This document shows, piece after piece, positions 1-64,000 of a stretch of DNA of 64,000 nucleotides. How positions within the stretch are numbered: the first letter of the stretch is position 1; the number at the start of each line of letters is the position of its first letter. Source of the DNA: Symbiodinium natans (taxonomy: Eukaryota > Sar > Dinophyceae > Suessiales > Symbiodiniaceae); contig CAJNDS010000435.1 of NCBI GenBank assembly GCA_905221605.1, forward strand, positions 869,730-933,729, read 5' to 3'. A program made the translations under genes and the position numbers. A model generated the notes under the pieces. The model made no database searches and was not told the origin of the DNA. It saw only the letters and a list, made by a program, of their open reading frames with translations.

Positions 1-1550
1 CGAGCCACGGGGATGCTCGGCTATTCGGCTATTATCCCCAGCTCGGTGTCTTTTTTTGGGGGTATAAGGCTCATGGCCCTACTAAAGGAACACTTGTTTG
101 GAGAGGTTAACACTTGTTTTGCGGGGTTGTCGTCGTTAACGCGGTGGCCCCTCATGCCCCTCTGCACAGAAATTTGCATACCTCAAGCATCAGAGGCCAC
201 TGGTAAAACGGTCGCCTTCGCCAAGTGCTCAACCCATGGGGATGCTCGGCTTGTATCCCCAGCTCTGAGTTATGAAGGGTACGGTTTGGGCTTCAGAGAC
301 GTGGGGTTGGAACTTTTTGGGGCTTGTTAGTTTTGGCTTCGCCCACGTCATTTTCCAGTAGGTGTTGCAGAGCAGCTGGCCCCTGCCCTGGGGATCGGGC
401 TCGTACTGTAATTTGTGTTCAGGAACGCTAGTTTTGAGAGGTTCAGGTTATGTAAGCCTTGCCGCTGCTTAAGCATGAGAGGCGGCTGGTGGAAAGGACG
501 CCTTCGCCAAGTGCTCGACCCACGGGGATGCTCGGCTATTATCCCCAGCTCGGTGTCTTTTTTGGGGGTATAAGGCTCATGGCCCTACTAAAGGAACACT
601 TGTTTGGAGAGGTTAACACTTGTTTTGCGGGGTTGTCGTCGTTAACGCGGTGGCCCCTCATGCCCCTCTGCACAGAAATTTGCATTCCTCAAGCAGTAGA
701 GGCCACCGGTAAAACGGTCGCCTTCGCCAAGTGCTCAACCCATGGGGATGCTCGGCTTGTATCCCCAGCTCTGAGTTATGAAGGGTACGTTTTGGGCTTC
801 AGAGACGTGGGGTTGGAACTTTTTTGGGGCTTGTTAGTTTTGGCTTCGCCCACGTCATTTTCCAGTAGGTGTTGCAGAGCAGCTGGCCCCTGCCCTGGGG
901 ATCGGGCTCGTACTGTAATTTGTGTTCAGGAACGCCGGTTTTGAGAGGTTCAGGTTATTCAAGCCTTGCCGCTGCTTAAGCATGAGAGGCGGCTGGTGGA
1001 AAGGACGCCTTCGCCAAGTGCTCGACCCACGGGGATGCTCGGCTATTATCTGGCCGTACTAGAGGAACACTTGTTTTGAGAGGTTAACACTTGTTCTGAG
1101 GGGTTGTGGTCGTCAAGGCGGTGGCCCCTCATGCCCCTCTGCACAGAAATTTGCACTCCTCAAGCATCAGAGGCCACTGGTAAAACGGTCGCCTTCGCCA
1201 AGTGCTCAACCCATGGGGATGCTCGGCTTGTATCGCCAGCTCTGAGTTATGAAGGGTACGTTTTGGGCTTCAGAGACGTGGGGTTGGAACTTTTTTGGGC
1301 CTTCTTAGTTTTGGATTGCCCCACGTGGTTCTCCCGTAGGTGTTGCGCTGAAGCTGGCCCCCTGCCTCGGGGATCGGGCTCGTACCAGTGGCCCTGTACT
1401 GTAACTTGTGTTCAGGAACGCTAGTTGTGATAGGTTCAGGTCGTTTGGGCGCTGTGTCTGCCCAGCATATCCACTCCTTGAGCATGAGAGGCGGCTGGTG
1501 GAAAGGACACCTTCGCCAAGTGCTCAAGCCAGGGGGATGCTTGGTTGGAG
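1..1550. repeat. Tandem satellite, three units of about 470-510 bp
   Basis: Three consecutive units share long near-identical stretches. The phrase GCCTTCGCCAAGTGCTC recurs twice per unit, so each unit looks like a dimer of two diverged monomers of about 250 bp. The third unit lacks part of its first half. Open frames of 105, 161 and 106 codons run through it at the same relative place and share one peptide. They follow the repeat period and carry no recognisable domain, so I do not call them genes. The array starts at or before the window edge. Confidence 0.85.
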
Positions 1551-2285
1551 TTTAGGACCTTTTTCTAGCCATCCCATTTATCCACCCCCACACCTGTCCC
1601 TCAGCCTCAAAAACCCCTATCCACCTCCAAGCCCTCACTCTTCCATCTATGAATATCTGCATGCTGCATACGTATACATATATATATATATATACATATG
1701 TATAATTGTATATGCCAGGGTGCATTCTGTTCTTAGGATATATGCATGCACGAACAATCTACATCATGTCCCTGAAATCGAGCAGGTCCCTTTTTGAAAG
1801 CAACTTTCGTAGTCATATTCTAAGCTAAAATCTTCTCGAACCCATTCGAACTGCAACAGTTTCGTAGAGGTTTGCCGAACTGCTTTTGTGCTACATTCTT
1901 TCGGCCACAATGCCGCCAATTCAGCCCTAAACGCTGAACCCTAAACCCTAAAACCCAAACCCTAAACCCTAAATCCCAAACCCTTATATAATAATTGGTC
2001 TGGGGTCTGGGGTTGCTTGTAAAGGCCTGGGGAGTGCTTGATAGTTAGGGTGAATAAGGGGGAGGCTTTAGCTTCTGAGGAGATGGGCTTTGAGAGTCCG
2101 GGCTTAATGACCTACTGACTCTTGACCGGGAGCTAAGGTACTTGCTTTTTCCCTTTTGGGATCTCAGGTATTCGAATCACGCATCATGAACTCCCCACGA
2201 AGAAGCAATAAGAAAATACCCAAAACCCTAGTCCGTAAACCCTTATCTAGTCTGGAGCTCCCACAACTGGGCCAGGAACGCAGAG
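1551..2285. other. Non-coding stretch with AT microsatellite and first telomere-like repeats
   Basis: Holds a TA/CATA microsatellite near 1675-1700 and a short CCCTAAA run near 1930-1983. I see no supported exon before 2286. Confidence 0.5.
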
Positions 2286-2331
2286 GCCAACGCCGAGTTC
2301 AAGAACCTCGCCACCGAGAACCTGCATCCCA
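2286..2331 (+). CDS. Gene 0, candidate exon (ANAEFKNLATENLHP)
   Basis: A short frame starts after an AG acceptor and ends before a GC donor. It is free of telomere repeat and reads like protein with balanced composition. It does not join in phase to the next candidate at 3687, so at least one exon between them is missing. The family is not recognised. Confidence 0.4.
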
Positions 2332-2879
2332 GCTGTAGGGGTTTCGGCTTTTAGGGTTTTGAGCCGAGCGTTTTGGTGTGATACGGGTGTGGATTTTCCA
2401 GATAATGCCCTAAACCCCAAGCTTTTTGGAGGGTATTTGGTACGATTGCCTCGGTTTTTCGCCCATGACCCCCAAAGCCTCATGACCCGACGCACCCAAG
2501 TCCAAGTTCCAAGGCAAGAAGGCTGTTTAGGGTTGGATATGGGTGAGGTTTGGTGTTCTTGCGCTTTTTGGGCGAGGGAGAACCTACGAAATTGACCATC
2601 TGTAGTTCTCTTCTGGGACTAAACCCTAAAACCTCATGAAGCGCGGCCTTTTGTGTACCACGATAGTGCTACAATACCCCTAAACACGCACAGCAAAAAA
2701 CAAACATGCAATTTCTGAAGCCTTTCTGCCCCAGGGTTTCGTGTTTCGTGTTAAGGGCCGAGGCTGTAGGGTTTGGGGTTTAGGGAGCTTTGGGGTTAGG
2801 GTTTATAGGGTTTAGGGTTTAGGATGACCCAAACCTTAAGCTCCTCAACGCTTAGGAAGCGGGGAGCGGAAGAGATGGC

Positions 2880-2966
2880 GAATGCGGCACGGAAGCGCCC
2901 CAGGACCTTTAGGGTTTAGGGTTTAGGGTTTAGGGTTTAGAGTTTAGAGTTTAGAGTTTAGGTTCA
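2880..2966 (+). repeat. Interstitial TTTAGGG array, partly degenerate to TTTAGAG
   Basis: Consecutive heptamers lie in presumed intron sequence. Similar runs lie at 3199-3250, 3346-3385, 3596-3680 (opposite strand) and 4013-4032. Confidence 0.9.
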
Positions 2967-3686
2967 GGGATCCTGAACCCAGGTTCTGAGGCTTTAGGGT
3001 TTGTTGTTTAGATGGCCTCAGAACTCATAAACCGTAAAATGCAACCAAGACTTGAATCCTAAATTCGGGGGCGCCTGTAGGGGGGGTGGGTACCCCAAAC
3101 AGAGCAGTGTTTCCGAGGTACAGAGCTTCCAGATGAAAGATGAAGTTAGACAGCCTGCATGTTAAGCCCTCAACCCCTCAATTGTGTATGTGCAAATCGG
3201 CATAGGGTTTAGGGTTTAGGGTGTAGGGTTTAGGGTTTAGGGTTTAGGGTCCCTCAATTGTGTATAGGGTTTTTCCAGCTCGCAACGCCTTGGTGCTGGT
3301 GTGGCCCTGGGATGCGAAAGCCCCAAACCCTAAACCCCTTCCAGGGTTAGGGTTTAGGGTTTAGGGTTTAGGGTTTCGGGTTTCGGGTCGTCTTGACCGC
3401 CTTCACACACTTTTGACCTTCTAGCTGATGCCAGAGTGTCCAGAGCCATGGCCCTACGTTAAGCAACCCCAAGCCTCCTTTTTCCAGCGAGAACCACTAT
3501 GTCCCTGACAGAAATCTCACGCAAACTTTCGAGAAAAAAACGGGTTTTGGGTTCTTGGGGGAAACCCTAATAACCCTCATCCTGAAGCTCCATATACACC
3601 CGAGACTCTAAACCCTGAGCCCTGAACCCTGAACCCTGAACCCTAAACCCTAAACCCTAAACCCTAAACCCCCCTAACCCTGGAAG

Positions 3687-3801
3687 GGAACCCCTGCCGG
3701 CAAGCTGCGCTCGAGGATCCACGAGCCGAGCCGCGCGCTCGCGCTCGCCACCGACGTGGCGCGTATGGCCGCGTTCGCTTCTACGGGTTCCCTGGCGGCA
3801 G
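3687..3801 (+). CDS. Gene 0 exon (alanine-rich helix, LRSRIHEPSRALALATDVAR)
   Basis: A 115-nt frame follows AAG and ends at a GT donor in phase 1 (GCA G|GT). It has a hydrophobic, small-residue composition with high GC, unlike the surrounding repeats. It joins in frame to the exon at 4541. The exact start is uncertain. Confidence 0.6.
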
Positions 3802-4540
3802 GTTTTGGGATGAAGGGTCTAGGTTTCAGGCTTTGAGGTTTAGGCTGTTGAGGGTTTTGAAGACTGTGTAGAAGCTCTTTAGGCTATGGTTGCAAGTTCA
3901 GGGTGTGGTGGTTGGCTTAGGGGTTGGTTTTCGGCTGGTTTTGGGGGGCTATAGGGTGTCTAGGGTAGCGTTCAAATGGGCTCAGGGTATCGTTCCGAGG
4001 CTCCACGTCGGTTTAGGGTTTAGGGTTTAGGGATTGCAGTGGCATTTCTGATAACTGTGGTCATCCAAGAGACGCCTTTTTTTCCATACTTTTCACTGCC
4101 AATGCGATCAGAAAGATCCTGTGCATATTGTTCGTGTTCAGGCAACATGGCCCTAAACCCTAAACCCTGAACCCTAAACTCAGGGCATCTCAGGGTCTAG
4201 GCGTTTCGGGGATGTCTTATTGCCATCTGAACCGTCCTGCAGCCAGTAAGGGTTTAGGGTTCAGGGTTTAGGGTTCAGTGTTTTCGAGGGGAGCAGGTTC
4301 GTTCAGACAACACCCGCATGTTGCAGCGTGCCCAAAAACAGTGAGTAGGCCCCCGCATGACTGGCTGTCTCGAACATACCGGTGGACTTTGGTTGCATGT
4401 GTCTTGTGCCTTGTTGTGGGCTTAGGGCTGAGGAGTAGAGTATGTAACCTTTCACCTTTTTGGGGTAATACAATCCCCTTTTAATCCTAAAGGTTATATA
4501 ACCTTAAGAGAGTTTCCTAAACCCCATGAACACCAAAGAG

Positions 4541-4622
4541 GCTACATTTTCGCCGGCGGCGGCCCCGGCGCAATGATCGGCTTCGCCACGGCCTGCGCCA
4601 AGTGCCTCAAGTCATCGGTGCA
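4541..4622 (+). CDS. Gene 0 exon (YIFAGGGPGAMIGFATACAK)
   Basis: Starts after GAG and ends at a GT donor in phase 2. Joined to 3687-3801 it gives a glycine-rich hydrophobic stretch that could be a membrane segment. The GGGPG here is not the carboxypeptidase GGPGASS motif, which is found separately at 24614. Family not recognised. Confidence 0.6.
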
Positions 4623-4678
4623 GTGACGCAGGGCACGCTCAGACACCCGCTCCTTCGGAATCCATGGGTTAGGGCCGG

Positions 4679-4782
4679 TTAGGGTTTAGGGTTTAGGGTT
4701 TAGGGGTTAGGGGTTAGGGGTTAGGGGTTAGGGGTTAGGGGTTAGGGGTTAGGGGGTTCGGGGTTAGGGGTTAGGGTTTCGG
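4679..4782 (+). repeat. TTTAGGG and GGTTAGG hybrid array
   Basis: Three TTTAGGG heptamers pass directly into about ten GGGGTTA units, a variant not common elsewhere in the window. Confidence 0.9.
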
Positions 4783-5348
4783 GCGCTGCATCCCGGAATG
4801 CTTTTTGAAAGGCACGGTTTTTCAGTGCTATTGCTTGTAATCCGATCAAAGCCCCTATAACCCGACAACACCCTAGAATCTAGAAGCCAATGAAGCCCTG
4901 TAAAACCTGACAAAAAACCTACACTATGAAACCTATATGCGTCCTGCACACACTCTCGCTCCCCCCACCCGCCAACACTAAACCCAGCACGAACCAGCGT
5001 AGGGGGGAGGGGGAGTTTGTAGAGGGGGAACTTGAGCCGTAAGCCCTAAACACACCATGAACGACGCGGGGGCAAAGTGAAAACCCTAAAGACGATTCCT
5101 AAACCTACCAATAAACTGGGGGAGGCAGACCCTGACCCCACCAGGAGCCATGGAAGGCAGAGTGAAACCCAAGCCCTAAACCCGAGAACCTCAAACCCTA
5201 GACCCACCATGAACCACTGACCATGAAGACACAGGGAGGGGGGGGAATGTTGAACCCTATAAACCCTGCAAACGCTATAATTAAACCCCGAGAACTCCGT
5301 CAACAAACCGGCCTTATAGACTAGGGCCAGTATTTCCGTTTTGGGGGG

Positions 5349-5407
5349 TTTAGGTTCCCTTATAACACCATGCACTTTAAACCAAACAGGGCACCCTTTG
5401 TATTCCA
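5349..5407 (+). repeat. Dispersed repeat family C, copy 1
   Basis: Shares the pattern GTTTAGGTTCCCTTATA, then TTTAAACCAAA, then GGGCACCCTTT with the copies near 29650, 55201 and 57493. Confidence 0.55.
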
Positions 5408-5461
5408 TGGGCGCATCCCCTAAACCCTAGACCCTGCGCCCTATGCCCTACGCCCTAAAAA

Positions 5462-5597
5462 CCAAACCCTAGACCCTAACCCTAAACCCTAAACCCTAAA
5501 CCCTAAACCCTAAACCCTAAACCCTAAACCCTAAACTCTAAACCCTAAACCCTAAACCCTAAACCCCAACCCCTAAACCCTAAACCCTAAACCCTAC
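5462..5597 (-). repeat. Interstitial CCCTAAA array
   Basis: About 17 heptamers, a few degenerate. The opposite orientation (TTTAGGG) follows about 100 bp later at 5700-5840, so the transcript could fold back on itself. Confidence 0.9.
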
Positions 5598-5699
5598 GCC
5601 TTGCAACCCTATAAGCCCTCAACCCCTCTGGAGCCTTCCGAAGTCCGAGCCCTGCCTTAGGGCCGAGGGGAGTCCAAGTCCTGGCTTTGGGGCTTCAAA

Positions 5700-5840
5700 G
5701 GGTTTAGGGTTTAGGGTTTAGGGTTTATAGGGTTTAGGGTTTTAGGCTCTAGGGTTTAAGGTGTAGGGTTTCGGGTTTAGGGTTTAGGGTTTAAGGGCTC
5801 AAAAGGGTTTAGGGTTTCGGGCTTAGGGTTAGGGCTAGGG
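5700..5840 (+). repeat. Degenerate TTTAGGG array
   Basis: Mixed TTTAGGG, TTTATAGGG and TTTCGGG units, followed by a T-rich and poly-G tract at 5885-5945. No exon is visible between 4623 and 6143. Confidence 0.85.
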
Positions 5841-6143
5841 TTTAGATGTTTAAAGGTTTGTGTTTTTAATTTATTTATTTTATTTAGTTTTTTATTTTTT
5901 TTTTTTTTTTGGGGGGGGGGGCGGGTTGGGGCGTGGGGGGCGGGGGAAAGGGCGTGACCAAGGTTGGCCAAACTACATGCCAATTCGAACCCTAAACCCC
6001 AATTACCCCACACCCCCTAAACCCTATCCCTACCAAGCCAAACCGCCAAGGTTGTTGGACCCTGGCGTCCTCATCAGGGGGGGGATCATCTAATAATGTC
6101 AGATATGTTTAGCTCTCTGGGCATGTTTTGTCAACCCTCTCAG

Positions 6144-6195
6144 CTTGAACGTGCCCTTGCTCGAGCTTGCGACCCCCAAGCAGCTGTGCACAGCT
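6144..6195 (+). CDS. Gene 0, possible exon (LNVPLLELATPKQLC)
   Basis: Follows CAG at 6143. In the phase left by the exon ending at 4622 it reads without a stop as a mildly hydrophobic peptide, and a second frame is also open. The 3' border is unclear. Low certainty. Confidence 0.35.
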
Positions 6196-6226
6196 GCCTC
6201 TTGTACATAGCGTAGGAATTCGGTAG

Positions 6227-6412
6227 ATGATCGTTTCAACCACAGAGGGTCCTTCTGCGGTACCACTACCCCAAAAGCTGGTGCCGAGATACCATGTAAT
6301 GGTACTGCACATGGGTCCTCTGGGAACTGTTTCAGATGAAGCGCCAGCTGGGGACCTGATCCGCGTCAACCCCTATAACAATAGCCGCAAGCGTGAGGCC
6401 ACGAAACACTAA
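6227..6412 (+). CDS. Gene 0, possible terminal exon region
   Basis: An open frame ends with DLIRVNPYNNSRKREATKH and a stop, without telomere repeat. Two AG acceptors (before AGGGTCC and before ATGAAGC) could open it. It could be the last exon of gene 0, but phase with 6144-6195 is not settled. Confidence 0.3.
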   Translation: MIVSTTEGPSAVPLPQKLVPRYHVMVLHMGPLGTVSDEAPAGDLIRVNPYNNSRKREATKH

Positions 6413-6439
6413 AACCAAGGAGCCAAGCACCTGAACCCT

Positions 6440-7707
6440 AACCTTAAACCCTAAACCCTAAACCCTAAACCCTAAACCCTAAACCCTCAACTCAACCTGA
6501 ACTCTTGAAAAATCTTAGGCAGCTCAACCCTGCGCAACCCATCCCGGACCCCCTCAACGCCCAAATCCCTCAAACCTCGCAGCCCCCCAACCCTCAGCCA
6601 CCTCCCAACCAGCCACGCCGCAAGGCAACGACACCCAGGCCCGAACCCTGGACCCCTGAACCCTCAAACATCCCAACCCCAGCCCAGTAAACATGACAAC
6701 CCCAGTGAACATCCCAGAACTCTTCACGCAACTCTACTGTTTAGGATTTCGGTTCTTTGTCTGGATCAGGGCTGCAGTATGGTTCTGCGAGATTACATGA
6801 GGGTATGAGATCGTAACTCTTCATGGTTAGGGGCCTCAGGAATTTTTAGGTTTCGGGAGAGGGCGCCCCATGAACGAAGGTGGATGTGGTTGGCCGGCTG
6901 AAGAGTTTGGAGTATGTAAAGCTGCAGAAGATTTGAGACTTGTACGACTGACGCCTTGAGAACCTTGAGCCCCAAAAGCCCTCAAAGAACAAGAACCTGT
7001 TGATCCTCAAAACCCCCTAAACCCTAAAACCTATATAAGCCACTATACCAGCAACCCCGGCCTCAAGCCACCACCCCAGCTGCATGGTGTGATGGCCGGA
7101 TGCCCCGTAATAGGGCCGGGCCGCGCAAACGCTTCTGAAAGGACAAACAGCACCTCGAGGGAATGCAGGTCGCAGTGTTCAAGTGGGGTCTATGTTTCCT
7201 GAATGGGGTACCTGTTTACGGGAAATCCCTGGTAAGAGTTGAAGGACGCGCGTAGACGTGCCACGAATTCCTACTTAAAAAGCATCGGTCTTGAAGCAAC
7301 CTCACGTGCCCTGCCCTCCGCTGCCCATTCTGAGGCTTCGTTTGTGCCAGGAGTGCTAGGGAGTTCAGAGCCTTTCGGATATCTGAAGACAAAAGGTTTA
7401 GGTTTCAGGGTTTAGGGTTGAGGGTTTAGGGTTAAGGACAGGTCTGGAAGAGGAGGTTACTTGAGGCGAATGCTTTTTTGCAAGGTACACCTTCAAAGAT
7501 GCTTTCAGCCGGGTGAGCGCACGGATGAAGCTCAAATTCTAAGCCCCAAACCCCCAAACCCCCAAACCCCCAAACCCCCAAACCCCCAAACCCCCAAACC
7601 CCCAAACCCCAAACCCCAAACCACAAAACCCCAAACCCCAAACCTTATAAACCCCAAACCCTAAAACCCCTAAACCCTAAACCCTAAACCCACAGGCTCA
7701 CCCCAGT
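6440..7707. other. Non-coding: repeat arrays between gene 0 and gene 1
   Basis: Contains CCCTAAA near 6440-6488, TTTAGGG near 7397-7432 and a run of about ten AAACCCC/AAACCCCC units at 7548-7660. The last gives long glycine- or proline-rich pseudo-frames on both strands. No exon could be supported. Confidence 0.5.
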
Positions 7708-7782
7708 ATGGCCGCCGGAGTTCGTGGCATCGATCTGCTCGGCCGAAGCTTCTTCCGCCTGCGCCTTGGATCAACGGGCATA
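7708..7782 (+). CDS. Gene 1 exon 1 (MAAGVRGIDLLGRSF...)
   Basis: Begins with ATG after an AG-rich context and ends before GTGTTTGGG in phase 0. It has arginines and no acid except one Asp, which could suit a targeting peptide. All three frames are open here, so the call rests on the in-frame join to exon 2. Confidence 0.5.
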
Positions 7783-10700
7783 GTGTTTGGGTTTAGGGTT
7801 TAGGGTTTAGGGTTTAGGGTTTAGGGTTTAGGGTTTAGGGTTTAGGGTTTAGGGTTTAGGGTTTAGGGTTTAGGGTTTAGGGTTTAGGGTTTAGGGTTTA
7901 GGGTTTAGGGTTAGGTTTGGAGTTTTAGGGCTTGCCGGGTGCCCTATCCATAGTCCTGGACCCCAAAAGTACCCATAGGAATGGCTGATAGCCTAAACCC
8001 TAAGCCCTCAACCCCAAACCCTAAGCCCTAAACCCTAACCCTAAAACCCCTAAACCCCTAAACCCTTAAACCCTAAACTTGCCTTTTGCGGCAGTTTGGT
8101 AGGACTCTAGAGCCTCCCCTTCGGACAAGGCGTCGGCTAAAGCCAACGGCGTCCAACGCTGCGTCCGGCTCCCTTTTCATCAATGACTCGTGCTTTAGGT
8201 TATAAAACTAGGGTCTTTGAGGTATGGGGATTAGGGCTTCACAAGCCCCTAAAACCCGAAAGCCTTCAAAGCTTTGACCCAGAACGTCCTCAGCCCCGAG
8301 GCCATGCTGCCCTTAAAAGCCCTATAAACGTAGACAACAAAATACCCCAAACCCCTAAAACACCCTAGAAACCCCAAAGCCCTGTAAACCCTAGAAGCCC
8401 AAAAACACCCTAGCAAGCGCGTAAACCCCAAAAGCCCGAATTAAGCCTAGAAACCCTACCTATCATCCCCATAAACCACCCCCCCTCACAAAAAAGAAAA
8501 AACAAAACAAATAAATAAAACCAAAAGCCCTACAAGCCCCATAAATCAAATCTAAAACACCAAACCCTAGAAGTTCAAAAGCCCCATAAATTGGGATGTT
8601 CCCCCTTCCAGTGGCAGTCCTTAATAGGGATTACAGTACCCCCTATTCTAATCCCTCCTGGAGGCCTGTTAGTATAAGGGGGAACATCCCAACTAAACCC
8701 GGAACCCTATAGCCCCTAAACCCGTGAAACCCTAAACCGAAAAGCCCTTACTCCCACAGCCCTAACCCTAAACCCCCAAGCATCCCAACCTGTAGATCCC
8801 AAAAGCCCTAAAAACCCAAGAGACCTTGCTGGCTTAGGCTGCGGGAGCGGCCCTTTGAGGCCAGGAAGCCCTTTTTCAGGGTTTGGGGTTTTGGGGGTTG
8901 GGAGTTTGGGGTTTGGGGTTTTAGGGCTTAGGGTTTAGGGCTTAGGGTTCAGCATCTCATGTCCAAGCATTCACTAGTCAAGCTCGCTACTCTGGTATTG
9001 AAAATCTACCAGCCCACCCATTGGATCCCATAACATTGGGAAAATATTTTTGTTTCCTATTTTTTAAATCAAAATGGCAAGCCCTAAACGCACCACTCAG
9101 CAAAACACTCCTAGTCCAAGGCCCAGTAGGCCCTCTACAGTTCAAGGCTACCCCCTAAATCCTAAAGCCCAAGGCCACTGGCCCGAAACCCTAAAGCCCA
9201 AGGCCCAACAGGCCTTAAACAAGCAAGCCCAAAGCCCAGTAGCCCCTAAATCTTAACGCCCAAGGCCAGTGGCCCCTGAGCCCTAAAGCCCAAGACCCAG
9301 TAGGCCCTAAAACCTACCTTGAATCCTAAAGCCCCAGGCTCAGTAGGCCCTAAAAACCTAAAGCCCAGCTCCAAAGCCCAACTAAAGCCCAAGGCGCAGT
9401 AGCAGTAGACCCTAAAACCTAAAGCCCAAAGCCCAATAGCCCCTAAAGGCCAGTGCCCGCTAAATCCTAAAGCCCAAGGCCCAATACTACATTCCAAAAG
9501 CCCAAGGCGCGGGAAATGGCCCTTAGCCACGAAAGAAATGACCCTTAGCCGCTTAGCCACGAAAGAAATGACCCTTAGCCACGAAAGAAATGACCCTTAG
9601 CCACGGAAGAAATGATCCTTAGCCACGAATGTGTATAGGGTTTAAATATATAAGGTAAGAGAGGTTTAGGGTTTAGGGTTTAGGGATGAGTGGCTTCAGG
9701 GATGTCCCGACGAAGCCTCCCCTCCCAGCTGAGAACCACAACACTCAATGGAAACCTCTGAGCCCTCAGCCCTAAAACCCTAAAACCCTAAAACCCTAAA
9801 GCCCCTACGTAGAACCCCTAAACCCTAAGCCCTATCCTCTATAACCCCCATAACCCCTATATCTCCGTTTTTCATTGTGATAACCCCTATTCGCTGCTGA
9901 GCCCCAAACGCAGATTTTGCATGTTTTGCAGGGTCTTGGATTACAGACCCCAGGGAGGTTGCCCGGGGGGTTTAGGGTTTCGGGTTTAGGGTTCAAATGG
10001 CTTTAGTGCCTAGTGTTCAGGGTTCAGGGGTCAGAGAGGGTTTAGGAGTTGAAGTTCAGGGTTTACCCTAAACCCTGTTATAATTTGCACGCTAGACCGT
10101 AGACCCCAGACCCTACACCCTGAACCCCACACCCCAAACCCCAAACCCAGCCCAGCGAGGCGGATCAGGTACAGTCCCTCCGCGCACACCGGGCATCGCA
10201 GTCGGTGGCGACAGTCTTCAGCGATGGCCAAGCCCAGGCCGGCTGTTCTTTCGGTTGCCCAAAAACCTTAGCAGCCCCAAAAGCCCCCCAAATCCCTAGA
10301 AACCCCATTAAAACCGAAATGCACCACAAACGCTAAACACCCTAGAAGCCCAAGAACCCTCCAAGCAAATCTGTTCAAGGCACTCGGTCTAAAAGCCCAA
10401 GCTTCGGGGCTTGAATGTGTTGCAACTCGGCTTGCTCTGAGTTGCGCAAGAACTCTGCCTGAGTTGGGCGGCGCCTTCTTCTCTATCGCCAGGCAGCTGC
10501 CGATGCTCCGGGAGACCTCTGCGAGGCCTGCTTCGGCTTTGGATTGCGACTGACACGGTAGAAGCTGAGAAGTATGGAGTTTAGGGGCTTAGGGTCTTAG
10601 GATCTAGAGTTCCTGCCAAATTCTACTACAGAAAAATGACTTTGCACCGCCAAGCAAAAAGCTGCTCTCGGAGGGTAAAGGGGTCGGGTCAGGATGTGTC

Positions 10701-13700
10701 TGGCTGCCAGGAGGCCGCAGGCTCTGAAGGCTTAGGGTGTTAGGGGTTCAGGGTTTATGGTGAGGGGGCGGGGAGGCGGTAAACCGCCCCCACTTACCAG
10801 AGCCACGCTTGGTCACGGACATGCTGCGCCACGTAGAGCCTCAGAAATCATAGCCCGTGGTAGCCGTTAAGCCCTGCAGAACTCTTCCAGCTGACGAGCC
10901 CCAAGACACCCTAAACCCTAAGTCCGAGATCACTGGCTCACGTTGATATTGCAGCGTAGCTTCATGCAAGACCCTTCCAAACCCTAGACCCTTCCCGTGT
11001 ACAGAGATACTAGAAAGGGGGTTGCACCTGCTAATCCTTCCAGGCTTGGCATACCACAGACCTTTCCGCACTGCCAGAGCTGCCAGCGAAGGCACGCCTG
11101 CTCCTGTGAGGCAAAACCAGCTGATAGAAGATTCGGAGTCGCGAGTGAGCTAATTAGTGGATCTAAGAACCCCCCCTCAAAAAAAGTCGAATCCCTGGCC
11201 TGAACCCCGAAAAACCCCTTGAGCCCTGACAAGTCCACAGCCACAGCGTAAACCCTGAAAATGAGCCAACGCTACAAGGGTCTTGGGTTCGGATTCCAAG
11301 TTCCCAGCTCTGGGCTTGCACCGCTGCATGGGTTGGGGTTGAGGGGTTGAAGGTTTAGGGTGGGCCTGGTCCCTTATTTTTTTGGTCACGCTACGGACCC
11401 GCTTAGCCCCAAGCTATACCCCCAAACCCCCAAACCCCCAAACCCCTAAGCCCAAACCCCTAAACCCCTAAAAACCCAAGCCCCCTAATAACTAAATACA
11501 CCCGAAGCCCAAGAAGATCCCTTACCTTAGGGAACATGTGGTTCGCAATTGTTCAGCACCCGTATTTATGTAGGCACCCCCTTACTACACGAACTATAGT
11601 TGAGGGACTTGTAACGTATGATAGGATCCTTGATTTCGGGCCCTTATAGCTCTACTTCTAGCTGGGGGGCTCCTTGTACCCTAAACCCTAAACCCCAAAC
11701 CCTAAACCCTAAACCCTAAACCCTCCAAGTAAGCCAAGGCTCGCGGTGGCGCTGCAGTGGCTACGTGCCGACGTCGTTGCCGACTTTGAGGTCCTTGCCA
11801 GCGCCATGAATGACAAAGTTTTAGGGTAGAAGAGTTCGGTTTAGGGTTTAGAGTTTAGGGTTTAGGGTTTAGGGTTTGGGGTTTTAAGCTACGAAGGCAC
11901 CCCCTGAAACCCTCTTGGGCAGGCACACTCCAGGCTGCTGTCCCGCAAGGACACCGCAGAGATGTTCGGTGCCAAGGGCTTCGACACTTGGACGGCACAG
12001 CGGGGCGCCCACAACCCTCGTGCACTTTCAAGATCTAAGCCAAAAAACCCAGCCGAAACAGCCGGCGCGCCCAGGCCCAAGGGCCACCTGAAACTCGGGA
12101 AACTCCGAATTCAATGGCGTGGTGTTGGGGGTTTAAGGTTCAGCACACCATCTTCTACAAAATCTGTATATGCACGCCCACGATGGCCTTGCGTGCCATT
12201 CGCTGTGGGAGAGATTTTCTTCGGAAACGAATATTTCCCCCAAGGAACTCACCGTTCATGGTGAGTTTATGAACGTACAGTTCATGGCAAGTTCTGTATG
12301 TAATTTAAGAACCAGCACAGTCTGTACACAATGGGGATGCTTACGAGGTCCAGCCCCCGAAAACTGTCCGAGCATTCACGAGGGGCGCGGCTCGAGGCTT
12401 GTTTAGGATTCAGGGCTTATAACCCTAAGCTCTAAACCCTAAACCCTAAACACCGAGTTCAGGGTTCAGGGTTTAGGGCTTCAAGCTTTACCCGGGGGGA
12501 TGGGGGGGCTTCAGTTTGGCGGGACTCTGAGCTCCGGACTCCGGCCGCTCTTGTCTTGACGTCATGCAACATAGCACCCAAGGCCGTAGGCCCGTTTCGG
12601 GTTCAGGTTTTTCGATTTAAGATCAAGTGTTCTATAGGGTTTATAGGGCTTCGGGTGTAGATGTTGTAGAAAAGTCGAAGCTCAGGACACGATCATGAAG
12701 TTCAAGCAGTCTTTTCTGACACCTGCGACTGACAACTACCACGTGGATGCCGTGCTCGACGTGGACGCTGCGAGCCACACGGCCCCGTGCCAAGAAACAT
12801 TGATGGCAACTGAACCCTACACCAGAAACCCTATGAACCCTTTAGACCCTATCAACCCCCAAATACTACAGCAGAAACCCCGAAAAAACCCTATGAATCC
12901 TAGTGACCCTATGAGCCCTGAAGCCCCTAAGCCTGAACCTTTTTTCAACCATTCAACCACAGGGTTTCCCCGGTCACTTGGCAGACGAGGCTCTCAGCAA
13001 GCGAGCCTCGGTTCAGGGCCAGGGGTTTGGGGGTTTGGGGGTTTAGGGGTTTAGGGGTTTTGGGTTTAGGGTTTAGGGTTTAGGGTTTAGGGATGAAACT
13101 CTCCAACACAGCAACGGGTGCCCGTACCAACTGGGATACCTGGCTGAGCCCCTGGGAAATTGAGCCGAATCAGCTACCAGCTGTTGTCTTTGGTTTTCGG
13201 CCTTGGGTTTAGGACGCAGGAACTGCATGTGACACGCCTCTTGCTGAATGGCCGTAAACCCCCCACCCCAAATCCTTAAACGAACCAAGCAGCACGAAGC
13301 CACAACACACGAAAAGGTCTCAACCCTAAACCCTAAACCCTAAACCCTAAACCCTAAACCCTAAACCCTAAACCCTAAACCCTAAACCCTAAACCCTAAA
13401 CCCTAAACCCTAAACCCTAAACCCTAAACCTAGAGGTGGTCGCCTCCTTCGACTGTCTCATTCCTGGCAAAGAAGGAAGAGGAGCCAAGGGGCTTTGGGT
13501 TTACAGGACTTAGAGGGCTTTTCAGGGTTCATAGTGTTACAGGGTGTATAGCTTTTTCCAGGGTTTACATAGGGTCTTGATGGGGCTTGTCTGGGGTTTA
13601 TAAAATGCTTATCATGTTTACAATGTCTACAATGTTTGCAATGTTTGCAATGTTTTTTGGGCTTTTTCAGAGTTTACAGGGTTTGTAGGGGTTATAGGGG

Positions 13701-16700
13701 TTACAGGGGTTTTATAGGGTTAACAGGCTTTTTCAGGGTTTATAGAGTTTTTGATTCATAGAGTTTATAGGGTTTACAGGGTTCATGTGGTATACATGTT
13801 TTTTTCAGTGTTTCTATAGAGTTTATGGGGTTAATGTAGGGTACCTAAATTGAGGGAAACTGGGATGTCTTGCTGGAATTCTTGTGTGAGTGGGTTGAGG
13901 GTGTGGGGTTGTGGGTTGAGGGTTTAAAGTGGAGGGTTCTTGGGTTGAGGATTTAGGGTTGAGGGCTTTGGGGTTGGTGGCTGTGAGGTTTCAGAGTTTG
14001 GGATGTAGGAGAGTTCGGGCTTGGCGGTGGGCGGTCTAAAGACATCTGGTGTCTAAGGCTGCTCAGGTATCTTCAGGGTTTGGGAGCCCAAGGGCTGTCT
14101 TGTCTTAGCCGGTAGAGAGACCCCCCCCCAAATAAGGGACTAGGGTTTTGAATTCCAAGCCCTACCAGCCCCTTCAGGCACTGACGTGATCACGATCGAC
14201 CCAGCGGACTTCAAAGTGTGGCTTGCTTTTCTGCAGGTTCTAGGATCCTCCTAGCCGCGCCAGCCCCCTACACACCACTATGGTGACCCTATGCTCGAGA
14301 CCTGAAGATAAGTTTTTTGTTTTTGTTTTGGGGGGGGGGGGGGGGGGGGGGGGTAAAGGTGGGCACTTTCATCCGTGGTAGGGAATCTGGCTGACATCCG
14401 AATCCATGTTCAGACCGGCCTAAACCCCATGCCCTCCATGGCCCTGCTGGACATCGCGGGCTTCCGGGCTTTTGGTTGGAGGACGCTTCAGGATATTTTT
14501 TGGTGGGTTTAGGGTGTAACGGTTTAGGGCTTAGGGCTCAGGAATGTTTAGGGTTTCCGGCCTAGGGTTTAGAACCGATAGAAATCGGTACCAATAAAGT
14601 CCGATGAAGCCCCAAGCTATAAACCCTAAAAGTGCGAAACCCTAAACCTTGGGGACCCAGATTACCCACCATGAATTGCCACAAAGCCCTTCTACCTACA
14701 ACCTACAACCCCCGTCCCAAATTACCCACAAGAGTTGCCCGTGCACCTGCTATTACTGCGGTTATCTACAAATGGAGAGACTTCCCGGATGCTTTGAAGG
14801 GTCAAGATGGGCCTCACACCTATCTATGGGAACCTAAACCCTGAGCCCATGAACTGGTGGCCTAGTGGCTAGTGCCTGACTCGAGGTGGCTCGTCCGCGC
14901 CTTGCGCCACACTGGGCCCGATGTGCGACATTCAACATGAGGCACCCTAAACCCTAGACCCTAAACCCTAAACCCTAAACCCTAAACCCTAAGGCAGTGC
15001 CACGACTTCCACGACCTCCAAACTCTAAGCCTAAACCGCTCTCAAGACCGTTGTCTCAAGTTGTCTGCATGCCTCAGCCTTAAACCCTGAACTCTAAACC
15101 CTTGGCCATGCCAGAGTTGTCCAGGTGTGCGGGTTCCCAAGCCCTTCACGGGGTTTCCGAAATTAGGGGCATGGAGGGTTTTAGGGTTTAGGGTTTAGGT
15201 TTAGGTTTAGGGTTCCGACATTTGGGGTACCTGATTGAGCTCCTTGTTATAAGGGAATCCTCTATGGTCAGTTCGAAATTATGGTCCCTTGTGGGGCACC
15301 CTAAATTTTCGGGGCCGCCTGATAATCGTAACCCCAAAAGGGATTGTAAGTTCGAGCAGTGACCATATGACTTAAAGAGCTTTGGGTTTTAGGCTTTCGG
15401 GGGGCAGATCTAGTCCATGAATGCTCGTAGTGGGGGGAGGGGGTCGATAGCATCACCCATATAACTCTGAACCCCACGACCCTAAAACCCTAAATGCCTT
15501 TAGCAGTACCCCTTGACATGTTCCCCCTTCTACTAGCAGTCCTTAATAGGGATTAGAATAGGGGGTTCGATAATCCCTCATAAGTACTGCTAGTAAAAAA
15601 GGGGAACATCGCAAACTACCCCTAAAGGCCCAACCTCCAACCCCTGGCAGGGTTCGCTTCAACGCTCCATGCCCGCGCGAGCGCTCGCGCCGATGATCGG
15701 AGCTGAAAAGAGGGGGGGGGGGGGGGGGGAGTGCGTAGCTTATTTTGCACACTTGGCTTAGAAGGGCCTAGGCTGTAGAGCGTGTAGAACCTAAACCCTA
15801 AACCCTAAACTACCCTAAACCCTGAACCTAGAGCCCCTAAACCTTTTGGGGTTTCGGGGTGTTGGGTTGAAGGACATTGGGTCGAAGGCTCAGGTGGTAG
15901 GAGGTGGGGGTCCAGGGCTTGGATTTCCAAGGCTCTGGGTCGTTTTTTTTTGGGGGGGTGATGTAGAGTTTAGGGCCTAGGTGTTTGTGTGTTTGGGTTT
16001 TGGGTTTAGGGTTAGGGTTTTCACTTTGGGGGGGTGGTGGGTATAGTGTTTAGGGCTCAGGGTTTTGTCCCAGAATCCAAGGCAAGGAGCCCCATCTCTC
16101 CGCTGTACCCCCCCCCCCTCCCCCCCCAAAAAAAAGTATGCAGGTCCAGCCCTAAGCCCTAAGCCCTAAACCCTAAACCCTAAGCTAAATCCTAAACCCT
16201 AAACCCAAAACCTAAACCACAACAACCCAAAGCCCATAGCCCCAAGAGCTGATAACCCTGGCTGTCCGATCTCCCGAGCGCGCATCTAGAAGGTGGGTTT
16301 TGAGGTTCGGGGCTTAGGGTTTAGGGTATACTAAGGGTCTTCTGTGCTGCGCTCTGCTTTGCTCTACGTACCATGTGTGTTCGGCCGGTTTAGGTTTGTA
16401 GGGTTTCAGGGTTTAGGGGTTTAGGTTTAGGCCACGGGAGCGCAACACGGGATGTGACATGATGTGTTTTTTCGGAATATGTCAGGGCGGCCCTTTAGAG
16501 GGAGGCTTGGGGAAGCCTAGGTACCAGAGTCCGTGCCCCTAAACTTAAACCCTAAAGCCCGGAGTGCAGGGTGACTGCCTTCACAAGCTGTGCAGACTCA
16601 CAATTCCGAGAGCTGTTGGGCTGTTGCAGCGGTTTTCCAGTCCAAACAGATCTGGAACAAATCAGTGGGTTTAGGGGTTTAGTGAAGTTTAGTGTTAGGG

Positions 16701-18211
16701 GTGCAGGGCTTAAGGGTTTCGAGGGTTTAAGGTTGCCCCTCAGCCCTACACCCTTGCAGTTTTGTTTTTTGCATTCCGGTCTCCTTTGCGTGGTCCGCGC
16801 TCATGTCGGACTACTACAAAGGGCAACGCCGGTTCGCCTTGGGAGGCGCCGGTCGGGATTCAATTTGTTGGGTGTAGGGTTTAGGGTTTAGGGCTTGGGG
16901 TCCAATTAGGGTCAATAAAAGTTCAAGTAGTAGCATTTGGAGTTTTCGGCTTAGGGTCCCTGGGGGTTTTGGCTCGGTGCTTTAGGCTTGGGAGGCTGTT
17001 AGGGCTGTTCCCCCAAAAGCCCAAAACACAAAGCCCTAAACCAAACCGTAAACCCTAAACCCTAAACCCTAAACCCTAAACCCTAAACCCTAAACCCTAA
17101 ACCAAAGACGCAGCTTGCCACATCGGAGTGGTCAAGCTCTAGATAGTGGATGTCCACAAACTCGTGTCTGAAGCTGAAGAGTGGGGCAGGTAACCTTTAA
17201 CTTTTTCCGGGGGGCGATGCGTATCCTGAACCCTGCAGCATTTGTTTCGGGTCTATCCAGGCGAGGGAAAAGGAAAGGCAAAGGGGAGGGAAAGGGAAAG
17301 CCAACGGAAAAGGGAAAGGTAAAGGGAATGGGAACGGGAAAGGGAACGGGAAAGCGAAACAAGCAAACCTTGAAGTACGAGTTGCGGTGCTTGTCATAGG
17401 AGTAAACTGTGTGTTTAGGGTTCAGGGTTTAGGGTTTCGGGGAGGCAGAACAGCTGTCTGGGTCTCAAGAAGATCGCTCAGGGGTTGCCATGGTCACAGA
17501 AACAAAGTCAACCGAATCACCAGCTTACCTATGAATGGCCACAGCAGGCCTACTCTGACAAGCAGAAAGAGAACAAACCCTAGACGCCCTGAAGCCTGAT
17601 CAGTGTAATCCTAAACCCTATAAGCTCCGAACCCTGATGAGTCCCTAAACCCTCAACCCCTAAATTCCCTAAACCACCTCCGCCACGACAGGAAAGGGTT
17701 GGACGGCCGTCCTGGGATGCATCGTCTCGCTGAGCTACATCAGGCTGTTAAGCGCCCCGTGAATCATTTTTTTTCAGGCTTTCGGGTTTGGGGTTCATGA
17801 GGGTTCAGGGTTCAGGGTTTAGGGTTTAGGGTTTCTGCTCTTCCCCGGAACCTGCATCCAAACCTAAACCTACTATCCATGCACTTCAGGGCAGTCTTGT
17901 TGGGCTAGACTTTGGGATGTAGGCTGCAGGCGAGGAGGTTGGGGGTAGCGTTCAAGTATGTAGCAGGGCTGCCTTAACTGTGCAGTCTTTTGCAGCTCTA
18001 AGTTGAGCGCGACTAGCTTCGACCACAAGATCCTCCTACAAGTGCTGAGTCAAGGGGAAGACAGCCGAGGGTTTAGGGTTTAGGGTTAGCAGTTCATGAT
18101 TTTGCTCACTCGAAGCGTGCAACTGCATGCACGCGGACAGCCGCGAACGTCGTGGTCAACACAGGTATGCGCCAGCTCAGAGTTAGAGTTCATAGTGCTG
18201 TACAGTCTTAA
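7708..18211 (+). CDS. Gene 1: unrecognised protein, at least 18 small exons
   Basis: Start to stop was rebuilt by phase. The first 14 exons are 7708-7782, 8095-8189, 10156-10237, 10493-10535, 10801-10837, 11739-11817, 11923-12004, 12515-12582, 12686-12766, 12963-13010, 13436-13466, 14178-14217, 14886-14915 and 14994-~15029. The last four are ~17444-17561, 17692-17751, 17996-18063 and 18093-18211. Each join keeps one open frame using GT or GC donors and AG acceptors. Between 15030 and 17443 the chain is broken and only 16760-16855 is a candidate. The N-terminus is basic with few acids and could be an organelle-targeting peptide, or the true start may lie upstream. I do not recognise the family. 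The stop lies only about 240 bp before the gene 2 start codon, as expected in a one-way array. Confidence 0.6.
7785..7915 (+). repeat. Long perfect TTTAGGG array
   Basis: About 17 uninterrupted heptamers start directly after the exon 1 donor, so intron 1 begins inside telomere-like sequence. Confidence 0.97.
8095..8189 (+). CDS. Gene 1 exon 2 (FGRTLEPPLRTRRRLKPTA...)
   Basis: Follows CAG in phase 0 and ends with ...FINDS before a GT donor in phase 2. Very basic. Confidence 0.6.
8591..8692. mobile_element. Foldback MITE family A, copy 1 (102 bp)
   Basis: Perfect 17-bp terminal inverted repeats: TTGGGATGTTCCCCCTT at the left and its reverse complement at the right. Inside, TCCTTAATAGGGATTA and TCTAATCCCTCC are roughly complementary, so most of the element can fold into one hairpin. 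Related copies lie at 15513-15614 and 41690-41794. It lies in gene 1 intron 2 and has no coding capacity. Confidence 0.85.
9090..9510. repeat. Degenerate GGCCCAGTAGGCCCTAAA-type repeat
   Basis: Irregular units built from CCTAAAGCCCAAGGCC and CAGTAGGCCC recur at least eight times. This is an offshoot of the telomere-like repeat and gives a long but meaningless open frame on the minus strand. Confidence 0.7.
9519..9628. repeat. Minisatellite, about 25-bp unit, 4-5 copies
   Basis: Units of AGCCACGAAAGAAATGACCCTT are in tandem, with the last copies diverged. Confidence 0.9.
10156..10237 (+). CDS. Gene 1 exon 3 (EADQVQSLRAHRASQSVATV...)
   Basis: Completes the Ser codon of exon 2 and ends ...FSDGQAQ before a GC donor in phase 0. 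Amphipathic composition. A cysteine-bearing frame on the minus strand here was judged a shadow. Confidence 0.65.
10493..10535 (+). CDS. Gene 1 exon 4 (AAADAPGDLCEACF)
   Basis: Follows CCAG. A CxxC pair (LCEAC) is visible. Ends in phase 1 at a GC donor. Another frame (LPMLRETSARPA) is open too, but does not join to exon 5 in phase. Confidence 0.5.
10801..10837 (+). CDS. Gene 1 exon 5 (PRLVTDMLRHVE)
   Basis: Follows TTACCAG, ends GA|GC in phase 2, and joins without a stop to exon 6. Confidence 0.6.
11739..11817 (+). CDS. Gene 1 exon 6 (LAVALQWLRADVVADFEVLA...)
   Basis: Clear coding composition with a regular heptad-like helix pattern, ending SAMNDK. The donor is GTTTTAGGG, so the splice site is formed by the telomere-like repeat itself. 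Confidence 0.75.
11923..12004 (+). CDS. Gene 1 exon 7 (AHSRLLSRKDTAEMFGAKGF...)
   Basis: Follows GGGCAG in phase 0 and ends ...DTWTAQR plus one base at a GC donor. Confidence 0.75.
12515..12582 (+). CDS. Gene 1 exon 8 (WRDSELRTPAALVLTSCNIA)
   Basis: Follows TTCAG in phase 1 and ends ...PK before a GC donor. Good coding composition. Confidence 0.7.
12686..12766 (+). CDS. Gene 1 exon 9 (DTIMKFKQSFLTPATDNYHV...)
   Basis: Follows CTCAG in phase 0 and ends ...DAVLDVD before a GC donor (GCTGCG). One of the clearest coding stretches of gene 1. Confidence 0.75.
12963..13010 (+). CDS. Gene 1 exon 10 (GFPGHLADEALSKRAS)
   Basis: Follows CCACAG, exactly 16 codons, donor GTTCAGGG (a telomere-variant unit). 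Confidence 0.7.
13321..13430 (-). repeat. Long perfect CCCTAAA array
   Basis: About 15 heptamers end 6 bp before the start of gene 1 exon 11, whose acceptor (CTAGAG) is partly built from the last degenerate unit. Confidence 0.95.
13436..13466 (+). CDS. Gene 1 exon 11 (VVASFDCLIP)
   Basis: Ten codons plus one base, GC donor GCAAAG, joins to exon 12 as SFDCLIPGTDVITIDP. Confidence 0.65.
13500..13845 (+). repeat. Degenerate TTTACAGGG/TTTATAGGG repeat
   Basis: Units such as GTTTACAGGG and GTTTATAGGG recur with T-rich spacers. No exon. Confidence 0.75.
14178..14217 (+). CDS. Gene 1 exon 12 (TDVITIDPADFK)
   Basis: Follows CTTCAG. The proposed donor is AAAGT|GTGGCT, which repeats the first six bases of the next exon (GTGGCT). 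Confidence 0.65.
14329..14353 (+). repeat. Poly-G tract, over 20 bp
   Basis: Pure G run. Others of 15 bp or more lie near 33437, 48712, 52319, 57882 and 63170, and poly-C runs near 18607, 31219, 32497 and 45025. Confidence 0.9.
14886..14915 (+). CDS. Gene 1 exon 13 (WLVRALRHT)
   Basis: Joins exon 12 as DPADFKVWLVRALRHTG and ends at a GC donor in phase 2. Confidence 0.55.
14994..15029 (+). CDS. Gene 1 exon 14 (QCHDFHDLQ)
   Basis: Follows a CCCTAAG acceptor and continues the frame as RHTGQCHDFHDL, rich in His and Asp. The 3' end is not settled. Confidence 0.45.
15261..15371. mobile_element. Inverted-repeat element family B, copy 1
   Basis: Begins TATGGTCAGTTCG and ends CAGTGACCATATGAC, so the ends are imperfect inverted repeats. 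The interior (CACCCTAAATT, GTAACCCCAAAA) matches 26022-26140 and, more weakly, 41251-41347. Confidence 0.6.
15513..15614. mobile_element. Foldback MITE family A, copy 2
   Basis: Same length and end sequence as the copy at 8591, with a few substitutions in both terminal repeats and the shared inner block CAGTCCTTAATAGGGATTA. Lies in gene 1 intron sequence. Confidence 0.8.
15700..16757. other. Gene 1 intron sequence, repeats, unresolved exons
   Basis: Contains poly-G/C tracts (15712-15730, 16108-16132), degenerate TTTAGGG and CCCTAAA runs. A possible exon at about 16598-16640 (DSQFRELLGCC) could not be placed in phase. Confidence 0.4.
16760..16855 (+). CDS. Gene 1 candidate exon (FAWSALMSDYYKGQRRFALG)
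   Basis: Follows TTGCAG. One frame gives a hydrophobic stretch followed by SDYYKGQRRFALGGAGRD. Two other frames are open, and neither neighbour is fixed, so placement in gene 1 is inferred from position only. Confidence 0.4.
17047..17102 (-). repeat. CCCTAAA array
   Basis: Seven to eight perfect heptamers. Confidence 0.95.
17262..17356 (+). repeat. GGGAAA purine minisatellite
   Basis: Tandem six-base GGGAAA-like units with scattered substitutions. Makes simple Phe/Pro or Gly/Lys pseudo-frames on both strands. Confidence 0.9.
17444..17561 (+). CDS. Gene 1 exon (…LTYEWPQQAYSDK)
   Basis: An open frame runs through LGLKKIAQGLPW to YEWPQQAYSDK and ends at a GC donor (GACAA|GCAG) in phase 2, joining the next exon as YSDKKGLDGRPG. 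The 5' border is uncertain because several AG acceptors occur. Confidence 0.55.
17692..17751 (+). CDS. Gene 1 exon (KGLDGRPGMHRLAELHQAV)
   Basis: Follows CGACAG and ends GTTAA|GCGCC in phase 2. The alternative frame is a hydrophobic peptide but does not join to the next exon. Confidence 0.6.
17996..18063 (+). CDS. Gene 1 exon (SKLSATSFDHKILLQVLSQG)
   Basis: Follows TTTTGCAG and ends in phase 1 at a GC donor. Strong coding composition. Confidence 0.7.
18093..18211 (+). CDS. Gene 1 terminal exon
   Basis: Follows TTAGCAG and reads HDFAHSKRATACTRTAANVV and on to a TAA stop at 18209-18211. Two other frames are open for part of it, so confidence rests on phase. Confidence 0.5.
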
Positions 18212-18452
18212 GCCCTATAATCCCTAGCCCCCTGCTCTGCGGACTTGGACTGTTCTTTTCAAGGCCATGGAGTCCCTTCCGGGCTCGGTAGACGATGCCT
18301 CTCCGCTGCCATTGGAGCTTCACTGCAAGTCTATACATCTCTTATACCTACACACGCACATAGGCGCGACATCAACAAAGAGGGCGCGGGGGAATGCGTA
18401 GCTGCTGGGGTTTTCGGTGACTTTTGTGACTTGCCCTTCCGTTCACGAAGCC
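18212..18452 (+). promoter_or_regulatory. Short spacer between gene 1 stop and gene 2 start
   Basis: About 240 bp with no telomere repeat. No TATA box or spliced-leader acceptor can be assigned with confidence. It should contain the trans-splice acceptor of gene 2 if the mRNA is trans-spliced. An open frame (AMESLPGSVDDASPLPLELH) near 18264 may be untranslated leader or another exon. Confidence 0.3.
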
Positions 18453-18550
18453 ATGTCGCGTGCGCTGCTTGCTTGGGCTCTGCTGGCTCAAGCCGTGGCT
18501 GTGGACGATGAGGCAGCGTTCATGGGAAAGCAGGGAGAGCGCGGCACCGA
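18453..18550 (+). CDS. Gene 2 exon 1, signal peptide
   Basis: ATG followed by MSRALLAWALLAQAVAVDD: basic start, hydrophobic core and a small-residue cleavage site (AVA). Ends GA|GTGAAG in phase 2. A stop follows if the intron is retained. Confidence 0.8.
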
Positions 18551-18608
18551 GTGAAGTTTGATGGCAACAAGGGAACCCAGGCTAGACTTCCAGGAATGAG
18601 CTCCCCCC

Positions 18609-18642
<34 letters not shown>

Positions 18643-21600
18643 AAAGAAAATAATTAAAAACAAACACGACTCATAGCAAACGTAGATAAGGCCAACAAGT
18701 TATACACCCCAAAACACAACATTCGTAAGAACACATGGAAAAGAAGAGAGCAACCGTAAGCAACCCGACTCATGGAAGGTCAAAAGCCTTCCGGGGGTCG
18801 GCGTGTTGAAGCCGCTGGCTCAGTATCCCTCACCCTCAACCCCCCTAAACCCCCTATTCCCAAAATGCCAATGCCCCCCCCCCCTCCCCCCCCCAACACA
18901 AAAAATGCGCTCAAACCCCTAAAGCCCCCCTAACCCTCCTGAGGCCCTAAACCCTAAACCCTGAACCCCCAAAAAACCCCTGCGCCCCTGACTAGGTTGC
19001 GGCTCCGAGTTTTCAGATGTTGTTCTTTTGTCGGTTTGTTGTTGCCGTAGGTAGGCTTTTGGCTTAGGGCCTAGGGTTGCGGTGTAGATGTCTGTGTGTG
19101 TGTGTGCGCGCACGTTCTTCGATGGGGAGGAGGCGGGGAGGGAGGGGAAGGAGGGGAAGGAGGGGAAGGAGGGGAGGGCGGGTTAAGTTCCTAGGGGGGG
19201 GTGGGGTTTCTGTTGGGGAAGGGGGGTCTTCGGTGATTGAGTGTGTTTAGACTTTCAGGGTTTAGGGTGTTTCTGTTGGGTGTTCAGATTTATTTTGCTG
19301 AGCTTCTAGATTCTGCTTTCGGGTGCGAGCAGGGGCTCAGGTTTGCTTTAGGTTTAGCGTTTTGGGTTTATTTAGGGTCGAGGGTTTAGGGTTGAGAGGT
19401 TTGTGTGTCGTATTGCATTGGGGCTTCTGGTGCATGTAAATGGATGTACAGACAAAGACTCAGTAGTAAGCTAGATTGAAGAACCCTAGACCCTTAACGC
19501 ACGTTCTAAAGAAGGCAACACCCTGAAAAGCCTACAGAGCTGAAAAAAGGTCAGGCAATAGCCCTCCTCACTGAACATCACCCCAAGCAACGTCAAACCA
19601 TTCCGGGCAACCCAACAACCTCGGGAACTCGGGAAGCTGAATAAACCCGGAAACTCAGGTTCATCGCTCGGGATGCGATATGAGACCGGGTGCAACGTAA
19701 GACCCTACAGCCTAAACACCATTGGCTTCTCAGGAACAAGCACTATGCGGGCTTCGCCGTCGTGAATCAAACGACGGACAGGCGCAGCTCATGTTCAGGA
19801 TGGAGGTTTTTGCAGGCCCCTGGAGTTTAGGACCTGCCCTAAACGTCCCAAGCCTTAAATTAAATGTTCTAAGCAAACCGAACTCTAAACTTCTAAACCC
19901 TATCCCTAAGCCCTTATACGCCCTGAGCAACTGTGGGGCTCGAGGCATCTTTTTCCGAAGCGGGCGTTTAGGGTGGTGGCCCCTGACAGGGCTGAAGTGC
20001 TTTGAGGAGGCCAAACTTACGAGTTTTTACTCTCGAACAAGGGGAGATATTCGGAAATTCGGTACCTTCTGTTTCCTTTTTCTGGCTGTCACTCCCGAAT
20101 TTCCCACGAAAAGCCTTAGCGTTTGGCAGCCTCTTTTGTTTCAAGCGGGCTTGGAAGCTTGGGTTGTGGGCTGGATGGTGTTTTACAACGCTTGGATTCT
20201 AGAGCGAGCAATTTTTGAGAGTGTCCTTGATGGTTTGGCCGCTTGTATGAGCCAACAGGACGTCGCAGAAACGATACCCTGGATCGGCAGCAGTTCCAGG
20301 ACAAGACTTGGCGCGTCACAGCCACTGCCGGCGTTGTCGTGACGGTGTGCCCCACAAGCAGGAGCTCCCGGACAAGACGACGCCGATGTGTTTGGCCAGA
20401 CTCGCAACACCCAGCTCGCTGGAATACTCTATTTTACTTCAGATGGTGGTGGCACGGCGCGCCGCCGGATTGGCCGGCCATCACTTGAACCTTGAACGCG
20501 GCAGCAACGCGATCGATGGGTGGGTTCAGGTGCTGCAATCTCCAGCCTCTCCCGGAGCCCCGCGCAAGTTGCTGGATGCGTTCATGGGACCATATGCTCG
20601 TGGCATATAGGCCCTTTCAACTCGAAGTTTTGTTCGGACGAATACGTCCTCAGCAACAGGGCTGTGGCGAACAGTGCATGGTGCTCATGCCTGTGGGACA
20701 AACAGGGGCAACGCAAGGGTTCTCTTTGGTTGTTCCAAACTGGAACTTGCACAAGGGGCTGGCATGAACGCCAAAGCCGTTTCCTCGCTATGCTTTGCAA
20801 CACGCTCTTGCAGACCGGAGCCTTTGCTGGGGAACTAGTTCACTAGTATTAACCTGCTTGTTTCCGGGTGTTTCTGGGTTCTTCTGATTGGGGGAGGGGA
20901 GGGGGGTGGGGATGTTAACATCCGTTCCTACGGTGACCAGGCCCAAACACCCGGGTATTTGCAGTGTTCTTGCCAATGCAAGGAAGTTTGACGTTTCTGG
21001 CACATGACGGCATGTCGCAAGAGCGCGTGTCTTTTGAGAACATGCCTACTGCACGGGGGTTGCGTTCTAAATTCGCGTGTCCTTTCAATTACTCCAGTTT
21101 ACATGAATGTGTTTGGGCAGTATGTTTTCATGTCTTCGCTATAAAGCGAAATGCAAGCAGAGCCTCTGATACCCCATTGTGGCGCTTGGAAAAATGTAGG
21201 TTCGAGCGAGGAAAAGAAAACTAATGTTACACTTTTCTTGCTATAACTGACCAAATCCAGCAAGTGTTTTCTCAGGCACGCCGCCCGCAATAAATCAGTC
21301 AGTGTAGTTAGCTTTTTTCGCGCTGTCACAAGCGCGCATGGTTTTGTGAAAGCGCATGAAAAACCACTCATCAGCCGTAAAACAGCCAACCTCTCCAAAG
21401 AAGTAATCGTCTTAGGATTTTCCAAAGCCTGTGTTTTGAGAACATCACACGCAAGAGCCACGGAACCGCCAGTGGCGTAGCGCGCGACCTAGTTGGGGGG
21501 CTTTCGAGAGCTTTGTGGTCTCTATACTGCTGGTCGGAGTGAATTTTTGCGGGTTGCGCGGCATTTGGGGTTGTTGTTTTTGTCGTCTCATTTTGTGGGC

Positions 21601-24600
21601 TCTCACGTGTTCCGTTTGTTCTGGTATCTGGCCTGGTCCTCCTTGTAAACGTTTGCACATTGCTGCTGATCATCGTTTTGAAACAAACGAATTCCCTGGC
21701 AATGACACATTTGCACCTGAGATTTCGGGCATAGTGAAGTTTTCCACTCTCTTCACGAGTTTGAGTACCATGTTAAACGTGCACATGTGTAAACGAAACG
21801 CAGTTCGAAAGTTCTTCAAAGCTGGCAGTCAGTGCCAAATACTCAACTGCTGTATAGCCTTCGGCTCCAAACACTCTCGTGAAAAGTGTAATGGCGGGAG
21901 GCGACGATGTGGCAAAGCTAGACACCAGACTCAAGTATGTTGAAGGTGCCCTACACTCTACACAAGTCCTTGCCTTCCTTACGGCAAGGGTGTTGGGCAG
22001 GACCGGGAGTGGTCTGCTTCGTTGCGGGCGCCTTCCGTGAGAAGGTTGCGGACAACTAGCGTGTGTGGCGGGAGGGCGCGGCTGTCAACAAGGAAAGGTG
22101 GGGATGGGGGGCAAGACCGGACAAAGCCGTGGAAGTGTCAACTCTTTGACCTGGTCATCGGACACCTGGACAGCCGGACAGCTGGGGACACAAGGCGTGT
22201 CAGGAGCTCTGCGCCAGCAACCTTGCAGTGGAGGCCTGCTTCCACAAAGAACCCCCGGCGGCGGCTGAAACGCCTTGGGTCCTGTCTATGCTTTGTCGCC
22301 AGTCGACGGAGGGTCTCCAGGCACGTAGCTTGCTGGGCCGGGAGGAGATGCGGGGCGCGGTTCGCAAGGTCTGGGCCATGAGAGCGACATCCGGGCCTAC
22401 TTCTGCGGGGACCAGGGCAAATGCAAGGGTGGCAAGGGTGTGGGTGCTGGAGGGAGTGGTAGCCTTGGTGGAGGGAAGCGCTGCGGCGCCTTTCTGCCGG
22501 AAAAACAAGCCTTTGGATTGGAGGAGGGTGGTGTGGTACAGCCCGGTGGGCAGGGCACGCGGTCTCGTACCGTCGAGACCGCGGGGCGAGGGTTGGGGTC
22601 CTGCTTGCGAAGTTGTTCAGTTTGTTGGTGCCTTGGTGTTTGGTTAGCGAAGTCTTGGGAGTGTCTTCACGGGCGCGTCCTGGTACTTTTCGTAGGTCGT
22701 GCGCGTGTAGCTGAAACAGTTTTGGGCGCTGTACGGATGTTAGCTGCGTAGCGCTGCTAGCTTTGGTCGGTATGGAGCGACTACTGATTGTCTGGTGAGT
22801 GCTGGGTTTTGGGAGGATGCCCACAGCGGGGGGATTTCAACCTCCAGTTCCAGTTTTTGATTTTATGGGGGGATTTGGGCAGGGCCGTCTCGTTTAAACA
22901 TGTTACGACACGTTTTCTTTTCTGGTTGGGGCGGCGACAAGCCTGAACGCAACAAGTGTTCGACTCAACCCTGTCGGGGAGTGAGAGAAAGCATAGACAA
23001 ATGTCGGATTACCTTCAAGTGAAGAGGACTTGCCTAGGACTAAGTGCGCAGTCGAGTATCTCAGGGTTGGGCCCAGCGCCCGGAAGCCTTGAACTTTACA
23101 GTCTTTCAACCCTGAACCCTAATTGATCGAAACGTTTTGACCGAGAGTTTTGACCGAATGTGTTGACCGGAAAATACCGAAAAGTCTTGCTTTTAGAGCC
23201 TTAGTTAGTTTCACTTTTTGTGCCCCCGGAGCATTCTGAGGCCTTTCGTGGCATCATTTCTGCGCTGACTTGTTTGGACATACCCCCCGGATATATCTTG
23301 CGAGCAAGAGGCTTAAGCAACCTGATAAGTAAGTTGAACGGCCTGGGCATCCTCGTCAAACGGTGGTTTCCAAAGGACTCTCATTTTTCAGAACACGAGC
23401 AGCTCGTGTTGACATACGGCAGTTCCATTTATGTTGCTTTGAGGGTATAGGGTATGGGGGTTTCGGGTTTAGGAGGAGGTTAAGGCTCACAGCAGTGCAG
23501 GTACATTCTGAAAGCCTTGCATAAACCTCCCAAGAGTAAACCTTTCATAAGGGACCGAAAAGAGTAGATTCCTGTTTGAGTCAAGTTCCTTCACGAGCTC
23601 ACGCAACCTTAAAGCTTAAACCCTAAACCCCTAGGACCCCGAATTCAGAGCCTGCAAACTTAAACCCCAAACAAACGCAGAACATGGGAGCCTGGACCTC
23701 AAGGGCTTAAGGGTTTGGACTTGGGAAAGGGTTTGAATTGCTAGCCGTTCGGATGTTGGGTGGAAGGTGCCGCTTGGGTGGGCTTAACACCTAAACCCTC
23801 AACTTCCCTAAACCTAAGCCCAATCTGCCTCAGACAGCTCTTCTACTGGTTCATCGAAGCCGAATCAGGAAATCAGCCGGGAGCGCCTCATCTGCCACAA
23901 TGCCTACAGGGGCGTGCTTTAAAGTAGAGTCTTCCAAGGCTACCCATGAGGTTGAAGGGCTCCCCCAACATGGCCCCCAATTTGGCAACGAGTTCTCTTA
24001 AACCCTAAACCCTACCATGCCCCTAATTCACCCTGCACGCCCCATAGGCCCTAAAGTAGACCCCTAGTACATGCGAGCCCTAACCCCAACAAGTCGCCCG
24101 AAACCCCAGGACGGAACCTCAGTTGTCCGAGACGATAGAGCTTTTCCCTCCCCCTAAGCCCTGAACTTAGGGGTTAGGGCTTATAGGGTCATAGGGTTTA
24201 AAGGGTTGATAGGGTTTACAGGTTTGAAAGGGTGTAGGGTTTATTTTGGGTTTACCCGAATCCCATTGCTGTTGTTGGATGCAATGGCAACATCAACACC
24301 TCCCAAAGCAGCAGGCCATAGTTTATCACCCCCGTGATTGCATGATATAGCCGTTTACATCCCACCCAGCTAGGCTTTGGGACCCAAGAAACCCCGAAGC
24401 TGAGGTGCTTGAACCCCAGACCCGAAAGCCCCAAGACAAAAGCCAAGAAGCGCCTGAAGCTGAGGTAGCCCCGAAACCGCAAATCCCTTAAACCCCCAAA
24501 CCCCCCAAACCCCCCAAACCGCCCAAACCCCCCAAACCCCCCAGACCCCCCAAACCCCCAAAACCCCCCAACCCCCTAAACCCTAAACTCCAAACCCCAA

Positions 24601-27600
24601 CTAACCCCCTGAGGTGACACCCAACCTCATCTGGATGAACGGCGGCCCCGGCGCCTCCAGCATCATGGGGCTGATGGCAGCTCGCCGGTCTCTTCAAGGA
24701 ACCCAAACCCTGGAAGGTTTTGAGGGGTTTATAGGGTTTAAGGTTTTTTGGGGTTTTTAGGGTGTTTAGGCTTTATCGGGTTTTTTAGGGCTTAATTGGG
24801 TTTATAGGTTTTTTTTGGGGGTTTCGGGGGTTTTTAGGGTTTATAGGGTTTTTTAGGGCTTAATTGGGTTTATAGGTTTTTTGGGGTGGGATTTCGGGGG
24901 TTTTTAGGGTTTATAGGGTTTTTGGGGCTTAATCGGGTTTATAGGTTCTTTTGGGGGGGATTTCGGGTGTTTTTAGGGTTTATAGGGTTTTTTGGGGCTT
25001 AATCGGGGGTTATAGGTTTTTTTGGGGGGATTTCGGGGGTTTTTAGGGTTTGTAGGATTTTTAAACTTAATCAGTTTATGGGGTGTTTTTGGGGGGGATT
25101 TAGGGGGTTTACAGGGTTTAAAGGATGTGCAGGGTTGATAGGGTTTATAGGGGTTTTAGGGTTTTTTGGGTTTAGAGGGTTGAAAGGGTTTATAGGGTTT
25201 GTAGGGTTTATAGGGTTTATAGGGTTTACAGGTTTAGGGTGGTGGGGTTCAGGGTTGTGGGCTGTGGGGCCTACGTAGCTCCCAATCAAGATCAGCCCCT
25301 AAACCCAGAAAGCTCTCAATCTCCAAACTCGCCTGTAAACCCCCAAACCCTCAACCCTAGAAATCCTAGAAACCCAATAAACCCTATAAACCCTATGAAG
25401 CCGATAAACCCGAGATCCTCTCCGTGGTTTACCGCTATCGACACCCAAAGGGCTTAGCCTTTAGGGGTCGGATCATGGGTTTGACTATTTGAGGGCTTCG
25501 GGTTTAGGATGTGCAGTTTCGGGCCCCGACCTTATAAAAAGGGTTTTATAGGGCTCGAAGTTTATGCAAGGTGCGTGGTGTTTAGGGTGTACATCCGAAG
25601 TCGGGCTTAGTGTTTACATGAGATTCATTCGATGCTTGTTTTGGTTTTGTATTGGATTGCGCGCGGACTTGCTGCCCAATCTCAACGATTTAGATGTAAA
25701 TTTAGGTTTGCTTATCCATGGTTGGGTCGCAAAGGCTTTCAAAAACACCAAACTAGAAGAGCTGTGGGTACATGGCCACTGGGGCTTCGGGCGGCTTAGT
25801 GTTAAGGGTTGAGCGTTGCGCACTGCCGAGGTGGAAAACATCGGGCCGCTGACGTTGCAGCAAGACGGCAGCCTTGCCCCGCCAGCTGGCACTGTTTAGG
25901 GGGCTGGGGGTTTAGGGTTTAGGGTTTAGGGTTTAGGGTTTAGGGTCTAGGGTCTAGGGTTTAGGGTTTGTGTGGGGGCTCAGGGTTCGGAAGCTCCAGT
26001 GCCCGCCTATGGTTCGTTAGATCCTATATGGTCAGTTCGCTAGGTCATGGTACCCTTTTGGTGTACACCTAAATTGTAGGAGCCACCTTAGAATAGTAAC
26101 CCCAAAATGGGTACTAAATTAGAGGAGTCACCATATGGCCTGTGAAGGAAATATAGGGCCATTTTGGAAAGAGGTATTTTTGAAGATCAACTACGAGGAG
26201 CTGTCCCCCACCCCAAACCCTGGACAGCCCAGAACCCGACATCCTAAGCCCTAGACCGTCCTCCACCTGCCTTTGCCCTAGGGTTTGGGGGTTTAGGCTT
26301 GAGGCTTTAGGCGCTGGGGTTTACACGTAGGTTGGTGCTTCGTTTTGGGTTGAGAGTTCTGAGTGGCACCGCACCCTATACCTACTGGGGTCTAAGCAGA
26401 GTGCTTGGGATTTCATCGGATGTAGCACTTCAACCCTGCACCGGAAAACTCTGACCCCAAGCCACAGTCAGGCATGTGGCCTATAGAGCAGCAAACAATT
26501 GTTAACTAAGGCAAGATCCTTTCAGTCATGTTGCCATCCTGTTTTCCCTAGTCTAATGCTAAACTCCTGTGAGGTTCAGGGCTTTGGCTCAGAATGACTT
26601 AAGCGCAAAGATTCAGAAATCTGGCACCCAAACCCCCTAACTCCGAATACATCAATGCTTATACATGCCGTCGACTTGCCGAAGCTGATTTCGCAAACTC
26701 AGCAAAGTCCAGCTCATTCGACTTATGGGTTTGGGGTTTAGGGTATAGGATCCAACTTCTGGGCGCATTTTGGATCCTGAACCCTAATCTTCAACCCCCA
26801 AAGGGCCCGATTCTTGAGATCCATTCCCATGTCCTTCTCGAGTTGCCGAGAGCCCTGGCGTACCCTGGGGTTCACAGTTTACGGTTTTACGCTTTAGGGT
26901 GTAGGGTACTGCGGTTTAGCTTTTAGACGTTCGCGGTTTGAGGTTCATTTAGGGTGTGATACATCCCTAAGCCGCAGCTCCAGTCAAATCTGTGTGTGGC
27001 GTGCCAGGAACCCACACGCCTGGAGCGGGAAGAACAACGCAGCTTGGCTTTGACCTACTGGTCCTTAGGTAGGGAATGACTGTTTAGGGGTTCAGGGTTT
27101 TAGCGTCTTAGGATTCAGGGGTTGTGAATTCCCCTCGTGCCGTTTGTTTTGAATGAGCCCCTCATCCCCCCCCCCCTCCCCTCCAAACAAGATATAGATG
27201 CCTTCTTGTGAGAAAGTCTCCTGCTGCCGATGTCCCCGCAACAACTTGATCCTGATGCAGAACCATTGATTAAGAGGCATATTGGACTCTTTGGATCTAT
27301 GATGAGTTCTAAGATGCGATCCTTTAGCAGCGTCCCGAATTGCTGCCTGTTGTGCGGCTCAGAAGCAATTCACCCCTTCCTGGGCCACCACAGATTGGTT
27401 CGAACAGCAAGTGCTGCTTGAGGGCCATCTCGTTGGAATTCAGGTCTGGGTGTTCATGAAAAGTATGGGCCCTGTTTCGGTCTCTGTTCTGGTACGTCTG
27501 TTGCTTGTAGTATGTGTGTACACTTAACATAGAGTGATATACAAAAGTAGAAGCATTGCAGCGTTGCTTACGTGTCTTTGCCTGTCAATCATTCCGGGCA

Positions 27601-30600
27601 CAAGAATGAGTCCATACTTCGAGCAAGGCAGTAGCCTAATTGAATAGGATGGGCATTGTGGGCTGGTTTAGATGATAGCTATATACAGGGGTTAGAAGGG
27701 GATGAGATTGACAACTACTTAAAGGAATGCTAAGGTCACAACCCTAAACTACCCTCATTTCCCACAGGCCCCATGGCCAAGCACTGCACTCCCTTAGGTC
27801 CAGCCTACTCCAGAACACTCCACGCTACGTAGTTCCTAACGTTTCGGCCGTGCCATCGCTAAGCATTGGGTCGAAGCCAGTACTGCCTATAATATAATTA
27901 ATACCCTAAAACCCCACCCCCTGCCCAAATTCTAAACGATTTGGGGGGCTAAATCCTAAAGAATAGGGTTTAGCGAATAGGGTTTAGCGCCTAAATCCTA
28001 AAGAATAGGGTTTTGGAATAGGATTTAGGGCCTAAATCCTAAAGAATAGGGTTTAGGAATAGGGTTTAGGGCCTAAATCCTAAAGAATAGGGTTTAGGAA
28101 TAGGGTTTAGGGCCTAAATCCTAAAGAATAGGGTTTAGTAATAGGGTTTAGGGCCTAAATCATAAAGAATAGGGTTTAGCGAATAGGGTTTAGGGCCGAA
28201 ATCCTAAAGAATAGGGTTTAGGAATAGGGTTTAGGGCCTAAATCCTAAACGAATAGGGTTTAGAGCCAAAAATCTTGAAAATGAGGGGGTCATTTCTGCC
28301 ATATGAATTCTATTTAAAATCAATTGGGAATCGGCCACTTTTTCCCGAATCCTGGGGTACCCCCCACGGAGGCCTAAATCCTATTTGCTAAATCCTATTC
28401 CCGGACACGCTAAATCCTAAACGAATAGGATTTAAGGCCTAAATCCTAAAGAATAGGGTTTAACGAGGCTTACTGCAGATTTGGGTTCGGTGTTGGGAGG
28501 ACTTGGGTGGTTTCTGGGTTGGGTATTTGGTAGGGCTTGCATTGAGGGCGCACATGTTCACTTCGGACAGGTGCTCATCATCGACAATCCTGTGGGTTCC
28601 GGCTTCAGTTGCTTGGCACAGGGTATGGGACAGAGGGGATCTCAACAGTCGGAAAATGTGAGTTGCAGTTCAGGGTCTACATGGACCCTTGCTTTGATTG
28701 CAGTTCCGCTCTTTGGAGGGTACCTAGGTTTCTGGTTACATCAACCGTGTAATAAGAAGATCGGCAAATCGAACAAAACCTAAGGGTTAAGGGTTTAGGG
28801 TTGTGGCCGCTTGGTGCACATGGCCACCCTGAGTCCTCTGACGACCGAGCTTCCGACACCCCAAACCCTGAAATCCAAAGACAAGAAGCTTCACCCCTCA
28901 GGCTTAGGCGAGCCCATTCCCAACATCGAGACATGATCAACTATAGGTACTTCGGCCCCTGGAAAGTGTTGTTTTCCACTTGAGGGGACCAAATTTAGAA
29001 ACGTATTGCAGAGAGTGTTTCATGGCCAACCTAGTCAAGATTCAGGTCGACCCATGGGTTAGACCCTGGGAATGATACTACGTAGTTTTCTTTGGCATTG
29101 GATGTGGAGAGGCTGAGGGGCTGAAGGGTGTGCTAGGCCCAGAGCCCTAAAAACCCCCAACAGCAGAAACTCAAAGCCTGCAACCCTAAACCCCAGACCC
29201 CAAATCCTAAACCCCATAAAAATCCCTCAACCCTGAACCCTAAACCCTAAACCCCATAAACCCTAAATCCTAAACCCCAAACCCCATAAACCCTCAACCC
29301 TGAACCCTCAATCCGAGCCCTGCGTCTCACCTGCGTCTGTCACGCAAGGCTTCACAGGCAAAGAGCCAAAGCCCCAGCTGCCTCGGTAAGGGTTTAGGGT
29401 TTAGGGTTTGGGGCTTGGGGCTTAGGGTTCAGGATTTGTAGCCTTAGGGTGTGGGAGGGAAGGCAGACAGCGCCCTGAACCCTCAGCCCTGTCAACCTTA
29501 GCACACACCTAAACCCTAAACCCTAACCCTAAACCCTAAATCCTGGACCGGTTTGGCATAACCTGTCGGCGGGTCGATGTGGCGTAGCGCCCCAAGCCCT
29601 AAACTAGGACCCAGATAGGCCCTTCTCCTTTGTTGGGGGGGGGTGGGGGGTTAGGTTCCTTAGAATTGAAACCAAAAGGGCACCTTTTTTTTGCTTGGTG
29701 ACTCTTGGGCCTAGTGAATCCGCTTACCTTATGCCCTGAACCCGTAAACTACCCAAACCCCTGAGCAACGGCTCCCCCAAAAGCTTCAAGCTTGGCAGGA
29801 CCTACGGTCGGGATATGGCAATGATCAGTCTGAAGTCATATATATATATATATGTATATCATGTATATCATGTCGTGTCTGATCTTACCTTATTATCGCA
29901 TATTAATAGTTTCGGACATAAGTTGCAGTATAGGTAGAGAATCTAGCAAATAAGATAGAATATGGTGCGGGGTACGTAGCCAACCTTCAACTTTAACTGT
30001 CTCCGGGTCCTAACCAACCTTGAGCGAAGTGTTAGAGCCCTGAAACCGCCGAAGGCGAACCTATTCCCCCCTCGAAAGCTGAGCCCCTATGTCGACCCGC
30101 AGCTTGACACCCTGAGCATCCCCACAGCCTTACCCGATTTTTTCCGGTGCTTCTAAGAGGTCTTAACCCCCTAAACCCTAAACCCTCAGCCCTAAACCCT
30201 AAACCCTAAACCCTAAACCCTAAACCCTCAAGATGGCGCCTGACTCCCACTGAGCTGCCTGAGGAGCTACGTCACTTCGGAGGAGGAGATGCGCAAGGAC
30301 TTCTACACGGCCCTGAAGCACCCAATCCGGACTATTCCGAACAACGGCTCTGGTTCAGGGTTTGTGGTATAGGGTTTAGGGTTTAGGGTTTAGGGTTTAG
30401 GGTTTAGGGAGTTTGGTGAGTCAGTTTGAGTTTGCCCTAAACCCAAACACCCCGTGGGCTTTGGGGCCGTGGGAGATGCTGGCTCAGGGCGCCGGCCTCC
30501 CTCAAGCAAAGCAATCCCTTGGCCTTTCCCACCCTGAAACCCTAGATCGTGACACTCACAACCGACACTCAACCCCTAAACCCTAAACCCTAAACCCTAA

Positions 30601-33600
30601 ACCCTAAACCCTAAACCCTAAACCCTAAACCCTAAACCCTAAACCCTAAACCAGATAGAATCCATGCTTAGGGTTGCCTGAGAGACCTTCCCCATGCAGT
30701 AGACCACTGCGGGGTTTTCGGCGGCGCACGCAAGCCTCAAGATGTCCATGATTGTAGGGCCGCTTGTGCTCTAAAGAGGACACTACTTGACTTGGAGTCC
30801 TGGTGAGCAAAACCCTAAACCATAAACCCTAAAGCCCTAAGCCCCAAACCCTAACCCTAAACCCTAAACCCTAAACCCTAAACCCTAAACCCTAAGCCCT
30901 AAACCCTAAACCCTAAACCCTAAACCCCAAGTCTCCGAGTCGGTACTCGAAGCATTTGTCCTCTACTGCAGGCGAGTTCTCCGAATTCTGAGTCTGCTTT
31001 GGGGCTCAGGGGTTGTGTGTAGGGTGCAGGGTTCAGGTTTATGGTTTAGAGTTTACTGTAGGGTTTAGGGTCTAGGCTTGACTGATAATAGTTGCCCAAG
31101 AAGGAGCCCTAATTTAGATCCCGTCAGAGAGCCTAGTTCAGCAAGGTACATCCTCACCCAGCATCCGGAGTACGCAAGGACTTCTCACAGCCAAGTGCAT
31201 GCGCTTCTTTAAGCTAGCGCCCCCCCCCCCCCCATAACCATAAAAGGTTTTTGGCATTCTTTTCTGGATCTTGTTCGGTGTTGTGGGTCTATGGGGGAGT
31301 TGGGGGGGTTAATAACGGTCCTGCCGATCTCAACCCTGAACCCAAACCCGGAAGCCCAGAACCTCAAGTACGTTGTGCAAGAAGCAAAACGCTGTAGGTA
31401 CCAGTGTTCTGGGCATGGTCGCTGGCTTCAACCCAAGCGTTTATCCGTGACGAAATGCGCGTTTCCAAAACGCAGACACGCACGTTTTCAAGGACAGCAG
31501 GTTCATGAATAGACACACAGGACGAACTGGAGCCTACCTACGTCTGAGGCTTTGCAGGAACCAGACAATGATGTTTTTGGGGCTCAGGAAGTAGACATCC
31601 CGACTAACTCTACGACTACCAACTCCCAACCAAACCCCAAACCCCGTCCCCACCCCCTAAACCCTACCTCCTCGAAAGGAACCCCTTGTGGGTCACTGGC
31701 GAGAGTTATGGCGGCAAGCGGCTGGGCCAGATTTGAGGGCCCGTGTGTTGTTAAGATCCGAAATACCCACGAACTCAGGGCTAAATGTTCATAGGGTTTA
31801 GGGTTAAGTAGAGGGTTTAGGGTTCGGTTGGCGTTTAGTGTTTGAGGTTGAGGGTTTTGGGTTTGGGCTTCGTCTAGGGTTGAGCGTTTTGAGTTGGGGG
31901 TTGGGGGGGTCGAGGGGTCCCAAGCCCTACTCCAGGTATGTTCCCAACGTCGCCTACGAAATCCACCTCCGAGCGGAGCTCCCGCTGAAGGGCATCATCA
32001 TAGGCTGGCCGCCTTAAACCCACACTCCAAACGCGGGTGCAAAACCCAAACCCCAAATCCTAAACCCCAAACCCTAAACCCTGAACCCTAAACACCGGAC
32101 CCTAAACACCGGAACAACAACCCTTAATCCAAAACCCAAGAGCCTACTTCAGGGGATGACCCAAAATCTCTGTCATCCTTCTGTCTGCGTGGCTCCAGCC
32201 AAGCACGAAAACACCACACAGGATTTGGGGTAGTTTAGGGTTCAGGTTTCAGGGCTTCGGGCAACTTCGAGAATTTCAAAGCCCAGTTTCCCTTACAGGG
32301 TTTGGAGTTTAGGGTTTTTGCCTAGGGTTTAGGGTCTATGACTTAATGTGGAAAGCCCTCTTTCCCAAAACAATGCTGGGCATGCCGGAGGGGCTTAGAC
32401 TGTAGCATCTATTTCGTTTGGGGGCCAGGAGGGGCTTAATGCCTAAAAGTCCCATTGTGGGAACGCCCAAGAAGGGTAAACCCCATTTTCAGAATCCCCC
32501 CCCCCCCCCCCCCCCACGTCAGGCAATGGCGTCTACAGCGGCCTGATCCAGAACCCGACGGCGCCTGGGTGGAGGAATCGTCGCATCCTCCATCTGCCAT
32601 ACTTGGGGGTTAAGGGTTTCAAGTTTACGTTCATTGGTACTTGCAAGTGGGGTTAAACGTACACCGAACTAAGGCGATATACCTTTGAGAGCTATAGCTA
32701 CGCCGCTTATAACTCACTAAAGAGTACTCATGGTTCACCTACAAACCCTATAAACCACATAAACCCTACAAACCCTATAAACCCTAAGCTCTAAACTATT
32801 TAATCAAGGGTTTTAGGGTGGAAACCTGGACAGCACGAAGGTTTAAAGGTTTCCGGCCAAGGGTCTTTCTCTTGCGTCGATAAGAGGCACCCAAACTAGG
32901 CAGGCCCTTGGGGCATTATAATATGTTTTCCGTTCTTGGGTTCAAGAGGAGCCTATTCAGGACTAGTTTTCAGAGGGTTTTCAGGGCCATCCTAGCAAAC
33001 TATCCGTGGGTCAAAGAAGTCCAGTTCGCGAACTTGTGTTGAAGTCTTTCTTGAAAGCGCCCAAGTAGGGTTTCTAGGCGGTAGGGTTTTCAAGATTTGG
33101 GGTTTTGGCCTTGGGGTCTTGGGCTTGCAGCTACAAGGTTAAGACCCATTATGAACCAATTAATGCAAAAGACGACTGTTTGCATTTGCCATGGTGGGGC
33201 CAGACTACCACACATATGCATTGGGCATATACATGACCCTAACCCCCAAACCACACCCACACCACAGAGGGGGGCCGGCGAGTAGGCCTAATCCTTAAAC
33301 CTTAAACCCTAAACCCTTAAACCCTAACCCCCGGCTGGGGGTGGGGGTAGGGATCCAAGGGAGGAAACCCTTAAACCCTAACCCCCGGCTGGGGGTGGGG
33401 GTAGGGATCCAAGGGAGGACGGGGGGGGGATACCATGGGGGGGGGGGGGGGGGGGGGGGGCGGGACCATATCTACACACACCACAGGCTGTATAATGTGG
33501 ATTCTTTGGAATTCGCTAATAGTATACACGCTCAGCTAGTTTTGCATGATTGGGGCTATTCTACGTTGTATATATACACATATAGAGGTTAGCATGTAGG

Positions 33601-36600
33601 CTATGTATTAGTTGTTCTGTATTCTATGCTCTATATTCTGCACACAACATGTCAGGGTGCCATCGGACTTGAAAAACTCTACCATTCTAGATTGTTTTAA
33701 AGGCTGAAAGTCTAGAGCTTTTGAAATTTGGAATTTGAAAACCGCAAACTAAAATTGACTTTCGGCCTTTAACATGATTTATTTAGATGTTTGTTTTAGA
33801 ACTTCGGTTTTTGAGGTTTCCCGGGACCCGCTATATAATTTAGAATTTTAGAACTCAAAAAGTAGAACTTTAAAAATCCTTAATTCGAGAGTTTCGGTCT
33901 TTAGCCTGAAAAATCATTCTAGAGTTATGGAAACCTTTTCTTTCCAACCTATCCGCTACTTGCGTTTGGGCCAGCTTTTTTGTCAACCATGTTTGCGCTC
34001 TTGTTGCACAGCTCAAGCTAGTGAGCTACAGCCTCACAAGCTACGTCATTGATCAGACTCAGGATCCAGATCACCGCCTGGAGGAGAATCGGACTCAGAA
34101 GTTCATAGGGAACAGCGGCAGCTTTGTGTGTCAGATGTGTTGTTGCCAAGGGAGCAAGACAGTCGGCAACTCGTTGGGACTTCAGGACACTCAGGCTGAC
34201 TTCGCAGTCGTTGTCGACCTGGCACGCACGCAAGCCCGCAAGTGAGCAGCGATGCTCGAGCTGAAGTTGGCTTTTGTCAGGACAAACCATTCTTGAATAG
34301 GGAAAAGTAGAATTAGAAGTCAGTGAACTCCAATAACGTCTGGAATCCAAGGGCCCGAGAGCGGCACTCGCCTTGCTCCAGCAAGCTCAGCACACGGTAA
34401 GTGGCCAAGCTGATGCTCGACCGCCATCCATGACGTCGAATGGCCAGCCGCGGCCCCGGTGGAAACGTGTAGACTCGAGAACCATGAACGAGTTCTACTA
34501 TCACAATATCCAGACTGGTGACCGCCGGGTCTGTAAGAGATTTAAGGAGCGTGGCTCAAGTGCGCAGCTCGACACTTCAAGCGTATATGTCACGCAGCTA
34601 CTTCCCTCTCCCCCAATGGTAAACGCCCCCCACCCCCCTTTAAAAAAACAATTCAAAATCATTTCGCAGGGGGCATTTTTTCGGTTTTTGGCTGTGAGGT
34701 TTTCGCCTTGCTCCAGCGAGCTCAGCACACGGTAAGTGGCCAAGCTGATGCTCGACCGGCGTCCCTGACGTCGAATGGCCAGCCGCGGTCCCGGTGGAAA
34801 CGTGTAGAATCGAGAACCATGAACGAGTTCTACGATCACAATGTCCAGACTGGTGAATCGACGTGTAAGCCGCCGGGTCTGTAAGAGATAGATTTAAAGA
34901 GCGTGGCTCAAGCGCGCAGCTCGACACTCGTATATTTCACGCAGCTACTTCCCTCCCCCCAATGGTAAACGCCCCCCCCCCCCCCTAAAAAAAAAAGCTC
35001 AAAATCATTTTGTAGGGGGCATTTTTGCCGCCAATTTCGGTTTTGGGTTGTGAGGCTTTTGGGTTTAGGGTTGAATTTGAGGGTTTTCAAGGGTCTCTTC
35101 GAACCCTAAACCCCCCCTTATCCAGATCACGTTATCAAAAACAGAGCTGTTTTTTTTGGGGGGGATGTCCCGGCGTGTGTCTTTGATATTGGGGTGGTTA
35201 TTCAATAAAAAGCAAGGAGGGCTTACCATGTTCGCGGACGAGCTGCGCCGCAGATCTAAGCACAGGCTGCTTTCTCCTGTTCGTTTACGAGACTTTTCCG
35301 AACTCCTGTTCGTTTAACTCTTGATGTGTGCAGGGGCGCCGCGCTCCTGCCGCCTGCCCTGCTATAGTGGGGTTTGATGTCAATAGTACAGTAAGCTTAT
35401 GTCTATGTTTAGAACTAAGGGGAACGCAGGATGTAGGATTTGACAGATTTGACCATTATGAAAGAATGACTTACACATGCAAATCGGACGCGGCGCCTTC
35501 GACTCCGTCTTGTTCGACGTGAAACAATCTGTAAAGGAAATCGATGGCCTGCTGTCCTAAACCCCACTCGCAACCCGAACAACAGATTCTTAGACCTTTG
35601 CACCTTGGAAAATGGTCCCTGCGAAAGTTGTTTGGTTGCGAGAAGTGTTTCCTGTCCGAGTCCTGCAAATATGAGAAGATGCCCCCTCTAACAACAAGAC
35701 TAACCAAAAGGAGACTTTCGCGACCATACTTCTGGCCCGCTGCAGCAAGCGAGGAACGCTCAGCCGCCAAGGGCCTTGCAGTCAAAAAGTGCTCAGTATC
35801 TTGCGCTTCGTACACTGCCAGTCTGAGCAACCTGTGGCGGTGACACATCTCCGAAACAGCTGACCAGCGTTGGGCCCAAGCCATAAACCTAGTCAGTGTT
35901 GGACGTTGGAAGTGGCCTTGCGGGTTATAAACAAGTAACGAGTCTTGGCTCAAGCCGTGCAATGAGAAAGGGAGTTCTGCGACGCTGGCAAATTCTATGT
36001 GGTCGCGCCGCGCTGTCTGGATTAGTTATCGTGTTCCATGAAGTTCCATGGAGCAGTCGTCGCAAACCAAGCGACGAACAAGACAGAACGCACTCGCCAA
36101 TGCATGTGGCACTCAGGCCAGAGTGGGCTCATTCACGTGTTGGTCGCGCTAGGCCTGCTAGGCTGTTCGAGACTGACACTGCCCGCGAAAGGGCTGACGC
36201 AGCCTCCTCTTGCTGGCCGCCGGGATCTTGCACTTTTGCATCCCTGGAAGTCCCATATATTGTGGCAATTTCAGGCGTGTGGCCTGGCTGTTAGGCGTGA
36301 ACTGTCTAGGGTGAGAGAGCTTGCTGGCACTGGCGCTCTTCTAGGTGGCTTGGGATGCACGGTGTACAGTCTAGGTCGGCGTGCCAAGAGGGCCTGCTCT
36401 GTGATCCGGTGAGCGGGATTTGCTCTTATTCCACCCCATCACCAAAAAATCCTAAATGCCCTTGCTACACGTCTCTATAGAATGATATATATATATGTAT
36501 ATCTCTATATATATATATATATATCATTATAGCATATGTCATACAACATAGTCTGCACTGCTCATTGTATATACCGTCATCTATAATATGTCTTTGTACA

Positions 36601-39600
36601 TACATATCCATGGCGACGCGTGTGCCTGAAAACACATAGTGAGCGTAGTAGATTTTGGTGCGAATAAAAACTGTGTATTTTCAAATATTATAAATACTTT
36701 AGGTATTCTATATGTTTACTACAATTATCGTGTGCAGCATATCTTTTGCCTTACATGATGCGGCGTTCCGAAAGACTGGACTTAGGTGCCTGAGTTTGCG
36801 TACAACATGGGCCTGATTGACGACCATCAGCTGCTGGCTCCCTCGGCCGCAAATGGTTCAATGGTAGGAGCCAAGGCCCGATGCACCGGATCCCGATAAG
36901 AACCGCAATCTCTGACCCCTTAAACCCGAAACTTTAAACTTGAAACCCTAAACCGCAAAGCAAACCCTCGCACCCCTCTCCCCCTAGCAAAGCCCTACAT
37001 TCTCAGAACTCCCGGCTGAATCTGAGCAAGAGGTTGAGGGTTCAGGGTCTAAGGTTTTGATTTCGGGCTTGGTTTGTAGGCTCGTTGAGTCCATGCACTT
37101 TTTTGGCACCTCAAGGGATTCTGTAGAAAACTCATGACGCACGCGTGAGCAAGTTTTGGAAATTGAGTTCCCCAAGAAGCTGGACAAGTTGACCAAAGCT
37201 CGGATTCCCCAACCCCCTACACCTTCACCCTAAGCCCAAACCTGGAAACCTAAATAGGGGTTGCACATTGTAGTTGGCTTGGAGGTTCAGAGGAACTCAT
37301 ATCCCAAATGCTAAACCTAAGGAGCCTAGGGCTTGCGCCTGCGATTGAGGGTTGAAGTTCGACTCTTCTGCAGCCACAAACACCCAAGACCACTGCATCG
37401 AGTTTAGGCGTTTATGGGGGTTAAGGGGCCTAGGAATTTAGGGGATTAGGGTTTTTGGCTTCTAGCCTTCTGGCGGTTGGCTTTTAGGTTTTGTAGGCTT
37501 TCCTCATCCCAGATCGCCCGTGACCGGGCCTCGAAATGTGTGAAGCTCATTGAGGCGGCTTGGGAAGGGCATCGGTTACGCCCTACTCTGACTCAGTTCT
37601 TGTAGTCTAAACCCTAGACCCAACCTTCAACTAAACCAAAGCCCTAAACCCTAATCCCTAAATTGTGGCCAAAACCGGATGCCTAAGGGGGGGGGGGACC
37701 TTGAAGCCGAACGCAGGGGCAATGCGCCTCTCCTTTGCAAGCTGAACCCGAACACATATCTCTGGATTCCCCAATCCCGCACTTGTGGGGCATTTGCTTG
37801 TTTTGGGGGGGTGTCGGGCATGGAGGATCCCGACAGGCCTCACACCTCCATGACCTCAACCCTGAACCCCTAAACTGTCGTCCTTGCAAAAACACGAGGT
37901 GGGATTCGAGGTTTAGGGCTTATCTTAGGATGCAGGGCTTAAGGTATAGGGCTTCTCTTACCCGTAAACCCTATATATACACCCTAAACCCTCAACCCTA
38001 AACCCTAAGCCACAATTAGAGTTTAGGAGCAGAAGCCCAGAGGTCCACTTTCACGGGTTTGGCAATAGATAGCCTCCAAGCCCTGCAGAGTCCCCTCAAG
38101 GACGCCGGAGAAAAGCTCAAAACCTGAAGGGTGGGAGGTTAAGGGTTTGAGGTTTGAGGTTTAGGGTTTAGGGTTTAGGGTTTAGGGTTTAGGGTTTAGG
38201 GTTTAGGGTTTAGGGTTTAGGGTTTAGGGTTTAGGGCTTAAGTAGGGTTTAGGGTTACCCAACCCAGCTCTGAAGCAGTTTGTGAAGGACCAAAAGCTGA
38301 AGGAAGCCGAGAAGTTCTGCGAAGACAGCGTGCACGATCTCTACGCAGCTCGGTGAACGAAGCCCAAGAAGCCTACACCCGAAGCCTGAAGCCCTAAGCC
38401 CTGAACGTTCAGCCCGAAGCCTTAAACCCTAAACCTCAAACCCTAAACCCCACTGGCGCTTGTCGGGTTGAGGGATTGGCCTCCTGAAGCGCTAAACACT
38501 AAACTACTGGGACTCAGGTGCAAACCGAGTTGTTGTGTTGTTTGAGGGGGGGTTATGCGTTTGGGACCCTAAACCCTAAAACCCTTAAACGCCCGTGAGG
38601 TTCAGGGGTTTAGGGTTTCGGCGTATGAGATAACTAGAGTGATGCCTATGTCTAATGTTGACAGCCTTACGTATAACTACCCATGTACCCTATGTACGGC
38701 CAAAAGCTTCCACACTGAATATTTAACCCTGAAAACCTGAACCCCTCCCTCTGCACAGCTTTTGGGTTGCAACTTCAACTTTAAGGAGTTCAGAATTGCT
38801 TGGGTTTAGGGTCTCTATGGCTTAGGGTTTGTCAAGGTTAGGGTTTTATAAGGTTCATGTGGTTGATAGAGTTTCTTGCGCTTGTAGGGTTAGGGGTCCG
38901 TAGGGCTGAGGGTCTGTCGGGTTCAGGGTCGGTAGGGTTCGGGGCTTGGGGTTTAGGACCACGTCACCAGGCAAGCAATACGACGGCAGGAGGCGTCTTC
39001 TACTACGATGTCGGCCAGGGGCCTCACGTAAAGTGCGGTGTTTGTTGAGGAGGGGCAAGGGAAGGAGGTCCTGTCATACTGCAGCACTTTCTATGGTCGC
39101 AGGGTTTGGGCGCAAGGTCCCAGGTTTTGAAACAGCAGTAGATGGCTCTCTTGAGGCGAAAGCCTTTGCAGGATCTCACGCGTGTGTGTTTCCCAGAGCT
39201 TGCGATTGGGGATTCTGGTAGTACCTTGCTGCATTGACTTCTGGGAGATAAGGAGGGACCCCTGGAAGCGACCCTTAATTCATCTTATTCCCCTATGTAG
39301 CCCCTAGTTATACAACAAAAAACGTATATAGTCCCTAAAAACCGAAGTAGCTGATACATTGCTCCTAAGGTCCCTCATAGGGTCCCTCCTTTAGTCCCTT
39401 GCCTTTCCAAACCCTCCCCTCATGCCTCCACATAGGCCTAGCTTTACGGTTCGGAGACTGCAATAAGAAAGCAGCACCAAAACAAAGGAGCTACACTTGG
39501 GGTTCTCAGCTAGACAATCGACCCGAAGCCCAGATCTGCAGAAGCCGGAAGCCGAAGCCCCAAAACCCTGAAAGTCACCCTTGGCCACAAAGGCTAACCT

Positions 39601-42600
39601 GCTAAAACCCAAGAGGCCCAGTCCTGAACTCTTATTCAAACCTAGACCAGACGCAAACCAAGCCCGGTATAAGCTCTCAATTCAAAAGCCTCAGCCCTTA
39701 AACCTTTAGGGCTTCGGGTTTAGGGTTCAGGCTTTAGGGCCCTCAACCCGAAACCTCATTCCTAAGACCCCAAGGTTGCCTGACTGACAAAGGGCTACTT
39801 CGGCGGGCGCCGGTCAAACCCTGAACCCCAGACCCTGAACCCTGAACCCTTAAAGCGCTAAACCCCTGAATCCCTACATCTCAACCCCTGAAACTCTAAA
39901 CCTTAACCCCCAAACCCTACACCCTAATCCTCCAAAACCCCAAAAAGCCTTCACCCCACCTCTCCCACAGCCGAAGGCTTGAAGGACGCCTCGTTCTTGG
40001 ACAAGCTGACGGACCTCCTGGGCCGTCCCTGGGGCTCTCCGTGGGCTTTAGGCTGTAGGGTTTAGGCGAAAGATCTAGATTTGTTATTCATTTTGTTCGG
40101 GGGAGGGCAGGGGGGGTCACAGGGCTACCGATTGTGAGCTTGGGCTTACGGTTTAGGGTCATGTCGGGTTCGGCGTAGGATTGCTGCGCACTTTTCGAAA
40201 GGGTTGGCCACTTGTCACCTTGGATTGTCACCTGGCTGGCATGGTTTCGGATTTAGGGTTCAAGGTTCCCTAGGGCCGGGGAGGTGGGAGTTTAGAGATC
40301 TGGGATTTAGGGTCTGGGATTAAGGGTTCCCTAGGGCCGGGGAGGTGGGAGTTTAGAGATCTGGGATTTAGGGTCTGGGATTAAGGGTTGGGGCCTAGGG
40401 CTGTTTCTGTTCTGCCGATGTAGGGGCGTGCTGCAGATTGTTGTGTAGTTCTGCTCTCTTGCAACTTGAGGAGATGAGCCTATGCAAGCTGACATGCTTG
40501 GTTGCTCATGGGTATCCCAACACAACTTGCGGTTACAACATACAGGCCACCCGCATGGCCGAGAAATGCCCTAACACCCATGGAGGTGGTCAAAAGAGTA
40601 TTATGGGGGGCTTTCTTACTTTCAAAAGGCTTTTCGGGGTTGTCATCGTATATTTAGAAATGGACCACAAGGGAATACGATTAGTAATTCCTCCGACCCC
40701 TATAATAGTACCCTCCATACATACCTTAAACAGGCCCCATATACCTAAGTAGCCCCCCCTTCCGACACCTCTGTTAGCGTGGCATCTTGCCTGCGCCAAG
40801 GCTACCTGAACAGCGCGGCGACTCGGGCCGCCCTCCATGTCGGGAACAGGACGCCCGACACCCTCAACCCCGGTGCTGGGTGTTTAGCTTTTAGGGTTTG
40901 CGATTTAGGGTTTAGGGTTTAGGGTTTAGGGTTTAGGGTTTAGGGTTTAGGGTTTAGGGTTTAGGGATGTTTAGGGGAGGCAGGCTATAGGACGAGCTTT
41001 GCGCGGAATCCGAAGCCCAAACCCTTCAAAACACAGATGAGCCCTAACCTCGAATCCCTAGACCCTGAGCTGCACCAACTAGGAGCAATGACTGCTTTCG
41101 GCTGGAGGTGCCCCCTAAACCCCCTAAGCCCCTTAGACCCCTAAAGCCCCAAAGGTTCTGGAGAGGCTTGGGAACCCCTTTTAGGGATGGATGCCGTGGC
41201 TGGGCCTGATTGGAGACCAGAGAGCCCCGAAGAAATAGGGCTCAGCATTCATACATGGCCAGCTCTCGAAGTGATGGTCCGTTTTAAGGTACCCTAAAGA
41301 CAGGGGCCACCTTGAAGGACCCCAAAGAGACCAAATTCTACCATAAAGCGCTTTCGGGGCTTATAGGGTTTAATTAGGGTTTTTGGATTTTCGGCCTCAG
41401 GCTTGGGGCCTCGGGACTTAGACCTTCGCGGTCGCCTAGTGCTGCACACGTAGGAACAGGAGGGTTTCCGGGTTTGGGGTCAGAACCTCCTTCTCCGGCC
41501 TCAGCTTGCTGTGCGCCTCAAGCTGTAGACCTGCGTCGCCTTTGTGCGCCTTATCTTTGACGATCATGGCATCGGCTGAGCCGCTGCTTGAAGCACCGGA
41601 TCTTGAGACCGGACTGGCCTCACAGGAGAGCGAGGCGGAGGCAGCGCCTGGGCCTTAAAGTAGTAATAAGGAGTCGTATAGCGTTTTGTTTGGGATGTTC
41701 CCCCCTTATACGAACAGGCCTTAATAGGGATTATGATGAGAGTACCCCGATTACTCCCTATTAACGACTGTTAGTATGAGGGGGAAAATCCCAATGTCTT
41801 GTGTTCTAGTTACGATTTGACTTGTAAATTAATTGCTACCTCTTTGTTTAGGAACTGTCGAAAAGTCAAGGTACCTGAGGAACAGCCCCAGCGCCCCCCA
41901 GTCTTTCGGGACATCTGCTGCTTCCTTCCCATGGGAAGCATCTATCACTACGTTCAGCGGAACATGCTTCCTTCCACTCCCGGCTACGCGTGGAGCGTCC
42001 TCAGCCGTCGCTGGGTTCGTGCTCTGACGACGTTGGCAGTGTTCATTGCTGCCCTCCTGGCGGAGGGTATGGAGTCCGGATTCAATTATTGGCTGGTACT
42101 GAACAACCTGATATTTGGATTCCTCCTACTGTTTGCTGGCTTTGTACCGGCCTTTAGGGACCCAGCACCATCGCGTCCCGACATCTTTCTCGGCTTGGCA
42201 GCGGCCGTGCACACTTGGCGAGCCGCTTGGCACGTAGTCGGCACGGATGATGAGGGTTCTCCAGCCTGGGAGCGCCGAAATGGCCTGTGCTCCGAGCACC
42301 TGGCGATGTTTTGGATCATCGTCCTTGTGACCATGTGCCTATATCCCCCTTGGGAAGGTTTTGTTTATATAAAACCCAAGAGGATATTAAAATTACTAGT
42401 TTTTTAAGGTTCTAAGGGGAGTATAGGTGCGGCACCGAAACCCTTGCTGTGGGTACCTATGGCGCCGCTTTGATCGTCCTGCAACAGACGACCGGCGTGC
42501 CAGGTGTGCCATGCTTCTTGGCGGCCTTCTGCATGCTGGTTCCTGCGTACCTAGCCGAGCGTATTTGGTGCTCAGCGTGCGCTGAGCTTCATCGATGCCG

Positions 42601-48600: not shown

Positions 48601-50370
48601 GAGGTGTCCACAATCCGTGGTTAAGGGAATTTCACCTCGGTGAGAATTAGAAGCCAAGTAGAATTTGGCTTGACTTCATTAGGTTTTGGGGTTCGGCGGT
48701 CGGGGGTTTCGGGGGGGGGGGGGGGGGGGGGGGGGGGGGCGTACCCTACAAACCCTAAGCCCTTAGCCCCTAACCCTAAACCCTAATCCCTCCCGCTCAC
48801 GCTCTTGTTCTTGCTGCACCTTGGAATCCTTTGCCAGTTTAAGTTCAAAGGGCTGCCTGCGAAGGCCCCTAAGCACCCTAAAGAAGCCCTGACGGTTGAA
48901 TCCTTAGCCAGGGTTTGGGCTCAAAAAAAACTGGCAAAAGGAAAAAGAGAGGGACCTCGCCTGAAAAAGCTTCTCTGCAATGGAAGTCTTAAGCAATATG
49001 CAATAAAAAGGAAAGTAGACTGCTGGCCAGCCGATGTTTCTAATTGTCACCCCATTTTTATTTTCACCATACCCCGTTGTATATATCAGTTTAGCCATAT
49101 GAGCCCAGAACCTTCTCCGAATGGAAGGTCGTCTTGGACCGGGATCCCCGGGGCCTGCCGAATCGTAGAATTCCCGCCCCGTTGATAAATGTCAGGTTAA
49201 CATTAGGGTTTAGGGTTTAGGGTTTAGGGTTTAGGGTTTAGGGTTTAGGGTTTAGGGTTTAGGGTTTAGGGTTTCAGGCCGTAAGGTTGTAATTCAAAGC
49301 TGCCGGGAAACCTTTGGCTTCCTGTATGTATACTTTTTCCGGGGTGAGGGGCGAGGAAGCTGGGCACGTCGGCTTGTAGGTGTAGGTTTCAGGGTTTAGG
49401 TGGCTTCGAAGCCCCTAGACCCTTATGCCGAATACCCAAGCCTAATACCTCTTATAACTACTAACCCCAAACCCCAAACCCTAAACCCTCAACACCCTAA
49501 CACCCTCAACCGCCCTAAACCCTAGGCGCCCTAAACCAGGACACCTGGTGCCCATGATCGTCCCAGACACCGCCAGGGCGATGATTGCCACTTGCCAAGT
49601 TCGGCTCAGGATTTTGGGGTTTTGGGGTTTTGGGGTTTAGGGTTGAGGGCTTAGGGTTTAGGGTTTAGGGTGAAGCCCTAAACCCTACGCCCTAAACCGA
49701 ATAGACCCGAAGCCTTAAACCCAGAAAACCAGATCGGGTGAAGGGTTGGGCTTGGGTTTTTTGGTGGGCATCCTGTGGTTATTACAATGCTGCTATCATA
49801 GACAAAGAGCCAGGGGGGGTGTAAGTGTAAGGGCGGGGAGTGCAAGGGAAAGTATTCCACAAAAAAGGTTCCAAATAGCCCAAATAAGCCCTTAATCAGC
49901 CTTAATTTTTGCAGGGATCACCTGCAAAGAAGAGTTGCCGGGCTCTTGGGGATCCGCCCACTGTCCCTGGGGTCCCCCCTTACAGTTTAGTTTTTTTCGG
50001 GCCGAGATCGTTTGTCAGTTTTTTTGCAATGCAAACTTTAAACCAAAACCCCTCACAAGCTTTCAGAAGCCGGCTTGGGCTTTTGAAGCGAAGGTTTATG
50101 GCCTCCCTGCTTGCCTCGCCTCTCTCTTTTTCCAGGTTTCATCACCGTTCTGGCTCTGAAAGTGATCACGACCCCAAGTTCAACCTAATCTCATTGGAAC
50201 CGAAAAGCTACCCAAAAAATGTTTAGGGCTTGCGTTTGGGCGTATTTCAATGAAATTTGAGCTTTATTTGAGCAAATCCTAATAAGCCTTGACCCCCAAA
50301 CCCCAAACCCCAAATAGCCAAGGAGGAGATCGTGAACACTGCATCCGCGCAGGGTGCCATCGTGGTCTGA
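18453..50370 (+). CDS. Gene 2: secreted serine carboxypeptidase (peptidase family S10, CPVL-like), 24 exons
   Basis: Removes single residues from peptide C-termini by an alpha/beta-hydrolase Ser-Asp-His triad, acting in the secretory or lysosomal/vacuolar route. Joining 24 exons in phase gives about 455 residues, normal for S10. The signal peptide is at 1-17. LFYWFIEAE is at 51-59, the oxyanion-hole motif NGGPGASS at 74-81 and IDNPVGSGFS at 118-127. The nucleophile motif TGESYGGKYVP has Ser182. IIIGNG is at 206-211. YNGVRDGS carries Asp354, VCNHLGN is at 357-363, and GHLVP carries His422. Nothing essential is missing. Of 23 introns about 13 begin with GC, 6 or 7 with GT and 3 or 4 with GA, and 19 acceptors read AG|G. 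Coding sequence is about 1.37 kb in 31.9 kb. The gene hosts a nested gene in intron 17. Exon 13 has two possible ends (36855 or 36867), giving 455 or 459 residues. The N-terminal segment before residue 33 is inferred from phase. Confidence 0.93.
18606..18641 (+). repeat. Poly-C tract, over 30 bp
   Basis: Almost pure C run shortly after the exon 1 donor of gene 2, followed by an A-rich stretch. Confidence 0.95.
19734..19781 (+). CDS. Gene 2 exon 2 (NKHYAGFAVVNQTTD)
   Basis: Matches the S10 N-terminal block where KYYAGY or similar precedes the LFYWF motif. CAG acceptor; GC donor GCGCAG in phase 2 that completes Arg with exon 3. A longer open frame in another phase overlaps it but is rejected. 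Confidence 0.85.
20308..20610 (+). CDS. Open frame in intron 2 island, 100 codons, unrecognised
   Basis: Reads without repeat sequence, for example LARLATPSSLEYSILLQMVV. Overlapping frames at 20492-20767 and 20520-20846 are also open, so frame shifts or small introns are possible. Function unknown. Confidence 0.25.
   Translation: MARHSHCRRCRDGVPHKQELPDKTTPMCLARLATPSSLEYSILLQMVVARRAAGLAGHHLNLERGSNAIDGWVQVLQSPASPGAPRKLLDAFMGPYARGI
21515..21943 (+). CDS. Open frame in intron 2 island, 142 codons, unrecognised
   Basis: Cys-rich hydrophobic start, then ETNEFPGNDTFAPEISGIVK. No domain recognised, no clear splice borders. May be chance. Confidence 0.2.
   Translation: MVSILLVGVNFCGLRGIWGCCFCRLILWALTCSVCSGIWPGPPCKRLHIAADHRFETNEFPGNDTFAPEISGIVKFSTLFTSLSTMLNVHMCKRNAVRKFFKAGSQCQILNCCIAFGSKHSREKCNGGRRRCGKARHQTQVC
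21891..22040 (+). CDS. Small open frame MAGGDDVAKLDTRLKYVEGA..., 49 codons
   Basis: ATG-initiated in a coding-like frame that would break at a GT donor (TTCC|GTGAGA) near 22034. It could be the first exon of a nested gene continuing near 22228 (VEACFHKEPPAAAETPW). Not recognised. Confidence 0.35.
   Translation: MAGGDDVAKLDTRLKYVEGALHSTQVLAFLTARVLGRTGSGLLRCGRLP
23220..23450 (+). CDS. Open frame SEAFRGIISALTCLDIPPGY..., unrecognised
   Basis: About 76 codons with balanced composition (LISKLNGLGILVKRWFPKDS) and no telomere repeat, stop TAG at the end. Likely an exon or gene remnant of the island. No family recognised. Confidence 0.4.
   Translation: MPPEHSEAFRGIISALTCLDIPPGYILRARGLSNLISKLNGLGILVKRWFPKDSHFSEHEQLVLTYGSSIYVALRV
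23834..23882 (+). CDS. Gene 2 exon 3 (QLFYWFIEAESGNQPG)
   Basis: The S10 signature block before the oxyanion hole. Acceptor CTCAG, donor GCGCCT. Confidence 0.92.
24485..24590 (-). repeat. AACCCCCC-type repeat
   Basis: Tandem AAACCCCCC/AAACCGCCC units, a telomere-like variant; makes the glycine/tryptophan pseudo-frame on the minus strand. Confidence 0.85.
24614..24676 (+). CDS. Gene 2 exon 4, oxyanion hole (NGGPGASS)
   Basis: Encodes VTPNLIWMNGGPGASSIMGL plus Met, the hallmark S10 block. Acceptor CTGAG, donor GCAGCT in phase 0. Confidence 0.95.
24718..25075 (+). repeat. Minisatellite, about 67-bp unit, 4-5 copies
   Basis: Each unit contains GGGCTTAATTGGGTTTATAGG, then T- and G-runs, then TTTTTAGGGTTTATAGGG. 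It is derived from telomere-like sequence and follows gene 2 exon 4. Confidence 0.9.
25100..25240 (+). repeat. Degenerate TTTATAGGG repeat
   Basis: GGGTTTATAGGGTTTGTAGGG-like units give a Gly/Phe pseudo-frame on the + strand and an Asn-Pro pseudo-frame on the minus strand. Confidence 0.85.
25831..25880 (+). CDS. Gene 2 exon 5 (VENIGPLTLQQDGSLA)
   Basis: Continues exon 4 as GLMVENIGPLTL, the S10 'E-GP' block. Acceptor CCGAG, GC donor in phase 2. Confidence 0.9.
25905..25972 (+). repeat. TTTAGGG array
   Basis: Eight to nine heptamers, two changed to TCTAGGG, about 25 bp after an exon end. Confidence 0.95.
26022..26140. mobile_element. Inverted-repeat element family B, copy 2
   Basis: Starts CCTATATGGTCAGTTCG and ends GTCACCATATGG; interior CACCTAAATTGTAGGAGCCACC and GTAACCCCAAAATGGG aligns with 15261-15371. 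Confidence 0.65.
27008..27041 (+). CDS. Gene 2 exon 6 (NPHAWSGKNNA)
   Basis: S10 block N-P-x-x-W that precedes the IDNPVG motif. 34 nt, acceptor TGCCAG, donor GCTTGG. Joins both neighbours in frame. Confidence 0.88.
27946..28264. repeat. Hairpin minisatellite, about 42-bp unit, roughly 8 copies
   Basis: The unit joins both strands of the telomere-like repeat: CCTAAATCCTAAAGAATAG is followed by GGTTTAGGAATAGGGTTTAG. Each unit is therefore partly self-complementary. Looser copies continue at 28372-28462. Confidence 0.9.
28571..28647 (+). CDS. Gene 2 exon 7 (VLIIDNPVGSGFSCLAQG...)
   Basis: S10 block IDxPVGxGFS. Acceptor GGACAG, GT donor (GTCGGA) in phase 2. Confidence 0.93.
29180..29300 (-). 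repeat. Degenerate CCCTAAACCCCATAAA repeat
   Basis: Mixed CCCTAAA, CCCCAAA and CCCATAAA units in gene 2 intron 7. Confidence 0.85.
29650..29712 (+). repeat. Dispersed repeat family C, copy 2
   Basis: GGTTAGGTTCCTTAGAATTGAAACCAAAAGGGCACC then ACTCTTGGGCC, matching 55201-55282. Confidence 0.55.
30264..30329 (+). CDS. Gene 2 exon 8 (SYVTSEEEMRKDFYTALKHP)
   Basis: The S10 helix with the usual DFYxAL motif before the nucleophile block. Acceptor CTGAG, GA donor (GACTAT). Confidence 0.9.
30365..30412 (+). repeat. TTTAGGG array
   Basis: Six to seven heptamers about 40 bp after an exon end. Confidence 0.95.
30572..30652 (-). repeat. Perfect CCCTAAA array
   Basis: About 11 heptamers. With the opposite-orientation array at 30365-30412 it can pair to form a long hairpin in the intron RNA. 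Confidence 0.95.
30838..30935 (-). repeat. CCCTAAA array
   Basis: About 13 heptamers with single variants (CCCTAAG). Confidence 0.95.
31146..31178 (+). CDS. Gene 2 exon 9 (YILTQHPEYA)
   Basis: S10 'HPEY' segment. 33 nt, acceptor GCAAG, GA donor (GACTTC). Confidence 0.85.
31679..31717 (+). CDS. Gene 2 exon 10, catalytic serine (NPLWVTGESYGG)
   Basis: GES-Y nucleophile elbow; catalytic Ser codon AGT at 31704-31706. 39 nt, acceptor GAAAG, GC donor GCGGCT in phase 2. Confidence 0.95.
31936..32003 (+). CDS. Gene 2 exon 11 (YVPNVAYEIHLRAELPLKGI...)
   Basis: Directly continues GESYGGK as in S10 enzymes and ends KGIII plus G; GC donor GCTGGC. Confidence 0.95.
32523..32560 (+). CDS. Gene 2 exon 12 (NGVYSGLIQNPT)
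   Basis: Completes the conserved IxIGNG block. Acceptor CGTCAG after a poly-C run, GC donor GCGCCT. Confidence 0.92.
33311..33418. repeat. Exact 54-bp tandem duplication followed by poly-G
   Basis: Two nearly identical copies of a unit with CCTAACCCCCGGCTGGGGG, then a poly-G tract to 33462. Confidence 0.9.
34012..34245 (+). CDS. Possible exon in intron 12 island, unrecognised
   Basis: Follows TTGCACAG and stays open to TGA: LVSYSLTSYVIDQTQDPDHR and on to DLARTQARK. It has a cysteine cluster (CQMCCCQ). Could be the last exon of a nested gene. Confidence 0.4.
   Translation, partial: LKLVSYSLTSYVIDQTQDPDHRLEENRTQKFIGNSGSFVCQMCCCQGSKTVGNSLGLQDTQADFAVVVDLARTQARK
34369..35062 (+). repeat. Tandem duplication, 335-bp and about 359-bp copies, WW-like frame in the first
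   Basis: Copy 1 is 34369-34703 and copy 2 is 34704-35062, about 90 percent alike by eye, with small indels. In copy 1 an open frame reads RPRWKRVDSRTMNEFYYHNI and resembles a WW domain (Trp, then YY-x-N, then T-G), but the second Trp is absent. Copy 2 changes Tyr to Asp and has frame-breaking indels. Both contain the donor-like GGTAAGTGG. Confidence 0.75.
34373..34735 (+). CDS. Open frame with weak WW-domain resemblance
   Basis: About 120 codons from copy 1 of the tandem duplication, running past its end. The duplicate copy is disrupted, so this may be a pseudogene exon. The WW reading is by motif only. Confidence 0.3.
   Translation: MLQQAQHTVSGQADARPPSMTSNGQPRPRWKRVDSRTMNEFYYHNIQTGDRRVCKRFKERGSSAQLDTSSVYVTQLLPSPPMVNAPHPPLKKQFKIISQGAFFRFLAVRFSPCSSELSTR
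35471..35962 (-). CDS. Minus-strand open frame, 163 codons, doubtful
   Basis: The longest minus-strand frame outside repeats (for example YGRESLLLVSLVVRGGIFSY). It overlaps a 99-codon + strand frame at 35544-35843. I cannot tell which, if either, is real. No domain recognised. Confidence 0.2.
   Translation of the reverse strand: MHGLSQDSLLVYNPQGHFQRPTLTRFMAWAQRWSAVSEMCHRHRLLRLAVYEAQDTEHFLTARPLAAERSSLAAAGQKYGRESLLLVSLVVRGGIFSYLQDSDRKHFSQPNNFRRDHFPRCKGLRICCSGCEWGLGQQAIDFLYRLFHVEQDGVEGAASDLHV
35477..35560 (+). CDS. Short frame MQIGRGAFDSVLFDVKQSVK..., ends in stop
   Basis: 27 codons of good coding composition ending EIDGLLS and TAA. May be a terminal exon of a nested gene. Frames on the other strand overlap it. 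Confidence 0.35.
   Translation: MQIGRGAFDSVLFDVKQSVKEIDGLLS
36038..36412 (+). CDS. Open frame, 124 codons, unrecognised
   Basis: Reads HVLVALGLLGCSRLTLPAKG then LAGTGALLGGLGCTVYSLGR with a stop after CSVIR. Hydrophobic segments suggest a membrane peptide. A second + strand frame (35896-36294) overlaps. Confidence 0.3.
   Translation: MKFHGAVVANQATNKTERTRQCMWHSGQSGLIHVLVALGLLGCSRLTLPAKGLTQPPLAGRRDLALLHPWKSHILWQFQACGLAVRRELSRVRELAGTGALLGGLGCTVYSLGRRAKRACSVIR
36786..36855 (+). CDS. Gene 2 exon 13 (VPEFAYNMGLIDDHQLLAPS...)
   Basis: S10 block with the AYxMGLID motif. Acceptor ACTTAG. Ends at a GT donor at 36856, or at a GA donor at 36868 adding four residues (GSMV); both keep phase. Confidence 0.9.
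38155..38245 (+). repeat. TTTAGGG array just before exon 14
   Basis: About 11 heptamers end 20 bp upstream of the exon 14 acceptor. Confidence 0.95.
38268..38347 (+). CDS. Gene 2 exon 14 (LKQFVKDQKLKEAEKFCEDS...)
   Basis: Charged helical cap segment of S10 with a Cys; ends VHDLYA. Acceptor AACCCAG, GC donor GCTCGG. Confidence 0.88.
38971..39013 (+). CDS. Gene 2 exon 15 (ASNTTAGGVFYYDV)
   Basis: S10 'YD' block after the cap. Acceptor TCACCAG in phase 0, GC donor in phase 1. A longer version to 39027 (GT donor) is possible but breaks phase. Confidence 0.82.
39971..40021 (+). CDS. Gene 2 exon 16 (EGLKDASFLDKLTDLL)
   Basis: Acceptor CCCACAG, GC donor GCCGTC in phase 1. Confidence 0.85.
40264..40390 (+). 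repeat. Exact 61-bp tandem duplication
   Basis: Two copies of a unit beginning GGTTCCCTAGGGCCGGGG, no mismatch seen over most of the length, indicating a recent event. Confidence 0.92.
40801..40838 (+). CDS. Gene 2 exon 17 (YLNSAATRAALH)
   Basis: The S10 YLN-x-ALHV motif. Acceptor GCCAAG, GT donor GTCGGG; exon 18 supplies VGPV to complete ALHVG. Confidence 0.93.
40905..40970 (+). repeat. TTTAGGG array
   Basis: About nine perfect heptamers in gene 2 intron 17, upstream of the nested gene. Confidence 0.95.
41251..41347. mobile_element. Degenerate inverted-repeat element family B, copy 3
   Basis: ATACATGGCCAGCTCTCG, then TGATGGTCC, GGTACCCTAAAGACAGGGGCCACCTT and ACCCCAAAGAG align loosely with copies 1 and 2; the right end is worn. 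Confidence 0.4.
41566..43261 (+). CDS. Nested gene: multi-pass membrane protein with PAS-like domain and C-terminal coiled coil
   Basis: A complete gene inside gene 2 intron 17, same strand. The exons are 41566-41651, 41852-42334 and 42427-43261 (467 residues). The introns are 41652-41851 (GC donor) and 42335-42426 (GT donor). The cytosolic N-terminus is acidic (MASAEPLLEAPDLETGLASQ). About five or six hydrophobic segments follow, among them AVFIAALLAEG, LIFGFLLLFAGF, AMFWIIVLVTM and GTYGAALIVLQ. Then comes a PAS-like fold: SIESGHVVESSPGLEAYMG at the start and KIVPYKLSLDDKRLSIWVGV at its last strands. The C-terminus is charged and helical (ERGVEELEQALSEMHQRYLE) and ends EDEKKA. PAS domains sense ligands or redox state, so a membrane sensor is likely. 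No kinase or cyclase domain follows. Its compact, repeat-free layout contrasts with its host. Confidence 0.85.
41690..41794. mobile_element. Foldback MITE family A, copy 3, inside intron 1 of the nested gene
   Basis: Starts TTGGGATGTTCCCCCC and ends GGGGGAAAATCCCAA. The inner arms CCTTAATAGGGATTA and TTACTCCCTATTAACG pair. It makes up half of the 200-nt intron. Confidence 0.85.
43700..45173. other. Gene 2 intron 17, downstream of the nested gene
   Basis: Scattered degenerate TTTAGGG (43690-43710, 44510-44640), a poly-C tract at 45025-45041, no supported exon. A possible exon near 44831 (TGTGGAGCTCATCTTC) is not needed for the reading frame. Confidence 0.5.
45174..45239 (+). CDS. Gene 2 exon 18 (VGPVAEGLVNDFETEQGPLP...)
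   Basis: Completes ALHVG from exon 17 and runs to PNK. Acceptor CGACAG, GT donor GTGTTG in phase 0. Confidence 0.88.
46353..46409 (+). CDS. Gene 2 exon 19, catalytic aspartate (LRSVGGYRVVTYNGVRDGS)
   Basis: The YNG-x-x-D motif of S10; Asp codon GAT at 46401-46403. Acceptor CCTGAG, GT donor GTGGCG. Confidence 0.92.
47332..47397 (+). CDS. Gene 2 exon 20 (VCNHLGNLMSMKEWEGMAWL...)
   Basis: S10 motif VCN-x-x-GN, then the W-rich block. Acceptor CCCGAG, GC donor GCTGAA. Confidence 0.93.
47583..47632 (-). repeat. CCCTAAA array
   Basis: Seven heptamers in gene 2 intron 20. Confidence 0.95.
47795..48012 (-). repeat. Longest CCCTAAA array in the window
   Basis: About 30 heptamers with one break (CCCTAACCTTAAA) in about 215 bp, ending some 35 bp before exon 21. 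Confidence 0.97.
48048..48123 (+). CDS. Gene 2 exon 21 (ALKWNGTLAFNAAATTPWRP...)
   Basis: Continues to LGSLA. Acceptor AAACAG, GC donor GCCCTC in phase 1. Confidence 0.9.
48467..48517 (+). CDS. Gene 2 exon 22 (YQRSSGALSYYTILYT)
   Basis: Completes AGY and leads to the catalytic-His block. Acceptor GGCCAG; GA donor (GACTCATGG) in phase 1. Confidence 0.9.
48711..48739 (+). repeat. Poly-G tract, nearly 30 bp
   Basis: Uninterrupted G run in gene 2 intron 22. Confidence 0.97.
48959..49205 (+). repeat. Dispersed repeat family D, copy 1
   Basis: Shares CTGAAAA...TTCTGCAATGGA, GCCAGCCGA, AATTGTCACCCC, GAACCT, GTCTTGG-CCGGG with 53031-53255. Both copies end at the border of a TTTAGGG array. Accounts for most of an open frame here (48805-49185). 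Confidence 0.7.
49203..49276 (+). repeat. TTTAGGG array
   Basis: About ten heptamers directly attached to the right end of repeat family D. Confidence 0.95.
49540..49598 (+). CDS. Gene 2 exon 23, catalytic histidine (HLVPMIVPDTARAMIATCQ)
   Basis: With the G of exon 22 it reads TGHLVPM, the S10 GH-x-VP motif; His codon CAC at 49542-49544. Acceptor ACCAG, GT donor GTTCGG. Confidence 0.93.
50323..50370 (+). CDS. Gene 2 exon 24, C-terminus (EEIVNTASAQGAIVV, stop)
   Basis: Phase 0 after exon 23, acceptor GCCAAG, stop TGA at 50368-50370. The C-terminus of S10 proteins is not conserved, so this rests on frame and position. Confidence 0.7.
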   Translation, partial: EEIVNTASAQGAIVV

Positions 50371-51775
50371 GGGATTTTTCATCTCTCGTCATGGAGCACA
50401 TAACACGGTTCTGAGGGTTTGGGGTTTAGGGCTTTCAGTTTACAGGGTCCACTCCTTTCAGTGTTTTGTGTGTGTTGGAGCCCAACTACGCAGCATCGAT
50501 TTCAAACACAGCCAACCGTGGCGCTTCCGGTGCTCGCGAGCAATGCATCTGCACCGCTTGAGGGGGTGCCCTTTCCTCGAAGGAATCCCTCACATGAAGC
50601 CCTAAAGACCCTATGCCCTCAACTGCAGAGCCCTACGGTGCCCTACGGACCCACAACCCTAAAGCCTAAGCCCTAAGCCCGTGACCGCCGAACTATTGAA
50701 AATGGAGCGATTTAGTCACTTTTGGCATTTCAGGTTGGGGGTTGAGGGCTCTTAGCTTTGGGTTTAGGATTCAGGGTTTAGGGCTTAGGGTCATGTAGAC
50801 TTCCTGAAGCTTCACACCCGTCGTTTGCGTCGGGCCCCTGTAGCAGCTTGTTGAGACCCACAGCTTTGTCCTTGCGAGACTGTCACTTGGGCGGCCCGCT
50901 ACGGGATGCGACAAGAAAAGTGCTCAGTCGTGTTCAGGAAGCTTTAGTCACTTCGGGGTTGTTTCGAGTATGTAAACCTCCGCTCGTGGCTCCTTTTGCG
51001 GGTACAAATACAAATTGGTACCACCCGTCGCTAAAAAAGGCACCATACACCTCCTCGATCCTCAGCGCTTAGCTGTTTTTGGTGTGGTTTCGGCAAGTTT
51101 TCACGGCCACGCCCCCGACCTTCGGCCGGCGTTAGGGCCTGTAAGGTATCGGGCTTAGGGTTTAGGGTTTAGGGTTTAGGGTTTAGGGTTTAGGGTTTAG
51201 GGTTTAGGGTTAAGGGTTAGTGTACCAAAGGGTTTGACGGGTTGAGCTCCCAGGTTATGGCTAGCCTGCTGAGAGCCGATGAAGTACATTCCGACACCCG
51301 CACTCTCGTCAATCCTGGGCCTCATAAATCTTAAGTCTTAAGCCTGCATCCCCGGATCCTAGCCCCAACGCCCAAAATCCGGAACATAACACAGTTGGTT
51401 CCTGAAAACCTGAGGCATGGACCATGACCCAACAGGAACCCCCCTAACCCCAAGCGAAACCCGAAACCCGAAACCCTAAACCCTAAACCCTAAACCTAAA
51501 GGCATCCCCCAAACTTGGAACCTCGGCCTTGGGCCAGGGCCAAAGCAAAGCTGGGGCAAGAGGACTTCTCGCAGGCGCGCCGAAGCTAGGGTCCATGTGG
51601 CAGTTAGGGTGTTGCGATCTGCAGCTACTTGGGGGTGCTCATTGCGACGCTTTTCGGGCTTTCAGGCCCTAAACCCTAAACCCTAAACCCTAGGCTTTAG
51701 GATCTTGAAGGCATGTGTGACTCGGGGCTTAAAGCCCGAAGCCCTAAATCAGCTTGGATCCCGGTGTTTGTCAAG
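50371..51775. other. Spacer between gene 2 and gene 3, start of gene 3 not found
   Basis: A possible exon at about 50863-50930 (LSLRDCHLGGPLRDATRKVL) follows CCCACAG but was not joined. A TTTAGGG array lies at 51156-51212 and CCCTAAA at 51472-51500. Confidence 0.45.
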
Positions 51776-51832
51776 GCACACCAGCGGCTGGAAGACCGCC
51801 GCGGCAAGGAGGCCGCCACGTGCTCCAAAAAT
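51776..51832 (+). CDS. Gene 3 exon a (AHQRLEDRRGKEAATCSKN)
   Basis: Acceptor GTCAAG, GT donor (GTCCTTGCC). Charged helix, clear coding composition. Confidence 0.65.
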
Positions 51833-54800
51833 GTCCTTGCCTTTTGGAGCCCTAGAAGCCAGTTCAGGGTTCAGGGTTCAGGGTTCAGGGTTCAGGGTTC
51901 AGGGTTCAGGGTTCAGGGTTCAGGGTTCAGGGTTTAGGGTTTAGGGTTTAGGGTTTAGGGTTTAGGGTTCAGGGTTCAGGGTTTAGCCTGTCAACCCCAC
52001 AAATCCCTCTATAAACCCGCGATAAACTTTTATAAACTGTGCAGCCTCTGATAAACGCCCTAAGCCTCGGGTTCCACGAAGCGGGCTAGAGAGTCCCAAA
52101 AGTCCCGTGTCAGTGTAGAAGCTAGAAGCTTGGAAATAGAATTTATGCAGGGCTTAGGGTTTAGGATTGTTTCGGGGTTTAGGGTTTGGGGTTTAATGTT
52201 CGGGTTACTTTAGTGAACCCTCCCCCTCCCCAGATTTTGTTTTGGTTTCCGGGAATTTGAGGGTGGGAAAAAAGGAGGATTAATGAATTCCTGCGGTCTG
52301 GGGGCGGGGGGTCTGGCCGGGGGGGGGGGGGGGGTCAGCTGCCAAGAAGGGTCTGCTTTGGCTTGTTTTCGGGTTCTCTTAAGCCTGAGACCAGTAATTA
52401 CCCGAAGGCTGAAGTCTCAAGCTTATAAGGGATTTTTATCTTAAGCCTTAGAGGCAGCCTCTTCTTCAACTTGAGAGGTTTCCTTGGTTTCCCGGCCTCC
52501 CCCGTCTCGGAAAATTATATTGCCACCCCTTTATTATTGTCATTTTAATTGTGGAGGCCTGTAAGGGGTACCCTTTCCGGATTTGTTTTCGAGCCCCGGC
52601 GGATAAGGATTTAAGTAAGGAAACCTTGATTTGAGAACTCGGGCGGCCTTCAGAATTCCAGGACCCGGAGGCTGAAGTCTTAAGCTCAAGGGATTCTTGT
52701 CTTAAGCCTCAGACCGGCTGAAGCTTCTGCTGCAGGGCTTGAGCCTCCGCATCCCTGCAGCCTGCAGCAAATGGGTTCTGCTACTTCTCTGGGGCAGTTC
52801 AGGCACCGTAAGTCTTTCACGGTCTCTTTGCTTATCTGAGAGCAGGGGCTTCTGTAGCAAGGCTATCTGTCTCAGCCTCTGGAGCTGCAGTAATCTCAAA
52901 AGACACCTGCTTCTCTGAGAAGGAGCTGTTTTTCTCAGCTCTGGAGCTGCAGCAATCTCAAACGAGATCTGCTTCTGCAAAGACTCAAGCTCTGGCTTCT
53001 TGAGCTCCTTCAAGCCAGCTCAGCTGAAAAGTCTTTTCTGCAATGGAGTAATATGTTTGGTTCCTTGCCAGCCGAATTTTCCAATTGTCACCCCTTTATT
53101 ATTCTCTTCGGACCCCCCTATTTGGGTTGGTTTACACACATCAGCCCGAAAACCTCCCGTGATGGAAAGTAGTCTTGGGCCGGGGCCCTCTGGCCCGGCG
53201 AATATTGCTATTACCACCCCATTTAAAAATGCAACGTTTACATTATTAGGGTTTAGGGGTTAGGGTTTTGCGTAGAGTCTATAGGGTTTAGAGTGCAGTA
53301 AAGTCCACGCACTTTGGTCATGCATCGGCCCGTTGGCAGTTATATGGCTCAGGGTATAGGAGCCTAGGGTGAGTTTTCTATCCTGGGAGTACTTTTCTAC
53401 CCTAAACCCAAACCGACAAACTACAATCGGCTCCTGGTGGGAAATTAGAGTTTTAAGGGCTTGGGGCTTCCGAGTTAGGGCCATTCGAAAACAACCCGGG
53501 TTGCAGACCCCCCGGCCTGTACCTCGGATGAAACCACCACCCCTGAGCCCAGAACCCTGGGTCCTAAGCTTACACCGTCACAACCATGTGCCCGAAACCC
53601 AGAACCTTCAGCCTTGTACTCTTGCGACCCTATAAACACCTAAAGCCCTGCCGGCCCCCATTTTGCAGGTGAAGTTCTCCGACCAGCCAGAGGCCCTCTT
53701 GGCACGGTGTGAGTTAGGGGCATTGGTCTTGGAACCCAAAGGACATAACCGGCCAAGAGGTTGAAGTTTGGTTAAAAGTTTAGGGCTCGTTGCAGAGCTG
53801 TTTGCTCATGACATCCAACAATAACCTGAATATCCCAAAGTCCACTTAGAAGCTGCGGCGATAGCAGAAACACATGGAACATGAGAGCAACCCCCTCCGA
53901 GTAAGCAAGAAGCTTTACACAGCAGCGGGTATGGATTCTGCGATTCTGGAGTATTTTTTGTGCAGGGGTTTTAGGCTTTGCTTGTAGGGCCAAGCATTCA
54001 AGCGGATCTGCAGCAGGACTTCCTTTAAATGCCTTCAGCCCTTAGCCCCAAAGCTCCTCCGTGCAAAACTCCCCAAAACCAAAACCCCTCCAAACTCCCC
54101 ACAGCTAGAACCCCAAACCCCGCCAAAGCCCTGCGAAAAACCCCCAACAAAACCCTTCCAAGCCACGTTACGCCCTAAACCCTACAAGCGTATAACCCTA
54201 AACCCCAAAACCCTGTAGAATCTAAACCCCAAATCCCCCCTAAACCCCAAATCCTAAACCCTAAACCCTAAACCCCCAAACACATACCGGTCTCAGGTCC
54301 CCGGCCCAAAAGAGGACATCGTCCTCCGGCTTTGGCGGCGGCTTCCTGAGGCGTTGGCAGTGGCTCCAGGGCAGGCTTCCTCAAATTTTCGGGGACGATA
54401 GGGGTTTGGGGCTTAGGGTTTAAGGTTTTGGGAGTAGGTGCGTGTTGTTCAGGATGTTTTGTTTCCCTAGGCCTCCCTCAGAAGTAAGCAGGCTCATTTT
54501 TGAATTCACTTTCAATGTATCCCCGTCCACGCACAATTGCCGACGTACGTCACGCATGATGAAAGAAGGGATGCATTTTGGGGTTCCTAATTCCCCAAAC
54601 CTTCAAACCCGGCTAGGGGCCCAGGGTATACATCCGCCACCACCGCCCATGTTGTCTGATGGAAAGTATGCGGCAAAGTCGAAGCTGCCTCGCAGCCTCT
54701 CCTCGCCGTCGCCTGCCGGAAAAGCTGCAACGCCATCCTTCTGGAGATTCTGCACTTTCGTCACGGGGCCAGGCGTAGGAGAGACGCAATGAGGAGAACC

Positions 54801-57237
54801 TCAACGAGATGGCCAGGATCACCTCAGCGAGAAGGCCCAGCTCAGATCTGGGTTCCTTGAGGTAGGCCCCAAACCCCGACATCTGCTACCTCGACGGGGC
54901 TTGAATGCTGTAAGTTGTGTAGATTCCTACAGCAAGACGCCCGAGGCTGTTGGGGGTTAGGGTTTATTGGGTTTAGCGACAACTGGGCTAGTGGCTCTCA
55001 TGTGCCAAAGCCACCACGATGAGCCACAGGGAATGCCCGGGCCTTTGAGCACCATCAAACCGTTACACCCTGGCGCCTTCAAACCTCAACCCATTTTAGG
55101 GCCCCAAACCCCTCAACCCTCTGGGAACCTCTCTTGGGGCACGGGTCTGAAACATCCTTTTGGACGCAGATTAGGCCCCTATTACCTTCTTGTTGGGCGT
55201 TAGGGTTACCTCATTAAGCCCCTTTAAACCAAAAAAGGCACCCTATTTTTCTTCCTAGGATACTCTTGGGCCAAGTCCTTCTGGGGCTTCGATTGTAGGG
55301 TGTTGGTGCCTTGAGCCTTTGGGCCCTTTGAACCCCGGAATCGAACTCCCGACCTGCAGGAACGGCACCCGAAACATCTACACCCTAGTTTGGGGTTTAG
55401 GGTTTCAGGGTTTAGGGTTTCAGGGTTTAGGGTTTCAAGGCTTAGGGTTTCAGGGTTTAGGGTTTCAGGGTTTAGGGTTTACAATCCCGAAGCCCTATAT
55501 AAACCCTTAATTATAAAGCCTCTGTAGCCCCCAAGCCAGACGCCGCTACCGAACCTCTACTGGGTGGGCGGAATCTTCACCGCGATTTGGGGGCTTCTCG
55601 GCATGGATTCTTGGGGTTCGAAAGTCTGGAAGATGTTGGTGGGAGATTTTGTGGGGGTTGGTGTTTCGGGCTTTGGGGTTTTCGGTTTTAGGTTTTGGGG
55701 CTTCAGGCCTTCAGAGCTTCTCGGTTTGTGTTTTCGCCGGGCGTTGCGCGCACTTGGCGGCATCACCTTGCCCGAATTCAGGCTTTAAACCCTTTAAGGT
55801 CTAAGGTTCTGCCTCCAAATCTTCAGGGTTTCTAGGGCTCAGGATCAGTATATGACTCATATCACATACTTTCGCTTCTGTATTTGCTTTTGGGAATTCT
55901 GCGGGCCTAGGCGAAGCCATAAAAGGCCCGCCGCCATCCGTTTAGTCTTTGCCAAAACCGTCAGTCAGATCATTCATTATATATTTCATGTTGCCTTTGC
56001 GGATCAGACCTCGCAACGTTTATGGAACCCGGCCCGCTCATCTTCGCGTTGGGGCTGTTGGGTTCGCGCTTATAAGGCTTAGAGGTTTTAGGAGCATTCA
56101 GGGGTCGGTGTTTATGCTGTAGTCGGTTGAACTTGTAGTTCTGGGATTTGGGAGCTCCTCCATTTGGTGTCTCGATGTTCGTGCAGCCCACACTAGTATA
56201 CAGCCATAGTAGAAGTTCTTCGGAGGGCCCACCCATCCGTTGAGGACGATTATGGATTCTTATTGGGCTCTCAGGCCCTCCGGGGACTCCAAGCCATCCC
56301 CAACCCCGTGGCAAAGGTACCGCATGTGGGGCGCCTTCACCCGGCTGATGATCATCAGGCAGCCGCGCAGCCGGGGGGACGCGGAGATTCGTGAAGCAAC
56401 CCGCCGAACATGAACATGGCCCTCCTAGCCTCCCAAAGGGAAGTGTTGGGGTGCGCACCTCAACCCCCTTCTGCCCCATCCCAACAAGACCCAGTCTCTC
56501 CCGCCCCCTTCCGACATTTGCATTCTGTCGACGGCACCGCGCTCCAGCACACCTCCCCCAGCTCTCTTCAACCCCCTTCCCTCTCTATCGCCGGCCCAAT
56601 GTGGCTCCCTCATTCAGTGGCTCACAGAGATTTGCAGCAGATTGCAGGCCCATGCTCCGGTGAGCATTCGAGGATTGGAGAGCTTGAGACTTCAGGTAGG
56701 GTCTACAGGTTGAGGTTGCTTTCGCGGGACGAAACTCTGGCAACTCAGCGCTCACAGAGACTCGGGTGGAGGGTTCTCGGCGCGAATTTGAGGAGATAGA
56801 CTAACCCTGAAGTACAAAACCCTCAAGCCTGAACCCTAAACGTGGCAGGTATGCGGATGTCAACTACCAGCTGCGCCGACCCGATGTTTTGGCCAACAAG
56901 GCTGCACATCTTCGTTGCCTCTCAAGCTAGCCCTAGACCCCCTGCAGTAAGGGTTTAGGGTTCAGGGCTTCGGGTTCACGAACCGTAAAGCGTAAACCCA
57001 AGCCTTATGCCCTGAGTTCAATCTTTGGGGCCTGATGTCGGGTTTCAGGCTTACTAGTGAGCGGGGTTAAGGTTTATAAGAGATTGTAGGTACCTGAAAA
57101 GAAAACATCCGCCCCAGAAGGTTTTCAACTCCCGGAACCGTGAATCCAGTGACCTCCCAAGCAGGTGGTGGCCTTGCGCTACCTCGTGCTGCCATTGCTC
57201 GTCGTGCCCGGTGTTGCCATGGGCATCGGTGGGCCTG
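51776..57237 (+). CDS. Gene 3: multi-pass membrane protein, unrecognised, 8 exons joined
   Basis: Exons 51776-51832, 53669-53706, 54297-54370, 54794-54861, 55540-55583, 56317-56364, 56849-56900 and 57165-57237 join in one frame with GT, GC and GA donors. The first part is polar (AHQRLEDRRGKEAATCSKN, then SPAQKRTSSSGFGGG). Then come LYWVGGIFTAYRMWGAFTRL, a loop with IIRQPYADVNYQLRRPD, and a strong hydrophobic segment ALRYLVLPLLVVPGVAMG. At least two membrane segments are visible. The 5' end is missing and the 3' end may continue to a candidate terminal exon at 58103. No family recognised. Confidence 0.65.
51862..51988 (+). repeat. TTCAGGG array passing into TTTAGGG
   Basis: About ten TTCAGGG heptamers followed by five TTTAGGG and two TTCAGGG: a homogenised single-base variant of the telomere-like unit, a sign of local tandem amplification. 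Read through, it gives the pseudo-peptide GFRVQGS repeated. Confidence 0.95.
52401..52720. repeat. Two copies of a roughly 53-bp AAGTCTTAAGC repeat
   Basis: GGCTGAAGTCTCAAGCTTATAAGGG... at 52405-52455 and GGCTGAAGTCTTAAGCTCAAGGG... at 52668-52716, each ending CTTAAGCCT.AGA. Between them lies CCACCCCTTTATTATT, which also occurs in repeat family D. Confidence 0.65.
52860..52985. repeat. Tandem duplication of a CTCTGGAGCTGCAG unit
   Basis: Two copies about 62 bp apart share CTCTGGAGCTGCAG then AATCTCAAA and CTGCTTCTC. They produce the Leu/Gln-rich frame on the minus strand, which I do not call a gene. Confidence 0.75.
53031..53255 (+). repeat. Dispersed repeat family D, copy 2
   Basis: Aligned with 48959-49205 over its whole length with many substitutions; ends TTACATTATTAGGGTTTAGGG as copy 1 ends TTAACATTAGGGTTTAGGG. 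Confidence 0.7.
53669..53706 (+). CDS. Gene 3 exon b (VKFSDQPEALLA)
   Basis: Acceptor TTTGCAG, GT donor GTGTGAG in phase 2. Confidence 0.65.
54050..54290 (-). repeat. Degenerate CCCCAAACCCC/CCCTAAA stretch
   Basis: Loosely repeated A- and C-rich units in gene 3 intron; no exon. Confidence 0.75.
54297..54370 (+). CDS. Gene 3 exon c (SPAQKRTSSSGFGGGFLRRW...)
   Basis: Acceptor CTCAG, GC donor GCAGGC in phase 1. Another frame (PGPKEDIVLRLWRRLPEAL) is open and also plausible; the chosen frame is the one that joins both sides. Confidence 0.55.
54794..54861 (+). CDS. Gene 3 exon d (EPQRDGQDHLSEKAQLRSGF...)
   Basis: Acceptor AATGAG, GT donor GTAGGC in phase 0. A minus-strand frame of 89 codons (54613-54882) overlaps and is less likely. 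Confidence 0.55.
55201..55282 (+). repeat. Dispersed repeat family C, copy 3
   Basis: TTAGGGTTACCTCATTAAGCCCC, TTTAAACCAAAAAAGGCACCC, TTCCTAGGATACTCTTGGGCC; best matched by the double copy at 57493. Confidence 0.6.
55388..55482 (+). repeat. 15-bp repeat GGGTTTCAGGGTTTA
   Basis: About six copies of an alternating TTTCAGGG/TTTAGGG unit, giving the pseudo-peptide GLGFQ repeated. Confidence 0.92.
55540..55583 (+). CDS. Gene 3 exon e (TPLPNLYWVGGIFT)
   Basis: Acceptor AAGCCAG, GA donor (GATTTGG) in phase 2. Confidence 0.7.
56317..56364 (+). CDS. Gene 3 exon f (YRMWGAFTRLMIIRQ)
   Basis: Acceptor GCAAAG, GC donor GCGCAG in phase 2. Confidence 0.72.
56365..56848. other. Gene 3 intron without telomere repeat, incidental open frames
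   Basis: Frames of 62-169 codons on both strands cover this intron. They are Pro/Ser- or Gly-rich without domains and lie between two well-joined exons, so I leave them out. Confidence 0.5.
56849..56900 (+). CDS. Gene 3 exon g (YADVNYQLRRPDVLANK)
   Basis: Acceptor TGGCAG, GC donor GCTGCAC in phase 0. Clear coding composition. Confidence 0.75.
57165..57237 (+). CDS. Gene 3 exon h, membrane segment (VVALRYLVLPLLVVPGVAMG...)
   Basis: Acceptor AAGCAG, probable GT donor GTGGCTC in phase 1. Strong hydrophobic helix. Confidence 0.72.
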
Positions 57238-57492
57238 GTGGCTCAGTGGTCTGCGGGGTTGGACTTGCGAGATGTCTGCGGAATACTTATATCACAACAA
57301 CCAGCCCAAAAGCCCTTAAGCCCCTTAACCCTTCACCCATTCCCCTCATTAAACCTCGTAATTGACCTTCAACTTTCCTTTGCGGGGGCTGATCTCCCTA
57401 TATACGCCCACAGGCTAACCTGAACACTGAGCCCTATTTGACCCGAAAAGGGTGAGTACTAGGACCCAGAGTATACGCCCTTATCCTTTTTT

Positions 57493-57618
57493 AGGGTTTA
57501 GGTTCCCTTGTAGCCCCCCTTTAAACCAAATAAAGGCACCCTTATTGTTCCTAGGTTACTCTTATGTCACCCCCTGTAGACCAAAAAAGGGCACCCTGTT
57601 CATTCCTAGGCTGCTCTC
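57493..57618 (+). repeat. Dispersed repeat family C, copies 4 and 5 in tandem
   Basis: Two adjacent roughly 60-bp copies, each with CCCCCT-TTAAACC or GTAGACC, AAAAGGGCACCCT and TTCCTAGG. Confidence 0.65.
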
Positions 57619-58102
57619 GGGTCTGCTTGGAGTTTCATGGTACTTATTAACCAGTTATAACTGTACTTATAAGCCACTTATAAGCCCCGTAAGTGCCCCA
57701 ATATGGTTATAAGTACAGCTATAAGTACAGTTAGAATCCTAAACCCTGAACCCTAAACCCTAAACCCTTTAAGTACAGTTAGAATTGGTGAATAAGTACT
57801 ATGAACCTCCAAGCAGAGTAAGAAAGGCTAGCCATCCTCCTGAGCGACGGGGCGGCCGAGGACTCATCCGTCGTTTGGGCCTTTGGGGGGGGGGGGGGGG
57901 GGGGGGGAACCCCTCAACTCGAGCACCCTCAAATCCTGAGCCCAAAAAACCGAAAACTGGGCTGAAGGTTTGGGAGCTGGGCGCTGTAGGGTAATAGCAA
58001 GACATGGAGGTTTAGGGTCTTGAGGGTTATGGCTACACTTGTGGCCCACTCTTACGCATGTTAGCGGATGTAGGGGGGCCTAGACCTGGTTCACCGCGAC
58101 AG

Positions 58103-58150
58103 GGTACCGGTTTCAGTACCCATGCGCCCCCCAAGCCGGGCTTCGTCTAA
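58103..58150 (+). CDS. Possible terminal exon of gene 3 (GTGFSTHAPPKPGFV, stop)
   Basis: Follows GCGACAG and ends in TAA. A second frame (YRFQYPCAPQAG) is also open. Not joined in phase to exon h, so another exon would be needed. Confidence 0.35.
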   Translation, partial: GTGFSTHAPPKPGFV

Positions 58151-59188
58151 GCAAGTCCCGAAACTACTGAAGCCTAACCCCACTCACCGTCCCCTGAGCT
58201 TCTGAAACCGCCCTGTAGATCCCTGCAAGAAGCCCCATAATCTAACGTCTAAGACCCCCTTGCGCTCTTTGGGGTAGTGGTGGGTTTTCGTGTTTTCCTT
58301 GCCCGGGCGCGCTGCAATATGGGCCACCCTAGACCCTGCAAACAGCACTCGAAGCTCTATGATTCCTTTAAACCCGGGTTTTCACCCTGCCCCCAGGTGA
58401 ATTTTTGCGGGTTTAAGGTTTAGGGTTCAGGGTTCAGGGCTATGTTTAGGTTGGGGTTTAGTGTTTCCCCTCTCCCTTTTTGTGGTTCGTGGTGGGTTTA
58501 CGGTGAAGTGTCAGGATTTATGGTTGGGAGGGAAGGGGGTCGAGAACACGGAGCCCATAAACCCTTGCAACTGTACAAGCCCGAATGATAAAGCCTCTGC
58601 ACCCTGCGATCCCTACTCACCCCCGAAAGCCTAAACCCTAAAATCCTAAACCCTAAACCCTAAACTTTAAACCCTAAACCCTAAACCCTTGATCCTAAAC
58701 CCTAGGCCCTAAAGCCTCAACCCTCACCATGTATAGCAGCTTGCTCCAGAAAATCGCAGCCCCTGGCTCCACAAGCTGCATATGGCTCCCACGATTTTGG
58801 GGCTTTTTACGGTTCAGGGCGAGCTCGAAACCCCCTAGACCCCAAACCTCATTAGGGCTTAAAGTTTAGGGTTCATTAACCCCAAATCCTAAATAGCTCA
58901 TTCGGGAGTTTAGGGTTAATTAACCCAAAATCCTCAAAAGTTTTAGGATTCGGGTTGGCTCCTAGAGCTCCTAAGCCCTGGAACCTTACGCGAAAACGCA
59001 GAGCCCGCGGGTCCCTGCTTTCTGGAGCCAGGAGCCCCTGAAGCTCCTCAACTCGAAGATCCTAAACCCCTAAACCCCTAAACCCTAAACCCTAAACCCT
59101 AAACCCTAAACCCTAAACCCTAAGAAACCCTAAACCCTGAACCCTCTGAACCCGAAACCCGAAACCCTAAACCCTAAACCCCAGCACC
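58151..59188. other. Non-coding spacer before gene 4
   Basis: Degenerate CCCTAAA runs at 58630-58710 and 59065-59180 and scattered TTTAGGG. No exon visible. Confidence 0.5.
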
Positions 59189-59272
59189 ATGCGCGGCCTC
59201 GGGCCGCTCGCGGCCCTGGCGCTGGCGCTGGCGCCACCAGCACGGAGCGAGCCATGCCCAGCCCCTCTTCGA
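59189..59272 (+). CDS. Gene 4 exon 1, signal peptide
   Basis: 28 codons, hydrophobic Ala/Leu core and cleavage near ARSEP. The donor GTTTTAGGG is the first unit of the TTTAGGG array at 59276-59346. Confidence 0.82.
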
Positions 59273-61471
59273 GTTTTAGGGTTTAGGGTTTACGGTTTAG
59301 GGTTTAGGGTTTAGGGTTTAGGGTTTAGGGTTTAGGGTTTAGGGTTTTGCAGAATGGTACTTACAAGTTGTCCTTTGGTTAAAAGGCACGAAATTATGAC
59401 AGAGACTCAGGGCCAACCTTCCCCCCGCTCCCCCCAACCCAGACTTTGTCTGCTCGATGCCGAAGCTCATGGCCACCCACGGGCCTAGCCCCCTTCCAGC
59501 CTGTCTTCCGTAGCTGCAGCTATCGAGAGGTGTGGAAAAACCGTGCAATGTGGGTTAGGGCCGCTTTGCCGCCCTAGGCGGCGCAGGGTGGGCGACGGCA
59601 TTCGATGGCCTTCTTAAAGTCGGGCCAGAACAACCTAATCTCCATCCTAGCCTGCGCAGCTTCCGCGCCATATCACAGCAAACCCTAGACCTTGAACCCT
59701 AAGCAGCTTTCTACCTTTGGGGGTTCAGCTGAGCTTCTGCTGCACAGGATCGGACCGGCGAGGAGCCAGTGGTCCAGTTTACAGCTGAGGACCGCAGCCC
59801 CTGAGGGATGCAGGTCTTAGGGGTGGGCTGTGCCCTTACATGCTCAACCCCAAGCCCTAAACCCAACCCTTTTAAACCGGTCCACTGTTCTTCCCATTTT
59901 CTGTTTCTGAGGGTTTGGAGCAAGGCTGAATTGAAGATGCTGGGCTTGGGCTTAGTGTTGTCAGTGGTATTGCTGCTTGCGAATCTGGAGAACTGCAATT
60001 ACGAGAGAGGGATGGCGGCCTACACCCTAAATCCTCCCTAAACCATACTGTGGCCAAACTTTCAAAACCCTAACCCTATGAGCCACGCTGCAAACCCTAA
60101 ACCCGAAAACCAAATCCTAGTGCTGTATTTGTGCGTGTAGACTTGAGGGCTTAAGGCTGCAGGGTTCTGGATTTAGACTCATTTTGGTGGTAGTCATGTT
60201 CTGGATCACTCGATACAGGGTGCTGATCATCAACATTTAATTCGCTCGTGCCGGAAGGCGTGCACATGCTGCTACGACCTGGATGAGTTCATCCAGGACG
60301 GCCCTTGCACCCCCCAAACCTAGCCCAAAGACCCAAAGCCCTGCACCCCTACAACCATCCTCACCTTCCGAAGCGTTGAGGGCCTGAGAGGGCTTCAGAG
60401 GTTTCCATGGCAAGATATGTCATAAACAAACGATGAAGCCCCCTTGAGGAGGGGAGTGGTGGAGGCTTGAGGAGACCCTAAAGCCACGACATCCCCAAAC
60501 CTCCCAACCCCTTCCCTACAGTGGCAATGAACTAGACATCTGGGAGAGCCCACATTGGGGTGTAAAATGTCGGGATGCGCATTCTGCCGCTGATGCGCAC
60601 TTCTCCCCAGACGCGACCACACTGGGGAGATGTGTATATTCTGCAGGGCTAAGACCCAAAGCCGGTCCAGCCAAGATTCTCAGTACCCTTACTCCCTTTT
60701 CCGAGGGATTTGGTTCCCTTCTAATCTTCAAATAGTTACATGGTCCCTTAGTATTGACGTTCAAAAGGGGATGCCTTATACACCCCTTACATGGCCCACA
60801 ACGGCCCAAACTTCAGAACCCTTTATAGGAGGTAAGGGACCATATTCAGAGCGCATATTCGGGGCCCATATAACTACCCTTAGCGAAATACCCGTTTGAA
60901 GCAAACGGCTTGTGCGGGGTTTAGGGTTTAGGGTTCCGGGTTCAGGGTTTCTGGGCCAACCCCATGTTGGAAAAGCCTGTTCTTCAAGCAGGACAACGAC
61001 TACGTTTACGTTCTCTTCTACTCGCCAAAGGGCCGCAACTTGCATGAAACCGGGTTGAGGGTTGAGAGTTTAGGGTCAGGGTCACTACCTGTTTGCACAC
61101 AGAGGCCGTGCAAGAGCTGGCAGTTGGAGTTGCAATACTTATTGTAGCTGACAGGGGTTCGGCCTGTACATCCCAAAGCTAGACTCCACGAGGCTTGAAC
61201 ATCGACATCAGCGCCAAGTTTGAGCAACTGGCATCTGAGTGGAAGTGGTCGCGAATCCATTTCGGGCGCATCGATGTGGATAAGGACGCTGCCCTAAACC
61301 CTAAAGCCCTTGGTTTAGTGCTGCCAGGGTTCGAGGTCTAAGCCCTACTCTCTGAGCCACGAGAGTGTAGAGTTTGGGTTTGGGTTGTATGGCTCCAGTG
61401 CATGCATCCCTCAATGACTCACCACGCCCCAGAAGCCTTAATCTTGTTCCCTGCAAAACCCCTATATAACC

Positions 61472-61507
<36 letters not shown>

Positions 61508-64000
61508 ATATAGTCCCTATTTATAACCACAATATATATATATATATATATACCTTATATAGTCCCTATTTGCCTAAGTAGCCCCCTAAATAAGCCCTAG
61601 GACAGAGACATGTCCAAGAGATGGGTGGAGTCCAACATGGTGCCGACAAACGTGATGCAGCTGAGCAGGATTAGGGAAGACCCCTAGATACTCCTTTAAA
61701 GGGTACTAAGGGAAGACCCCTATATACTCCTTTAAAGGGTACTAAGGGAAGACCCCCTATATACTCCTGTAAAGGGTACTATAAGCCAGGGGTTGTAAGG
61801 TACGTAATTCCCGGCTCCCTACTACGTGTAGGGTCTAGGGTTTAGGGTTTACGGTTTAGCCTTCAGGTTTCGAGGGCTCGGCTTCCAAGACATTTTTTTT
61901 GCCAGGGCTCGGCTTATAGAGTTGAGTTTTGTTGCAGGGCTTCAGGCCTCTGGACGTTTCGGGGGGGCCCCTCCCTTAACTTTCAAGTCTTCAATGAGGA
62001 GGATGCTAGGAAACCCAACATCCAGCCCTAAGCCCTAACTTAGGGTTTAGGGTTTAGGGTTTAGAGTTTGGGATTTAGGTTTCGGGTTTAGGGTTTCGGG
62101 TCAAGCTGCAAACCTTGAACCCCTTGTTCCCGACAAAGGCCAAATCAGCATCAAGCATGCCCACCGACTTCCTATGTTCCGCCCGAAGCCCGATCCCTAA
62201 ACCCTAAACCCTAAACCCTAAACCCTAAACCCTAAACCCTAAACCCTTGATTACAAGTTTCGTCTTGCTCCCACTTCAGCGGCCTGAGGTCTCATGCTCT
62301 CCGGCTCTCCCCTTAAGTTTTGGGCTAGAAAGCCTCAACCCTAAAGGGCTTATATGGGTTTAGGGTTTAGGGTTTAGGGTTTAGGGTTTAGGGTTTAGGG
62401 TTTAGGGTTTAGGTCACTCAGGCCCTGCTGTGGCAAGCACCCCTCCCTCCCCACACAGGTACAAGTTTGGCCGGCCGGTGGAAGTGAAACCCAAGGAGAC
62501 CCAGCTGAACCCGAAACCCGAAACCCTAAACCCTAAACCCTAAACCCTAAACCCTAAACCCCCCTGCCACCTTGAGGGCATGCAAGGGCCGCAGGGCTTT
62601 GGGCGTAGGGCTTAGGGGCTCCGGGGCTCGGGGGTTCCACCAAAAAGCAGAAGTCCATAGAAGAGAGATTGTAGGAAGGAAGTGCTCTCAGCCCTAAACC
62701 CTAAACCCTAAACCCTAAAAGAACCCGCCGCCTCTGACACCGTGCATGGTTTCTTGCTAGGGGCACCGCTTTTTTCGCGTTTTTTGGTTCACGCGTCCGC
62801 GCTTTTTTTCGGGGCGGCGTTGCGCGAGGAATCAGGGTCGTTAAGGCTGTATGTGCATGGATGCTCTGGTCAATGGAAGGCGGGTATGTTCTTATCATGC
62901 ATGCTTGGGCTAAATGGTTGCACTGGTAACATGGACTTTTGGTGTATGGAATAAGCGTTTCGCTCAGAAGCGCTTAGTTTGTTGAACATTAATTACATAA
63001 TGCAAAAATCAGCATCTAGATTCGCTAACAGTAACACTCTTAAGGGAGTGAATTGCAATTAAGTCTATACTTAAAACCCGAGACCTGAATCCTAAACCCT
63101 GAACCCTTGCACGCCCTAGAGCTCTAGACCCACAGCCACCTTGCCAGGTCTCGAAGTCAGGATCCCTTTGGGGGGGGGGGGGGGGGTTCTTATTGTCGTG
63201 TTGAGTTAATTTGAACTCCCGACTACACTGCAGCACCTTCCATTGAGGGTACCTGCACCTAAACCCTAAGCCCTAAGCCCTAAACCCTAAACCCTAAACG
63301 CTAAACCCTGAACCACAATTTGTTGAGTTGGCAAGTGAAGGACTTCGAAGTGATCCGGGACAAGCGCCCCGCCATTCCGAAAGGGTTTGAGGGTTTCGGG
63401 GGTTCGGCTTTATTTTATGGGTGGTTCTCTGAATGGGAATTTTCTGAGGGTGCTTCTTTACGGGTGCCGTGCTATCTTATAAAGAGGACCCAAAAAGAGA
63501 TCCAAATTTAGAGCACTACCCATGTAAAGATGTGAACGGTCTTCATGTTTTGTTTTTAGGGAGTGGTGTCCTAGTTCCGTCGGGGGGAAGCGGCTGACTG
63601 GGGTTGAGGGCCTTTATTCAACCTTGCATTACTCAACCCTGAGCCCTAGGCTCCTACGCAGGAATACGTTCACAGGGGCTTTGGGCGGGCCAACCTCGTC
63701 TTTGTTCCATCCCAAGGGTTTATAGGGTTCGGGGTGTAGCATTGAGGCCAGTGTGTAGGTTTAGGGCTGAGGGTTTTCTTGGGTCCTGCACTGCAAGTAC
63801 CAGCTCGTTTGGATGCACCCTGCGGTTTGGACCGAAAAAACCAGTGTGGAAAACTTTTAGGATTCAGGGTTTCGGGACACCTCACACATTCACCCCAAAC
63901 TCCATAAAGAAAGCTGGAAAGCCGTTAGCCCTAAACCCTGAGCCGCCTACGGCACTACACCCTTGAATGCCCAAAGCCCTGTTGGGCTCTAGACCCAATC
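59189..64000 (+). CDS. Gene 4: ER-targeted thioredoxin/PDI-like protein, runs off the window
   Basis: Exons 59189-59272, 59748-59789, 60258-60296, 60992-61041, 61212-61287, 61601-61668, 62459-62503, 63328-63378 and probably 63662-63716 join in frame. A cleavable signal peptide (MRGLGPLAALALALAPPARS) starts it. EEPVVQFTA, CYDLDEFIQ and YVYVLFYSPKG then match the thioredoxin strand that normally reads FYAPWCGHC. FEQLASEW, FGRIDVDKD and NMVPTNVMQL follow as in PDI-family domains. Where the CxxC should stand the sequence is SPKGRN, so this domain is probably redox-inactive and may bind clients or act as a scaffold, as some PDI relatives do. The only CC lies 17-21 residues earlier. The end is outside the window, so a second domain with a CxxC cannot be excluded. 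Confidence 0.78.
59276..59346 (+). repeat. TTTAGGG array starting at a splice donor
   Basis: About ten heptamers that begin directly at the exon 1 donor of gene 4. Confidence 0.96.
59748..59789 (+). CDS. Gene 4 exon 2 (DRTGEEPVVQFTAE)
   Basis: Acceptor TGCACAG, GA donor (GACCGC) in phase 0. Confidence 0.6.
60258..60296 (+). CDS. Gene 4 exon 3 (ACTCCYDLDEFIQ)
   Basis: Acceptor CGGAAG, GA donor (GACGGC) in phase 0; the first bases of the intron (GAC) repeat those of exon 4 (GAC). Confidence 0.65.
60992..61041 (+). CDS. Gene 4 exon 4 (DNDYVYVLFYSPKGRN)
   Basis: Acceptor AAGCAG, GC donor GCATGA in phase 2. Central thioredoxin beta-strand followed by the site where CxxC is missing. Confidence 0.8.
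61212..61287 (+). CDS. Gene 4 exon 5 (AKFEQLASEWKWSRIHFGRI...)
   Basis: Acceptor CATCAG; ends DVDKD before a GC donor. Helix then strand with the conserved Asp-Val-Asp pattern of thioredoxin folds. Could extend one codon to 61290. Confidence 0.85.
61473..61560. repeat. Two AT microsatellites in a duplicated block
   Basis: CACAATATATAT runs followed by ACCTTATATAGTCCCTATTT occur twice, 61470-61523 and 61527-61571. Confidence 0.92.
61601..61668 (+). CDS. Gene 4 exon 6 (DRDMSKRWVESNMVPTNVMQ...)
   Basis: Acceptor CCCTAG, GA donor (GATTAG) in phase 2. Contains the conserved Val-Pro-Thr of thioredoxin folds (the cis-Pro region). Confidence 0.85.
61674..61785 (+). repeat. Minisatellite, 36-bp unit, three copies
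   Basis: Unit GGGAAGACCCCTATATACTCC then TTTAAAGGGTACTAA; starts at the donor of gene 4 exon 6, whose first intron bases (GATTAGGGAAGACCC) belong to it. Confidence 0.92.
62355..62413 (+). repeat. TTTAGGG array
   Basis: Eight to nine heptamers. CCCTAAA arrays of the other strand lie at 62196-62247 and 62520-62562, on both sides. Confidence 0.96.
62459..62503 (+). CDS. Gene 4 exon 7 (YKFGRPVEVKPKET)
   Basis: Acceptor ACACAG, GC donor in phase 2. Last strands of the thioredoxin domain. Confidence 0.72.
63328..63378 (+). CDS. Gene 4 exon 8 (WQVKDFEVIRDKRPAI)
   Basis: Acceptor GTTGAG in phase 2, GA donor (GAAAGG). Coding composition clear. Confidence 0.68.
63662..63716 (+). CDS. Gene 4, probable exon 9 (EYVHRGFGRANLVFVPSQ)
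   Basis: Follows ACGCAG and is open in this frame until the repeat begins. Phase with exon 8 is not perfect, so a border is shifted or an exon lies between. Confidence 0.45.

Follow-up and report, generated by a model that had tools for sequence, protein, structure and literature searches.

The described genes closest to the one reported here are the intron-rich genes of dinoflagellates. In Table 2 of PMC10666404, six of the seven columns list 25–58% GC and 0.1–24% GA splice donors together with 80–97% AG|G acceptors, and the seventh lists 99.9% GT donors; in the four columns presumed to be those of Polarella and Symbiodiniaceae (a partly inferred assignment), AG|G acceptors make up 96–97%, exons measure 99–120 nt and there are 11.6–17.2 exons per gene. 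Table 2 of PMC7245778 gives exon lengths of 101–158 nt for Polarella and Symbiodiniaceae species, and in its account of Polarella the same paper puts the proportion of genes nested in introns at 6.5–8.4%. Dinoflagellate annotation pipelines, as outlined in PMC8045281 and PMC10666404, recognise GC and GA donors and make use of transcripts.

Here we describe, in a window of 64,000 nucleotides (the whole stretch of DNA that was analysed), a gene for a putative serine carboxypeptidase of the Peptidase_S10 (S10) family. It has in common with the intron-rich genes covered in those parts of PMC10666404 and PMC7245778 a dominance of GC donors, the presence of GA donors, acceptors of the AG|G type, long introns and a nested gene, but its exons average 53 nt, against published means of 99–158 nt. 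It is an extreme member of the class, with exons at most half the usual length and an intron density two to three times the usual one; it is ordinary in kind and extreme in its degree of fragmentation. We put at roughly four in five the probability that the locus is one dinoflagellate nuclear gene for a secreted or vacuolar S10 serine carboxypeptidase, interrupted by more than 20 mostly GC–AG introns and with another gene inside one of them. The introns, averaging ~1.4 kb, would be removed by ordinary cis-splicing at dinoflagellate splice sites (GC, GA or GT donors and AG|G acceptors), the mRNA might be capped by spliced-leader trans-splicing, and the protein would be routed into the secretory pathway and use a Ser-Asp-His triad to remove C-terminal residues; that the gene is transcribed and spliced, at exactly these borders, and that its product is secreted and active is in each case our inference. 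The locus illustrates in detail the extent to which a gene that looks functional may be broken up.

The attribution to a dinoflagellate that had been made in a preliminary description of this DNA is borne out by the genome searched (759.4 Mb, 2,543 contigs), in which the DinoSL 21-mer has 205 exact matches and a reversed-pattern control has none; within the 64-kb window no DinoSL match was found at up to three mismatches. The GC content of the window is 51.6%, and that of 20 other stretches 51.0%. Two further S10 genes in this genome, at loci L002 (1483–2772) and L001 (1486–2490), have long uninterrupted reading frames that measure 429 and 334 aa, and the gene in the window is far more fragmented than either; intron content therefore differs greatly within the S10 family of one genome.

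The exon chain and its breaks

The window was searched by dynamic programming of a protein profile against DNA, with introns admitted in three phases and with GT, GC or GA donors and AG acceptors. A first guide was put together from alignments to lysosomal protective protein in the PDB; a second, an approximate CPVL-like sequence, was combined with scoring terms for the third codon base and for the AG|G acceptors favoured in published dinoflagellate genes (the blended guide). On the + strand, this splice-aware search recovered an S10 gene that runs from an ATG at 18453 to a TGA at 50370, the same ends as had been proposed before, and that scores above all controls. The chain comprises 23 exons totalling 1,223 nt (mean 53 nt, range 31–98 nt), and 3.8% of the locus is coding, in keeping with the many very small exons and the ~4% coding content claimed earlier. 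Likewise as claimed, the family motifs follow one another along the chain in the order NGGPG, IDNPVGSGFS, GESYGG, YNGVRD and GHLVP, and with them the members of the triad: Ser in GESYGG (exon 31679), Asp in YNGVRD (exon 46345) and His in GHLVP (exon 49540). The catalytic residues of the family are Ser in GESY, Asp after YNG and His in GH.VP, and the motifs themselves are visible in the PDB alignments. Asp and His lie 68 residues apart, exactly as in the earlier numbering (Ser182, Asp354, His422), which suggests that the same chain had been reached there; Ser and Asp, however, lie 145 residues apart rather than 172, the preliminary description having placed ~27 residues between them where the final chain places none. 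The chain has 15 GC, 4 GA and 3 GT donors, AG|G acceptors in 20 of 22 cases and a GC content of 0.575, 0.435 and 0.781 at the three codon positions, statistics that are not independent of the chain scoring, into which the third-base term and the AG|G preference were built. The main exons, their order and strand, the motifs and the host group we regard as established at the level of the DNA itself.

We gauged single exons by masking in turn each of the 29 exons of the blended-guide chain, with 109 exons from shuffles as the null (95% point 9.2, maximum 17.1). Nine exons exceeded the null maximum, one equalled it and 19 fell below it, 14 of these below the 95% point; the small values arise in part because rival chains score almost equally. 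The best-scoring chains differ from the final one, in which some exon borders and exon 47332 were set by hand, in that 46957 replaces 47332 and in having additional small exons.

All exons are on the + strand. Exon 1 (18453–18550) encodes MSRALLAWALLAQAVAVDDEAAFMGKQGERGT plus a split Glu codon and ends at a GT donor; its hydrophobic N-terminus is signal-peptide-like, and the exon, which is in phase with exon 2 and lies outside all guides, rests on phase and position. Exon 2 (19734–19781; NKHYAGFAVVNQTTD) has an AG|G acceptor, a GC donor and a leave-one-out value of 31.2 (as 19729–19781), against the null maximum of 17.1. Exon 3 (23834–23882; QLFYWFIEAESGNQPG) has an AG|A acceptor, a GC donor and a value of 16.6 (as 23834–23868); its rival is a GA donor after 23868 followed by an 8-nt exon at 24420. 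The NGGPG motif lies in exon 4 (24614–24676; VTPNLIWMNGGPGASSIMGLM), with a GC donor, or a later donor in one search, and a value of 71.7. Exons 5 (25831–25880; VENIGPLTLQQDGSLAP), 6 (27008–27038, 31 nt; NPHAWSGKNN) and 7 (28571–28610; VLIIDNPVGSGFS) all have GC donors, with values of 14.9, 26.2 and 42.1, respectively. The next junction (28610–30264) breaks the phase: at least one exon must be missing there or a border misplaced.

Beyond this break lies exon 30264–30317 (SYVTSEEEMRKDFYTALK; GC donor; 41.6), whose start the searches placed at 30267 and which we moved by hand to the AG|G at 30264. It is followed by exons at 31146–31178 (33 nt; YILTQHPEYAR; GA donor; 9.9), 31679–31717 (39 nt; NPLWVTGESYGGK, with the catalytic Ser; GC donor; 37.1) and 31936–32003 (YVPNVAYEIHLRAELPLKGIIIG; GC donor; 25.5). 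Values within the null range were obtained for the three exons at 32523–32560 (38 nt; NGVYSGLIQNPT; GC donor; 6.6), 36786–36821 (36 nt; VPEFAYNMGLID; GA donor; 7.1) and 38288–38354 (DQKLKEAEKFCEDSVHDLYAAR; GA donor, with a rival GC donor after 38344; 6.6 as 38288–38344). Exon 39977–40021 (LKDASFLDKLTDLL; GC donor) reached 17.1 (as 39971–40021), and exon 40801–40872 (YLNSAATRAALHVGNRTPDTLNP; GT donor), the borders of which vary between searches and which has a rival acceptor at 40778 (AG|C), reached 29.4 (as 40778–40872).

The remainder of the chain opens with a doubtful exon at 43631–43669 (DLRQAPDKSLKPW; AG|A acceptor; 3.3 as 43631–43677), to which we return below. The catalytic Asp is encoded at 46345–46409 (PELRSVGGYRVVTYNGVRDGS; 21.9 as 46369–46417), an exon whose borders vary and whose GT donor was chosen by hand. 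Exon 47332–47397 (VCNHLGNLMSMKEWEGMAWLKK; GC donor), likewise hand-chosen, was found at the strongest intron penalties and is in phase with both neighbours; its rival, the 25-nt exon 46957–46981 used by the best-scoring chains, was set aside since by eye 47332 is closer to the S10 family. Exons 48048–48123 (ALKWNGTLAFNAAATTPWRPLGSLAG; GC donor) and 48467–48517 (YQRSSGALSYYTILYTG; GA donor) both have values of 6.5, within the null range, and exon 49540–49586 (GHLVPMIVPDTARAMI; 15.4 as 49540–49589), with the catalytic His, has a GC donor that varies between searches. The last exon (50323–50370; EEIVNTASAQGAIVV plus the stop TGA), whose start was found at one penalty (-10), is in phase and has an AG|G acceptor.

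Several further candidates were rejected: 36649–36713 (FGANKNCV), which appeared with the first guide only; 38842–38870, which on inspection by eye has third codon positions poor in G and C; 26080–26095, offered by the first-guide search; and exons of 3–12 nt offered at 28881, 29046 and 34670. The segments 32690–32701 (SYSY) and 40399–40429, the latter with a leave-one-out value of 11.1 against the null 95% point of 9.2, lie outside the final chain and are still possible exons. An origin of the introns as introners is unsupported: inverted repeats of at least 8 nt near both ends occur in 1 of 22 introns, and equal-length random stretches gave a mean of 0.6 and a maximum of 4 in 200 draws.

The joins from 32560 to 36786 and from 40021 to 40801 are in frame, but the protein is ~4–8 and ~25 residues shorter there than a guide that was in part approximate, and single-exon enumeration in these two gaps and in 28610–30264 gave a clear winner for none. 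With three gaps in the chain, the gene had been called complete too readily, and of the 24 exons said to join in one frame, what stands is a chain of 23 with one junction out of phase, two stretches that look short and one doubtful member. The phase break and the two short stretches are what would be expected if the exons were relics of a decayed S10 pseudogene that no longer join, a reading that we consider unlikely: the three joined pieces contain no stop except the final TGA, third-position GC is 0.78, the catalytic Ser, Asp and His are all kept, and exons of 10–20 nt are readily missed by similarity. The S10 carboxypeptidase gene is probably functional.

A nested gene in a copied block

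Within the S10 intron between exons 40801 and 46345 lies a second gene on the same strand (41566–43261, +), apparently in three coding parts, that is absent from the preliminary description. It belongs to a multi-copy family, carries two short inserts and matched no Pfam family above the cut-off. Its closest copies are 98% (contig C2030) and 97% (C1827) identical in protein, and paralogues at 50–57% identity lie on C1762, C1817 and C200. The nested gene is held in a block of ~2.9 kb (window 41221–44400) that has two other copies, on C2030 and C1827, at ~94–95% DNA identity, extending over ~41221–44088 (94.65%) in one copy and over 41423–44088 (94.4%) plus 44088–44195 in the other. The left end of the block at the S10 locus is common to one copy only and the right end to the other only, which would fit the S10 locus as the source of the block. 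The arrangement resembles the intron-nested genes described in the Polarella glacialis data of PMC7245778 in that a gene lies within an intron of a multi-exon gene, but differs in that the nested gene here belongs to a block copied recently. Close to the ends of the block copies lie telomere-like repeats. A dispersed hairpin (MITE-like) element occurs in the window at 41690–41794, 8590–8692 and 15518–15614 and at four other loci (L001, L018, L022 and L028); its copy at 41690–41794 falls within one of the two short inserts in the nested gene, one that resembles an intron.

The doubtful exon 43631–43669 lies within this block. It is the best candidate there by similarity, but in the other two block copies its length differs by a single base (shorter or longer), enough to shift the S10 frame, and its membership of the S10 gene is doubtful. 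That the only similar exon candidate within the block is so uncertain, and that the ~2.9-kb block is duplicated elsewhere, raises the possibility that the block has split the S10 gene in two, with what precedes 40872 and what follows 46345 transcribed separately. We hold this to be somewhat less likely still than pseudogene decay, as the S10 family order runs on past the block, both GHLVP and the closing exon are kept, and a related dinoflagellate commonly has genes nested within introns (6.5–8.4% of genes in the Polarella account of PMC7245778). A single S10 gene with another gene in one of its introns is the reading that we prefer.

Controls on the chain and its visibility to profile searches

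The PDB-derived guide was run against 11 controls (8 dinucleotide shuffles, together with the reverse strand and with the window flanks, joined and read on each strand). The real window scored 284 against 153–205 at an intron penalty of -13, and 190 against 82–125 at -17; with the blended guide, the real chain scored 477 against 107–166 in 5 shuffles. The C-terminal half alone scored 189.8, or 174.7 when the nested gene was masked; 20 shuffles averaged 76 (sd 12) and reached 106.9 at most, and none of 5 natural controls exceeded 116.5. Without the third-base and AG|G terms, the PDB-derived guide alone recovered 9–11 of the 23 final exons across five penalties, and among the exons it recovered 6–8 of 8–11 had AG|G acceptors.

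Searched apart, the three S10 pieces matched Pfam Peptidase_S10 (PF00450) at 105.8, 65.7 and 53.6 bits (cut-off 21.9), over positions 7–100, 109–187 and 281–419 of the 420 in the profile, with ~188–280 lying outside them. The first two pieces matched lysosomal protective protein in the PDB (5.5e-17 and 6.7e-11), cathepsin A/lysosomal protective protein being their nearest solved relative; at E 0.001, nothing in the PDB matched the C-terminal piece. The protein probably resembles the CPVL or cathepsin A type. Used as a query against the genome, the 280 residues that begin at exon 30264 gave 13 matches (E up to 1), 11 of them inside the S10 gene; the two outside it were weak (26.9 and 17.4 bits), and no near-identical paralogue was seen.

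A Pfam match of the joined protein had been suggested beforehand as a confirming check. The joined chain does match, at 199.6 bits, but the check is not discriminating: all five guided control chains that were submitted (from the 11 controls) match Peptidase_S10, three above the cut-off (26.1, 41.8 and 32.4 bits) and two below it (17.0 and 21.4). Because three of five pass, such a match on a profile-guided chain is weak evidence alone and requires controls. That a flexible splice search has assembled a carboxypeptidase from noise, as those three passing chains might suggest, is nevertheless highly improbable, the real chain standing at 199.6 bits where the best of the same five controls reached 41.8, and its search scores exceeding those of every control set. 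So far as sequence can show, the S10 locus is a real carboxypeptidase gene.

When PF00450 was searched against the genome in six frames and exon by exon, it gave nine matches (E ≤0.001) on five other contigs and none on that of the window; the gene is therefore hard to see without splicing, and exon-by-exon profile searches can miss genes of this kind. To this extent the near-invisibility claimed for the gene stands, but its extension to standard annotation was overstated, since the pipelines take GC and GA donors and transcripts into account.

Telomere-like repeat in the locus and the genome

The locus had been characterised as 32 kb of telomere-like repeat, a description that the counts contradict. 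At no more than one mismatch, (TTTAGGG)2 covers 6.7% of the S10 locus and 10.6% of the window flanks, and at up to three mismatches 20% of the locus. In 20 other stretches of 10 kb, taken at round positions (19 on contigs listed for DinoSL and one on C1535) and not a random draw, its mean cover is 10.8%, with a bimodal distribution of 14–28% in 11 stretches and 0–4.2% in the other 9. Genome-wide, (TTTAGGG)3 has 1,185,204 forward and 1,184,385 reverse matches, or 2.37 million with overlapping ones counted, against 41 and 33 for a reversed-pattern control. Its density is 3,120 per Mb in the genome as a whole and 2,318 per Mb in the S10 gene; being less dense in the gene than genome-wide, the repeat characterises much of the genome and shows no enrichment at the S10 gene. 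Interstitial TTTAGGG occurs in both orientations genome-wide, in loci L012–L031 and in the window (1–64000).

We found no description of genome-wide interstitial TTTAGGG in Symbiodiniaceae among the listed open-access titles and the opening parts of their abstracts; the portions of PMC11453091, PMC7023079 and PMC11508785 concerned discuss telomeres at chromosome ends, and the main text of PMC8045281 contains no word starting with 'telomer'. As a tentative suggestion, which we think has perhaps a modest chance of being right, the telomeric repeat may have been scattered in both orientations through a large genome compartment by some process that swelled introns and left arrays near the ends of copied blocks, with the S10 gene caught up in it. 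The presence of millions of interstitial telomeric units raises the testable question of how they entered a genome. A simple repeat also lies beside S10 matches on C407 (L005, ~800–970), where it reads as Ser-Leu runs on one strand and as Arg-Glu on the other.
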